From: Liolophura sinensis
Taxonomy: Eukaryota > Mollusca > Polyplacophora > Chitonida > Chitonidae
Length of the DNA stretch: 64,000 nt
Assembly: GCF_032854445.1 (NCBI RefSeq)
Contig: NC_088307.1
Span: forward strand, 9,004,017 to 9,068,016
Reading direction: 5' to 3'
The position numbers were made by a program, and so were the translations under genes. Within the stretch, counting starts at the first letter, position 1. Each line of letters opens with the position of its first letter. Shown piece after piece: positions 1 through 64,000 of the stretch. The notes below the pieces were generated by a model. The model made no database searches. It saw nothing but the letters and a program-made list of their open reading frames with translations, and was not told the DNA's origin.

Positions 1-221
1 TTGGCAACTAAAATAATAAAAGGTGAACTGCAAAGGTAGTTGAACTGAAGGTGAAAGGTATGAGAGTAAATACATTAAGGTCATTGTTACATTGTTACAT
101 TGTTGTATTATATTACCTACATGCATGCATGCCATTTGTAGCTTATGTTAATTTGGCCAGAAACAAGCACCAACATTTGAACACTTTGTAAGTTGTAAGT
201 TCCACCACTCTTGTCTTTGAT

Positions 222-447
222 TTTAATATATTTATTTATTTATTTGATTAGTGTTTTAAGTCGTACTTCAGAATATTTGATTTATATGGTGGCGGCCAGC
301 ATTACGGTGGGAGGAAACCCACGACCATCCGCAGGCTGCAGACACACCTTCCCACGTATGGCAGGAGAGAAAGCCAACATGACCTGACTTGAACTCACAG
401 CGACGGCAGTGGTGAGAGGCTCCTTGGTCCTTCCGCCGCGTCGGCAT
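222..447 (-). mobile_element. tRNA-derived SINE (family 1), minus strand
   Basis: The (ATTT)n tail lies at the left, then the 'tcagaatatttg' segment, then 'ggcggccagcattacggtg' and the 'cagcgacggcagtggtgag' segment toward the tRNA-like head at the right. It is diverged and the extreme head is lost. The family matches the tRNA-derived SINEs widespread in molluscs; I did not assign a family name. Its mirror partner, if any, would lie outside the window. Confidence 0.85.
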
Positions 448-3400
448 GCCGTCTTTTATTTTGAAATGCGGTGATGTCAAATAAAGCTGTCCTAGCTCAT
501 AATCTGACAATCATCACAAAAACAAGTCCATTTTTTCAAAACATTAATGACAGCTGGGCCACCAATTCTAAAACATTCTAAAAACTAAGGAAAGGTCAGC
601 ACTGGAGATTTTCCATACTGAAAGATTACCTGAGACAATATAGTAAAGATTTATATTAAAAATAAGTAAATAAATTATGTGCACAATGGAAACATCTGTA
701 ATGTTATCAAATATTAACTGAAAAAGTCTGTTAATTAACAGTATAGTTTTTTGTGAAAGTCAAAGCATTGCACTTCGCCTTTCAGCCTGCCAACTTGATG
801 CTGTATTAGCTTGATAAGAACGCCCAGTCTCATTGTTTGAGCTGGATTTCAAAAGCTACACTTTTAATAGTTGGCTGAATACTTAGTAAGTGCCTTGAAT
901 ATGTTTTTGAATACACAACCACTAAGAGCTTTATTGTATAAAAGCAGAAGTCCATTACCTAGAAGTACGCAACTTCCTGTATCTAGTCTCCGTGACACTT
1001 TATGCTTTCGTTTGATTTCTAACACACTTGTGTGACATATCTGTACAGCCATGTATTATTTTCTGTCTGTTATGCAGTAAAAGTTTAAGAAACGGCTGAT
1101 GTATGGTGGGAGAAATTGATGTAGACTTCAAAAATCAAATTACGACAACGGAGAGTTTTGCACAAGGACAACAATGAGAAAAACATATTTATCAATCTTA
1201 CAGATCAAAGTCTGCTTGGCTTCAGTGAACATGACAGTTTATTCGTCTAAGCCAGTGAACACACTACAATGTTCAGGAGCTAGTGCAATAGATTTCTCCT
1301 AGAATGTTTCTTTTAGTTTGGCGCTTGGTCAGGGCGATGTTCATGGACACAAGCGTCATGTTTTAGCAATCCTGTTTGTCCTCATCCTACAATTTTGTAA
1401 GCATTTGGTCTAGCTTGCTGTAGCGACTTCAGGGAATTTACTGAGCATAGCAGGACCTTCTGATTTAAAACAGAATCTTTCATTCTGATGTTGGGAAGAC
1501 ATTTTGGTTTTAAATCTGACTTTGCTAAGGAAAAATAATGCAAAGTGACAATAATTGTCTTCAAGCAGTGACTATCCCGAGATCTTTTTCTGGCCAGCTC
1601 AACCTGACAAAGTTACTTTCAGCGCTTGTGATTGGCTGAGTTCATAAGGGCTTCTACAGCATGGCTACCCTGAGTGAATTCTCCGTCAGTGCCAAATCCT
1701 CATTGTTAAACTGTGTCCTTTATCATATTTTCTGTGTATATATAGTGACAGAATTTATGTTCACTTTAAGGTGAAATACAGAACTGCCGTTCCAAAGTGA
1801 TATTATTTCGAAACCCTGGTCAAGCCTTTTGGGAGTGTTTCGAGGCATGGATGAACGCTATGTATTTGCAAGTCATACTTTTGTTTCAATCTGAGGTTTG
1901 TATTTTTTATGTTTCACTTACATGTACATAAAATAAACATCATGTCTGTATTTAATCCAAGATATTAAACTCAATTTGTTGAGAGTGAAATTTTTATTCC
2001 TCAATACATTCGCCTGCCTACGTGCAGAACAACAGGTAAACAACCTGAAAGAAAAAGAAGTTAATGCAACTTTGCACTCTATAAGCTAAGTAATGTAGCT
2101 ACTGGAACATTACCTTAAAAAAGAATTGAAGGCATTATGATCCATTTTCACTGATACTTCTCATGCAGCGTTTGATTCCATGAAATGATGGTATCAACAG
2201 TCTTAGGGGATATATGCTCAGTGCAACTAACCTTTGACCTACATATACTTTGTCATGAGGCCATGGGGTAAATGCAATGATGAGGGTGGAGGTTTTGTGG
2301 TTAACTCATCATCCTGTAGATCAGCTTCAGAGCTGAATTTTTGAGAGTTTTTAATAACCTTTGAAACAGTTTCAGCATCTGGTCTGCTGTATGCCTATGT
2401 CAACTTCTGATCTGTTTGATATTAGGAAACAAGCAATTTTCGACTAGGCCGAGAGTATGTCATACTACGCAATCCTACCATGTTGGAGAACATTATGTGG
2501 TATGACGGGACACCTATGTGGGTGCGAGTGGCATTGGACCGCGTGAATGGACGACTATTTGGGCTGTATAAGGTGGGTGAATAATCAGACGCTAATATAT
2601 CCGAGCCTTTTGGGCACAGTTTGTGGTACAATTAACCCAAGTAACAAGAACATTTAGAACATTATTATGCAACAACGCTAAAAGTGCCAAAAAGGTGGCT
2701 CCAAATACCATACTATACATAGATATTATCAAATACCCTTTTCTCCTGAAGAAAAAAATCTAAAAAAATATTAACAACCATGCATACTGGAAAATAAGTT
2801 TTGTTGCTCTTCCATCTGATTTTGGCATAATTTTTACATTTTGTTCTCCTTGAACATAATATCATACATGTAGTTTACATTGAATATATAGAAGTACATG
2901 CTATAAACCAAGCTACTGGGTGCAAAGACAAAACATGAATGTTTTCTTCACAGCAACTTTTGAATGTGTATAGAGAGGAGTGCAACAACATCCTTTTGGG
3001 GGAAAAACATTTGGGGGGGTGGGGGACATTGGCAATCATGCTTCTATATGTATATTGAAGTAGGTGTGGTAATGATATGTGCTAGCATTGGGGGGAGGCG
3101 AGGTGTTCATGTAGCTGCACTAAAATCAAGGGATTAATTGTCACGCTTTAGGGTAATGCTGTTTGATTATTGTAGGGTTCAGTTTTGATGGTATATCATA
3201 TCAGATAGGAAAATGATAGGAAATCTAATGTAAACAGCTGCTACAAGAACTAGCCACACCTTGAAATCAAAAACTCCATATTTAAAAACGGAGATTTGGC
3301 CAATCATTGTTGCTATGCAGTTCTAAACCCATTGACGATTTTTATATTTCCAAGCAACTCTAAAACAATTACTGTCAAGGATATTGTTGGCCTTTCACAA

Positions 3401-3685
3401 AACTCCCTGTTGTCCTAATTTTTTAAAGTCTATTTGAGTCAACACAACCGCGTTTGGATCCCACCATGCGTCAGCCATTTCTAAAACATTAGCTGCACAG
3501 TAGAGAAGAAAAAAAATGTTCATAGATATGTCACATAATGTTTTGGAGATGGAAGAAATGTGTAAAGTGCCGTGGAGACTAGCCATAGGGAAATTGCACA
3601 CTATTAGGTAATGGACTTCCGATTATATACATTTATGATTTCTTTTGTTCCATGCTTGGCTGTCTCCAATATTTCTTGTGTGCAG
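448..3685. other. No gene recognised; AT-rich intron or upstream DNA
   Basis: I see no exon with plausible splice signals and no repeat that I can name. A short G-rich run lies near 3006-3026. The open frames here are short and lack splice context. It is probably intron or 5' flank of the gene whose first visible exon is at 3686. Confidence 0.5.
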
Positions 3686-3818
3686 GTGTCCTTAGCTGAC
3701 CTGTTAAGATGGCTACCAGAGATAGTCCTGGCCACTTTTCAGACTCTGGATCCAAAGGTGTATGGGATCATGGCTAAGAAGGAACAGGGAGACGTGTACC
3801 TTTTCCTTAGACTCCCAG
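3686..3818 (+). CDS. Exon of unidentified multi-exon gene (first visible)
   Basis: The stretch is bounded by a pyrimidine-containing acceptor ending in 'gtgtgcag' and a strong donor 'cag|gtaagc'. It is open only in phase 0, reading VSLADLLRWLPE and ending DVYLFLRLP (44 codons plus one base). The Leu-rich, well-mixed composition is unlike the surrounding AT-rich DNA and looks like a conserved soluble helical protein. I do not recognise the family. The next exon at 4759 needs a two-base carry-over, so at least one small exon between them is missing from my model. Confidence 0.7.
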
Positions 3819-4758
3819 GTAAGCAAAAAGAAAATTAACCTTTTTATGCAATCACTGTGTTACAGACAAGGAATTACCGTACCTTCTTAATAATTACACA
3901 CACTTGCTAATTGACACTCACCGAGAGTAAGCAGGTAGATCAGAGGAGTGTCCCGCGAGGCGCTCACTGCCGGCAATCTCAGCCTGCCCGCTGGAGTGTA
4001 GGTCTGACCAGGTATACTTGTATAAAGCCAGCCTTTCCCCACAGCTTATACACGGCAGCTCACAGTGTGCTTTTTCAGAATACACGTGAGTTTAAAAATT
4101 AAAAAAAAAAATAAATATCACACACAATGTCATTTCCGGCTGTGTCCTACAAACTCTGTTATCCGATATTTAAAGTAGATGGTAGTGTGGCATTATTTAT
4201 AGGTGAACATTGAACACCCCTCTGCATTAGGCATTACATCTGCCGGATTGTCTTGAATCTACTGACCTCTTGTCTTCCTCGCCATTCGTGTATGAGGCCC
4301 AAATAAGAATAGGACGTGGATGATTGCTATGCAATCATTGAATTAACAATGCTGGCTTACATATGTGAATAAAACACCCGTGGCGGTAAAGCACGAGCGC
4401 CGGACATATTGGCAGACTTTACTGACCAGATGTCTATTTTGGCGGGAACATGACATACATCTGACAACTCGTCTCAGTGAAGAGCACTAGGAGTGGGGGC
4501 CACAACCTTTTTAGATTACTTAAAAAAAGATAGTTTGTGACATATTACCACAGGTATTTCAAGAAAAAGATAGTAATGTATGTACATATATGTCATTAAA
4601 TTAGATAAACAGGGCTTTGTAACACATTCAAATGGCTTAATTGAAAGCTCACTTGTTATGTACCAGACAACCATAAGAGAATATCAATCTCTGAAGAGTA
4701 AGTATTGCTGTGAAAGGCAGTGCTAATTTGACAGAAAGTGCATAAACAGTTTGCACAG
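3819..4758. other. Intron with a possible small exon
   Basis: The exons on both sides do not share a phase, so a small exon with length 1 mod 3 is expected here. A candidate runs from after 'agtaagcag' at 3935 to 'gagtgtag' just before 'gtctga' near 3999, and it would fix the phase, but its composition is not convincing. A 'gtataaag' TATA-like string at about 4020 could equally mean a repeat-derived promoter. Confidence 0.3.
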
Positions 4759-4894
4759 AAAGTTCAAGTGGTTAGATCCAACTGAAATGCTGAAAGGCCT
4801 GATTTCCCAGTACCCGGACGAGAATACAAACCATTTAGATTTCATCTGGCACCTGCAGCTCTGGGACATGCGAGGCTCAGATGTCATTTCAGAC
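4759..4894 (+). CDS. Exon of unidentified multi-exon gene
   Basis: The acceptor is 'tttgcacag' and the donor 'cagac|gtaaga' is strong. Only one frame is open: one carried base, then KFKWLDPTEMLKGLISQYP and ending in HLQLWDMRGSDVISD. Tryptophan, proline and charged residues are mixed as in a real globular domain. The exon ends in phase 0, which fits the candidate exon at 6829. It probably belongs to the same gene as the exon at 3686. Family not recognised. Confidence 0.7.
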
Positions 4895-6002
4895 GTAAGA
4901 CCTAAATGTATAGGTTCTGTGTCCTAACAAATGTCTGAAGTAAAGAGAAGAATTGTCAAATTCTCATATGTATTTATCTGTTAATCACTCTAAAGGTATG
5001 CTCAAAAGTTACAAGTGATGCAGAGTATGACACGCTATCAATAAACATATTAACAGGTACCTAAATATCCCATTCTGTTGAAACCTCACTCAGTTCATTC
5101 CGACTGGAAATAAACTGAAGCAGCTTGACAAACTCTTCAGTTGAACGTTAGTAAGGCTAAATATGCAAAGTGTATCTGGGTATATGGATTGCAAAAAATC
5201 AAGACTTGTATGTATCCAGCTGATAATGTATTTTTAAGCAGCTTTCTCAAATTATCGGCAGGCCTAGTCTACATGTACATATGCTGGTGAATGACCAGTT
5301 ACCGACTGTGAGAAAAACTTTTGAATCAGGTTTTATTATTAATGTGGCAATAAAACCTTTATTCACTGGAAGCAGGCCTTTATCAGCAGGAATCTCCAAC
5401 ACCTGCCTTGGATTGGTCAATCACCCCTATGGTGAATGGAACAATCTCCAAGTGCTGCTCACTGTATATCAGATGAGTCTATCTAGTAAAATCACTAAGG
5501 GTTACAGATGCTCCCACACTAACTTTGTTATTAAATTTCTGTCCAGAATTTCTCCCTCTTACTGTATTTGACGTTTGCAAAGTTTTTTAGTATCTTCCTT
5601 GCAGTAAATTGAAAAAAAAAAAACATACACCCCATGTAAAGTGATGTTTATGAGAGTACATCCACTTCTGAAAAGCCGGTAATTACAAACATGTGCTTAG
5701 CCCATCTTCATGGACTTTGTGCGTTTGTTTTTTTTTTTTTGTTTTTTGTTTGTTTTTCATCTTGACATCGCATCACCGAGTGCATTTCTGCCTCTTACAA
5801 CCGTTCACAAAAAGAGAACCTTTAAAAACATGGTAGTCTGTCTCATTGAGGTGTGACAGAGGCATGGACAGCTGTCACTGATCAAGTACCAGTAATCCCT
5901 TACTCCCCACAGAGAGCATACGACTGAAAGGCATCGTGGTATACATTTTCTGAAAATGTGTCTGAAATTATTTAGAAGGTACGGTATGTCATCATAATGT
6001 CT
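4895..6002. other. Intron, nothing recognised
   Basis: AT-rich sequence with poly-A and poly-T runs (about 5611-5624 and 5728-5740). The 96-codon open frame at 5281-5571 has no splice support and no familiar motif, so I treat it as chance. Confidence 0.4.
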
Positions 6003-6300
6003 GTCCGTCCATCTGTATGAAAGATCAAAGTTATGCTTTCTAAAGCGATATTTGTCCATCTGTATGAAAGATCAAAGTTATGCTTTCTATAACTATAGCT
6101 ACCCATGCATCCATCCATCATCCATCTGTATGAAAGGTCAAATTTCTGCTTTCTATAACTATAGCCACCCATGCATCCATCCAGCATCCATCTGTATGAA
6201 AGGTCAAATTTCTGCTTTTTATAACAATGTCTGTCCCCCCATCTGTATGAAAGATGAAATCTCTGCTTTATATATTAAACAATGTCCATCCATTCATCCA
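6003..6300. repeat. Degenerate tandem repeat (about 5 units)
   Basis: Units begin with 'ccatctgtatgaaag' followed by 'atcaaagttatgctttctat' or a close variant. Starts are near 6009, 6057, 6121, 6188 and 6239. Unit length varies from about 48 to 75 bp because some units carry an extra 'cccatgcatccatcca' block. Short open frames on both strands are by-products of the periodicity. Confidence 0.8.
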
Positions 6301-6828
6301 TCTCATCATACACTGGTGTGCTCTTTTTAGCCAATTTACATGTAATTGCAACTGGAATATTTAGTTTCTTTTTTTGTGGGCATGGTTAGTCCATCTAATG
6401 AACCACATACAAGTGTTGATATATTACTTTTCCAAAATACTGGGAAAGAAATGTAGTTCTTTGCAACTAATATTTTTTGACAATTTTGACACTTGTGACA
6501 TGAAGATATGAATAAAACTTGTACAGATTCTCAGCTAGTCTTAGTTGCTTTTCTTCTTTTTCATGCGTGTAATTATAACCAGTGTAAGGTCAAGGCTGTG
6601 ATCTGATGTAAGTACCAGTGTTTTGTGCAGTTTTCGGCAATTTTTTAAGTTTTCCTTATGCCCTAACATCATAGGCTCTGCCAAGTGTTTTCAGTTTACA
6701 TTTTCATTACTAACATGAGTGTTTTGAGTTCAGATTTTATTGTCTCTCTTTCTGTAGATACATGCAACCACAGGTGTGTTATTGTAAGTGTTTATATGTA
6801 CCGTAATTCGTTGACATTTTTGGACCAG

Positions 6829-6878
6829 CTGAGCAGCACTTGTGGAAGGGATGCTCGAGGGAAAGTTGAAAAAACAAG
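6829..6878 (+). CDS. Candidate small exon of the same gene
   Basis: Acceptor 'tttttggaccag', donor 'aacaag|gtcatc' (weak). Read in phase 0 it gives LSSTCGRDARGKVEKT plus two bases. This fits the phase-0 end of the exon at 4759 and the one-base start of the exon at 8224. Phase fit on both sides is the main support; the exon is short and the donor is poor. Confidence 0.35.
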
Positions 6879-6914
6879 GTCATCGGCTGTAGGGGAATCT
6901 GCTCAGATAAGTTG

Positions 6915-8223
6915 AATAGCGGACGCGAGTGGTTGATGGTTCTCGCCTATACGACCGTAGATAATATAGAAAGTCGGCACATCTCAAGTGGCGGGCATGT
7001 GCCTGGCTCACCAGTGAAGGGGCGGAGTAAGCTTTGACTGGTCAGTCTGAGTTAACACACAAGGCAAAACTGTAGGCCCCATCGCTCAGGTAATTTCCCC
7101 GAGCCACGTTGTCTTTTTGCACTATCATTTGTTCACCGCGGGTAACAACAGTTGCGAAACTGTTTAATAACCTATTACACAACTTAATTTATTATACAAG
7201 CTCATCTGTAAGACTTTGTGTAGCAAACCAACAACACACGTGTAGGTACAGCAAACATTAGTAATACACTATAATTCTACTCAGACCTTGGTCCTTCTCA
7301 ATAAAGTGTGAGCCGATGCAACGTGAGGTGAAATTAGTTGTCCCTTGCGTGTAATCCGATTGACCCACCATAACTGGGCCAAGTCGAGAGTGTGTGGTTT
7401 TTTTTGGTAGGTTGATAACTAGCCACTGCGCTGCTCCACCTTTAAATTCAGAATTTAGACTTAGCATTAAATGATTCTTCTGGTAATCAAACATACATGC
7501 GTCTTTACAACTTATGAATGGAGGCTTTCGTGATCTAACAATATCATTCTTTGTGTGGATATTTTGGGGAGGAAGGGTCTATCCGAAACTGACAATGTAT
7601 TCAAATATAAACACCCAAGTTGTATTGATATACAAATCGCCACTTCGCCAAGCTCTGGGTATAGCCTTTGAAGGTCTATCTTTGTTTGTAGGACTAATCA
7701 ATCATGGCAGAGATCCGATCGGATCACCTGTTGCTTTGGTAACTGTTTTGAATTCTACCCGTGGTAAATAGATTACATGTAAGTGTTATGTATATGTTTG
7801 TAATACACCTATACCGGGACATGATGTTTTGATGGCTTTACTGAAGTGGTTTAGTGACAAAATTCAAAATATAGTGCACAGATTCTTCCCTAGGCACTTG
7901 ACAGTACATAAAATTTTCAGCCACCGTCTGCTAGTCTAGATTTGGTGGGAGATTTCACAACTGTGTTGACTTTTTTTTTCCAACGAGGTTTGAACATGTG
8001 TTAGTTTAGGAAACCTTGTCCCGAGTATGTTTACATGTATAATGAACAGTTTCTGAAATGAAATGGAGCAGGAACATAGAACACTTCTACAATGAGATGA
8101 CAACACACCACGACCTTGGACACCCACCCAGTTTTTTACGGGAGCTTAACGTCAGTCAGGTCTTTATCGGTAAAATACATTTGCATGATGATTTGGTACA
8201 TTTATTTATGGGACTGTGAACAG
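6915..8223. other. Intron, nothing recognised
   Basis: No convincing exon. The frames at 7258-7494 (-) and 7514-7771 (+) lack splice signals and familiar motifs. Confidence 0.4.
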
Positions 8224-8306
8224 ACAACCCTGTTCCCTGTATAATGCATTCACCGATGCAGTGTGGCTGACAGCTGGAGAAGCAGCCATAAGCTATAAGC
8301 TTGAAG
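8224..8306 (+). CDS. Exon of unidentified multi-exon gene
   Basis: Acceptor 'gggactgtgaacag', donor 'cttgaag|gtatga'. One base completes the previous codon, then 27 codons containing NAFTDAVWLTAGEAAISYKLE, ending one base into a codon. That base joins exactly to the exon at 13379 to give a Glu codon (KLE-E-QGKQ). The intron between them would be about 5.1 kb and carries the 40-bp minisatellite. Confidence 0.6.
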
Positions 8307-9493
8307 GTATGACAGGAACATGCCTTGAGACAGTTTCGGAATTTACAGGTTTGTAAGCAACTATGGCTTGATGCTTTCTTCATTTTAATTCATGGATAGA
8401 AATAAAGGTGTTGTCCGTAATTCTTCAAGCTTGTATCCACCTGACTACTTTCATCTGGCCAAGCATGTGCACAGCTGTCCCATGGCGATGTTTGTCTTGC
8501 CATCGGTCGAGGTGGGAAAACAGTCACCCACCCCCACCATTGTGGCACTGTTTTAAGTTTGGATCATTTGAAGTAAAAGTGACAAATTTCAGCCTCGATG
8601 CATGAACAAGATCTTCAGTAACTGTGAATGTGTTTGATTCTTGAAATTTTGAGATCACTGCGCATCTATTAAGTATTGAATTTTTTCTTAACTTCAAAGC
8701 ATGAACATGAATATAAACTGCAATCGTCGGTGTTTGCCGATAATGGAAATTTTGACTTAAGTTTTATGGTTTTGTTTAAAGTGTAGGAGCCTTGCACAAA
8801 ACTATATCAAGTAATACAAACAATTCAAATGTTGTAACTGTTCTGCATTGTGTGAAAACTTTCCCTTTTGTTTTTTTCAAATGAGTGTGAGACACTTTTC
8901 AGTTTGTTAAGGAGCAGATGTCATTATGATGATAGCCAAATAATACAGCTGGGAACAGTTGGTCAAAAGTGAATTAGGGCATGATTAGGGCATGATTTAG
9001 TCCAGACTAAAATGCCATTTGCCTTGAGTTTTAAAGATGAGACATACTGCATGGTATTGATTAGGCTTTAAGGTGGCTTTGAAAAATTTAACTACGAGTC
9101 TTTTATTCATAGATAAATGTTTGGAACAAACCAAGTTGCTGATGTAGCTGAAAATGAATTGGAGTTGTTGGGGTGGTGGGGTGGGGGTGGGAGGGGGGGG
9201 GGGGTACCTACGGCATGCAAAAGAGTTCAGTCCCATTCCCAAAGGAAACTGTAGGAGGCAAATGTTCCACCTTAAGTGATTGATAAAGCATTAATTTATG
9301 TTTTGTTGGGTTTTTGTCAGGGCTTCACCGGAGTTGTCAGTTGTTCTGACTATAACCAGAGAAACACCCTGACGATATGCTTAAAACATCATTGGGTAAA
9401 ATGGGCATTAAGGGTGAAGAAGTAGTGTTTCATTATGGAACATTCACCACAGGTAGTAACTTGCCAGATATGGCAAATTAATATATTTTAAAC
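8307..9493. other. Intron 5' part, with a G-rich run and a rejected exon candidate
   Basis: At 9168-9206 the + strand is almost pure G with single T or A interruptions, a possible G-quadruplex site. A stretch at 9321-9395 has an acceptor 'tttttgtcag' and an open frame, but its phase does not fit the neighbours. Confidence 0.4.
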
Positions 9494-9656
9494 AGATACA
9501 GAATCAATGCAGAATTCCCTGGGCTAAATCTTGCAGCCTTGGCCACGCGTGAATAAATGTACCGTACATACAATTCAGCTTTAATAAGCAAGGCATAGGC
9601 TGGAATTACCTATCAGTCTCACATCATCCAATCAGAATTGATTCTGTATCCCTTTA
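9494..9656. mobile_element. MITE family B copy
   Basis: Terminal inverted repeats of about 15-18 bp: left 'gatacagaatcaatgcag', right 'attgattctgtatccc'. The interior contains 'ttgcagccttggccacgcgt'. The copy at 13135-13322 shares ends and interior. Small size, palindromic ends and no coding capacity indicate a non-autonomous DNA transposon. Confidence 0.7.
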
Positions 9657-10046
9657 AGGTGCCCTGTGATTGGTTAAAAGTTGTTCTTAGTGATTGGGTT
9701 AATGAATTGTGTTAGCAATGGTGTTTTATGTACTTTAAATGCCAACAATAAATGACCTAAAATATCACCCAATGACAATGCTACATATACGGCCAGATTC
9801 TGTTGGAGAATTCTGTTGATTGTAGATAAGTGTTTTTAGGTTTTTATAGAAATTGGGATGATATCTCACTTTATAGGTACATTTTATTTTAAAAAATAAA
9901 AATCACGGCATAAGGGTTTGCATACATAATTGAACGTCGGATGCTGGCCTCCACTCATTTTCCCTTGTTGCGTCATACATTGTATGTATAGGGTTTACAT
10001 TATTGTATTCATTTTATGCCTTTAAGTTTCTTTTTCATTAAAACCA

Positions 10047-10330
10047 CTTGGGTGGCCTAATGGTTAGAACTTCAGGTGGGGAGACCCTTGATCAAACTCC
10101 GGTCGGGTCATACCAAAGACTTTAAAAATGGTACTTGTTGTTGCCTCGCTTGGTGAGGGTACTGAGGAGTTAGAGCAAGGAAACAGGACTGGTTGGCCTG
10201 GTGTCAGTTATAATGTGACTGGGTGGGGTGTCATATCTGGTGTCTTCACCATGATACTTCAGTGGCAGCATCATGGACTTGCCCAGATGCCTAATAAAGA
10301 CATATTATATGTTCACACACGTAATGACTG
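10047..10330 (+). mobile_element. tRNA-derived SINE (family 3)
   Basis: The head 'ggtggcctaatggttagaac' resembles an A box and 'gatcaaactccggtcgggtc' covers a B-box-like region. The body 'acttgttgttgcctcgcttg' resembles that of the SINE at 41505. The ORF at 10128-10331 lies wholly inside it and is not a gene. Confidence 0.65.
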
Positions 10331-11346
10331 ATAACTTACCGGTAGATGGCTTCTACTGACAATATCATGACTTCCGCTGTCACTTTCTCATGGACGTGTG
10401 CGGGAGTGGATTGGCAGGTTTTGTTTTTGATGTGGTGGACTGCCTGTGTGTCTATCCTTGTACCGAATAAAGGTGTGGGATTTGACGTCCCTTTGTTTGT
10501 ATGTCAGTGACTCTTCATTGTCATATGTACTGAAATTGTTCAGTATGATATGAAATCTCAAGCATTCATTCATTCATTCTTTTTCATTACATTTTAATAG
10601 CATAACATTTTTTCTTTACGCTTGCCTGAGGGCTATATTCTCCTGGCCTTGTCTTATGTATCTTCTGGGCATGCCCAGAGGGCAGTCATATGTACTGACT
10701 CACTCTCTTATCTCTTTTGGCAAAAGAAAACTGTTAAATTGAAATTCATTTTAGCCTTGCATAAGAAAGTTGTTAAGGATAAGGGGTAAGGATGTTATGT
10801 TCTGTTTGGATACCAAACCATATTGGTATCCATGGAAAGACAGTCATAGAGATGGAGACCTAAGCTGCCCTGAATAAACCTATATTGATAGTAAAAATCC
10901 CCTATACTGATTTTCGTTCAAACATTCTTAAGTATATTCATCACCTTTGGCAGGGTGAATAGAACCTACAAGTCCATTATAAACTGCAAGAATTTCACTG
11001 CCATTCTTATACACAAGCTATGTCTCTTAGAGACCAAGTAGTTTTATACTGTTTCCAAGATAAACTTATAAAAACGGGATGGTTTTCGGGTTTAAACTGT
11101 TTTGGATCTTCTCGATTATCTGGTTTTAAACATGTTCAACCACTTTTGTTTTATTTTTGGTGTTCTCATTACGATATCAAAAACACATTTTCCACCTTGT
11201 GCTTTCAACTTGCTATGGCACAAATATTGACAATATGGCGTTAAGCCGTAATCGTTCATTCTTTGTGTGTATACCACACTCTTAATATGACAGGCTTTGT
11301 TTGATATCTGTGGTCGCCATGGGAGACTTTCTTGTTAGTTCTTTCA

Positions 11347-12446
11347 TGCTCTTGCCAGCATCCTGTTTGGTGTCCCTTTGCTCTCATGCTCTTGCCAGCA
11401 TCCTGTTTTGTGTCCCTTTGCTCTCATGCTCTTGCCAGCATCCTGTTTTGTGGCCCTTTCCTGTCATGCTCTTGCCAGCATCCTGTTTTGTGGCCCTTTG
11501 CTCTCATACACTTGCCAGCATCCTGTTTTGTGCCCTGTTGCTCTCATGCTCTTGCCATCATTCAGTTTTGTGGGCCTTTGCTCTCATGCTCTTGCCTGCA
11601 TCCTGTTTTGTGGGCCTTTGCTCCCATGCTCTTGCCAGCATCCTATATTGTGGCCCTTTGCTCTCATGCTTTTGCCAGCACCCTGTTTTGTGGCCCTTTG
11701 CTCTCATGTTCTTGCCAGCACCCTGTTTTGTGGCCCTTTGCTCTCATGTTCTTGCCAGCACCCTGTTTTGTGGGCCTTTGCTCTTATGCTCTTGCCAGCA
11801 TCCTGTTTTGTGGCCCTTTGCTCTCATGCTCTTGCCAGCATCCTCTTTTGTGGGCCTTTGCTGCCATGCTCTTGCCAGCATCATGTTTTGTGGTCCTTTG
11901 CTCTCATGCCCTTGCCAGCATCCTGTTTTGTGGTCCTTTGCTGTCATGCTCTTGCCAGCATCCTGTTTTGTGGGCCTTTGCTCTTATGCTCTTGCCAGCA
12001 TCCTGTTTTGTGGTCCTTTGCTGTCATTCTCTTGCCAGCATCCTGTTTTGTGGGCCTTTGCTGTCATGCTCTTGCCAGCATCCTGTTTTGTGGGCCTTTG
12101 CTGTCATGCTCTTGCCAGCATCCTATATTGTGGCCCTTTGCTCTCATGCTCTTGCCAGCATCCTGTTTTGTGACCCTTTGCCCTCATGCTCTTGCCAGCA
12201 CCCTGTTTTGTGGCCCATTGCTGTCATGCTCTTGCCAGCATCCTGGTTTGTGGCCCTTTGCCCTCATGCTCTTGCCAGCATCCTGTTTTGTGGCCCTTTG
12301 CTCTCATGCTCTTGCCAGCATCCTGTTTTGTGGCCCTTTGCCCTCATGCTCTTGCCAGCATCCTGTTTTGTGGCCCATTGCTGTCATGCTCTTGCCAGCA
12401 TCCTGTTTTGTGGCCCTTTGCTCTCATGCTTTTGCCAGCATCCTCC
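11347..12446 (+). repeat. 40-bp minisatellite, about 27 copies
   Basis: The unit runs 'tcatgctcttgccagcatcc' then 'tgttttgtggccctttgctc'. It repeats in register every 40 bp with single-base variants such as gggcc for ggccc, or 'ctgtc' for 'ctctc'. Because 40 is not a multiple of three and the unit lacks stops in the three + frames, all three frames stay open for about 1.1 kb. This gives the false 290-392-codon ORFs. The mirror array at 62853-63333 has only about 12 copies. It lies within the intron 8307-13378. Confidence 0.95.
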
Positions 12447-13134
12447 TCCGACAATATTTAAGGAATGGCTTTTAACACCCTTTCCGCATTCCATCGGTTT
12501 TACTTCCTAACAGTAGTCATGTCCTACTCTTTGTTGGAATTGGTTCTCCCTCTCTGCCACCCCATGTACATGTATACAATATTTATTTATATGTGTGTAT
12601 TATTTTTGTTATTTCTCTTGCTTTAAGTTTTTCGTTTATATATAGATATATATAGGTATATTTATATCCTGTAAAGTTTATGACAGTGGTGGGTTAAATT
12701 GCACGCCAAGCCTTGCATGCACACGTGTGTGTCAACCAGGACCATATACATTTTCAGAGTTAAATTCCCCTCTGACGTTGGACAGACCTGAAGTAAATTA
12801 TTTGGTAGACAAGCATGTATGTCAGGCTTCGTATAATGTCCCCCCAAATTTAATAAAATAAATACATATAGAAATATTATATTATTATTATTTATTATTA
12901 TTTATGTTCATAATTAATATTATTATTTTCCTCAGTTGTGTTGCACCCTTTGTTTAATTGATTCAGCACCAAAATTAATAATTTTTGGCATTTATCTGTC
13001 TCTAAAAATGCACTTTTTGGATGATATGTACATGTAGGTGCTCATTTACTGTAATTTTGGCTTAAGGAATATAAAAGAAAATCTCTTGGCCTCCATATAA
13101 ACATATGCTATATCCAGTATCGGTTGCTTTAAAG
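12447..13134. other. Intron sequence, nothing recognised
   Basis: AT-rich, with a TATT-rich stretch at 12877-12926. 'aatttttggcatttatctgt' near 12980 belongs to a dispersed repeat also seen near 21780 and 57470. It is mirrored at 62165-62840. Confidence 0.5.
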
Positions 13135-13322
13135 AGAAACAGAATCAACTGTGACTGAATGACAGTGGAGATAAGGTTCCGGGGTTAAGCCCTGAAGTCT
13201 TGGTCGTGCGTTAAAAAAACTGAAATACATACCTAAAATATAACTTTAAAGGCTATAGGTGTACCCAAGACTTGCCTATCTCTCACAACAGCCAGTCAGA
13301 ATTGATTCTGTATCCCTCTAAA
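13135..13322. mobile_element. MITE family B copy, mirrored at 61976
   Basis: Ends 'agaaacagaatcaac' and 'gaattgattctgtatccctc' are inverted repeats matching the family copy at 9494-9656. It sits just before the exon at 13379. Confidence 0.7.
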
Positions 13323-13378
13323 GCATTTTCATGAATTCTTATTTGCATTAATCTATATTTGCATCAATTACTTTCTAG

Positions 13379-13516
13379 AACAAGGGAAGCAATCTTTGAG
13401 AATGTGCTTGTCACGCCATAATGAGGATATGAATATCATCAGAGACCTGACGGCCCGGCTGTTTGCCGAAATCGCAAGGTATCACAGGGCAGGGGTGGCC
13501 AATCTTGGCATTACTG
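13379..13516 (+). CDS. Exon E1 of the duplicated gene (left arm)
   Basis: Acceptor 'tactttctag'. It begins with two bases of a split codon, then reads QGKQSLRMCLSRHNEDMN followed by IIRDLTARLFAEIARYHRAG, ending one base into a codon that joins E2 as Glu. The 3' splice site context is unusual: the donor reads 'actg|gcaagt', a GC donor, whereas the mirror exon has 'actg|gtaagt'. GC donors with this flanking consensus can work but are usually less efficient. Compared with the right-arm copy there are two amino acid changes (Q/E and H/R). The helical, charged sequence suggests a structured domain; family not recognised. Confidence 0.88.
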
Positions 13517-13652
13517 GCAAGTTTCTAAACACTTTGTTGAAATATTTTAATAGTTTTGTTGAAACATTTTAATAGTTTTCTCACACAGCTATTATAGAGA
13601 TAAAAATGTAGGGCCATTCATTTATTATAGACTTAATATATTTATAATTTTG

Positions 13653-14180
13653 ATTGGTGTTTTTCTCTGTACTCAAGAATATTTCACTTATACAACGGCG
13701 GCCGGCATTGTGGTGGGAGAAAACCGGGTAGCCCACGATCATCCACAGGTTGCACAGGCCCGGATAGCACAGTTGGTAGAGCGTCCACTTCGGGACCGAT
13801 AGATCCAGGATCAATCCTTGATCGAGTCACACCTAAGACTTTAAAAGAGGAAGTTGTAATTTCCTCACTTAGCGTTCAGCATGAAGGGGATAGTGCAACG
13901 ATTGGTTGACCCGTATCAACCCGGCTCGGGCGGAGCGGCTTACTTGCCTTCGGTAAGTCGTCTCGGTGAAGCAGCACTAGATAAAAGAGTGGTGGAAATC
14001 CGTCCTGCTACAAGGAGGCACATTACATGTACATGCACCCTAAGGATTCCTTCGTCGCCATATGACTGAAAAATCGTTAAGTACGACATTAAACCCCAAG
14101 CACTCACTCACTCCAAGCACTCATTCACTCCACAGGTTGCTGAGAGACCTTCCCACATACAGCCGGAGAGGAAGCCAGAC
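13653..14180 (-). mobile_element. Family 1 SINE, split by a later SINE insertion
   Basis: The tail side (13653-13753) and head-ward side (14129-14180) are continuous in the right arm at 61497-61660. In the left arm they are separated by a 375-bp insertion flanked by a 12-bp duplication. Confidence 0.85.
13754..14128 (+). mobile_element. tRNA-derived SINE (family 2), left arm only, with target-site duplication
   Basis: Head 'gatagcacagttggtagagc', body 'agcatgaaggggatagtgca', 3' end '(cactcact)n'. It is bracketed by perfect 12-bp direct repeats 'tccacaggttgc' at 13742-13753 and 14129-14140. The right arm has the single, uninterrupted target. This is a clean insertion that happened after the two arms (or haplotypes) separated. 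The ORF at 13881-14069 is SINE sequence. Confidence 0.92.
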
Positions 14181-15556
14181 ATAGAATTAAAGAGTAGAAA
14201 ATTAATATAATAAGTCTCTGTAACTGCTTAGTCTCATTAACTGTCTGGGATTTGCCAAAGCCGGCTGTGCATTGTGATAATTTTTCCGTGGTTGTATGTA
14301 TGTACAGTTTTTAAGGTGTAATTTTTCAACATTCTATATTTTAAATTATATAATTATTTATAACTGGATATAAAATATAGAAACTGGCCCACTATCAACC
14401 ATTATACAATTTATTCATTTCAAAATATTTCTATAAATTGTATTTATGAGACAAAAGTTTATAAACTTTACACAGCACGTAAATTGTATGTCTAGTTTGT
14501 ATGTGAGTTATCACATTCAGCAATGTCCAACAACAACATGTCATGTGCATGAATTTGTTAAGGTTTACATAGAATTTAAGGTTGTTTCCTTAATATTTTC
14601 TTACATACTATAGTTTGTCTCTGGGCATTTGTTGTGTATTTTGGGCTTCAAAACTAAGTCATAAATATTTACAAAGATCTAAACTAAAAAAAAAAACGGA
14701 TATCTTTTCTCTTAGAGCAACTCATACCATGCCAGTTACATTTAAAATCTATGGAAATTTCCAGACAAGCGAAATAGGAAGTATCGTCGTTGACGGAGAA
14801 AAACAGAGTAGCATGTAGACACGCTGCGCCACTAAAATTCATCCAAAAATTAACCAATACAAGTATTTACTGGGCAAAACTCCAATAAATTATGTTCACC
14901 TGGCCTGGTACATGGCTTTACCGTAACAAGTTACAGTTAGACCAAATTCCAGCTTCGCACCTCTACGTCCAATTTGGACAACTTGAAACCCTTGACCATT
15001 TCTGTCAGAAAAGTTTTTCAAATCTGTACTCGTTTAACAAACAGCTCTTGAGTTAAATTGGAATTGGTCCATGATTTCACAGTTAGAAGTTACAGATCAG
15101 GTTTGAACTTCAGGCCATTTAGTATATGTTTGTAGAATATTGTGACAGTTTTGTCTGATATTGGACTTAAAATTGTCATTTATATTTTTTTTGAAAATGG
15201 CTGGTCCTCTCCGGCTTAACGTGAAAACACAGGGTTTTCCACAGGTTACTGTTCGGTTCCCCCCCCCCCCCCCCACCCACCCACCATAACGCTAGCTACC
15301 GTCGTATAATTAACTTAATTAACTGAAGAGACTAAAGTAATACAGGTCATAATTCAGCGTTCTGTGAATGAAGTGTCTTGATCACTATGAATTAGACTAT
15401 CGGTATTATCTTTTCAGTAGAACACTTTTATGGTTGTTTTATAACCTGATGTTTTAAGTGGAACAAAGTTGTGCTTGTCTATAGAAATCAAGTTGTTCTA
15501 AATTACTGGGAAAACTTCCTGTATATGTTTCTTGATATTTATATTATTCTTTTCAG
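14181..15556. other. Intron between E1 and E2
   Basis: No exon seen. A degenerate SINE fragment with a 15-base C run lies at 15257-15290 (potential G-quadruplex on the - strand). Relative to the right arm, the left lacks a 1.7 kb insertion (joint near 14905) and carries about 125 bp of its own around 14930-15060. The 67-codon frame at 14615-14818 is conserved in the mirror but has no gene-like features. Confidence 0.5.
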
Positions 15557-15711
15557 AGGACGCCGTGTCTGTCATCAGTGGCGGTTTCCTCCGTGTCGTA
15601 TTAGGAAGTCTGAGTCATGCGATGTTTCGAGGATTCGCTCCTGGGTTTGAGGAGGCAAAACTCAGAGATGTTGAGAGGGCCAGAAGTATAATTCTGACTT
15701 ACCTCAGCAGG
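15557..15711 (+). CDS. Exon E2 of the duplicated gene (left arm)
   Basis: Acceptor 'ttattcttttcag', donor 'agcagg|gtacat'. Two bases complete the Glu codon from E1, then 51 codons: DAVSVISGGFLRVVLGSLSH, then AMFRGFAPGFEEAKLRDVER and a close ending ILTYLSR, phase 0. It is the only open frame across the exon. The right-arm copy differs by one conservative change (Arg/Lys). It is the most conserved-looking part of the tail; family not recognised. Confidence 0.9.
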
Positions 15712-15737
15712 GTACATGTTCTAGTTGTGGGGAAATC

Positions 15738-15952
15738 TGGCCCAGGATCACAAATCAATCCTAGACTTTTTGAAGTCAGAATTTCAGATCACTTTAAAAC
15801 TGTTATTTCTTATGTAACCAGGTCAAAATATTGCTTGACAATGTAAATTCTGGGTATGGGTAAGTTATCATAAAACTGACTTCAGCTAAAATAATGGAAA
15901 GAAACATAAGACAGTTTTACATCAGTCCAAGATTGCTTCGTTATCCTGGGTT
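15738..15952. mobile_element. MITE family A copy (intronic)
   Basis: The left end 'ggcccaggatcacaaatcaa' and right end 'gattgcttcgttatcctggg' are imperfect inverted repeats. The interior has 'cactttaaaact' and 'aaaataatggaaag', as in the copies at 24897 and 29429. Mirrored at 58100-58315. It starts only 26 bp after exon E2. Confidence 0.75.
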
Positions 15953-16396
15953 CATTGCTGCTCTTTTTAGCCAATTTACATGTAATTGTAACAGGAACGT
16001 AGCTGATAGCAAAGGACTTACATTTTACCATCCTCAAATTGGCCAACTTTGCTTTTGAAAGTACATATAGCAATTTCCAAGATTCAGAGAAGGGAATATT
16101 GATTCTAATGCTTCCGTATAATAAATTTTAACCATAATTCAACACTGAATGTTCAAAGCCATTGTTTCTATTCAGTGTTATGAAGAAGTATTCATTTTAA
16201 GCGTTGAAGATGGTGTCTCAAAATGTAAACTGTAGTTTTAAGCCATTTTTATGCCCCAAGAAGAGAACATGAGTAAGACTTCTAAAACTTCAATTTAATA
16301 ATGCAGTAAATATAATTGTTTTAATTTGTGCCATGAAACTTAAAGTCTACCTTTATTTATTTTTTTTTTTTTTTTTTTTTTTTTTGCTCATTACAG

Positions 16397-16517
16397 CTGC
16401 CATTCGTGTGCCCCTTGTATTGGGTCCTCCTTACCCCAAACTGTACAGCCATAAACATTTTGAGCAGAATTCATTTATTAAAGCCAACCCAGGAGGTTTC
16501 ATATGATCTAGCCACAG
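16397..16517 (+). CDS. Exon E3 of the duplicated gene (left arm)
   Basis: Preceded by a 29-base T run and 'gctcattacag'; donor 'cacag|gtaagg'. Phase 0 follows from E2 and is open: LPFVCPLYWVLLTPNCTAIN, then a Leu-rich part ending SYDLAT plus one base. Phases join cleanly to E2 and E4. Oddly, the differences from the right arm are mostly replacements in this frame (F/S, V/R, Y/C), while the frame offset by one reads AIRVPLVLGPPYPKLYSHKH with mainly silent changes but hits TGA before the donor. The exon is real by splice sites; its reading frame is the least certain of the set. Confidence 0.7.
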
Positions 16518-16532
16518 GTAAGGACATCTTTA

Positions 16533-16612
16533 AAAATGCTGGCTGTCGCCGTATTAGTGAAATATTCTTGAGTACGGCGTAAAACACCAATCAAATAAAT
16601 AAATAAATTAAT
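16533..16612 (+). mobile_element. Family 1 SINE 3' fragment
   Basis: 'agtgaaatattcttgagtac' followed by 'ggcgtaaaacaccaatcaaa' and an (AAAT)n tail. 5'-truncated. Mirrored at 56862-56942. Confidence 0.85.
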
Positions 16613-17149
16613 AGCACCCAACAAACATGAGGGGAAGTATTTGTTCCTATACTGTCTCTTGAGCACGTCTTTTTGTTTAACCAGGTATGGTAGGATTATG
16701 ATTGTCAGCACAGTTTTGATTTGTCATATTACAAATTTACATTAATCATATATATTAATGAAAACTTGAACGTTATGGGGGAAGAAAAAAATGGGGGTCA
16801 CTACACCATCCTGTTTAATTCTGATTTTGTGGTAAATTGATCCGCATAAATTTGAGGGAGCGGTGAACCCAGTTTAAAAAATTGTAAACAAATATATGAT
16901 CTGAAATTTCACCTAAAGAAGTGCATTTTTATATAAATCACATAAATTGATACTGAAACTGGAATACACCATCCTAACTTCCAAGCAAACCTCAAAACAC
17001 CTTTCTAAGAGCAAAAAAACTCTCAGAATCAGGAAAAAGTAGCAGGTTAGTCGCGGACGAAATTTGAAATCATTTACAGTATAAAATGAATCCATTTTCT
17101 CAGACGGTTTGTAATTTTCCTTCTTTTATCGGAAATGGTATTTTATGGA

Positions 17150-17507
17150 CAGACCTCGACAGCTCAGCTGGTAGAGCGTCTTCTTCAGAGGCGGTAGATC
17201 CAGACTCAATCCTGGGTTGGGTCACACCTAAGACCATAAAAGAGGAATTAGTAACTTCCTCGCTTGGCGTTCAGCATGAAGGGGATAGTGCAACGACTGG
17301 TTGGCCCGTATCAGTATAATGGCTCGGGTAGGGCAGCTTACTTGCCTTCAGTAAATGGTCACAGTGGAGAAGCACTAGATAAAAGAGCAGTGGAAATCCT
17401 TCCAGCAACAAGGAGGCATATTACACGTAGATGTACTCTAAAGTCTCCATTGTCATATGACTGAAATATTGTTAATTACGGCGTTAAACCCCCAAGCACT
17501 GGCTCAC
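17150..17507 (+). mobile_element. tRNA-derived SINE (family 2)
   Basis: Head 'cagctcagctggtagagcgt', body 'agcatgaaggggatagtgca' and end 'gcgttaaacccccaagcact'. Only its last 115 bp survive in the right arm (56636-56752), because the right arm lacks the DNA corresponding to about 16740-17390. The ORFs at 17086-17464 are SINE sequence. Confidence 0.88.
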
Positions 17508-17538
17508 TATTTTATGGTTGTTGTTGTTGTTGTTGCAG

Positions 17539-17681
17539 ATGAGCCAGGTTTTTTGACGTCTGATGATCAAGCATCATATTTCCAGAGATTTCTTTCTGGA
17601 CCACACCAGCTGGCACTGACTAGTTGTGACCAGAATGCCAGTGGCACAGGCTCTCCGACCCAGCCCATCTCACCCCACATG
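17539..17681 (+). CDS. Exon E4 of the duplicated gene (left arm)
   Basis: A (GTT)n tract forms the acceptor ending 'gttgttgcag'; donor 'cacatg|gtacat'. The split codon with E3 gives Asp, then EPGFLTSDDQASYFQRFLSG and later SPTQPISPHM, 48 codons in total, phase 0. Ser/Thr/Pro-rich, probably disordered. The right copy lacks 12 bp (four codons, around QASYF) and has several replacements, so this segment is under weak constraint. Confidence 0.85.
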
Positions 17682-17699
17682 GTACATATGCCTTACTGT

Positions 17700-18057
17700 T
17701 ACGACCCAAACTGCCTGTATTATTAAGAGATGGCTTGTTCGAAATACACGACAGTTTAGCCGCACAAAAAGTAATCAAAACCAGCAGATTTTATTTTACA
17801 ACAATTTATTAGCTTAACAAGAACAGATAATAAGACTTATACAAATACTGGTGTCATTGGAGTCTTGACGCTTACAATAGGTTAAGTTGCAAACTCATGG
17901 CGTTACGACGGAAAACTGTTAAGCTACTCCAATAACGCAAGTTGTGTCCTCCAAATAAATTAGACCAATGCTGTATTTTCACAAAGTCACTGGTGATACA
18001 TATTAAGAATGATGTACAATAGAACACTATTTACATGTTTACAGTCATAATGGCGTC
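17700..18057. other. Intron, nothing recognised
   Basis: AT-rich, no splice-supported frame. Mirrored at about 56140-56440. Confidence 0.5.
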
Positions 18058-18232
18058 CTCTCAGGACGTACATAGCAAGGTCTTCCAGCAACCTGTGGAT
18101 GACCGTGGGTTTAACCCGGGCTCTGCATAGTTCCCCCTCCCACCCCAGTAAAGCTGGCCGCTGTTGTATAAGTGAAATATTTTTGAGTACAGGTTGAAAA
18201 AAACAATCAAATAAATAAATACATACATGTTT
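18058..18232 (+). mobile_element. Family 1 SINE, 5'-truncated
   Basis: Begins within the body ('ggtcttccagcaacctgtgg'), continues through 'gtgaaatatttttgagtaca' to an (AAAT)n tail. Mirrored at 55975-56130. Confidence 0.85.
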
Positions 18233-18420
18233 ACAGCATGGACTGAGCTTGAAAGCTGCAGCACATGTGTTGTATTGTTATCGGACAGGGTAATGTGCAT
18301 AAAATACATGCAGTTGCAAAGTACATTTTCTCGGCTTAAGTTCCACATTTTGCAAGTAAAATTTGATACTTACAATAGACTAAGTCTTCATGAGTAGGTT
18401 TTCACTTGTATTTCACACGG

Positions 18421-18690
18421 GGGCCTCTGTGGCTCAGTTGGTTAGCACGCTAGCGCAGAGTAATGACCCATGAGCCTCTCACCAATGCAGTCGCTGTGAG
18501 TTCAAGTCCAGCTCATGCTGGCTTCCTCTCCGGCTGTAAGTGAGAAGGTCTGCCAGCAACCTGCGGATGGTCATGGGTTTCCCGTGGGCACTGCCCGAAT
18601 TCCTCTCACCATAATGCTGGCCGCAGTCGTATTGAAATATTCTTGAATACGGCGTAAAACACCAATCAAATAAATAAAATAAATTTATTT
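18421..18690 (+). mobile_element. Family 1 SINE, essentially full length
   Basis: tRNA-like head 'tgtggctcagttggttagca' (A box) and 'gtgagttcaagtccagctca' (B-box region). The central body is 'tggtcatgggtttcccgtgg', the 3' domain 'gaaatattcttgaatacggc', and the tail (AAAT)n. This is the best copy for defining the family. Mirrored at 55541-55790. Confidence 0.92.
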
Positions 18691-18868
18691 CACACCCAAA
18701 CAGATAAAACTGTTACTGTTCATGAGTATCTTAACCTCTCTAGTGTTAATTTCATACTCAACAAAGGTTCAGGCTGATTGTCGCGCACAAATAAAAGACA
18801 CCAACCTGAAGACCTGCTTTCCGCACCCAACGCCCCGCCACCATATATGCTGCTCCATTTAGAACAGA

Positions 18869-19024
18869 TTTATTATAGCCATGAAGGCTTCCAAGGGATA
18901 CGCCCCTTGGCTACTGCTGCCATTTTCCTACTGCTCCGCTATGAAGCAGGGCGTGTGTAGCTGCTCAACATGGTGGCAGTCGCCGAGGAGCGTATACCGT
19001 GAAAGCCTTCATGGCTATAATAAA
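18869..19024. mobile_element. Foldback element (MITE family D)
   Basis: A 38-bp inverted repeat: left arm starts 'tttattatagccatgaaggc', right arm ends 'gccttcatggctataataaa', with a few mismatches inward. Loop about 80 bp. Mirrored at 55231-55390. The frames at 18778-19102 run across it and are not genes. Confidence 0.85.
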
Positions 19025-19620
19025 TATGACGCTAGGCCAGTAAAAGAAAAGGAGTTGCAGTCTTTCGGGGCTAGCTTTGGGGAGTCATTTAAACACGTTT
19101 AATAGTTGGCAAGAGTCCTAACCCTGTCTCTTCCAAACCTTTTCATGAATGTCCTGAAAAGCCAACAGGGTCATTTGACTGACTGTCAGGTATACAGTCT
19201 AACTCTCGATCGTTGAAGGCCTCTAATGTCATTCACCAATAGGATGTGCTTATCCTTAGTCACACATGTTTCGACATAAACTTGCCACAGGTGGGTGGTT
19301 CACTCTGGGCAGTCAGTCTTTCCTCATCCATGTTACTGCCTACTGTCATGTAAGTGAGAAGTTTTTGAGTTTGGCATTCAACAACATTCAAGTAAAATCA
19401 ATAAATAAATAAATATATCCTTGAAAAGCTCATAGAAACAGGTGTTTGACCTGAATTATCATGCATTTGGGTATATAATTGTCATATTTCTTGGCTTATG
19501 TTCATGCAGCAGTGCTTTTGTCCTGTAATCACTTTGCTCAGTGTAGGTGTAGCTAATTGTAATTAATTCTCTATAAATAATGTTTTTTATAATTTACCAT
19601 TTTTATTTTTGTGTTTTCAG

Positions 19621-19708
19621 AGAGTCAGAGAATCTGGAGAAAATGTGGAAACGCGCGAGGAAGAGCGTTGGGAGCAGCGGAGACGGGGGCAGTGGTGGCA
19701 ACGGCAGT
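19621..19708 (+). CDS. Exon E5 of the duplicated gene (left arm)
   Basis: Acceptor 'ttttgtgttttcag', donor 'gcagt|gtaagt'. Phase 0 from E4 gives RVRESGENVETREEERWEQR followed by RRGQWWQRQ plus one base, strongly charged and probably helical. The right-arm copy is 15 bp shorter in frame (five codons of the Arg/Gly/Trp stretch), so both copies keep the reading frame. An alternative frame (ESENLEKMW...) is also open, but it would break phase with E4 and E6. Confidence 0.8.
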
Positions 19709-19971
19709 GTAAGTACACTATACTTGTATTCAAGGCTTGTACACAGTTCAAGGTGGAGATTCATTCATGGTTTGTATACGCAGGTTGTATTATGTTATGC
19801 TGTCTGTCTGTTTGTCTGTCTTGTAAATTACAGCACTACAGTAGGTTCACAGGAAGAATGGAAGACATCTAGCATGTCTAGGATAAAGATCATGACCAGT
19901 TCAAAGGGCGGAGAGATCAATTTGTGCGAGATTGTCCTGAAAATTGTTATATAATGCACTTAGACCTTAGC

Positions 19972-20358
19972 AAGAGAAAGAACCCTATTGATTTTCAGCG
20001 ACCTTGACCTTTTTCTAGAGAATCATTGGGGTCAATTAGGTTAAATTTCATAAAAGGCTTAGCAATCATGATATCTCCAGAGAGGTTTATACCAAATTCA
20101 CCAAGCTTACACCACACATACACTTTGTCTTGAGGAAGAACCCTTTTGTTTTTCAGTGACCTTGATCTTTTTTTTCAAGGTCATTAAGGTCACATAAGTT
20201 AAATTTTATAAAAGGCTTGTAAACACTCTAGAACGGTATAACCCAAGTTCACCAAACTTACACCACACTTTCACGTTGGCATGAAGAAGAGAACCCTATT
20301 GATTTTTAGCGAGCTTGACCTTTTTCTTTAAGGTCCTTGGGGTCATTTTGGTTCAGTT
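19972..20358. repeat. Tandem repeat of about 155 bp, 2.5 copies
   Basis: Units share 'agaaccctattgattttcag' and 'gaccttgacctttttct', then 'accacacatacactttg' or close variants. Starts lie near 19980, 20137 and 20291. Mirrored at 53925-54312. Confidence 0.85.
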
Positions 20359-20459
20359 TTATTTAAGAGGCTGCAATGGCGCTCTGAAATCAATTCAAAA
20401 GTTGTTATCCTAAAAAGGTATTCTTCTGCTTCATATTTCACAACCATCTTTTTTTTTTT

Positions 20460-20732
20460 CTTTTTTTTTTTTTGATTGGTGTTTTATGCCATACACAAGA
20501 ATATTTCACTTATACAACTGCGGCCAGCATTATGGTGTGAGGAAACCGGGCAGAGCCCATGGGGAAACCCACAACCAACTGCAGGTTGCTGGAAAACCTT
20601 CCCACATAGAGCTGGAGTGGAAGCCAGCATGAGCTGGACATAAATACTCATGACAACTGCATTGGTGAGAGGCTTCTGGGTCAGTGCGCTGTGCTTTAGC
20701 GTGCTAACCAACTGGGCGACGGAGGCACCCAA
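20460..20732 (-). mobile_element. Family 1 SINE, full length, minus strand
   Basis: Poly-T side at left, 'gattggtgttttatgccata', 'gcggccagcattatggtgtg', and the head complement 'gtgctaaccaactgggcgac' at right. Mirrored at 53545-53815. The overlapping short frames are SINE sequence. Confidence 0.9.
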
Positions 20733-20759
20733 CAACTGTCTAAATGCCACCCGAAGAAG

Positions 20760-21177
20760 ATCTACACATTACTATAAACCACTGTTGGATCTCTTCATAA
20801 CATTGTACATGTGCTCAAGGCTGAGCGGTTTTGAGTGAGGAAGTCACACATGTTTAATAAATATATATATGCACCAGTATTTGGTCTTTCCAGCTACCAG
20901 ATGTGTTCGACATCAATTTTGATCATACTTATTCTTTTAATGTATTTATAATCGTATGTCATAATCAAATTAAATACATGTGTTTAGATATGAGCAACAA
21001 GTTTATATTCTAATAAGTTTATTAAACATGCATCACATCCTTATTTAGAACATTATTATGCAAAGACCATATATACTAAACGGTGGTCCCAAATACCCAC
21101 CATATAGAATTTTTTTCATATATGATTTCATGCTCTTTCATCTGACTGGCATTATTTTTATGTTTTCTTCTCTTTGA
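20760..21177. other. Intron, nothing recognised
   Basis: AT-rich intron sequence mirrored at about 53100-53540. No splice-supported frame. Confidence 0.5.
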
Positions 21178-21327
21178 TTTTATTTATTTATTTGATTGGT
21201 GTTTTACGCCTTACTCAAGAGTATTTCACTTATACGACGGCGGCCAGCATTATGGTAGGTGGAAACCGGGCAGAGCCCGGGGAAAACCCACGACCACCCG
21301 CAGGTTGCTGACAGACCTTCCCTTGTA
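21178..21327 (-). mobile_element. Family 1 SINE, head-truncated, minus strand
   Basis: (ATTT)n, 'gattggtgttttacgcctta', 'ggcggccagcattatggtag', ending at 'gacagaccttcccttgtacg'. Mirrored at 52953-53096. Confidence 0.88.
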
Positions 21328-21351
21328 CGTCTTCTCTTTGAAATGAAGTCT

Positions 21352-21642
21352 TAACTCAACAATTAGGGTAAATATTCATTATCAAATCTGCCTGCAGTTT
21401 CCACCAGATTTTCAAATTTGGGGCAATAATCCAGGAGCTATGGCAGCATGAAAATAGAATGGTCGGTAATCACAGTTCATAGCACTCACTACGGAGTGTG
21501 TCCATCATTACTAACATAACAAAGAGCATGAACTGTGATTTCCGATCACTATGTTTTCACTCTTCCATTGACCTAAAATGTGAAAATCTGGTGGAAATCG
21601 AAGCCACAATTGATAATGAATAATTACCCTAATTGTTGAGTT
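21352..21642. mobile_element. Foldback MITE family C, about 120-bp inverted repeats
   Basis: Left arm 'actcaacaattagggtaaat', right arm ends 'ttaccctaattgttgagt'. The arms pair over about 120 bp, through 'ccaccagattttca' and on to 'atcacagttcat'. The element is bounded by TA on both sides ('ctta|actc' and 'gagt|tac'), as for Tc1/mariner-type MITEs. Mirrored at 52630-52923. Confidence 0.9.
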
Positions 21643-21982
21643 ACAACTTTATTTAACACTGATAGTAAACAATCTATAATTGCTTTGTGTGTTTATCTTT
21701 TTGTTCAGTATACATATATACCATTATGGCAGAATGATACCCGACTAAGAAAATGTAAGTTTCAGCACCAATGGTAATGTTCTGTGACATTTATTTGCCT
21801 CCAAAGATGCACTTTTTGGTCAAAATTTTAGATCATTTAAGGTAGTTTTTTTTTTGTTTTTGGTTGGTTGGTGAGAAAGAGTTTTGTTTTCCTACATTTC
21901 TCTATCCATAGAAGTGAGATGCATTCATAAACGTGTAACCACTGGCATAATATTTTTGTTAATATTTATGTTTCTATGACAG

Positions 21983-22293
21983 CGGCTCTTCCCGAATCTG
22001 CACTGCAAGCTGAAGACATTCGAAGCGTAAACCCAGTGTCTTCTCCCTCAAAAAATACAAGCTCTAAATGTCTAACAGCAAACCTGCCTGTCGTGGAGAG
22101 CAAGGGATTCCCGCAGAGCCCAGTGGCTGAGGAGCTGACCGACATCTCCGAGCAGGGGTCAAGCGGAGGCGCAGTGGCTATTTCTAATAGTGAGCAGAGA
22201 GAGCTGATTAGTGATGAGGCAGTAGATATTTCTGCAGACCTGGAAGACGTAGAAACTGAAGACGTGCCTGTCATTATCAGCATTCCCAGACAG
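21983..22293 (+). CDS. Exon E6 of the duplicated gene (left arm)
   Basis: The largest exon: acceptor 'ctatgacag', donor 'agacag|gtacta'. The split Ser codon with E5 is followed by ALPESALQAEDIRSVNPVSS, a Ser/Glu/Asp-rich middle (ELTDISEQGSSGG, DEAVDISADLEDVETED) and VPVIISIPRQ, 104 codons, phase 0. Likely an intrinsically disordered acidic tail. The right copy has the same length with five replacements (S/T, V/A, V/L, E/K, I/T). Confidence 0.92.
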
Positions 22294-22924
22294 GTACTAC
22301 ATATATTTACATGGATATGAAGCAAAATCGTCAGCTCTAATGTTGTATGCCATGCATCTTCGTAATTAACTTTGAATTGCCGGTCTTACCCTATTTCTTC
22401 AACCTTTTCGGATGTTTGAGGGTGACTTTGAATGCTATCCACCTTATTATTTTGATAATAACAAGAATTTATGTTTTGATGGGTTTGCCAACTACTGGAC
22501 TTGGTAGAAAAAATAACCTTTTTAGTTTAAACAGAAAAATGTCCGAAAAATGCACTTAAAACATCAGTAGGCGAATATGTGAAAGAGTTGGAGAAATCGG
22601 GTAGACCTTCCAACTTATGACCAGAGAGGAAGCCAGCATGAGCTGTAATGTTGATTTTTCAGTTCTTCAGCTCCACACAGTTATGCACTGTAGGTTTGTG
22701 GGAAATTTACGAGAATTGCACAAAATATTTTGTTCTCGTGGTATTATGGTAAATGATGTAAAATTTAGAACAAAAGTGAGCATAATTTTAGAGAGAAATA
22801 AACATTTGGGGTTGAAATTTACACACCTTTTTACCATTCTAACATCAGTAAAACTCTCAGGAAGTCATGGACAGTTCATATATAGTGTTCGATCGTGTTT
22901 ATTACCAATTCTATTAAATTTGTT
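22294..22924. other. Last intron, first part
   Basis: AT-rich. The frames at 22347-22559 and 22617-23168 are conserved in the mirror arm because the arms are nearly identical, but they have no splice or domain support. Confidence 0.5.
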
Positions 22925-23187
22925 GAGACCTCTGTGGCTGAGGGAGTTAGCGCGCCATAACCCAGGGGTCTCCCACCAATGCAGTCACTGTGAGTTCAAA
23001 AGTCCAACTGCCGTTGGTTTCCTCTCTGGCCGTATGTACATGTTAAGGTCTTTCAGCAACCTTTGGTTTCCCCCCAAGCTCTGCCTGGTTTCCTCCCACC
23101 ATAATGCTAGCCGCTGTTCTATGTTACATGTTCTTGAGTACGGCATAAGACCCCAATCATATAAATAAATAAATAAAATAAATAAAT
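22925..23187 (+). mobile_element. Family 1 SINE, full length
   Basis: Head 'tgtggctgagggagttagcg', body 'ccagcattatggtg' type sequence in reverse order of the minus copies, tail (AAAT)n. Mirrored at 51105-51375. It accounts for much of the 183-codon frame there. Confidence 0.88.
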
Positions 23188-23377
23188 TTGTTTCAGCATG
23201 AAAATTGTTATGTAAAAAAGCCTGAGCACTTATGAGTTTGTTTGTTTTTTTTGTCAGTCTTGGTGAAATGTTTACTTTTGAAAATGAATTAAAAACAAAT
23301 ATATTTTTCTAAGGTGAGGCATATTTATGGGGAAAAAATGAAAAAAATAGTTATGTATTTTTATCAATTGGTTGAAG

Positions 23378-23455
23378 GTGACTTTGGCAGATTCTGGTGT
23401 GGGCGCAGACATGGCCGGCGATGATGATGATGACGACGGTCATCCTCCTGACTGA
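23378..23455 (+). CDS. Terminal exon E7 of the duplicated gene (left arm), with stop
   Basis: Acceptor 'caattggttgaag' with a weak pyrimidine tract. Phase 0 from E6: VTLADSGVGADMAG, six Asp, GHPPD, then TGA at 23453-23455. The mirror exon at 50840-50917 is identical in sequence. The run of six Asp is encoded by GAT/GAC repeats and ends the acidic tail begun in E6. Confidence 0.88.
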   Translation: MTLADSGVGADMAGDDDDDDGHPPD

Positions 23456-24130
23456 GTACGTGAGCTAACTCTTACTTCTTTGCCTATAAAGTCAGGGGCA
23501 CATTAGTGGAATATGAACTTTACCACAGATTTAATACGCTGGTGACATTCATAGCATAGTCACAGATACACTAGACAGATTTTTCCCATCCCTCGTGGTC
23601 AGTAAGGTATGTCATGTGACCTAGTATGTAATGTAGTAAGAAGGAAGATTGAAGTTAAGAATTGCTTTTACCTGGACATTCATATTTTCTTGTTGAGGAA
23701 TAAATATTCTTCATGAATTCAGTTAAAGTAATCATGAGAAGTAACTCTAGCATGAATATTACGTACTATGGCTATGTGGTTAGTATCGGTGAATTTACCA
23801 GCTTAGCATTCCCTGTTTAGACTGTTACTTTAGTAGTAAGAGCACATCCTAAACTGCATGTTAAGACATTGAACCATACACATTTCGTGTATTATATAAT
23901 GGTTGAATTTGAGGTCTATTTTGAACAGTTGCTAACTAAATCCAAAAAAAGAAAATACTCCTAGTAATCGTGCAAATGGATCGTTTCAAGACATAAACGA
24001 TTAAAAGAGCAGGTGACTTCCATCTCCTGCTTCCTTGATTCACCTGCTGGTTGGCACTCATATTTTCCCTTTAATAGTTTCTTGCTTATTTTACTGAATC
24101 TTTACTGTAATTCTTATGATGATAATAATA
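23456..24130 (+). other. 3' UTR and flank of the gene
   Basis: No coding potential. 'gaggaataaatattc' near 23695 contains AATAAA and could serve for polyadenylation. A short hairpin (agcaggtga / tcacctgct) lies at about 24009-24050 and is kept in the mirror arm. Confidence 0.45.
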
Positions 24131-24700
24131 ATAATATCTTTATTTATTCAACGTAACTTTTAGGTCAGTTTCTACAAAACTGTTCTTCTCCAAAGCCTTC
24201 ACAAACAAAATCAAAACAATACATAGAAACAGTTATGCAGTGACAATCTTCAACCATTTCAACCACTAAAGCACTTTTTTCAGATTAATTTATGCATACA
24301 TTTGGTGTGAAAATGCTGATAAAAATGATGTGTTTGTGTCACTAAAGATGCAAGCTTCATGAAACTGTACAAATTATTTCTCTACACGCCATTGTTCTCT
24401 TAAAATGTTTCAAATATTGGTTGCAGAGGTTGTTGAAAAAGTTGAAGAATTACAAAGTTATTTTCTTGCATTAAGTCAACGACACAGCTAAAATTGTTAA
24501 ACCTTTCAATTTATAAAGAATGTATAACACATCGTTTTTAGCCTAGTGTTAGATTGGCTATATATCTTAATAGGATACTGAAATCCATACACATATACAT
24601 ATACCAGGTATATTGTTTTCTGTGCGAAAGCTTTGTGGAAGAACAGTTTCATGGAATCTTGGCTGAGTTACTGTTCAAAAATAAAGATATTATTCTATTC
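24131..24700. mobile_element. MITE family E, about 60-bp inverted ends
   Basis: Left end 'aataatatctttatttattc' through 'ctacaaaactgttcttct'. The right end is its imperfect inverse 'gaagaacagtttcatggaat' to 'aataaagatattattc'. About 565 bp, no ORF. Mirrored at 49601-50170. Confidence 0.75.
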
Positions 24701-24896
24701 ACAAAATATGGAAGCAAGTATTAATTTAACTTTGCAGATATTCAGTTAGCACACATTTGCCATCATGATAAAAAATGACCAAACATTTTGTCCCAAAGGG
24801 TACGTTTTTTGAGGCAAATAAATGTGATCAGGTGTTACTTTTGATGTTGACACATGACACGGTGCCGGAAGACAGATGTGAAGCCCTAGATCTCTC

Positions 24897-25116
24897 CTCC
24901 AGGTCATGAAATCCTTTTAGACTTAAGTCAAAACATTTATCATTAAATTTGATATTTTCTTTTCTGTTATTTCAGTTGAAATTTGTTGCACATTAACTAA
25001 GTCACAACTGACTGTTTCAAACAAAATGTTGACCTCGTAAAATAAGAAAAAACAATTTTAAAGTGATTTGAAATTTTGGCTTAAATCTGTGATGACATTG
25101 TGATCCTGGGACCTGG
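24897..25116. mobile_element. MITE family A copy
   Basis: Ends 'ccaggtcatgaaatc' and 'gtgatcctgggacctgg' flank the family interior 'gacttaagtcaaaac' and 'ttttaaagtgatttgaaatt'. Diverged. Mirrored at 48894-49112. Confidence 0.7.
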
Positions 25117-25471
25117 TCCTCTTTGTCTCAGTCCCAGCTCTAACACGAGGAAAGACTTCCAAGCTCTCATTTTGCCTGTTAGGGGATAGAGCGCCCATCT
25201 CTGGTTATTAAGTAAAAAGCCCCAAAGAGCCCTTTAAGGGTTAAAGAAGACAAGATACTGTCGTACTACTTTTTCCATCTTTCTTTTCATCTTTTTTTCT
25301 TTTTCATCTTTTTTTTTTTCATCTTTTTTTTATTTCTTTTAATCCTAACCAAAAATAGTTTTAAGTTTATTGTAGACTTAATTAACTCTTTACATTGAAG
25401 GAACCATGTTTACATGTTACTTTAAATTACCTGAGCTTAAAAAGTACATTGTAAGTTTAATTCAAATTTTA
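25117..25471. other. Flank with pyrimidine-rich tract
   Basis: Low-complexity 'catctttttttct' repeats at about 25266-25345, mirrored near 48660-48735. The end (25443-25471) looks like a degenerate unit of the 32-bp repeat found on the other side of the Penelope element, so that repeat was the insertion target. Confidence 0.5.
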
Positions 25472-25481
25472 AATGCCTCTG

Positions 25482-27011
25482 AAAGAAGCCATACGTCATC
25501 AACATGGAGATGCGGCAATTGCGGACATCAACAAGCTCAACAAATCAGAGAAAAACTATGTCAAAACCAGCAACCACCTCACCTTTTTGATGAAATGTAG
25601 GAACAACAACCTGACACCTAAGGGACTCACCTTGAAATGCCCAGTGCATTCACATGCAGCAAAGAAAATTATTAACGCAGCCAGCAAATTACTAGTGAAA
25701 GAGAGAATCCATCATCACCGGAACACCAAAGCAAGAACTTTAACCACCATTACCCAGCTGCAGGAGAAACTAAGGTCGACCCTAAGTGATCATCGTTACA
25801 AATCATTGCGACAGGCACAAACAAACAGCAACCAACGGCTTGACGAGAAAATTAAAGGATCTCAAAAAAGAAAGTTTGAACTTCTGTCTAAGCACACTAA
25901 CAGAGAGAGTACTCAACGGCCCACGAGTCACAATAGCAAAACCGTCATCAATCTAAGCAGTCGGACCCTCACACCCAATGAAGCGACATTACTGGCTAAG
26001 GGTTTGAACTATATTCCTACCCAAGACAAAATCCCCAGAGATGATTTTGTGTCAGCCATAGAAAAAGGTTTTCAACAACTCGCCCCTGGAGGTAACATTG
26101 ATTACATCCGACACCAAATCAGCGACATTCTCATCAAAGCAACCAAGCAAAAACCAAATATCAACCGAGAAGAAAGAACGGCCATCAAGAACCTACGCTC
26201 CGATAATACCATCACCATCGCCCCTGCAGACAAAGGAAGAGCCACAGTTATACTTGACAAGAACAAATTCAACCAACTAGTCAACGACATGCTCAGCGAC
26301 ACAAAGACATACAGGCAAATAACCAAAGACCCCACACCGAAGCTAGAAAGAGAATTTAGGGCAAAACTCAAAGCCCTGCAGAACAGCAATGAAATCGACA
26401 TCCAACTGTACCGAAAGCTCAACACAACGCACCCCAGAGCACCTTACGCCAGGGCAACCATCAAAGTCCATAAGAACCCAATCAAAGCCCGACTCCTGAT
26501 CTGCTCCAGAGGCACTGTCCACTACGACGCGGCACAGTACCTCACTAAACTCCTAACACCTCTGGGCAAAACTTCCAAATCTTACATCAAAGACTCAGCA
26601 GAATTTTGTAACAAAATTAAAGACATTCCAGGCACAGCCCAACTGATCAGTTACAACGTCATCGACCTATTCACCAATATCCCTAGAGAAGAATCCCTAG
26701 ACATCATACGACAGAAGCTGAACAGCGGACAACACCCTCTCAACACAGCCACGAAACCTGACAGCATAATCAGCCTCCTGGACTCGTGTATACATTCCAC
26801 CTATTTCACGTGGGGGGATGACATATATGAACAACTCCACGGTTTACCGATGGGATCCTCCCTATCACCACTTATCTCCAAAATATACATGACAGAATTT
26901 GAGAACAAAGCCTTAGCTGCAAGCCCCATCAAACCGTTGTGTTGGTTCCGTAAGGTAGATGACACATTCGTAGCACTAAACAAGAATGACAACCCCCCAG
27001 TCCCTACTTGA
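25482..27011 (+). pseudogene. Penelope-like reverse transcriptase, main part
   Basis: In the frame that opens at 25473 (512 codons), the N-terminal region has HLTFLMKCRNNNLTPKGLTL (about residue 35 on). PADKGRATVILDKNKFNQLV is at about 251, LLICSRGTVHYDAAQYLTKL at about 341, and motif A reads YNVIDLFTNIP at about 393. LPMGSSLSPL and the catalytic-loop KVDDTFV follow near the end. In motif A the catalytic Asp is Asn (AAC at 26655-26657), whereas the mirror copy keeps Asp. The frame ends at TGA soon after VDD because of the C-run shift; the rest continues in the next frame. Confidence 0.92.
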
Positions 27012-27300
27012 CCACCTCAACACCCAGAACAACAGGATACAGTTCACCATGGAACAAGAATGCAAGAAAACCATACCGTTTCTGGATGTACTTATTAGCA
27101 AGAAGTACGACAAACTCCTCACTTCAGTATACCGCAAACCCACACACTCAGACCAATACGTGAATTACCAATCTAACCAACCTAATCGGATCAAGAGAGG
27201 AATAATATCTACCCTAACAAAACGAGCCCTACAGATATCCAGCATCAACCTCCGAGAAGAAATAAATCACCTCAAAACAGCCTTCACCACCCAAAACTGA
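26986..27300 (+). pseudogene. Penelope-like reverse transcriptase, C-terminal part (shifted frame)
   Basis: Continues the enzyme: SLLDHLNTQNNRIQFTMEQE, IPFLDVLISKKYDKLLTSVY, RKPTHSDQYVNYQSNQP, then the helical thumb region. It stops at TGA (27298-27300), where the family usually has a Gly before Tyr-Pro; the next codons still read YPPQLVERTISKTL, so TGA is a point mutation. Confidence 0.9.
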
Positions 27301-27399
27301 TACCCTCCACAATTAGTGGAGAGAACGATCAGCAAAACCCTCAATCCGACTAACAAGACCAGAACAACGAGACCTGACCACCCCAATATATATATATAA

Positions 27400-27913
27400 C
27401 CATTCCGTATATAGGCACCCCAAGCTACCAGATAAGAAGACTCCTGCATGACAAACTGAACATACAAACAACGTTTACCTCCGCCTCTAACCTTAAAAAC
27501 CCTACTCAAAGCCAATGGAAAAAACAGCCAACCCATAGGCAAGAACCCAAAGGATCAGTGTACTGCATTAATGGTGATTGTCAACGGCAATACATTGGAG
27601 AAACCAGTAGACCACTCAATATCAGAATTGCAGAGCTCAAGGCCTCCGTAGAAAAATTAGATGGAAAATCAGCCCTCAGTGACCACATCAGAGCCCATCC
27701 AGAACACCAACTCGCATGGAACACAGTTCAAACCTTACAAAACAACCAGTCAGACTATAAAAGGAGGAAACTGCTGGTAGCCATCATGATCCGACGACAC
27801 AATCCACAGCTTAACAAAGACAGCGGGTACCACCTACCGAGCGTCTACAATGACCTCATCGGATTAGACAGTGACCGCCTTAGTAACCCTGAAGTTACTA
27901 TCTATGTTACATT
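27400..27913 (+). pseudogene. Penelope-like GIY-YIG endonuclease domain
   Basis: From 'PYIGTPSYQIRRLLHDKL' after the AT run, through linker sequence, to GSVYCINGDCQRQYIGETSR, the GIY-YIG-type core with two Cys (C-x4-C), followed by HIRAHPEHQL and LVAIMIRRHNPQLNKDSGYH. In the full element this nicks target DNA. It is separated from the RT by in-frame stops at the AT run. Left and right copies differ just after SDRL: the left frame runs on 40 codons, the right ends at once. Confidence 0.9.
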
Positions 27914-27983
27914 GTGCCTGTTGTTGACACCACTCACTCTCTTACTGTATATGTTGTCTTGTATCTCTGTATGTTCATATGGT

Positions 27984-28045
27984 TTGATAACGATGTAAGA
28001 ACCTACATCGAAACGTAACCAACACAATAAATCCAGGGATTGTTA
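27984..28045 (+). ncRNA. Possible degenerate hammerhead-ribozyme-like motif of the Penelope element
   Basis: 'ttgataa' is followed by a perfect 7-bp hairpin (cgatgta / tacatcg) and then GAAAC, the order CUGAUGA - stem II - GAAA of a hammerhead. Downstream, 'gttat' can pair with 'gtaac', and 'ccata' with upstream 'tatgg'. The core has two changes from CUGAUGA that would keep pairing (C-G to U-A). Penelope-like elements are known to carry such ribozymes near their ends; activity here is doubtful. Confidence 0.35.
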
Positions 28046-28073
28046 TCCATAAGTAATGCCTCTGTCAGTCTAA

Positions 28074-28222
28074 AGTTTAATTCAGTTCACCATGCATTGC
28101 AAGTTTAATTCAGTTTGCCATGCCTACATTGTCAGTTTAATTCAGATTGCCATGCCTATATTGTCAATTTAATTCAGTTTGCCATGCGTACATTGTCAGT
28201 TTAATTCAGATTGCCGTGCATG
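28074..28222. repeat. 32-bp tandem repeat, about 4.5 copies
   Basis: Unit 'agtttaattcagtttgccat' then 'gcctacattgtc'. The right arm has about one copy fewer (45805-45915). A related unit lies on the far side of the Penelope element (25443-25471), so the element sits inside this array. Confidence 0.9.
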
Positions 28223-28582
28223 TAGTTGCAGCTGTAGACAACTTTTTAGAGTAAACTCTGAGAGCTTGGACAGTTGACTGCAGACACAAAGAGGACAGTA
28301 GTATTTGGGAACTTCATATGCTGTATTTTTTCACAACAAACTTTTTCTGGCAGTTTGCAAGTCAAGCCTTATGACAAAGCTTCCATGTTTTCACATATGT
28401 GGCTTTACTTCACTAAACTCTTCTATAAAGCTGTGTGGAAACCAAGAGACTTGATTGGCAAACAGCAGAAAATGTTTGAACAATGGATTTGCTGGTTTGT
28501 GCTTTGTCCTTTGACCTTCACTGCCGTGGGAGTGGAATAAATGTTGTGTGGACTTAATAGTTCTCAGCTTGTGGATGCATGG
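28223..28582. other. Flank, no gene recognised
   Basis: The 88-codon frame at 28274-28540 is kept in part in the mirror arm but has no recognisable domain. Confidence 0.4.
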
Positions 28583-28742
28583 TTATAGGTTTCCCCCAGT
28601 TTTCCTCCCACTATAATGCTGCCCGGTTTCCTCCCACCATAATGCTGCCTGGTTTCCTTCCACCATAATGATGGCCGCCATCATACAAGTGAAATATTCT
28701 TGAGTACTATGTAATTAAAACATCAATCAAATAAATTAGTAA
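28583..28742 (+). mobile_element. Family 1 SINE fragment with internal triplication
   Basis: The segment 'tttcctcccaccataatgct' occurs three times in tandem at a spacing of about 29 bp, then 'gtgaaatattcttgagtact' and tail. The mirror copy (45335-45445) lacks the extra copies. Confidence 0.8.
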
Positions 28743-29428
28743 ATTAATAGTTCTCTGTTTTTCTGACAATTTGACTTCTAGCTGTGTATCCCTCTGTCCA
28801 TTTATAGCATCCTTGTGATGTAAACACAACCTTTTTTCCACTGATTTTCGCACTTTTCGGAAGGCATGGGCATGGTGCAGATCCTTGCAAATTCCATTTG
28901 TATATAGGTGTACATACACATGTAGCTATACCTGGCTCAGTGGCTTTTTTCACCTTTTAATCTTTTACTATTTCTTTGGTTTTATTAAACATGCTGTGAG
29001 AGTTTTATTTCCACGTTAAATACAAATTTACTCGAATATCTAGTAGTAGTCTACACTGTGCTCTAGTTTGTGCAGATTGTTAAAAAAACGTTTTATTAGC
29101 ATTTTATTCAATGTAAAAATAGAAAATGTATAAATTGGAAGCAAATAGCACCGAATAGTGTTTTAGATGATATGGACTTCATTCATTAGTGGTTTTGTTC
29201 TTTTAAATATCTGATATTAGAAGGTTGTGACAGCAAACAATGTATATTTTCTTAGATTTTTGAAAGGGCTATCTGTGAAAGGCAACCCAAAATTTCAGGG
29301 TTCGACATTATTTACTAAAAAACTAAGTTACTGATACTCCGTTGGAGGCTACCAGGAAGTTGCCATGCATTGTGTGGCGCATATTTCCTATTTCCTTTGC
29401 CTGACTGAAGAACTGACTCTAAGCGCCA
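28743..29428. other. Flank, no gene recognised
   Basis: AT-rich, mirrored at about 44663-45334 with many small indels. Confidence 0.4.
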
Positions 29429-29606
29429 GGCCCCGGGTTCACAAAGCAATCTTTAGACATAAGTCAAGAGTTTAATCTTTAAAATTTGTCTCTTCCTTTC
29501 CATTATTTTAGCTGGAGTTTGTTTTACGGTACTTACCCAGAATTTAAGTTTTAAAGTGAGTTGAAATTTTGACCTAAGCCTAAGATTGCTGCGTGATCCC
29601 GGGGCC
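29429..29606. mobile_element. MITE family A copy, best preserved
   Basis: 36-bp inverted ends: 'ggccccgggttcacaaagca' at left, 'gctgcgtgatcccggggcc' at right. The interior has 'ccattattttagctg' and 'ttttaaagtgagttgaaatt'. 178 bp. Mirrored at 44486-44662. This copy defines the family. Confidence 0.88.
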
Positions 29607-29697
29607 AGTTCAGAATAGCAGCAACATCCCCTCAATACAAAGTTGATGTCATCATACACTGAGGACTCTCATTGTGTGAACCATGCAGGCACAGGCT

Positions 29698-29895
29698 GAA
29701 AGATTGTATGCCAAAATTTGACTGAGCAGCCCATTTTGAAAGGTAGGATGTCAAAAATTTGACCCATTGACCCATTTTAAAGTGTAAGATGTAAAAAAAC
29801 AATTGACCCATTGACCTATTATAAAGGGTAGATTGTCAAACATTTGACCAATAAAAGATAGTATGTCAAAAAGTTGACCGATCAACTGAAAGACT
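29698..29895. repeat. Degenerate tandem repeat, about 40-46 bp unit
   Basis: Units share 'atgtcaaaaatttgaccca' and 'ttgacccattttaaag', four to five times. Mirrored at 44205-44395. Confidence 0.8.
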
Positions 29896-31401
29896 GGTAG
29901 TCTGTGCTGCTAGCTACTGTGAATTTGTGTTTTTAACTGTTTTGGTCAACAAAAGTTTGGAACCCTGAAGTTTTGAGATGATGCTTAAATTGGATGTGGT
30001 TTTTGGTAGTTCCATCCTGTAGCCCAAAGTACATGTATGTAGGTTAATAGACTAGAACTATAATCGTTGTCTTCAGATACTGTTCGTTATGTTTGCTGAA
30101 AAAGGAAATTTATGGTTGTCTGTTCCAGTGTTATTAAATGTATATTAAAGGATTTTATATGTGCTGTTGATTTTGCTATTTGATAGAAGTAATATAGACT
30201 GCATGCATACAATAACCCTCAGGTATAGCTATGCACATTTTCTTATTGTCTTACCTCTTGTTTTGTGAGACTATAGACTTGTGAGACTTGTGATTTGTAT
30301 GGCCTAAATTGACCTGTAAGCAATATTACACTTTAGATATGATATGCTGCATCAATGGGGGAACTGCTATATACATGACGTGCACACTCAGGGGTTTTGT
30401 AAATGCGCCATTAATCATGATGCAAGCATTACATGTCTCATGATTTACATGTGTGCAAAACCTGATCTCCCTACATCTTGTTTCTTGATATGCCCGTTAC
30501 GTATATAAAACTGAAACATTATTTTTATACCGATTGGATGAAAAGTATATGTAGTTTCCAATTCAGTAGCCATGTTACAGGTGGCCTGAGAAGACAACAA
30601 TGTATTTTCTGACCTTTTACTGATAAGAAAAGATGTATCTTCAGATTTGATTGTTGACATGTTGTCTCTAAACCAGGTGTCAACAACAGTGTACACACTT
30701 GTATTTTCCACTGTCTTTTTGTATGGTTTCTTTCCAACCTGTTGACAATTTTCTGTGTAATGTGTCTGAATCACTGCAGGTGATGTCTTATTGCATCTTG
30801 ATCGGTTTCTACTTTTTCCATTTCTTTTCTTTACTTTTTGAAATGAAGATCATTTTTCTTGCTTCGCACGTGTTGACTTTTGAGTGTACATGTAAATGTA
30901 TTTTAAGTGTCATAATTTTGAGGAGCATGTGCCAGTGATTTATTTTCTTATTTTGGTGTCTTTAATTGTTCCTATCTGGAGCTAAATTTGTAAATCCTAT
31001 TGTTAGTATCACATTTCTTGCACATGTATTAAGTAATTAACTACTGTAGCAGAAAGAATAAAATCCCATAGCTGGGTATGCATTTCCTTTGGAACAAAAT
31101 CATTTGCATATCATTTGTAATTTTACTGTATTTCAGGGCGTTAAGGTTTTGCTTAAGGAGAATCTTATTGCTGTATTATTCTGGCCGGCTTCTCTGGTGC
31201 AAGGTGGGTAAACTAACATGAACAAAAACGGAAAAAAGTTTTTTTTAACATATTGTGAATAAAAAAACACATTAAACGTTTATCACATTAGATGCAGGTT
31301 TTTTCCAGTAGATGCAGCTTTTTCCAATATGATTGAAAGAAGAAATTCAGCAAACAGGATTTCAACCCACCTTAGTTATGGCACGTTTATACTGCAGATG
31401 C
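29896..31401. other. Flank, no gene recognised
   Basis: Mirrored at about 42780-44200. The overlapping frames at 30445-30938 and 43340-43654 are retained because the arms are similar; they show no domain or signal. Confidence 0.4.
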
Positions 31402-32811
31402 TCCTGTTGTATTGTGAATGTTAGCAGGCCTTACACATAATCTGTTTTAATCTGGTCTTGCAGTGGAACTGTAGGCTTGGTGACCACCTACTGTTTTAAT
31501 CCACCGCAACACTGCATATCAAGACCAGTCATGTACGTTACTGTTAGAATTGTATGTCTGTAAACCTTGTTAAAACTTGTTTGTTACTATGCAGTATGTT
31601 TTTGTATAAAAATGTACTGTCACTTGTCAAAGGTTACCCAGAGCCCCGGAACCACCGAATCTGCGATACAACTGTGCCATAGGTGAAGTTACACCAGCTA
31701 GTGTGAATATGTCTAATTTATATGTGCATGTTTTCCTGTCGTTCATCAAGTGTTCGGTACATAAGTAAATCCTGCCTTGAGTGTTCCTGATTACAAATTG
31801 TGACCGGCATCACAATATCTGGTGGAGAACCTGGGCAATTAGGACCTTCTGTGTTCCTAAACTTTCCCGTGTACCAGAGAGAAGACATCGGCTGTGAATT
31901 AATTAAGATGGCCAACATGACAGTGCCAAGCATAGATGTGTACCAGATTATCAGCATGTTAGGGGGTAAGCCTACACCCGACACACTGGTCACTTCAGCA
32001 CCATAATGGGCAGTCTATGCAGGTTACCTTCACCTGGGGGGAACTACCAGAGACACAGCTGACAACCAGCGTTTGTTCTATCAAGAAATCCCCTTCAACC
32101 ATTCGCCGTGACCAACTGAGAAGGTCAGCATATCAGCAGCGAATCAACAAATGTACAGAAGCTGGGAATGGAAGTTTGAGTGAGGTGAACACAAGCTGTA
32201 AATCGGTGCAGACACAGAATGTGGCAGGTGTGCCTGTTTTTACACAGGTTACCTATTCAACAGAGAATGCCACCTGCAAAACAGAGACAGATGAGTTGGT
32301 AGGCAAACGGAACCCTGTGCCAACTATATCGTCAACTGAACATTGTACCTTGACGACAGGACCGAAAGTCACAGAGAAGATTTTGAAGCGCAGGTTGGAT
32401 TGCGGTTCTGACCACTTTCTGATTAAGTGGCAGAACCAGCCTAACAGATGTAATGAATGGGTGGCTAGAACTAACCTGGACAGAAGTGCTCTGAAATATT
32501 TGCAACAAAGTGAAGATCGCATCCCAGGACCGAGAGAAACAGCCGTTCACTCCTTAAGCCACGTGACAACTGACATACACACTGTGGGATTAACGAATCA
32601 GGTCGCCTTCCATACCAGTTCAGCTAAAGAATACGTTTTGAGCATTAAAGTGGCACCCTCTGACGCAAGAGCTGAAGACCCGAGACATGCGGATGTTCTT
32701 GATTTGTATGTGCATGTCTTCCTATCGTTCACAAAGTGTTCAGTACATAAGTAAATCCTGCCTTCAGTGTTCCTGATTACAAATTGTGACCGGCATCACA
32801 ATACTCCAAAG
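31402..32811 (+). mobile_element. LTR-retroelement relic, left arm only
   Basis: The right arm reads straight through this site (near 42750), so 1.4 kb was inserted here. A stretch of about 98 bp ending 'ccggcatcacaata' occurs at 31719-31818 and again at 32705-32804. The element starts 'tgttgtattgtgaatg', and 'tattgtga' is the inverse of the ending 'tcacaata', as for LTR ends. A TATAAAAA box is at 31605-31612, and 'tctggtggagaacctggg' directly after the first repeat sits where a primer-binding site would be. The second LTR is shortened and most of pol is missing. Between the repeats lies a chromodomain frame. Confidence 0.7.
32017..32754 (+). pseudogene. Open frame with chromodomain-like segment inside the LTR relic
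   Basis: 245 codons. Residues about 116-160 read VTEKILKRRLDCGSDHFLIK, then W, and later NEWVARTNLDRSALKYL. This is the pattern of a chromodomain (aromatic/basic strand, FLIKW, then W and a C-terminal helix). In Ty3/gypsy chromoviruses such a domain follows integrase and guides insertion. The rest of the frame shows no RT, RNase H or integrase motifs, and its end overlaps the terminal repeat. I infer an internally deleted element; an exapted protein is possible but not supported. Confidence 0.6.
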
Positions 32812-33004
32812 AATAACCACCATGCTTTTGTTTGCCTTTATGCGTTGTATACTTTGCTTATTATACCCAAATAATAAAAATGCTTTTTAAAAGAGTTGGT
32901 TGTCTTTAACATGGCTATTTAGTTACGACCTGATTTGTCAAATTGACTAGATAATGAAAATATGGCAAAGGTACATAGCATGCATGTACATTATAATACA
33001 ACTT

Positions 33005-33240
33005 AGAAATTTATTTATTTATTTTATTTGATTGCTGTTTTATGCTATACTGAAGAATTTTTCACTTATACGACAACGTCCAGCATTATGGTGGAAGGAA
33101 ACAAGGCATAGCTAAGGGGAAACCAATGAACATCGCAGGTTGCTGGAAGACCTTTCTGTTTATGACCGGAGAGGAACGCAGCATGAGATGGACTTGAGCT
33201 CACAGCGACCGGCCGCTTAGGGAGGCAGATCCTCAGCCAC
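33005..33240 (-). mobile_element. Family 1 SINE, minus strand
   Basis: Tail at left, 'cagcattatggtggaagga' and head-ward 'gagctcacagcgaccgg'. Diverged. Mirrored at 42245-42488. Confidence 0.85.
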
Positions 33241-33278
33241 CTAATGTTAAGAGATGAAGTATTGGTGGAAAGCAGGTG

Positions 33279-33443
33279 GTTGCCTGCAAACCATGTAAGA
33301 CTTCATGAGGAAGCACCGTAGACTTTCATGCACCCAAACCATCAGGAAAAACAAAAACTGAGGAATACTGTGAACGGTATTGAACCTGCCTCTTGTGTAA
33401 TGTAACACAAGGGCCTTAACCACTAAGGCATGGCCCACAGCCC
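33279..33443 (-). mobile_element. tRNA-like SINE of another type, left arm only
   Basis: On the - strand: 'gccttagtggttaaggccct' (A-box-like), then 'gaggcaggttcaataccg' (B box). It lies in a 600-bp stretch (33279-33877) that the right arm lacks. Confidence 0.65.
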
Positions 33444-33454
33444 CTAAACTCAAC

Positions 33455-33680
33455 TATTTTTTGACAGAAAGTCTGTTGTCTGAGTGATGCCAGAATGTAT
33501 TCTGTTATTATAATGCAATATTGTGTCACATTCAGAATAACATCCTGTTATAGTCTAATAGAATCTTTATGTTGAATTAATAGAAAGTGTGTTATATTTA
33601 AGAAAATTATCTGCTCCAATAACAGAATATATCCCAGCATCACTAAGACAACATACTTTGTCTTACAGTTAACAGAATTG
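33455..33680. mobile_element. Foldback MITE family F, left arm only
   Basis: Inverted ends of about 48 bp at about 80 percent identity: 'gttgtctgagtgatgcc' with 'attctgttatt' at left, 'aataacagaat' with 'ggcatcactaagacaac'-type sequence ('agcatcactaagacaac') at right. It lies in the same left-only stretch as the preceding SINE. Confidence 0.75.
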
Positions 33681-34203
33681 TTTGATATAATATGTTATTT
33701 CAATGCTAGATGGCGAGAATAAATTAATTGGTAACAATTAAACTAAAACAAATCTGTCCAAACGGTGTATTATAGTCCTTTCTGTTATTTTCTGATCTGA
33801 TTTGATTTGTGTTTTGCGCCGTTCTGTTTTTTTGTGTAGGACGCCACTGTTACTGTTAGCTGTAAATACAATGGGGTAATTCATAAATAATGTCGAATAA
33901 GTAACAACACAGAATGTTGTCTGATAACACAACCTGGACCACCAGTATCTGTGAGCGGGAAATGCAAAGCGGAAACGCCCAGAAACAATGCTCCCACATC
34001 AATTTGTATTCTGATAGCGGATATGAGAAGACGACATGCGGAGAGTCAAGAATAACATCCCCAGCGGTCAAAAACATCGGCGGACAAAAACCTGTTGTCT
34101 TAATTAACCGAAAAACCATATCCAGCAGTCTGAAAAACATTATGTTAAATATTTGTTGATAGGAATTCGTATAGCGCGACTGTGACTTGGTTTGCCATAT
34201 TAA

Positions 34204-34732
34204 TTGCGGAATGTAGCTCTGAAATCAAGCAACGTAGTTGCGAGAGTTAACGGAGAGAAACATCCCCAATTGTGCCGGATACGCGGAAAGGAACATTTAC
34301 CGCTGTTCATTAATTTTTCCCTGGCATAAATTGGCGTCAAGCGTATGGTCTCTGTAATTAACTAACCTGATGTGAGACTCGCTGAACTAAAAGGGCCCAT
34401 GGCAATCAGGTTTGTCCATGAAATAATCACATAATCCGAGCCTATATACCATAGCATTTAGAGAGTTTTCAAGATGGCAGTAGGGTTGACCCTAAAAATG
34501 TAATTTTTTTCAATTTGTGTTTTTGCCATGGACTATTGTTAGTTAAGTCAACATAAGATTAGGTTAGATAATTTGTAGGACAATGTGACACTGATTTATG
34601 TTAGGGAGGATCTACTGCCCATGTGAACAGCGGTAAATGTACCTTACCGTCAATGAGACACATATATTTGGGGCTGTTTCTCTCCGTAAGTCTTACAACT
34701 GCGTTGCTCGATTTCAGAGTTAGATTCCGCAA
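34204..34732. mobile_element. Foldback element at the arm-spacer junction
   Basis: Arms 34204-34309 and 34624-34732 are inverse copies: 'ttgcggaatgtagctctgaa' against 'ttcagagttagattccgcaa', through 'acggagagaaac', to 'tttaccgctgttca' against 'tgaacagcggtaaa'. Loop about 315 bp. It starts 6 bp after the last base of arm homology (34198). No coding potential; the frame at 34623-34868 is chance. Confidence 0.85.
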
Positions 34733-34947
34733 CTATACCTCGTTTCGCTACCTCACTTCCTCACTTTGCCACGTGGCTACTTCACTGTCTCGCCTTGTAT
34801 TAGAAAGGTCAAGGTTGCTAATTCGCGGAAGGCCCTCCATTGAGTTAAATACCTCTAGGCAACCTTAGCGTGAAAGATGACTAATCCGATTTAGAGCTCT
34901 CGAGGTGAAGATGGGGACTATGCCCAAAATGTATTCTTTATAACATT

Positions 34948-35226
34948 TTATTTATTTATTTATTTATTTATTTTATTTGATTGGTGTTTTATGCCGTACT
35001 CAAGAATATTTCACTAATACGACGGCGGCCAGCATCATGGTGGTAGGAAACGGGGCAGAACCCGGGGGAAAGCCACGACCATCCGCAGGTTGCTCGCAGA
35101 CCTTCCCGCTTACGGCCGGAGAGGAAACCAGCATGAACTGGGCTTGAATTCTCAGCGACCGCATTGATGACAGGCTCCTGGGTCATTACACTGTGCTAGC
35201 GGGCTAACTAACTGAGCCAGGGAAGT
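34948..35226 (-). mobile_element. Family 1 SINE, full length, in the spacer
   Basis: (ATTT)n tail at left, 'gattggtgttttatgccgta', 'gacggcggccagcatcatgg', head complement 'gcgggctaactaactgagcc'. Well preserved. Confidence 0.92.
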
Positions 35227-35907
35227 CCCTGTAACATTTTAACTCAGCGTTTCTGACGAAACTGTACCGGTAGTTATTCTTTGAAGATATGGATAAAAAT
35301 ATTTATTGTTGTTTTCAACTTTTAACTGTTTTTGTTTTCATAGCTGGATTTTGAAAGGCGCAATTTAATTTTGACTTTTTGATTTTGGATGTTTTCATTC
35401 TCGTACCGACAGCAGTGACTGTTTCTTGGTTTTAACACGTTCTCAGCGCGATATGGCTGAAATACTGACAACGTGGCTTTCACTCCCAATCATTCACTCA
35501 TCCATCATTCATGGTCCTTAATTTCCTCATGCACAAGTGAACCCACATTTTCCTGGTTGACATTAAGAACTTTGAGCAGGAACTGTCAAGAGACTGGATA
35601 AATCTGCTCAGACCTGTTGGCTCTTTGACTTTGTTATGCTCACGATATTGCATCACCGCCCATGCTTTGCCCACACATCTCCGAACGGGCTAATCGACGT
35701 TGTATAGGTAAAATATTCTTGATTACGGCATAAAATACCAACCAAATAAGTGAATAAAATAAAGATATGGATAATTACATGTGGAGTGTTCAAAATCTGT
35801 CGCCAGTTCATGGAATACGTTCACGTATTATAAATGAAGAATTATATTGAATGGTGTTATTGAACAAAAATCAAAATAAATTACCCCGCGCAATCAAATT
35901 TCCTCAA
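35227..35907. other. Spacer DNA with a SINE tail fragment
   Basis: At 35690-35766 'aaaatattcttgattacggc' plus an AAAT-like tail is a family 1 SINE remnant. Otherwise nothing recognised. Confidence 0.6.
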
Positions 35908-36252
35908 CCGGCCCCGATAGCTTAGTTGTTAGAGCGTCATCTTCGGGGGCGGTAGATCCAGGGTCACACCTAAGATTTTAAAAGAGGAAGTTGTAACTTC
36001 TGGCTTGGTGTTCAGCATTAAGGGGATAGTGCAATGACTGGTTGGCCAGTATCAGTGTAATATCTCGGGTGGGCCAGCTTACTAGCCTTCGGTAAGTCGT
36101 CTAAGTGAAGCAGCACTATAGATATAAAATGAGCCATGGAAATTCGTCCTGCAACAAGGAGGCACATTACATGCACTCTAAGGATTTCTTGGTCGTCACA
36201 TCACTGAAAAATTAAGTACGACTTAACGCTAAGCCCTCACTCACTCACTCAC
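35908..36252 (+). mobile_element. tRNA-derived SINE (family 2) in the spacer
   Basis: Head 'gatagcttagttgttagagc', 'gcggtagatccagggtcaca', body 'ggggatagtgcaatgactgg', end (cactcact)n. A short deletion follows 'gatccaggg' relative to the copies at 13754 and 17150. Confidence 0.9.
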
Positions 36253-36815
36253 TCAAATTTCCTCAATCCATAAAGTGAACAGACATTGCATGAGCAGAAA
36301 AAACTCTGGACTTTACATTCAAATTTACATTCTCAGAGTGCAATGGAAATATCCTGTGGGAAACATTACAAATGTTTGACTTGTAGAAGATATTCCAGTT
36401 TGTGCTGGTATTTCTAAACAGTGTGATAGTATAAATGTGCATGAATAAGGACTACTACGACGTTTTACACTAACAGTCCGAAGAAGCTATTATCCAGCAG
36501 GCGTTTTGCCACGGGCATTGGATCACAGGGGCAAAGTCCAAATGTTCAAATGTTATCTTGTCACTTCACTGTTAACACTTATTCCCCTTTGAATTGTTGT
36601 TATTATCTGACAATAGATGGCGGTGTTGTCGTTGAGTTACTCTATGTAACTATGAATACCCTGTTCTGAATGTAATCGCCAGTCTTGTTATATTTAATGA
36701 TGGTTCAGGTAGAAGGCTGAATGTAAACTCAGGGAACACAGGTTTATATTTAACTATATGTAGCTCTGAAGTAGCCCTGGGTTTGTTTGGTATGTTGATA
36801 ATGAGGCCCCTTGTG
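36253..36815. other. Spacer DNA, nothing recognised
   Basis: AT-rich. Ends where LINE coding sequence begins abruptly. Confidence 0.4.
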
Positions 36816-37160
36816 CAAGCGATCACTTCCCAGTGCACGCTGTATTTGGTTGGTCTGCTCGTGCTACCTCAACGTCTTGTCCACCCAGGTGGAAACTGAA
36901 GCAAGCTGACTGGGATTCCTTTTGGGTCCAGTGTAACCATGTGTTTACTGAAGAATTAGTTGATGATGATGTTGATGTCTTTTATAACAGTGTTGTAACA
37001 GCTATTAATACTGCTGCCTCTAAGTCTATTCCCAGCTCATCGGGCAGACCATGCATCAAGAAGTCGGTTCCATAGTGGTCGGTAGAATGTGATGAGGCCA
37101 TTAAGGAAAAGAAGAGAGCTAAGAATGGGGCTAGTAGAACTATTCTTTATGGCGATATCA
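36816..37160 (+). pseudogene. LINE fragment: end of endonuclease and linker
   Basis: Reads ASDHFPVHAVFGW (the SDH motif that closes APE-type endonucleases), PPRWKLKQADWDSFW, and NTAASKSIPSSSGR. VP is then followed by a stop where the family has Trp, and then WSVECDEAIKEKKRAKN. This pattern is typical of the segment between endonuclease and RT in I/Jockey-group LINEs. The start is a 5' truncation; the run of LINE homology breaks at about 37160. Confidence 0.85.
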
Positions 37161-37165
37161 GACCT

Positions 37166-38450
37166 GTTGACTCTTACGAATTTGGCGTGATTGTTACGAT
37201 TTTTATCATTTTTTACGCCACTATGTCATCGCCGAAATAATTACGAATATTGAAGTGTTCATACCACGAATTTTATGGAATTAATTCGGTACAATTCCTT
37301 GACACTTTTTTTCATTAACCCCTGAGTATCGAACAAGGGAAACAACTCTTTAACGACTGAAATACAGTCATAAGTGATCTCACATTACATCGCATTCTCC
37401 ACGCAGGGGTGCCATTATTGTTAGCACTGAATACAATATGCCAATGTGCATTGCTCCGCACAGGGGAGAAACCTGTCTTGTCGTTTTTTGCCACCAATTT
37501 ACTTCTAGCAGACTTGTTACCAACGATATCAAGACGCGCTCATGAGTCCGATTCTGATATGTCCGATGATGGCGAGATACCAACAAAATAGACACACAAA
37601 TCATCCAAGCAGAGATTCCTAAGGACATATACAAATGTCTGGCCATGTCTTGTATCATCCGCTAAAGCGCGATGTTATGTGAATTGCCAATTGTGTAGAA
37701 AAGATTTTAGTTGTGCACACGGAAGACAAAATGACTGCAGAAAACACACCAACTCCATATATCACAAAAACATCGTTTCGATGGTTGCTTCCTCAAGCAC
37801 CATGACCAACTTCCTCGCGAGGAGTCAGATAAACAGCCAAACAAAGCTACAGCAACAAATCGTAAAAGCTGAAGTGATGATGTGCGAAATGATTGCAGAG
37901 CTGAATTTGCCGCTTGCCACTGCTGACTCCCTAACCCAGTGCTTCTAAAGGATGTTTCCCGACTCTGAAATAGCTAAAGGTATGGAATTATTCTTGGTTT
38001 TTACCACCATGTTGTCTGTTGGTGCATCTCTCATATCATTACCGCTGACATCATGCTGTTACGTAGTTGGTACCGTAGTGTAATATTTTTTGTGAGAAAA
38101 AGCTTACTAATCACCTATGTAGTAGCCTAATTATTTTCTGCTATGATTTATTGATTTTATTTTGTACATCACCCCATACTTGTTTTAACTAAACAAAGCG
38201 GTTTATTCAGACTCTCAGATTAAAGAGACAGTGAAGGAAAAGGGTAACATGATTTTGTTTTTATCTTGTGTGGATAGGCTACCAGCCGCATGTCAGTTGA
38301 TTGGCCGCTATAATTTGTAATCCTGTGTTAGTTTAGTGGAGAAGATTTTGTTTTTGTGAACTTAGGAGGAGCATACAATATACATAAATATTATATCGGC
38401 TTATTATAAAATACTGCTTAATGCAGATGCTTAATCTTAATCAAGCTGCA
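37166..38450 (+). mobile_element. hAT-like transposon fragment within the LINE
   Basis: Begins 'cagacctgttgactcttacg', which resembles the CAG-type ends of hAT elements. A coding stretch (about 37650-37980) reads TNVWPCLV, then YVNCQLCRKDFSCAHGRQND, CRKHTNSIYHKN, later AEVMMCEMIAELNLPLATAD. This is a BED-type zinc finger (C-x2-C with H-x4/5-H) and the N-terminal part of a hAT-family transposase. A stop follows QCF and the catalytic region is absent. I could not find the matching right end. It replaces the N-terminal part of the LINE RT. Confidence 0.65.
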
Positions 38451-38454
38451 TAAC

Positions 38455-40140
38455 TTAGGTGCTGGGGGAAAATGGTTGGGTAAGGAATTTCCTGTCAAAT
38501 ACATGTAGGCGTATCAAGGTAAGGTTAGGTAACTCTGTCTTTAAAGTGGCTAGCCTTAATAACGGTACACCTCAAGGTAGCGTCATTTCGCCAACCTTAT
38601 TTAATATGATGATTAATGACTTACCATTCGGATTAATAGTAAAGACGAAGGTCGGCTTTTTGCGGATGACCAAGTTCTGTGGTATACTTCACGCAACCTT
38701 AAAATAGCTCAACGTTATATTCAGCAGGCTGTGCTAGACATCTATGATTGGGGAAGCAATGGGGTTTTTGATTCTCGGCTACTAAATCTGAAGTCATGAT
38801 CTTTACAAAAAGACGTTTTATTCCTTCTGTTGATCTAAAATTAAATGAATTGCCCCTTTAATTTTCTCCGTCTTTTAAGTATCTTGGGGTAACGTTTGAT
38901 AATTCACGTGCTCAAAAGCCCTAAACTTAATGCTTAGTGCTTGCTAATTAGACTCAATCCAGTATAGTGCTTTACCTATCTGTACAGATGCACTTTCTTA
39001 AGAGTTCTCCAAGTTCCTTGTGACGAGTTGCCACTGTTTGTGAGAAGAAAGTGGAGAACATTTAGGTATGCTGTTAAGTTATCTGTGGCAAAGCATAGCC
39101 TAGCTTCTAAGTTACTAGATCCTTGTTATTATGACTTTTTGTATGACAATCGGCCTTCCCTGCCCTTTAGACATTTGTGCTCGTCACATTGTAAATGAAA
39201 CTGGAGCTGATTTGTCAATGGTACAGGAGGACTTTATCCCAAAAATCCCTCCACGGGAATTAAAATTTCCTGTTGTTTGTATGGATGCCAGGGACTGTAT
39301 TAGAAAATCTGACAGATCTGAGCTTTCTTTGTTTTAATGATCATGTTAAGTCCTTTTGGGACAGCTATTTGCAGATTTTCACAGATGCCTCTTGTGTGCC
39401 AGATGTTCACAAGTGCTGGGCGACTTTTGTTGTCCCTGAACTGAAGTATTCTAAACATCATAGACTCAGTGATGATCTATCTGTGTTTTCATGTGAGTTA
39501 GTAGCTATTTTGCTTTCATTGCAGTTTTTCGCTGACCTTCAATTGATAAGGGCGGTTATTTTCTCCGACTCTTTAAGTGCTCTGCAAGCTATTAAATGTT
39601 TCGTGTGGCAAAAGTCTTCTGCGCTGGTATTAGAATCTTAATCTTAATCATAAATTTATTTTCAGTTGGTACGAAGGTATGCCTAGCCTGAGTTCCTGAT
39701 CAGTTTGGTGTGAAAGGGAATGAGGAAGCTGAATCTTTGGCAAAAAAAGCACTGAATTTTCCTGATTTCAGGTGATCTGTTCTCTCATTGCGAGACTCCA
39801 CAGGATTGGGTTGCATCCTAACGGCCTTTGTAACTACTGTTATATTGAGGAAACTGTATCTCATTATTTACTCCATTGCTTTAATTTTACTAATAATAGA
39901 TTCGTTTTACAGCAACGGGTAACTGCTCTGGGTGTAAAACGTCTTACTGTGGAAGGGTTACTAAGTCCTAATAACCACCGACTGAAAATTTTTCAGGCTG
40001 TTGCGGATTATATAATATCTACAGGGAGATTCTAATGTTTTCGTACGGATTTGAATAATTATTTATTATGTGTAAATCTCTCAGTTTTGGTGTAAATCAG
40101 TCCCGCTTGGGACTGGCACACGTCAATATTTTTAATAATC
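38455..40140 (+). pseudogene. LINE fragment: RT, RNase H and C-terminal zinc region
   Basis: In successive broken frames: NGWVRNFLSNTCRRIKVRLG; NNGTPQGSVISPTLFNMMIN (RT B motif); FADDQVLWY in the next frame at about 38656 (catalytic Asp pair kept). RNase H follows, with FTDASCV (39375), SCELVAIL and SDSLSALQAI. GNEEAESLAKKAL is near 39718. The C-terminal region 39772-40035 reads LHRIGLHPNGLCNYC, ETVSHYLLHC (CCHC-like) and ends YIISTGRF. The RNase H domain and tail place it in the I-group rather than CR1 or RTE. Several frameshifts make it inactive. The 3' end is near 40140. Confidence 0.88.
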
Positions 40141-40738
40141 AAATAATCTCCAGTGTGTTGTAGATTCGCAACGACTGAAAACCTAGATGGTACGAGTTAG
40201 AAGATCTGAATAAGGTCTGGAATCTCCCATTGGATTTAGGTGGTTGGGGTTAGGAAACCTGGCGTATGCCTTTGCAGACGCGGACCCGCCCAAACCAAAC
40301 CGGCAAACCTGTTCACCTATTGTCAATAAATGTTCAGAACTGTATTCCCTGTGTTTGTTCGTTCTTGGCGTGTGTCTGGCGTTTGTTTCGAACCGTGAGC
40401 CATGTCTCACAAGGCCACATCCCTAGAAGTTTATTTTGTTCAGACGAGTCCGTAACACAAAGAAACGCAGTATCAACCTTGCTCCGTTTTAGAGTGAATC
40501 TGGTTTTGACCGCATTTCAATTTGAAATTTGCATTCGTATTTGTCAGTTACCAGTTTCCATTCACTGCAGAACTGACTAAATCATGACCTATCCTGTCCT
40601 ACACCAGTGTCCATTGACAACTATATACATAATTACAGATGTTAAATAGTCTAGCTGAACGACTCATTTAATATGTAATATTTCATCCTTATTGTAAGCA
40701 CAATATACTGTTCAATCTGACATATTCAGTTTCAGTCT
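40141..40738. other. Spacer DNA, nothing recognised
   Basis: The frames at 40183-40580 overlap on both strands, lack known motifs and are probably chance. Confidence 0.4.
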
Positions 40739-40875
40739 TCTCATTTATTTAGTTATTTCATTGGTGTTTTAGACCGTAATCAAGAATATTTCACCTACAT
40801 ACAACATGGGCCATCATGATGGTAGAAAGAAACCGTGGAGAGCCTGGGAAAAACCCACGACCGTTCACAGGTGGG
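40739..40875 (-). mobile_element. Family 1 SINE fragment, minus strand
   Basis: 'cattggtgttttagaccgta', 'caagaatatttcacctacat' and 'ggaaaaacccacgaccgttc'. Head side lost. Confidence 0.8.
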
Positions 40876-41145
40876 GGGGTGGGCAAAAGCCCCAGCAGAA
40901 AAAGGCCCCGGCGGACAAAGGCTTATCAGTATTGGGAGTATGTGGTGAATAACATACGTTATTAACTTGTTTGAGAAAACTTGAAACCTTTTCCCTTAAG
41001 TTGCGCGCCAGACATTTGCAATCAATATAACCCCTTCTTACTCGTTCGTAGCCTACCAGTGTTTGTTTTCGATCTCGACTTTTTGCTGGGCACTAGATTG
41101 GAAAGAACTATTATCTCTCAAGTGTATACAGAATGCTGTGCAACA
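40876..41145. repeat. Dispersed repeat with 'ccccggcggacaaa' motif
   Basis: Shares with 59240-59492: two tandem 'aaagcccc..gcggacaaa'-like blocks, 'atcagtatt', 'gagaaaactt gaaacctt'-type sequence, and 'tctctcaagtgtatacagaatgc'-type sequence near 41120. The two copies have the same orientation and are much diverged. Type unknown; no ORF or clear inverted ends. Confidence 0.6.
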
Positions 41146-41504
41146 GGAACTAGAAAGAGAATTAAGAATTAGTCGATGTTAGTTGTTTTCAGGGCTTTAA
41201 AAACTACCTACGAAATCTGTTGTGGAAAATATTGCCCACCACCGTCAGTTTACATTCAATTTGCTGTGTATACCAACAACAATTTTACCCGACGTTTGTT
41301 GAACTTTTAACAGTCTACTAAATTACTTTACTGTTGATTATCTGAGACATCTTCCAATATGAATGAGTTAGATGGGGAATAAAAACATTGTTATTATTTA
41401 CGATATTTGCAGAAACTTGAACTGGCGGGTCTTGATGAATGCTCATTTGTCTTCAGGCTCTGAGATGAACGACCGGAAAGAGGCGTCTGAAATTAACCAT
41501 GATT
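41146..41504. other. Spacer DNA, nothing recognised
   Basis: No repeat or frame that I can support. Confidence 0.4.
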
Positions 41505-41630
41505 AAAAGCTAATGGTCATTTCCTGGAAATCAGGAGACCCGGGATCAAAACCGGGTCGGGTCACACCAATGACTGGTACTTGGCGCAGCTTCGTTCGGT
41601 GTTCAGCAATGAGCTCCAGAAACTGGAGTG
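41505..41630 (+). mobile_element. tRNA-derived SINE (family 3) fragment
   Basis: 'gagacccgggatcaaaaccg' (B-box-like), 'gtcgggtcacaccaatgact', 'ggtacttggcgcagcttcg', as in the element at 10047. Confidence 0.65.
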
Positions 41631-42244
41631 ATGTGATTTGTCCTTTTTCTTTTATCAGAAGACAGAAGTAGGGTCAAAACCAGGTTTTGCTATTTCAAGG
41701 TCTTTTTCCGAGGGAATTCCCCTGATAATGAAAAACGATTACGTGAACCGAGATCCATGGGTCGCACTTGCGCGAAGCCCTTTTAACGTTAAGAGCACGT
41801 AACTACCATTGGGACGTAATGTCTATAGCACTGGTTGCCACTTAACGTTAAGAAATAATTTGGAAGGTCAGTGGGACTCTACATTCACAACAATACATGG
41901 CTGCATGGCGTTGTCCACACTGGTCCAGTGGTAGCATGTTTTATGGTATATGTTTTGATGACGTTTTCAGATGGCAAACGAAGTCACAGTCACGCCATAT
42001 GAATTCCTATCAACAAGTATTTAACATAGTGTTTTTTAGACTGTCGGATATGGTTTGTAGGTTAATTAAGACAACAGGGTTTTTGTCCGCTGGGGTTTTT
42101 GTCAGCTGAGAATTTTATTCTGAACTCTCCGCGCGCAGTCTTCCTATATCCGCTGTCAGAATACAAATTAACGTGGGAGCATTGTTTCTGGGCGTTTGCG
42201 ACATTGTTTATGAATTCACCTGCTTTCCACCAATACTTCATCTC

Positions 42245-42488
42245 TAACATTAGGTGGCTGAGCATCTGCCACCCTCAGCTGCCGGCTGCTGAAAGTTCAA
42301 GTCCAGCTCATGCTGCCTTCCTCTCCGGTCATGCCCAGGAAGATCTGCCAGCAACCTCCGGATGTTCAATGGTTTCCTCCCAGAGCTCTGCCTTGTTTCC
42401 TCCCATCATAATGCTGGCCGTTGTCGTTTAAGTGAAATATTTTTGAGTACAGCGTAAAACACCAATAAAACCTAATTAATTAAATAAA
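42245..42488 (+). mobile_element. Family 1 SINE (mirror of 33005)
   Basis: 'gaaagttcaagtccagctca' head side, 'cataatgctggccgttgtcg', 'gtgaaatatttttgagtaca'. The extreme head is altered. Confidence 0.85.
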
Positions 42489-44204
42489 TTTCTAAGCTGT
42501 ATTAAAGAGAGTACCATTGTTTGTAGACTTGTTTTTACTTAAAGGAACCAATTACCTATTAGAATGTACATACATGCTATGTACCTTTGCCATACTTTCA
42601 TTATCTAGTTAATTTGACAAATCAGGTCGTAACTAAATAGCCATGTTAAAGACAACCAACTCTTTTAAAAAGCATTTTTATTATCTTCGTATATAATAAG
42701 CAAAGCATACAATGCATAAAGGCAAACAAAAGCATGATGGTTACCCTCTAAAACATCTGCAGTATAAACGTGTGATAAGTTAGGTCAGGGTTCAAATCCT
42801 GTTAGCTGAATTGTTTTTTCTTTTAATCATAGTGGAAAAGACTGCATCTGATCTGATAAATATTTAACACAATCTGTTTAAAACTTTTTCCGTTTTTGTT
42901 CAGGGTAGTTTACCCATCTTGCACCAAAGGGAGCCAGCTTGAATATTTTTGTTCTGAAGGACATGCATACCCAGATTTGAAGTTTTTTTTTACTTTTACT
43001 TTTTTACAGTAGTTAATTACTTAATACATGTATGAGAAATGCGATTGTAACAGTAAGATTTACAAATTTAGCTCCACAGAGGAACAATTAAAGCCATCAA
43101 AATAAGTAATAAAAATTATTCACGCATGCTCCTCAAATTTAAAATACATGTACAAGTGCACGCAAAATTATGACATTTAAAATACATTTACATGTACACT
43201 CAAAAGTCAACCTGTGCGAAGTAAGAAAAATAGTCATCTTCATGTCAAAAAAGTAAAGAAAAGATACAGAAAAAACAGAAGCTGATCAAGATGCAATAGG
43301 ACATCACCTGCAGTGATTCGGATACATTAGACTGAAAAATTGTCAACAGGTTGGACAGAAAATATACAATCTGTTGCCAAAGACAGGGGAAAATACAAGT
43401 GTGAACACTGTTGTTCACACCTGGTTTTAGAGACAACATGTCAACAATCAAATCTGAAGATACATTTTTTTGTTATCAGTAAGAGGTCAGAAAATACATT
43501 GTTGTCTTCTCAGGCCACCTGTAACATGGCTACTGAATTGGAAACTACATATACTTTTCATCCAATCGGTATAAAAATAATGTTTCAGTTTTATATACGT
43601 AACGGGCATATCAAGAAACAAGATGTAGGGAGATCAGGTTTTGCACACATGTAAATCATGAGACATGTAATGCTTGCATCATGATTAATGGCACATTTAC
43701 ATAGCCCCTGAGTGTGCACGTCATGTATATAGCAGTTCCCCCATTGATGCAGCATATCATATCTAAAGTGTAATATGGCTTACAGGTCAATTTAGGCCAT
43801 ACAAATCACAAGTCTCACAAGTCTATAGTCTCACGAAACAAGAGGTAAGAAAATAAGCTATAGCTATACCTGAGGGTTATTGTATGCATGGAGTCTATAT
43901 TACTTCTATCAAATAGCAAAATCAACAGCACATATAAAATCCTTTAATATACATTTAATAACACTGGAACAGACAACCATAAATTTCCTTTTTCAGCAAA
44001 CATAACGAACAGTATCTGAAGACAACGATTATAGTTCTAGTCTATTAACCTACATACATGTACTTTGGGCTACAGGATGGAACTACCAAAAACCACATCC
44101 AATTTAAGCATCATCTCAAAACTTCAGGGTTCCAAACTTTTGTTGACCGAAACAGTTAAAAGCACAAATTCACAGTAGCTAGCAGCACAGACTATCAGCC
44201 TTTC

Positions 44205-44395
44205 AGTTGACCAGTCAACTTTTTGACATACTATCTTTTATTGGTCAAATGTTTGACAATCTACCCTTTATAATAGGTCAATGGGTCAGTTGTTTTTTTA
44301 CATCCTACACTTTAAAATGGGTCAATGGGTCAAATTTTTGACATCCTACCTTTCAAAATGGGCTGGTCAGTCAAATTTTGGCATACAATCTTTAA
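44205..44395. repeat. Degenerate tandem repeat (mirror of 29698)
   Basis: 'tgggtcaatgggtcaaattt' type units, inverse of the left-arm array. Confidence 0.8.
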
Positions 44396-44485
44396 GCCTG
44401 TGCCTGCATGGTTCACACAATGAGAGTCCTCAGTGTATGATGACATCAACTTTGTATTGAGGGGATGTTGCTGCTATTCTGAACT

Positions 44486-44662
44486 GGCCCCGGGATCACG
44501 CAGCAATCTTAGGCTTAGGTCAAAATTTCAACTCACTTTAAAACTTAAATTCTGGGTAAGTACCGTAAAACAAATTCCAACTAAAATAATGGAAAGGAAG
44601 AGACAAATTTTAAAGATTAAACTCTTGACTTATGTCTAAAGATCGCTTTGTGAACCCGGGGC
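44486..44662. mobile_element. MITE family A (mirror of 29429)
   Basis: Ends 'ggccccgggatcacgcagca' and 'tttgtgaacccggggcc' are inverted repeats; same length as the left copy within a base. Confidence 0.88.
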
Positions 44663-45334
44663 CAGGCGCTTAGAGTCAGTTCTTCAGTCAGGCAAAGGAA
44701 ATAGGAAATATGCGCCACACAATGCATGGCAACTTCCTGGTAGCCTCCAACGGAGTATCAGTAACTTAGTTTTTTAGTAAATAATGTCGAACCCTGAAAT
44801 TTTGGATTGCCTTTCACAGATAGCCCTTTCAAAAATCTAAGAAAATATACACTGTTTGCTGTCACAACCTTCTAATATCAGATACTTAAAAGAACAAAAC
44901 CACTAATGAATGAAGTCCACATCATCTAAAATGCTATTTGGTTCCAATTTATACATTTCTATTTTTACATTGAATAAAATGCTAATAAAAAGTTTTTTTA
45001 ACTATCTGCACAAACTAGAGCACACTGAGGACTACTACTAGATGTTCGAGTAAATTTGTATTTAATGTGGAAATAAAACTCTCACAGCATGTTTAATAAA
45101 ACTAAATAAATAGTAGAAGATTAAAAGGTGAAAAAAGTCACTGAGCCAGGTATAGCTATATGTGTATGTACACCTATATACAAATGGAATTTGCAAGGAT
45201 CTGCACCATGCCCATGCCTTCCGAAAAGTGCGAAAATCAGTGGAAAAAAGGTTGTGTTGACATCACAAGGATGCTATAAATGGACAGACGGATACATAGC
45301 TAGAAGTCAAATTGTCAGAAAATAGAGAACTATT

Positions 45335-45445
45335 AATTTACGACTTTATCTGATTGATGTTTTAATTACATCGTACTCAAGAATATTTCACTTATATGAT
45401 GGGAGGAAACCCGGGGGAAACCCATAACCATGCATCCACAAGCTG
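45335..45445 (-). mobile_element. Family 1 SINE fragment (mirror of 28583)
   Basis: 'actcaagaatatttcactta', 'gggaggaaacccgggggaaa'. Without the triplication seen in the left copy. Confidence 0.8.
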
Positions 45446-45804
45446 AGAACTATTAAGGCCACGTGTTTAAGTCCACACAACATTTATTCCACTCCCACGG
45501 CAGTGAAGGTCAAAGGACAAAGCACAAACCAGCAAATCCATTGTTCAAACATTTTCTGCTGTTTGCCAATCAAGTCTCTTGGTTTCCACACAGCTTTATA
45601 GAAGAGTTCAGTGAAGTGAAGCCATATCTGTGTGAAAACATGGAAGCTTTGTCATAAGGCTTGACTTGCAAACTGCCAGAAAAAGTTTGCTGTGAAAAAA
45701 TACAGCATATGAAGTTCCCAAATACTACTGTCCTCTTTGTGTCTGCAGTCAACTGTCCAAGCTCTCAGAGTTTACTCTAAAAAGTTGTCTACAGCTGCAA
45801 CTAC

Positions 45805-45915
45805 ATGCACAGCAATCTGAATTAAACTCACAATGTAGGCATGGCAAACTGAATTAAACTGACAATGTAGGCATGGCAAACTGAATTAAACTTGCAATGC
45901 ATGGTGAACTGAATT
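45805..45915. repeat. 32-bp tandem repeat (mirror of 28074), fewer copies
   Basis: 'gacaatgtaggcatggcaaa' plus 'ctgaattaaact', about 3.5 copies, against about 4.5 in the left arm. Confidence 0.88.
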
Positions 45916-46115
45916 AAACTTTAGATTGACAGAGGCATTACTTATGGATAACAATTCCTGGATTTATTGTGTTGGTTACGTTTCGATGTAGGTTCTTACA
46001 TCGTTATCAAACCATATGAACATACAGAGATACAAGACAACATATACAGTAAGAGAGTGAGTGGTGTCAACAACAGGCACAATGTAACATAGATAGTAAC
46101 TTCAGGGTAATGGCT

Positions 46116-46448
46116 TCAGGGTTTAAGGCGGTCACTGTCTAATCCGATGAGGTCATTGTAGGCGCTCGGTAGGTGGTACCCGCTGTCTTTGTTAAGCTGT
46201 GGATTGTGTCGTCGGATCATGATGGCTACCAGCAGTTTCCTCCTTTTATAGTCTGACTGGTTGTTTTGTAAGGTTTGAACTGTGTTCCATGGGAGTTGGT
46301 GTTCTGGATGGGCTCTGATGTGGTCACTGAGGGCTGATTTTCCATCTAATTTTTCTACGGAGGCCTTGAGCTCTGCAATTCTGATATTGAGTGGTCTACT
46401 GGTTTCTCCAATGTATTGTCGTTGACAATCACAATTAATGCAGTACAC
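46116..46448 (-). pseudogene. GIY-YIG endonuclease domain of the right Penelope copy
   Basis: MYCINCDCQRQYIGETSRPL onwards. The Gly of the left copy's INGDC is Cys here. It ends DRLKP then stop, shorter than the left copy. Separated from the RT by the AT-run stops. Confidence 0.88.
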
Positions 46449-46708
46449 AGATCCTTTGGGTTCTTGCCTATGGGTTGGCTGTTTTTTTCCATTGGCTTTG
46501 AGTAGGGTTTTTAAGGTTAGAGGCGGAGGTAAACGTTGTTTGTATGTTCAGTTTGTCATGCAGGAGTCTTCTTATCTGGTAGCTTGGGGTGCCTATATAC
46601 GGAATGGTTATATATATATATATTGGGGTGGTCAGGTCTCGTTGTTCTGGTCTTGTTAGTCGGATTGAGGGTTTTGCTGATCGTTCTCTCCACTAATTGT
46701 GGAGGGTA

Positions 46709-47023
46709 TCAGTTTTTGGTGGTGAAGGCTGTTTTGAGGTGATTTATTTCTTCTCGGAGGTTGATGCTGGATATCTGTAGGGCTCGTTTTGTTAGGGTAG
46801 ATATTATTCCTCTGTTGATCCGATTAGGTTGGTTAGATTGGTAAGTCACGTATTGGTCTGAGTGTGTGGGTTTGCGGTATACTGAAGTGAGGAGTTTGTC
46901 GTACTTCTTGCTAATAAGTACATCCAGAAACGGTATGGTTTTCTTGCATTCTTGTTCCATGGTGAACTGTATCCTGTTGTTCTGGGTGTTGAGGTGGTCA
47001 AGTAGGGACTGGGGGGTTGTCAT
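46709..47023 (-). pseudogene. Reverse transcriptase C-terminal part, right Penelope copy
   Basis: Same shifted frame as in the left arm (SLLDHLNTQNNRIQFTMEQE and on), ending at the same TGA. Differences from the left copy are few (N/T, K/N, Q/K). Confidence 0.88.
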
Positions 47024-48384
47024 TCTTGTTTAGTGCTACGAATGTGTCATCTACCTTACGGAACCAACACAACGGTTTGATGGGGCTTGCAGCTAAGGCT
47101 TTTTTCTCAAATTCTGTCATGTATATTTCGGAGATAAGTGGTGTTAGGGGGGATCCCATCGGTAAACCGTGGAGTTGTTCATATATGTCATCCCCCCACG
47201 TGAAATAGGTGGAATGTATACACGAGTCCAGGAGGCTGATTATGCTGTCAGGTTTCGTGGCTGTGTTGAGAGGGTGTTGTCCGCTGTTCAGCTTCTGTCG
47301 TATGATGTCTAGGGATTCTTCTCTAGGGCTATTGGTGAATAGGTCGATGACGTCGTAACTGATCAGTTGGGCTGTGCCTGGAATGTCTTTAATTTTGTTA
47401 CAAAATTCTGCTGAGTCTGATGTAAGATTTGGAAGTTTTGCCCAGAGGTGTTGGGAGTTTAGTGAGGTACTGTGCCGCGTTGTAGTGGACAGTGCCTCTG
47501 GAGCAGATGAGGAGTCGGGCTTTGATTGGGTTCTTATGGACTTTGATGCTTGCCCTGGCGTAAGGTGCTCTGGGGTGCCTGGTGTTGAGCTTTCGGTACA
47601 GTTGGATGTCGATTTCATTGCTGTTCTGCAGGGCTTTGAGTTTTGCCCTAAATTCTCTTTCTAGCTTCGGTGTGGGGTCTTTGGTTATTTGCCTGTATGT
47701 CGTTGTGTCGCTGAGCATGTCGTTGACTAGTTGGTTGAATTTGTTCTTGTCAAGTATAACTGTGGCTCTTCCTTTGTCTGCAGGGACGATGGTGATGGTA
47801 TTATCGGTGCGTAGGTTCTTGATGGCCGTTCTTTCTTCTCGGTTGATATTTGGTTTTTGCTTGGTTGCTTTGATGAGAATGTCGCTGATTTGGTGTCGCA
47901 TGTAATCAACGTTACCTCCAGGGGCGAGTTGTTGAAGACCTTTTTCTATGGCTGACACAAAATCACCTCTGGGGATTTTGTCCTGGGTAGGAATATAGTT
48001 CAAACCCTTAGCCAGTAATGTCGCTTCATTGGGTGTGAGGGTCCGACTGCTTAGATTGATGACGGTTTTGCTAGTGTGACTCGTGGGCCGTTGAGTACTC
48101 TCTCTGTTAGTGTGCTTAGACAGAAGTTCAAACTTTCTTTTTTGAGATCCTTCAATTTTCTCGTCAAGCCGTTGGTTGCTGTTTGTTTGTGCCTGTCGCA
48201 ATGATTTGTAATGTTGATCACTTAAGGTCGACCTTAGTTTCTCCTGCAGCTGGGTAATGGTGGTTAAGGTTCTTGCTTTGGTGTTCCGGTGATGATGGAT
48301 TCTCTCTTTCACTAGTAATTTGCTGGCTGCGTTAATAATCTTCTTTGCTGCATGTGAATGCACTGGGCATTTCAAGGTGAGCAT
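46998..48384 (-). pseudogene. Reverse transcriptase main part, right Penelope copy
   Basis: Two overlapping frames (47398-48384 and 46998-47618), joined by a two-base deletion after TSKSYI. Motif A keeps the catalytic Asp (YDVIDLFTNSP; GAC is the inverse of 47352-47354), and the B region is the canonical LPMGSPLTPLI. At these motifs this copy is closer to a working enzyme than the left one, yet it has one more frameshift. Confidence 0.9.
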
Positions 48385-48893
48385 TTCAAGGTGTCAGCTT
48401 GTTGTTCCCACATTTCATCAAAAAGGTGAGGTGGTTGCTGGTTTTGACATAGTTTTTCTCTGATTTGTTGAGCTTGTTGATGTCCGCAATTGCCGCATAT
48501 CCATGTTGATGACGTATGGCTTCTTTCAGAGGCATTTAAAATTTGAATTAAACTTACAATGTACTTTTTAAGCTCAGGTAATTTAAAGTAACATGTCAAC
48601 ATGGTTCCTTCAATGTAAAGAGTTACTTAAGTCTACAATAAACTTAAAACTATTTTTGGTTAGGATTAAAAGAAATAAAAAAAAGATGAAAAAAAAAATA
48701 TGAAAAAGAAAAAAAGATGAAAAGAAAGATGGAAAAAGTAGTACGACAGTATCTTGTCTTCTTTAAGCCTTAAAGGGTTCTTTGGGGCTTTTTACTTAAT
48801 AACTAGAGATGGGCGCTCTATCCCCTAACAGGCAAAATGAGAGCTTGGAAGTCTTTCCTCGTGTGAGAGCTGGGACTGAGACAAAGAGGACCA

Positions 48894-49112
48894 GGTCCCA
48901 GGATCACAATGTCATCACAGATTTAAGCCAAAATTTCAAATCACTTTAAAACTGTTTTTCTTATTTTACGAGGTCAAAATTTTGCTCGAAACAGTCAGTT
49001 GTGGCTCAGTTAATGTGCAATAAATTTCAACTGAAATAACAGAAAAGAAAGTATCAAATTTAATGATTGAAGTTTTGACTTAAGTCTAAGATGATTTCAT
49101 GACCCCGAGGCC
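48894..49112. mobile_element. MITE family A (mirror of 24897)
   Basis: Ends 'ggtcccaggatcacaatgtc' and 'gatttcatgaccccgaggcc'; interior as in the left copy. Confidence 0.7.
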
Positions 49113-49600
49113 AGATCTAGGGCTTCACATCTGTCTTCCTGCCATGAGCAACAACAACGATGCTAACAGAAACACTTGCTATCTTGTTAAGGAAAATCGT
49201 TAAGGTGACATGCTGATCACCCATCTTATTTCAAAGCAACTGTATGGTTACCAGTGGGACAGTTCACCTGAATGGATTTAAGCGTTGCAGCATATATTGA
49301 TCCTCATTAAAATCCCAGTGTGAAATTTTTTCTTTTTTTTTCTGTCTTTTTTTTTACATTTTTTTTTCTGTTCTTATTCAGAATCCAGTAGGGTTCTACG
49401 CCATAGTGGATAGGAAGCAATTCCTGGGCCTCATCTAGAAAGACAGAAAATACAAATACTGTAATAATAATCATGGACAACAGATTATTTGCCTCTAACA
49501 ATGTACCCTTTGGGGCAAAATGTTTGGTATCATGACGGGAACTGTGTGCTAACTGAATATCTGCAAAATTAAATTAATACTTGCTTCCGTATTTTGTGAA

Positions 49601-50170
49601 TAGAATAATATCTTTATTTACGAAGGGTAACTCAGCCAAGATTCCATGAAACTGTTCTTCCACAAAGCTTTCGCACAGAAAACAATATACCTGGTATATG
49701 TACATGGATTTCAGTATCCTATTAAGATATATAGCCAATCTTACACTTCACTAAAAACGACGTCTTATACATTCTTTATAAATTGGAAGGTTTAACAATT
49801 TTAGCTGTTTCGCTGACTCAATGCAACAAAATGACTATGTAATTCTTCAGTCTTTTCAACCACTTCTGCAACCAATATTTTGAAACGTTCTGAGAGAACA
49901 ATGGGGTGTAGATAAACAATTTGTACACTTTCATGAAGCTTGCATCTTTAGTGACACAAACACATCATTTTTATCAGCATTTTCATACTAAATATATGCA
50001 TAAATTAATCTGAAAAAAGTGCTTTAGTGGTTGAAATGGTTGAAGATTGTCACTGCACAACTGTTTTTATGTATTGTTTTGATTTTGTTTGTGAAGGCTT
50101 TGGAGAAGAACAGTTTTGTACAAACTAACCTAAAAGTTACGTTCAATTAATAAAGATATTAATATTATTA
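49601..50170. mobile_element. MITE family E (mirror of 24131)
   Basis: 'gaataatatctttatttacg' at one end and 'aataaagatattaatattat' at the other; inverted ends of about 60 bp. Confidence 0.75.
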
Positions 50171-50839
50171 TAAGAATTACAGTAAAGATTCAGTAAAATA
50201 AGCAAGAAACTATTAAAGGGCAAATACAAGTGCCAACCAGCAGGTGAATCAGGGAAGCAGGAGATGGAAGTCACCTGCTCTTTTAATCGTTTATGTCTTG
50301 AAACGATCCATTTGCACGATTACCAGGAGTATTTTCTTTTTTTGGATCTAGTTAGCAACCGTTCAATATAGACCTCAAATTCTACCATTATATAATACAC
50401 GAAATGTGTATGGTTCAATGTCTTAACATGCAGTTTAGGATGTGCTCTTACTACTAAAGTACTAAAGTAACAGTCTAAATAGGGAATGCTAAGCTGGTAA
50501 ATTCACCGATAACAACCACATAGCCATAATACATAATATTCATGCTAGAGTTACTTCTCATAATTCCTTTAACTGAATTCATGAAGAATATTTATTCCTC
50601 AACAAGAAAATATGAATGTCCAGGTAAAAGCAATTCTTAACTTCAATCTTCCTTCTTACTACATTACATACTAGGTCACATGACATACCTTACTGACCAC
50701 GAGGGATGGGAAAAATCTGTCTAGTGTATCTGTGACTATACTATGAATGTCACCAGCGTATTAAATCTGTGGTAAAGTTCATATTCCACTAATGTGCCCC
50801 TGACTTTATAGGCAAAGAAGTAAGAGTTAGCTCACGTAC

Positions 50840-50917
50840 TCAGTCAGGAGGATGACCGTCGTCATCATCATCATCGCCGGCCATGTCTGCGCCCACACCA
50901 GAATCTGCCAAAGTCAC
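50840..50917 (-). CDS. Terminal exon E7 of the duplicated gene (right arm), with stop
   Basis: Sequence identical to 23378-23455: VTLADSGVGADMAG, six Asp, GHPPD, stop (TGA = inverse of 50840-50842). The acceptor is 'attgcttgaag'. Complete identity over a repetitive GAT/GAC run is notable, since the introns on the same arm differ by indels. Confidence 0.88.
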   Translation of the reverse strand: MTLADSGVGADMAGDDDDDDGHPPD

Positions 50918-51104
50918 CTTCAAGCAATTTTTAAAAATACGTAACTATTTTTTTCATTTTTTCCCCATAAATATACCTTACCTTAGAAAAATATATTTGT
51001 TTTTAATTCATTTTCAAAAGTAAACATTTCACCAAGACTGACAAAAAAAAAAAAAACTCATACGTGCTCAGACTTTTTTACATAAAAATTTTCATGCTGA
51101 AACA

Positions 51105-51375
51105 AATTTATTTATTTCATTTATTTATTTATTCATATGATTGGGGTCTTATGCCCTACTCAAGAACATTTAACATGGAACGGCGGCCAGCATTATGGTG
51201 GGAGGAAACCAGGCAGAGCTTGGGGGGAAACCAAAGGTTGCTGAAAGACCTTAACACGTCCGTACGGCCAGAGAGGAAACCAACGGCAGTTGGACTTTTG
51301 AACTCACAGTGACCGCATTGGTGGGAGACTCCTGTGTTATGGCGTGCTAACCCCCTCAGCCACGGAGGTCTCAAC
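51105..51375 (-). mobile_element. Family 1 SINE (mirror of 22925)
   Basis: Tail at left, 'gggaggaaaccaggcagagc', head complement 'gctaaccccctcagccacgg' at right. Confidence 0.88.
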
Positions 51376-51998
51376 AAATTTAATAGAATTGGTAATAAAC
51401 ATGATCAAACACTATATATGAACCGTCCATGATTTCCTGAGAGTTTTACTGATGTTAGAATGGTAAAAAGGTGTGTAAATTTCAACCCCAAATGTTTATT
51501 TCTCTCTAAAATTATGCTCACTTTTGTTCTACATTTTACGTCATTTACCATAATCCCACGAGAACAAAATACTGTGTGCAATTCTCGTAAATCTCCCACA
51601 AACCTACAGTGTGCATAAATGTGTGGAGCTGAAGAACTGAAAAATCAACATTACAGCTCATGCCTCTCCGGTCATAAGTTGGAAGGTCTACCTGATTTCT
51701 CCAACTCTTTCACATATTCGCCTACTGATGTTTTAAGTGCATTTTTCGGACATTTTTCTGTTTAAACTAAAAAGGTTATTTTTTCTACCAAGTCCAGTAG
51801 TTGGCAAACCCATCAAAACATAAATTCTTGTTATTATCAAAATAATAAGGTGGATAGCATTCAAAGTCACCCTCAAACATCCGAAAAGGTTGAAGAAATA
51901 GGGTAAGACCGGCAATTCAAAGTTAATTACGAAGATGCATGGCATACAACATTAGAGCTGATGATTTTGCTTCATATCCATGTAAATATATGTAGTAC

Positions 51999-52309
51999 CT
52001 GTCTGGGAATGCTGATAGTGACAGGCACGTCTTCAGTTTTTAGGTCTTCCAGGTCTGCAGAAATATCTACTGCCTCATCACTAATCAGCTCTCTCTGCTC
52101 ACTATTAGAAATAGCCGCTGCGCCTCCGCTTGACCCCTGCTCGGATATGTCGGTCAGCTCCTCAGCCACTGGGGTCTGCGGGAATCCCTTGCTCTCCACG
52201 ACAGGCAGGTTTGCTGTTAGACATTTAGAGCTTGTATTTTTTGAGGGAGAAGACACTGGGTTTACGCTTCGAATGTCTTCAGCTTGCAGTGCAGATTCGG
52301 GAAGAGCCG
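51999..52309 (-). CDS. Exon E6 of the duplicated gene (right arm)
   Basis: Same 311-bp length and splice sites as 21983-22293. Five of about 104 residues differ, all in the Ser/acidic tail; no stop or frameshift. Confidence 0.92.
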
Positions 52310-52629
52310 CTGTCATAGAAACATAAATATTAACAAAAATATTATGCCAGTGGTTACACGTTTATGAATGCATCTCACTTCTATGGATAGAGAAATGTAG
52401 GAAAACAAAACTCTTTCTCACCAACCAACCAAAAACAAAAAAAAAACTACCTTAAATGATCTAAAATTTTGACCAAAAAGTGCGTCTTTGGAGGCAAATA
52501 AATGTCACAGAACATTACCATTTTCTTAGTCGGGTATCATTCTGCCATAATGGTATATATGTATACTGAACAAAAAGATAAACACACAAAGCAATTATAG
52601 ATTGTTTACTATCAGTGTTAAATAAAGTT

Positions 52630-52923
52630 GTAACTCAACAATTAGGGTAATTATTCATTATCAATTGTGGCTTCGATTTCCACCAGATTGTCACATTTTA
52701 GGGCAATGGCAGAGTGAAAACAGAGTGATCGGAAATCACAGTTCATGCTCTTTGTTACGTTAGTAATGATGGACACACTCCGTAGTGAGTGCTATGAACT
52801 GTGATTACCGACCATTCTATTTTCATGCTGCCATAGCTCCTGGATTATTGCCCCAAATTTGAAAATCTGGTGGAAATTGAAGGCAGATTTGATAATGAAT
52901 ATTTACCCTTATTGTTGAGTTAA
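52630..52923. mobile_element. Foldback MITE family C (mirror of 21352)
   Basis: 'aactcaacaattagggtaat' at left, 'tacccttattgttgagtta' at right. Confidence 0.9.
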
Positions 52924-52952
52924 GACTTCATTTCAAAGAGAAGACGTACAAG

Positions 52953-53096
52953 GGAAGGTCTGTCAGCAACCTGCGGGTGGTCGTGGGTTTCCCCCGGGCT
53001 CTGGCCGGTTTCCACCTACCATAATGCTGGCCGCCGTCGTATAAGTGAAATATTCTTGAGTACGGCGTAAAACACCAATCAAATAAATAAATAAAA
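52953..53096 (+). mobile_element. Family 1 SINE, head-truncated (mirror of 21178)
   Basis: 'gtctgtcagcaacctgcggg' to 'aacaccaatcaaataaataa'. Confidence 0.88.
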
Positions 53097-53544
53097 TCAA
53101 AGAGAAGAAAACATAAAAATAATGCCAGTCAGATGAAAGAGCATGAAATCGTACATGAAAAAAATTCTATATGGTGGGTATTTGGGACCACCGTTTAGTA
53201 TATATGGTCTTTGCATAATAATGTTCTAAATAAGGATGTGATGCATGTTTAATAAACTTATTAGAATATAAACTTGTTGCTCATATCTAAACACATGTAT
53301 TTAATTTGATTATGACATACGATTATGAATACATTAAAAGAATAAGTATGATCAAAATTGATGTCGAACACATCTGGTAGCTGGAAAGACCAAATACTGG
53401 TGCATATATATATTTATTAAACATATGTGACTTCCTCACTCAAAACCGCTCAGCCTTGAGCACATGTACAACGTTATGAAGAGATCCAACAGTGGTTTAT
53501 AGTAATGTGTAGATCTTCTTCGGGTGGCATTTAGACAGTTGTTG

Positions 53545-53815
53545 GGTGCCTCCGTCGCCCAGTTGGTTAGCACGCTAAAGCACAGCGCACTGACCCAGGA
53601 GCCTCTCACCAATGCAGTTGTCATGAGTATTTATGTCCAGCTCATGCTGGCTTCCACTCCAGCTCTATGTGGGAAGGTTTTCCAGCAACCTGCAGTTGGT
53701 TGTGGGTTTCCCATTGGGCTCCGCCCGGTTTCCTCACACCATAATGCTGGCCGCAGTTGTATAAGTGAAATATTCTTGTGTATGGCATAAAACACCAATC
53801 AAAAAAAAAAAAAGA
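53545..53815 (+). mobile_element. Family 1 SINE, full length (mirror of 20460)
   Basis: Head 'cgtcgcccagttggttagca', body and 3' domain as in the left copy, ending in A-rich tail. Confidence 0.9.
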
Positions 53816-53924
53816 AAAAAAAAAAAGATGGTTGTGAAATATGAAGCAGAAGAATACCTTTTTAGGATAACAACTTTTGAATTGATTTCAGAGCGCCATT
53901 GCAGCCTCTTAAATAAAACTGAAC

Positions 53925-54312
53925 CTAAATGACCCCAAGGACCTTAAAGAAAAAGGTCAAGCTCGCTAAAAATCAATAGGGTTCTCTTCCTCATGCCAAG
54001 GTGAAAGTGTGGTGTAAGTTTGGTGAACTTGGGTTATACCGTTCTGGAGTGTTTACAAGCCTTTTATAAAATTTAACTTATGTGACCTTAATGACCTTGA
54101 AAAAAAAGATCAAGGTCACTGAAAAACAAAAGGGTTCTTCCTCAAGACAAAGTGTATGTGTGGTGTAAGTTTGGTGAATTTGGCATAAACCGCTCTGGAG
54201 ATATCATGATTGCTAAGCCTTTTATGAAATTTAACCTAACTGACCCCAATGATTTTCTAGATAAAAGGTCAAGGTCGCTGAAAATCAATAGGGTTCTTTC
54301 TCTTGCTAAGGT
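53925..54312. repeat. 155-bp tandem repeat (mirror of 19972)
   Basis: 'gaaaatcaatagggttct' and 'aaaggtcaaggtcgctgaaa' recur at about 155-bp spacing. Downstream at 54452-54482 lies a (CAGA)n run longer than in the left arm. Confidence 0.85.
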
Positions 54313-54574
54313 GTAAGTGCGTTATATAACAATTTCAGGACAATCTCGCACAAATTGATCTCTCCGCCCTTTGAACTGGTCATGATCTCTATCCTAGACA
54401 TGCTAGATGTCTTCCATTCTTCCTGTGAACCTACTGTAGTGCTGTAATTTACAAGACAGACAAACAGACAGACAGACAGACAGCATAACATAAAACAACC
54501 TGCGTATACCAACCATGAATGAATCTCCACCTTGAACTGTGTACAAGCCTTGAATACACGTATAGTGTACTTAC

Positions 54575-54647
54575 ATTGCCGTTGCCGCCGCTGCTCCCAA
54601 CGCTCTTCCTCACGCGTTCCCACATTTTCTCCAGATTCTCTGACTCT
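54575..54647 (-). CDS. Exon E5 of the duplicated gene (right arm), 15 bp shorter
   Basis: RVRESGENVGTREEERWEQR, RQRQ plus one base. Same acceptor and donor positions as 19621-19708. It lacks five codons of the left copy's Arg/Gly/Trp stretch and has Glu to Gly. The phase is kept. Confidence 0.8.
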
Positions 54648-55230
54648 CTGAAAACACAAAAATAAAAATGGTAAATTATAAAAAACATCATTTATAGAGA
54701 ATTAATTACAATTAGCTACACCTACACTGAGCAAAGTGATTATAGGACAAAAGCACTGCTGCATGAACATAAGCCAAGAAATATGACAATTACATAACCA
54801 AATGCATGATAATTCAGGTCAAACACCTGTTTCTATGAGCTTTTCAAGGATATATTTATTTATTTTATTTGAATGTTGTTGAATGCCAAACTCAAAAACT
54901 TCTCACTTACATGACAGTAGGCAGTAACATGGATGAGGAAAGACTGACTGCCCAGAGTAAACCACCCACCTGTGGCAAGTTTATGTCGAAACATGTGTGA
55001 CTAAGGATAAGCACATCCTATTGGTGAAGGACATTAGAGGTCTTCAACGATCGAGAGTTAGACAGTATACCTGACAGTCAAATGACCTTGTTGGCTTTTC
55101 AGGACATCCATGAAAAGGTCCATGAAGAGACAGGGTTAGGACTCTTGCCAACTATTAAACGTGTTTAAATGACTCCCCAAACTTAGCCCCGAAAAGATCC
55201 AACTCCTTTTCTTTTACTGGCCTAGCATCA

Positions 55231-55390
55231 TATTTAGTATGGCCATGAAGGCTTTCAGGATATACGCTCCTCTGCGACTGCCACCATGTTGAGCAGCTAC
55301 ACACGCCCTGCTTCATAGCGGAGCAGTGGGAAAATGGCGGCAGTCGCCAAGGGGCGTATCCCTTGGAAGCCTTCATGGCTGTAATAAATC
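55231..55390. mobile_element. Foldback element family D (mirror of 18869)
   Basis: 'atggccatgaaggctttc' paired with 'aagccttcatggctgtaat'; inverted ends slightly more decayed than in the left copy. Confidence 0.82.
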
Positions 55391-55540
55391 TGTTCTAAAT
55401 CGTCTACCAACGATTAATCAGTCACATCATTGTTACCTGTGTATGTTCGTTTGTCTTTTTAACAAACTGATCAATACTTACTCATAATTCATTTCTAAGT
55501 CAGTATTTGGAGGTTTTATCTGTTTGGGTGTGAAATAAAT

Positions 55541-55790
55541 TCATTTTATTTATTTGATTGGTGTTTAACGCTGTACTCAAGAATATTTCACTTATACGAC
55601 AGCGGCCAGCATTATGGTGGGAGGAAACCAGGCAGTGTCCGGGTGAAACCCATGACCATCTACAGGTTGCTGGCAGACCTTCCCACTTAGGGCCGGAGAG
55701 GAAGCCAGCATGAGCTGCACTTGTACTCACAGCGACCGCATTGGTGAGAGGCTCCTGGGTCATTACGTTGCGCTAGTGTGCTAACCAGCT
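55541..55790 (-). mobile_element. Family 1 SINE (mirror of 18421)
   Basis: 'gattggtgtttaacgctgta', 'gacagcggccagcattatgg', 'gcactTgtactcacagcgac'-like head side; the extreme head is trimmed ('gtgctaaccagctgatg'). Confidence 0.88.
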
Positions 55791-55974
55791 GATGAAACAT
55801 TAGTTTATTGTAAGTATCAAATTTTACTTGCAAAATGTGGAAGTGAAGCCGAGAAAATGTAATTTTCAACTGCATGTATTTTTTGCATATGACCTCTTCT
55901 GATAACAATACAGCACATGTGCTGTAGCTTTCGAACTCAATCCATGCTGTAAACATGTACATATTTGTTTAATT

Positions 55975-56130
55975 CTTTTTTCTTTTTTAAGCCGTACTCA
56001 AGAATATTTCACTTATACGACAGCGGCCAGCATTATGGTGAGAAGGAACTATTCAGAGCCCGGGGGAAACCGTCGACCAACAGCAGGTTGCTAAAAACCT
56101 TGCCACGTATGTCCGGAGAGGAAGCCATTA
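55975..56130 (-). mobile_element. Family 1 SINE fragment (mirror of 18058)
   Basis: 'actcaagaatatttcactta', 'gcggccagcattatggtgag', ending 'gtccggagaggaagccatta'. Confidence 0.83.
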
Positions 56131-56481
56131 TGACTGTAAACATGTAAATAGTGTTCTATTGTACATCATTCTTAATATGTATCACCAGTGACTTTGTGAA
56201 AATACAGCATTGGTCTAATTTATTTGGAGGATGTAACTCGTGTAACTCAAGAAGCTTAACAGTTTTCCGTCGCAATGCTATGAGTTCGCCTGACTCGCGC
56301 GTATCTGGTTAACAAGTAACTTAACCTATTGTAAGCGTCAAGTCTCCAACGACGCCAGGCCAGCATAAAGAAAGGAGTTGGAGTCTTTTGGGGCTACCCC
56401 CAACCTAAAACAATGGAAGCAAGGAAATCCCAAAATTCAATCCCCCTTTTTTTTTTTAACTGGGATATAGAGCATATGTAC

Positions 56482-56612
56482 CATGTGGGGTGAGATGGGC
56501 TGGGTTGGAGAGCCTGTACCACGGGCATTCTGGTCACAACTAGTCAGTGCCAGCTGCTGTGGTCCAGAAAGAAATCTCTGTGGATCATCTGACATAAAAA
56601 AACCTGGCCCAT
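56482..56612 (-). CDS. Exon E4 of the duplicated gene (right arm), 12 bp shorter
   Basis: DGPGFFMSDDPQRFLSGPQQ and SPTQPISPHM. Same splice sites as 17539-17681, four codons fewer. Several replacements in a Ser/Pro-rich stretch, few silent changes. Confidence 0.83.
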
Positions 56613-56635
56613 CTGCAACAACAACAACCATAAAA

Positions 56636-56752
56636 TAGTGAGCGAGTAATAGTTTAACGCGGTAATTAACAATTTTTCAATCATATGACGACCGAGTCCT
56701 TAGAGTACAGGTAAGTTTTAATGTGCCTCCTTGTGGCAGGATGGATTTCCAC
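56636..56752 (-). mobile_element. Family 2 SINE 3' part only
   Basis: Inverse of the end of the SINE at 17150: 'tgcctccttgtggcaggatg'. The rest is missing with the adjoining 16740-17150 DNA, one deletion of about 640 bp relative to the left arm. Confidence 0.8.
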
Positions 56753-56861
56753 CGCTCTTTTATCGTCCTGCTCCACGTCATAATATGACAAATAAAAACT
56801 GTGTTGACAATCATAATCAGTATAGGAACAAATACTTCCCCTCATGTTTGTTGGGTGCTAT

Positions 56862-56942
56862 TAATTTATTTATTTACTTGATTGGTGTTTTACGCCGTAC
56901 TCAAGAATATTTCACTACTACGGCGACAGCCAGCATTTTTAA
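56862..56942 (-). mobile_element. Family 1 SINE fragment (mirror of 16533)
   Basis: 'gattggtgttttacgccgta', 'ctcaagaatatttcactac'. Confidence 0.85.
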
Positions 56943-56954
56943 AGATGTCCTTAC

Positions 56955-57075
56955 CTGTGGCTAGATCATATGAAACCTCCTGGGTTGGCTTTAATAAATG
57001 AATTCTGCTCAAAATGTTTATGGCTGTACAGTTTGGGGTAAGGAGGACCCAACACAAGGGGCACCTGGATGGCAG
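56955..57075 (-). CDS. Exon E3 of the duplicated gene (right arm)
   Basis: Same 121-bp length and splice sites as 16397-16517. Phase-0 reading LPSRCPLCWVLLTPNCTAIN has three replacements in the first eight codons compared with the left copy. The intron T tract before it is replaced here by an (AAAT)-like run. Confidence 0.7.
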
Positions 57076-57207
57076 CTGTAATAAGCAAAAAAAAAATAAA
57101 TAAATAAATAAATAAAATAAAGGCAGACTTTAAGTTTCATGGCACAAATTAAAACAACTATATTTACTGCATTATTAAATTGAAGTTTTACAAGCCTTAC
57201 TCATGTT

Positions 57208-57795
57208 TATTTTGATCACTTAAATGACGATGATCTGATGCAAATTCAAACACAAGAGAGCTCATAATAATGGTTTAAAGGCAAAATCGAACCATTTTAT
57301 TTCTTGTACTATTTCACTGACGTTTTACAAGCTGTACTCAAGGATATTTCAATGACTTAAACAATGACAGCCAGCCTAATGGTGGAGTGCAAATTCAACC
57401 TCAGGAGAATTCACAAAAAAGGTTTAAAGACAATTCACCCAAATTTTCACTCCAAAGAGTGCATTTTAGAGACAACTAAATGTCATAAAATATTCCATTC
57501 AGTGCTGAACCTTTCATTTTCTCAGAAGGGCAAAACTTGCAACCTTGGCATGGCAGAAACTTTGGTCATTTAATTATAACAGTATGTTTTTGATTCACAG
57601 GAACATTAAACATACCCAATACCAAAGACATTAGACAGACTTTATCTGATCTATTTGATGACTTTTAGGTAGCTAATTAATATTATGCAAACTCAAGCTT
57701 AAAGGATACATGAACCGTTTGGTTTCTATGTCTCAATTTGTAGTTTAGGATGTGTCCTGACAAGCTACTTCAAGTACAAAAGAGCTTCCTTCTTC
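57208..57795. other. Right-arm-only insertion, about 590 bp
   Basis: The left arm is continuous at the matching point near 16265. Contents: a decayed family 1 SINE piece at 57310-57390 ('tcaaggatatttcaatgact') and a dispersed repeat piece ('gagtgcattttagagacaac') also seen near 12980 and 21780. No ORF of note. Confidence 0.7.
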
Positions 57796-58099
57796 TCTTC
57801 TTGGGGCATAAAAATGGCTTAAAACTTCAGTTTACATTTTGAGACACCATCTTCAACGCTTAAAATGAATACTAACACTGAATAGAAACAATGGCATTGA
57901 ACATTCAGTGTTGAATTATGGTTAAAATTTATTATACGGAAGCATTAGAATCAATATTCCCTTCTCTGAATCTTGGAAATTGCTACATGTAATTTCAAAA
58001 GCAAAGTTGGCCAATTTGAGGATGGTAAAATGTAAGTCCTTTGCTATCAGCTACATTCCTGTTACAATTACATGTAAATTGGCTAAAAAGAGCAGCAAT

Positions 58100-58315
58100 G
58101 AACCCAGGATAACGAAGCAATCTTAGACTGATGTAAAACTTTCTTATGTTTCTTTCCATTATTTTAGCTGAAGTCAGTTTTATGATAACTTACCCATGCC
58201 CAGAATTTACATTGTCAAGCAATATTCTGACCTGGTTACATAAGAAATAACAGTTTTAAAGTGATCTGAAATTCTGACTTCAAAAAGTCTAGGATTGATT
58301 TGTGATCCTGGGCCA
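58100..58315. mobile_element. MITE family A (mirror of 15738)
   Basis: 'gaacccaggataacgaagca' and 'gatttgtgatcctgggcc' ends. Confidence 0.75.
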
Positions 58316-58341
58316 GATTTCCCCACAACTAGAACATGTAC

Positions 58342-58496
58342 CCTGCTGAGGTAAGTCAGAATTATACTTTTGGCCCTCTCAACATCTCTGAGTTTTGCCT
58401 CCTCAAACCCAGGAGCGAATCCTCGAAACATCGCATGACTCAGACTTCCTAATACGACACGGAGGAAACCCCCACTGATGACAGACACGGCGTCCT
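58342..58496 (-). CDS. Exon E2 of the duplicated gene (right arm)
   Basis: Same 155-bp length and splice sites as 15557-15711. One Arg/Lys replacement in 51 codons; the best conserved exon apart from E7. Confidence 0.9.
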
Positions 58497-59239
58497 CTGA
58501 AAAGAATAATATAAATATCAAGAAACATATACAGGAAGTTTTTCCAGCAATTTAGAACAACTTGATTTCTATAGACAAGCACAACTTTGTTCCACTTAAA
58601 ACATCAGGTTATAAAACAACCATAAAAGTGTTCTACTAAAAAGATAATACCGATAGTCTAATTCACTTCTAAATCAAGACACTTCACTTCTAAATCAAGA
58701 CACTTCATTCACGGAACGCTGAATTATGACCTGTATTACTTTAGTCTCTTCAGTTAATTAAGGTAATTATACGACGGTGGCTAGCATTATGGCAGGGGAG
58801 GGGGGCGGGGCGGAGGAACCGAACAGCAACCTGTGCAAAACTCTGTGTCCTCACGTTAAGCCGGAGAGGACATGCCATTGTCAAAAAAAATATAAATGAC
58901 AATTTTAAGTCCAATATCAGACAAAAACTGTCACAATATTCTACAAACATATACTAAATGAGCAGAAGTTCAAACCTGATCTGTAACTTGTAACTGTGAA
59001 ATCATGGACCAATTCTTGTTACGGTAAAGTCATGTACCAGGCCAGGTTTCATTTCAACATGAAGAATATGAAATGACAAGACTGACAGATCAAAAAAAAT
59101 AAACCTATACAGAGATTTGGATGTAGACAAATTGTGTGATGTACTGTAATTTTAAAATCTTTCCTAAATCTGGGAGCGAATCATTAGGTGTGTGTACTTA
59201 CGCTGTGCCTTGGGAACGGACAAAAACCCAGTACACGAA

Positions 59240-59492
59240 ATCCCCGGAGGACAAAAGCCCCTCGATCAGTATTAACGGTTATATGGTCAATGACAAATGT
59301 TGATAGCTTCTTTTGAGAAAAATGGAAACCTTCTACCTGAAGTGATGTTTCAGATTTTAATATATGTTTACAATAGAAACCGTTCTTACTAACGCCAAGT
59401 AATCAAACAGTTTGTTGATGAAATCGTTTTTTGTTAGGCTCGAAATCAGAAAGAGCTGTTTTCTCTCAAGAGTATACAGAATGCTTGACCTA
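59240..59492. repeat. Dispersed repeat with 'ccccggaggacaaa' motif
   Basis: Related to 40876-41145 through 'aaatccccggaggacaaaag', 'gatcagtatt' and 'ctcaagagtatacagaatgc'. Type unknown. Confidence 0.6.
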
Positions 59493-59581
59493 AATTCCAG
59501 CTTCTAAAATCAAAAGAAATTTAAAAATATGGTAAACAATTGCTGTTGAAGCTTGTGTTAGACTTTCATTCCTATAAGAAC

Positions 59582-59842
59582 AGTGGCCTCCGTGGCTCAG
59601 TTGGTTAGCGTGTTAGCACAGTGTAATGACCCAGGAGCCTCTCAGCAATGTGATGATCGCTGTGAGTTCAAGTCCAGCTCATGCCTTTTTCCTCTCTTAC
59701 TTGGGAAGATCTTCCAGCAACCTGCGGATGGTCATGGGTTTCCCTCTGTCTCTTCCACGTTTCCTCCCACAGTAATGCTGGCTGCCGTATGGGTGAAATA
59801 TTCTTGAGTACGGCGTAAAAGACCAATCAAATAAATAAACAA
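59582..59842 (+). mobile_element. Family 1 SINE, full length, right arm only
   Basis: Head 'cgtggctcagttggttagcg', 'gtgagttcaagtccagctca', 3' domain 'gaaatattcttgagtacggc', (AAAT)n tail. Among the least decayed copies. Confidence 0.9.
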
Positions 59843-59984
59843 TCCTGTAAAAACACAGATCTTATGTATATATCAATTGTTTCTATCCAAAAAATATCTT
59901 TTACATGATATACAGTGATGTTGATAGGTACACATCCTGATTCTCTGATGCAAACAAATCGCAGACGGACGCAGTAGTCTCACT

Positions 59985-60210
59985 ACTGATGCGTCATGAA
60001 GACGTACCAGTCTTCACCCCACCCCCTACCCCCTTTATTGTAAGCATGATAAGGTCACCAGCCCGAGGGTGGCTTATATATACTGAAACGCAGGGAATGC
60101 TGGCCACATTTGGCCCAAGAGTTATATGGACCCGATTCCGGTACAACGCTTACAATGAGTTACCCCCTCGTTCAATTCCGATGCATGTGCTTTAGATTCA
60201 TACTGAATAC
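59985..60210 (-). promoter_or_regulatory. Possible LTR-type promoter region
   Basis: On the - strand 'cagtatatataagccaccct' looks like a TATA box, and 'gcttacaataaagg' about 40 bp on holds AATAAA, the order seen in retroelement LTRs. I could not find the LTR ends or a second copy, so a solo LTR is only a guess. Confidence 0.3.
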
Positions 60211-61496
60211 ACACATACCACGGCAATTCTGAAAGCTAAAATGTTTATGCACATTTTGCCACAACAGCTACTTGCCTTTACATTACCATTCTCCTGTAAA
60301 TCTTTGCCCAAGTCGAAAATAGGCTTGTATTTAGCAAGTCCCCACACTCTGCAATGTTTTTAAAATATGGGTCAGCCAGGTGCCTATGACCAGCAGCTGT
60401 TGACTTCTCAGTGGAATTTAAAATTCAACAGTTGCTGAAAACAACCCCCCAACTTAGTACTGCAAACTTAATTTGACATTTCGCACATATTATAGGGTTC
60501 GTCATTGTGCTCCACAGCTTTCAGACAACTGCAAATTCGCGCCTCCGCAGTAACATGGCCTTCTCTCAGTCAGAACTGACAGCCAGTTGATCAAAACATA
60601 GAGACGTGATGAAAGGTCAACCACGCATGTGCCTTCAAGCAACGACCCGATTTATTAGGTCACGATGTCGACAGGGCATGTGAGCGTAAGTTACAACTGT
60701 GAATTATCTTGGGTTTACCGGCCTTACAGGCTACAGAATGTGGCAAAAATTGGCAGCAGAGGAACAGAGAATGTCTTGGTGAACATAATTTATTGGAGTT
60801 TTGCCCGGTAAATACTTGTATTGGTTAATTTTTGGATGAATTTTAGTGGCGCAGCATGTCTACATGCTACTCTGTTTTTCTCCGTCAACGACGATACTTC
60901 CTATTTCGCTTGTCTGGAAATTTCCATAGATTTTAAATGTAACTGGCATGGTATGAGTTGCTCTAAGAGAAAAGATATCTGTTTTTTTTTTTAGTTTAGA
61001 TCTTTGTAAATATTTACAACTTAGTTCTGAAGCCCCAAATACACAACAAATGCCCAGAGACAAACTATAGTATGTTAGAAAATATTAAGGCAACAACCTT
61101 AAATTCTATGTCAACCTTAACAAATTCATGCACATGACATGTTGTTGTTGAACATTGCTGAATATGATAACTCACATACAAATTAGACATACAATTTATG
61201 TGTTGTGTAAAGTTTATAAACTTTTGTCTCATAAATACAATTTATAGAAATATTTTGAAATGAATAAAATGTATAATGGTTGATAGTGGGCCAGTTTCTA
61301 TATTTTATATCTAGTTATAAATAATTATATAATTTAAAATATAGAATGTTAAAAAAATAAACCTAAAAAAAGTGTACATACATATGACCATGGAAAAATT
61401 ATCACAATGCACAGCCGGCTTTGGCAAATCTCAGACACTAAATGAGACTAAGCAGTTACAGAGACTTATTATATTATTTGTCTACTCTTTAATTCT

Positions 61497-61660
61497 ATGT
61501 CTGGCTTCCTCTCCGGCTGTATGTGGGAAGGTCTCTCAGCAACCTGTGGATGATCGTGGGCTACCCGGTTTTCTCCCACCACAATGCCAGCCGCCGTTGT
61601 ATAAGTGAAATATTCTTGAGTACAGCGTAAAACACTAATCAAAAATATAAATATATTAAG
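61497..61660 (+). mobile_element. Family 1 SINE, uninterrupted (mirror of 13653)
   Basis: 'ctggcttcctctccggctgt', 'cagcaacctgtggatgatcg', 'gtgaaatattcttgagtaca'. Shows the empty target of the left-arm SINE insertion. Confidence 0.88.
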
Positions 61661-61775
61661 TCTATGATAAATGAATGGGCCTACATTTTTATCTCTATAA
61701 TAGCTGTGTGAGAAAACTATTAAAATGTTTCAACAAAACTATTAAAATATTTCAACAAAGTGTTTAGAAACTTAC

Positions 61776-61913
61776 CAGTAATGCCAAGATTGGCCACCCC
61801 TGCCCTGTGATACCTTGCGATTTCGGCAAACAGCCGGGCCGTCAGGTCTCTGATAATATTCATATCCTCATTACGGCGTGACAAGCACATTCTCAAAGAT
61901 TCCTTCCCTTGTT
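61776..61913 (-). CDS. Exon E1 of the duplicated gene (right arm), normal GT donor
   Basis: Same 138-bp length and acceptor ('gttctag' context) as 13379-13516. Two replacements (Q/E, H/R). The donor is 'actg|gtaagt', the canonical form of the left arm's 'actg|gcaagt'. Confidence 0.88.
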
Positions 61914-61975
61914 CTAGAAAGTAATTGATGCAAATATAGATTAATGCACATAAGAATTCATTAAAATGCTTTAGA

Positions 61976-62164
61976 GGGATACAGAATCTATTCTGACTGG
62001 CTGTTGTGAGAGATACGCAAGTCCTGGCTACGTCTATAGCCTTTAAAGTTAAATTTTAGCTATGTATATCAGATTTTATAACGCATGACCAAGACTTCAG
62101 GGCTTAACCCCGGAACCTTATCTCCACTGTCATTCAGTCACAGTTGATTCTGTATCCCTTTAAA
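61976..62164. mobile_element. MITE family B (mirror of 13135)
   Basis: 'agagggatacagaatctatt' and 'agttgattctgtatcccttt' ends. Confidence 0.7.
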
Positions 62165-62852
62165 GCAAAAGGCAGCCGATACTGGATATAGCATATGTTT
62201 ATATGGAGGCCAAGTTAAAGAGATTTTCTTTTATATTTCTTAAGCCAAAATTACAGTAAATGAGCACCTACATGTACATATCATCCAAAAAGTGCATTTT
62301 TAGAGACAGATAAATGCCAAAAATTATTAATTTTGGTGCTGAATCAATTAAACAAAGGGTGCAACACAACTGAGGAAAATAATAATATTAATTATGAACA
62401 TAAATAATAATAACATAATATTTCTATATGTATTTATTTTATTAAATTTGGGGGGACATTATACGAAGCCTGACATACATGCTTGTCTACCAAATAATTT
62501 ACTTCAGGTCTGTCCAAGGTCAGAGGGGAATTTAACTCTGAAAATGTAGATGGTCCTGGTTGATACACACACAAGTGCATGCAAGGCTTGGCATGCAATT
62601 TAACCCACCACTGTCATAAACTTTACAGGATATAAATATACCTACATATATATAAACGAAAAACTTAAAGCAAGAGTAATAATAAACATAGTAAACACAT
62701 ATAAATAAATATGTATACATGTACATGGGGTGGCAGGGGGGGAGAACAGATTCCAACCAAGACTAGGACATGACTACTGTTAAGAAGTAAACCGATGGAA
62801 TGCTGAAAGGGTGCAAAAAGCCATTCCTTGGAAGAGGATGCTCAGAAGAGCA

Positions 62853-63333
62853 TGAGAGCAAAGGCCCACAAAAAAAGGATGCTGGCAAGAGCGTGAGAGT
62901 AAAGGCCCACAAAACAGGATGCTGGCAAGAGCATGAGAGCAAAGGCCCACAAAACAGGATGCTGGCAAGAGCATGAGAGCAAAGGCCCACAAAAAAAGGA
63001 TGCTGGCAAGAGCGTGGGAGCAAAGGCCCACAAAACAGGATGCTGGCAAGAGCATGAGAACAAAGGGCCACAATATAGGATGCTGGTAAGAGCATGGGAG
63101 CAAAGGCCCACAAAACAGGATGCAGGCAAGAGCATGAGAGCAAGAGCCACAAAACAGGATGCTGGCAAGAGCATGAAAGCAAAGGCCCACATAAAAGGAT
63201 GCTGGCAAGAGCATGAGAGCAAAGGCCCACAAAAACAGGAAGCCGGCAAGAGCATGAGAGCAAAGGGCCATAAAACAGGATGCTGGCAAGAGCATGAGAG
63301 CAAAGGCCACAATACAGGATGCTGGCAAGAGCA
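62853..63333 (-). repeat. 40-bp minisatellite (mirror), about 12 copies
   Basis: Unit on the + strand 'gcatgagagcaaaggcccac' then 'aaaacaggatgctggcaaga'. Some units are 39 or 41 bp. Less than half the copy number of the left array. The open frames here (62763-63379 and 62933-63415) are repeat read-through. Confidence 0.95.
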
Positions 63334-64000
63334 TGAAACAACTAACAAGAAAATCTCCCATGGCAACCACAGATATCAAACAAAGCGCGTTATATTAAGA
63401 GTGTGGTATACATAAGTGTAAAAGAATGAATGATTGTGGTTTAACACCATACTGTCAGTATTTGTGCCATAGCAAGTTGAAAGTACGAGGTGGAAAATGC
63501 AGTTGAACATGTTTAAAACCAGATAATCGAGAAGATCCAAAACAGTTTAAACACGAAAACCATCCTGCTTTTATAACTTTATCTTGTAAACAGTATAAAA
63601 CTACTTTGTCTCTAAGAGACATAGCTTGTGTATCAAAATGACGGTGAAATTCTTGCAGTTTATAATGGACTTGTAGGTTCGATTCACCCTGCCAAAGGTG
63701 ATGAATATACTTAAGAATGTTTGAACGAAAATCAGTATAGGGTATTTTTACTTTCAATGTAGGTTTATTCAGGGCAGCTTAAGCCTCCCTCTCTATGACT
63801 GTGTTTCCATGGATACCAATATGGTTTGGTATCCAAACAGAACATAACATCCTTACCCCTTATCCTTAACAACTTTCTTATGTAAGGCTAAAATGAATTT
63901 TCAAATTTATTGTTTTCTATTGCCCAAAGAGACAAGAGAGTGAGTCAGTACATATGACTGCCCTCTGGGAATGCCCAGAAGATACATAAGACAAGGCCAG
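63334..64000. other. Right arm beyond the minisatellite, intron
   Basis: Inverse of 10643-11346, with a few small indels; no gene. Homology is still strong at the window's last base. Confidence 0.6.

What the first reader, a model, noticed from the sequence alone, without database searches (positions are those of the whole stretch)
10643..64000. Giant inverted duplication: 23.6 kb and 22 kb arms around a 7.8 kb spacer
The last bases of the window are the inverse of 10643 onward, and homology runs inward on both sides to 34198 and 41971. Seven exons, a Penelope element, four MITE families, several SINEs and three tandem arrays are mirrored in order. If real, it places two intact 3' gene halves convergently, able to make overlapping or double-stranded RNA and prone to gene conversion, as in sex-chromosome or ampliconic palindromes.
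Basis: seen in the sequence. Interest (0 to 1): 0.88.

Follow-up and report, generated by a model that had tools for sequence, protein, structure and literature searches.

The report
Duplicated chiton gene, mirror-image copies
A chiton chromosome carries a 44-kilobase stretch with one uncharacterised gene copied in mirror image beside the original; it looks like a real but fairly ordinary old gene duplication rather than a sex-chromosome-style palindrome.

Summary
The inverted duplication is present and larger than reported. The window is C13:9004017-9068016 of an assembly matching the chiton Liolophura sinensis. With 100 kb of flank on each side, arm A runs -9935..34198 (44.1 kb) and arm B 41971..106578 (64.6 kb, including a later 21.4-kb insertion with terminal inverted repeats and a 6-bp target-site duplication). 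Aligned sites (about 35 kb) are 96.4-96.5% identical. Each arm holds all 10 exons of one gene model, not only a 3' half: arm B is RefSeq LOC135480744 isoform X2 (445 aa, minus strand); arm A has the same exons open on the plus strand. An old tandem paralogue T (LOC135480638, 46% aa identity) lies to the left; its 3' flank is nevertheless 93-95% identical to arm B. In the innermost ~1 kb of shared sequence B groups with T, not with A. This favours paralogues with sequence exchange over two folded-together alleles. Best reading: a true inverted segmental duplication in a local gene cluster. The >99% arm identity of ampliconic palindromes was tested and not met; sex linkage is untested. Double-stranded RNA is unsupported (stop codons 27 kb apart). 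Read-depth proof could not be run.

The parts
1..34198 (+). Arm A as far as it lies in the window; it begins at -9935, outside the window
   Evidence: Inverted alignment to 41971-74233 and 95616-106578
34199..41970 (.). Spacer, 7.8 kb
   Evidence: No arm-length mirrored homology; only short repeat matches
41971..64000 (-). Arm B as far as it lies in the window; it continues to 106578 with a 21.4-kb insertion at 74234-95622
1848..23455 (+). Gene copy in arm A: 10 exons (1848-1895, 2426-2572, 3686-3818, 13379-13516, 15557-15711, 16397-16517, 17539-17681, 19621-19708, 21983-22293, 23378-23455), open frame of 453 codons; exon 4 donor is GC; 5' end uncertain
   Evidence: Mapped from the arm B model; exon 1 has 1-bp offset differences around the annotated start
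50840..64000 (-). Part of the arm B gene LOC135480744 inside the window: exons 4-10 (61913-61776, 58496-58342, 57075-56955, 56612-56482, 54647-54575, 52309-51999, 50917-50840); exons 1-3 lie at 72514-70190
   Evidence: Spliced DNA equals RefSeq protein P0002 letter for letter
24867..28182 (+). Reverse-transcriptase element in arm A (Penelope-like by recall)
   Evidence: RVT_1 E 6.5e-5, below the curated cut-off; mirrored at 49139-45812, 97.2%
45812..49139 (-). The same element in arm B, its frame more broken up
11344..12444 (.). 40-bp tandem array in arm A, 27.5 units
   Evidence: TRF
62846..63336 (.). 40-bp tandem array in arm B, 12.2 units
   Evidence: TRF
30744..33262 (+). Inner end of arm A where A departs from both B and the third copy T; includes an A-only insertion of about 1.4 kb (31401-32813)
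   Evidence: Three-way alignment; insertion
31963..32754 (+). Open frame with a chromodomain-like match in the A-only repeat insertion
   Evidence: Chromo E 1.1e-4, 22.5 bits, below the cut-off 25.1; repeat copies elsewhere in the genome
34200..34735 (.). Small inverted-repeat element beside the inner end of arm A; a relative lies beside the arm-like end of T in the opposite orientation

Best explanation
A genuine inverted segmental duplication of about 44 kb. It doubled one uncharacterised gene with its upstream region and resident repeats, near an older tandem paralogue (T). Afterwards the arms drifted apart to about 3.5% at aligned sites and came to differ in length by 120 bp or more at 21 places. 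Sequence was also exchanged between non-allelic copies: the 3' flank of T is far more like the arms than its gene body is, and at the inner end A is the odd one out while B and T stay close. Shown: the structure in the assembly, the gene copies, the private insertions, the change of grouping. Inferred: that the animal carries it as assembled, and that gene conversion or unequal recombination caused the exchange; direction and donor are not resolved. How the inversion arose (break repair, template switching) is not resolved.
For: Colinear inverted homology over 44 kb. One N-run in the 264 kb examined, 200 Ns at 93813-94012 inside the late insertion, so arm A, spacer and 32 kb of arm B are gap-free. 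The TSD TAAGTT on both sides of the insertion matches the empty site in arm A, tying inner and outer arm B together across that gap. Sequences outside the arms are not homologous to each other over long stretches. 10 exons open in both arms; coding indels 3, 12 and 15 nt; dN 0.027, dS 0.046; coding divergence 2.6% against 3.6% in non-coding of the same span. T flank 93-95% identical to B while the proteins are 183/396 identical for A-T and 182/393 for B-T. Grouping: outer 11 windows A=B 199, A=T 25, B=T 38; inner 4 windows 17, 19, 105. Leaving out 4 outer windows that align badly to T: 76, 17, 29 (Fisher 7.6e-20; sites are linked, so this overstates). Longest identical tract 666 bp against 510 at most in 500 local-rate simulations. 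Low-copy arm sequence 2264-3866 matched A and B and, beyond them, one 408-bp stretch of C12 at 82% (40 of 1810 candidates scored).
Against: No reads or depth could be examined. The source reads are 14x HiFi with mean 8,347 bp. The contig shows trouble at its right end: a second copy of the insertion's right end with a foreign flank at 93318-93812, and it holds a 3,588-bp tandem repeat at 100% identity, which could be an assembly slip. Average heterozygosity is 1.24%, and single loci can exceed that, so 3.5% alone does not exclude alleles. dN/dS 0.585 has a bootstrap range of 0.29-1.29: selection between the arms is not proven. The 666-bp tract lies in sequence that is repeated elsewhere in the genome at 71-80%. 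The insertion's interior may partly belong to another copy.
Confidence: 0.83

Rival explanations
1. Assembly artefact: arm B is the other haplotype of a single locus, joined head to head with arm A by a chimeric path in hifiasm.
For: Thin, short HiFi data and purge_dups were used; the contig end shows a wrong path; a perfect 3,588-bp tandem repeat nearby.
Against: Gap-free through both inner junctions; spacer halves and outer flanks are not homologous to each other as haplotypes would be; B is nearer to the paralogue T than to A at the inner end; mean divergence about three times the mean heterozygosity.
Confidence: 0.12
2. A sex-linked or ampliconic palindrome kept alike by arm-to-arm gene conversion.
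For: Gene-bearing inverted arms and patchy identity (index of dispersion 7.9 over 69 windows, longest identical tract 666 bp).
Against: Arms 96.4-96.5% identical, not above 99%; no sex-linkage evidence; arm GC 0.387 and 0.384 is not above the spacer's 0.402, so no sign of GC-biased conversion.
Confidence: 0.03
3. A functional hairpin locus that makes double-stranded RNA from read-through of the two convergent genes.
For: Genes point at each other.
Against: Stop codons 27,385 bp apart, no transcript evidence examined; same-sense transcripts from own promoters are not complementary (established logic).
Confidence: 0.02

Closest known systems
Inverted segmental duplications inside local gene clusters (general knowledge)
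   Same: Arms well over 1 kb and over 90% identical at aligned sites, whole gene and older repeats copied, private later insertions, further relatives next door
   Different: The neighbouring old paralogue shares only its 3' flank at high identity, a mosaic left by exchange
Palindromes of mammalian sex chromosomes (PMC8981503, PMC3403216, PMC6790999; start of abstracts seen in the listing only)
   Same: Gene-bearing inverted arms around a shorter spacer, patchy identity
   Different: 96.4-96.5% arm identity instead of above 99%; no sex linkage known
Palindromic repeats of the willow sex chromosome (PMC7023750; start of abstract seen in the listings only)
   Same: Large palindromic repeats outside mammals
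   Different: The willow repeats are on a sex chromosome; no such evidence here

Membership tests
Inverted segmental duplication | Two copies of at least 1 kb and 90% identity in opposite orientation | tested here: met
   About 44 kb of arm, 34,997-35,599 aligned sites at 96.4-96.5%
Inverted segmental duplication | Copies are paralogues, not alleles | tested here: inconclusive
   Non-homologous flanks and grouping with T favour paralogues; no read depth
Ampliconic / sex-chromosome palindrome | Arm-to-arm identity above 99% | tested here: not met
   3.5-3.6% mismatches
Ampliconic / sex-chromosome palindrome | Lies on a sex chromosome | not testable with these tools
   No sex-specific data held
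Ampliconic / sex-chromosome palindrome | Testis- or gonad-biased gene expression | not testable with these tools
   RNA-seq of five tissues is published (table) but reads are not held here
Protein-kinase superfamily (pseudokinase) | Sequence match to a kinase family | tested here: not met
   No kinase family up to E 10 for P0001 or P0002
Protein-kinase superfamily (pseudokinase) | Kinase fold | tested here: inconclusive
   All 50 listed Foldseek entries (of 1737 with E<=10, none with E<=0.001) are kinases or complexes holding a kinase or the PAN3 pseudokinase, best E 0.018; but the model has mean pLDDT 29.7
Large TIR DNA transposon, Polinton-like (name recalled) | Long terminal inverted repeats and 6-bp target-site duplication | tested here: met
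   467-468-bp ends at 99.4%, TSD TAAGTT, empty site in arm A
Large TIR DNA transposon, Polinton-like (name recalled) | Polymerase B, integrase and capsid genes | not tested
   Only 4 ORFs of the insertion were scanned: RRM in two, C2H2 zinc finger in one, nothing above cut-off in one

The most novel reading that the evidence does not exclude
A fast-changing, possibly kinase-derived gene family of chitons evolves by inverted duplication and repeated exchange between inverted and tandem copies, so that 3' flanks are traded among genes whose proteins are otherwise only about 46% identical; the spacer may even differ in orientation between individuals.
Probability: 0.12. Interest if true: 0.5.

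Novelty: new member of a known kind. Interest (0 to 1): 0.3.

Why it matters
If confirmed with reads, it gives a dated-by-divergence, gene-bearing inverted duplication in a mollusc class with few genomes, with a third copy that lets exchange between copies be read site by site. It also warns that RefSeq models in this locus (LOC135480744, LOC135480638) belong to a recently rearranged cluster, so orthology calls across chitons need care.

Tried and rejected
Pfam and PDB scans of long read-through frames of the window found only transposon matches (RVT_1, Chromo) and weak chance hits; coverage was partial: 1-11.3 kb and 18.9-33.9 kb, not every frame. A DEPDC5 match to exon 9 (E 0.16) was low-complexity. 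Spliced exons gave no domain. Protein searches found the RefSeq proteins; one protein each, and the database is clustered at 90%, so whether arm A's protein is annotated separately cannot be told. A genome-wide count of this gene family failed: the tool was busy. A satellite array on either side (-98.7 to -81.9 kb; 138.7 to 151.1 kb) suggested a still larger mirror, but the units differ. A first reading that the inner 2.5 kb of B had been replaced from T was weakened on recount: the compared sequence is about 1 kb (949 full columns in 4 windows), A is the odd one out there (dAB 0.07-0.17, dBT 0.03-0.06), and 4 of 11 outer windows align badly to T.

Full report
Where it is. The window is G000:C13:9004017-9068016 of a 609,464,459-base assembly in 632 contigs. 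A published chiton assembly has 609.5 Mb in 632 scaffolds and 13 pseudomolecules (PMC11068029; passages, section 11); its scaffold_9 has 30,102,928 bases, the same length as the contig given for the two RefSeq proteins found here, while C13 as held has 30,099,635. The species was published as Liolophura japonica and corrected to L. sinensis (PMC12441733, whole text). The data were 14x HiFi with mean read length 8,347, assembled by hifiasm, purge_dups and YaHS; heterozygosity 1.24%.

The observation. The mirrored match in the window is real and goes far beyond chance (null and a 50-kb control). With 100 kb added on each side, arm A runs from -9935 to 34198 and arm B from 41971 to 106578. The chain aligns 35,599 sites with 3.59% mismatches, or 34,997 with 3.49% when the tandem array and a spacer repeat are left out. 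The arms differ in length by 120 bp or more at 21 places, A longer at 10 and B longer at 11.

The insertion in arm B. Between 74234 and 95622 arm B holds 21.4 kb that arm A lacks. Its ends are 467-468-bp inverted repeats at 99.4%, and the six bases TAAGTT stand on both sides, once in the empty site of arm A. The only N-run of the 264 kb, 200 Ns at 93813-94012, lies in it. The left contig ends in a further copy of the right end followed by a foreign flank, while the right contig carries the right end with the correct flank. The target-site duplication therefore supports the scaffold join, but the interior may partly come from another copy.

The genes. Two searches of a protein database returned one RefSeq protein each: P0001, LOC135480638 isoform X2, and P0002, LOC135480744 isoform X2. 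P0002 is reproduced letter for letter by 10 exons on the minus strand of arm B, 72514-50843 plus stop. The same 10 exons lie on the plus strand of arm A, 1848-23455, open throughout, with coding indels of 3, 12 and 15 nt. The annotated start codon of B reads Trp in A with Met next, and a local alignment of exon 1 shows 1-bp offset differences around it, so the 5' end of A is uncertain; exon 4 of A has a GC donor. There are 14 synonymous and 27 non-synonymous differences in 444 codons, dN/dS 0.585, bootstrap 0.29-1.29. So the arms hold whole gene models; the 'seven exons' are exons 4-10. P0001 maps to T, an old tandem paralogue at -51612 to -33842 on the plus strand, its last two exons repeated in a 3,588-bp tandem repeat at 100%. 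A and T proteins share 183 of 396 residues, B and T 182 of 393.

Exchange between copies. The stretch -28032 to -23789 beside T matches arm B at 93-95% and arm A at 81-96%, far more than the gene bodies do. In a three-way alignment the grouping changes at about 30744 in A: outer 11 windows, A=B 199, A=T 25, B=T 38; inner 4 windows, 17, 19, 105. Four outer windows align badly to T; without them the outer counts are 76, 17, 29. The distance B-T stays at 2-6% in the well-aligned inner and first five outer windows, whereas A is up to 17% from both in the inner ones, so A is the odd one out; whether A was overwritten from an unseen copy or B and T exchanged is open. Along the arms, mismatches are strongly clustered (index of dispersion 7.9 over 69 windows) and one 666-bp identical tract exceeds 500 of 500 simulations with local rates, though it lies in repeated sequence. 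Uneven mutation rates could contribute.

Real or artefact. Against two alleles folded together: no gap at either inner junction, flanks and spacer halves without mutual homology, the target-site duplication, and B nearer to T than to A at the inner end. For it: thin read data and visible trouble in the same contig. Depth could not be examined. I put the chance of a true inverted duplication at 0.83, lowered slightly from 0.85 after the recount.

Function. Neither protein matches a Pfam family (two sub-threshold chance hits for P0001). By eye the order of strands and helices and some motifs recall a protein kinase without its catalytic residues (recall and inference). A model of P0002 is unreliable (mean pLDDT 29.7), yet all 50 listed Foldseek entries are kinases or complexes with one, best E 0.018, none at 0.001 or below. 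This is a lead only.

Verdict. Ordinary in kind, a gene-bearing inverted segmental duplication in a local cluster, with an interesting mosaic history. It is not shown to be an ampliconic palindrome or a source of double-stranded RNA. No search for earlier reports of this very locus was made; the paper searches concerned the species and palindromes in general.

Noticed in passing
74234-95622 (outside the window, right): 21.4-kb insertion with 467-bp inverted ends and 6-bp target-site duplication; two of its ORFs match RRM_1 (E 1.4e-17 and 2.5e-10) and one a C2H2 zinc finger, as if a host RNA-binding gene had been carried along; the interior may belong to another copy.
   Followed up: partly
109238-129039 (outside the window, right): A second inverted duplication, with open frames of the Ulp1 protease family (PF02902, E 6.7e-9) in it; another such frame at 159766-160569 (E 9.5e-6).
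   Followed up: partly
-35736 to -28563 (outside the window, left): A 3,588-bp tandem repeat at 100% identity holding the last two exons of LOC135480638: very recent, or an assembly slip.
   Followed up: no
91717-93812 and 94013-95622: The contigs on both sides of the 200-N gap overlap at 99.0%; the left one ends in a 495-bp foreign flank.
   Followed up: partly
-98680 to -81902 and 138673-151097: Two long satellite arrays (units about 28 and 25 bp) on either side of the locus, of different families.
   Followed up: no
151466-151603: A weak match (E 0.099 and 0.21) to the same exon of both gene products, perhaps a further relative.
   Followed up: no
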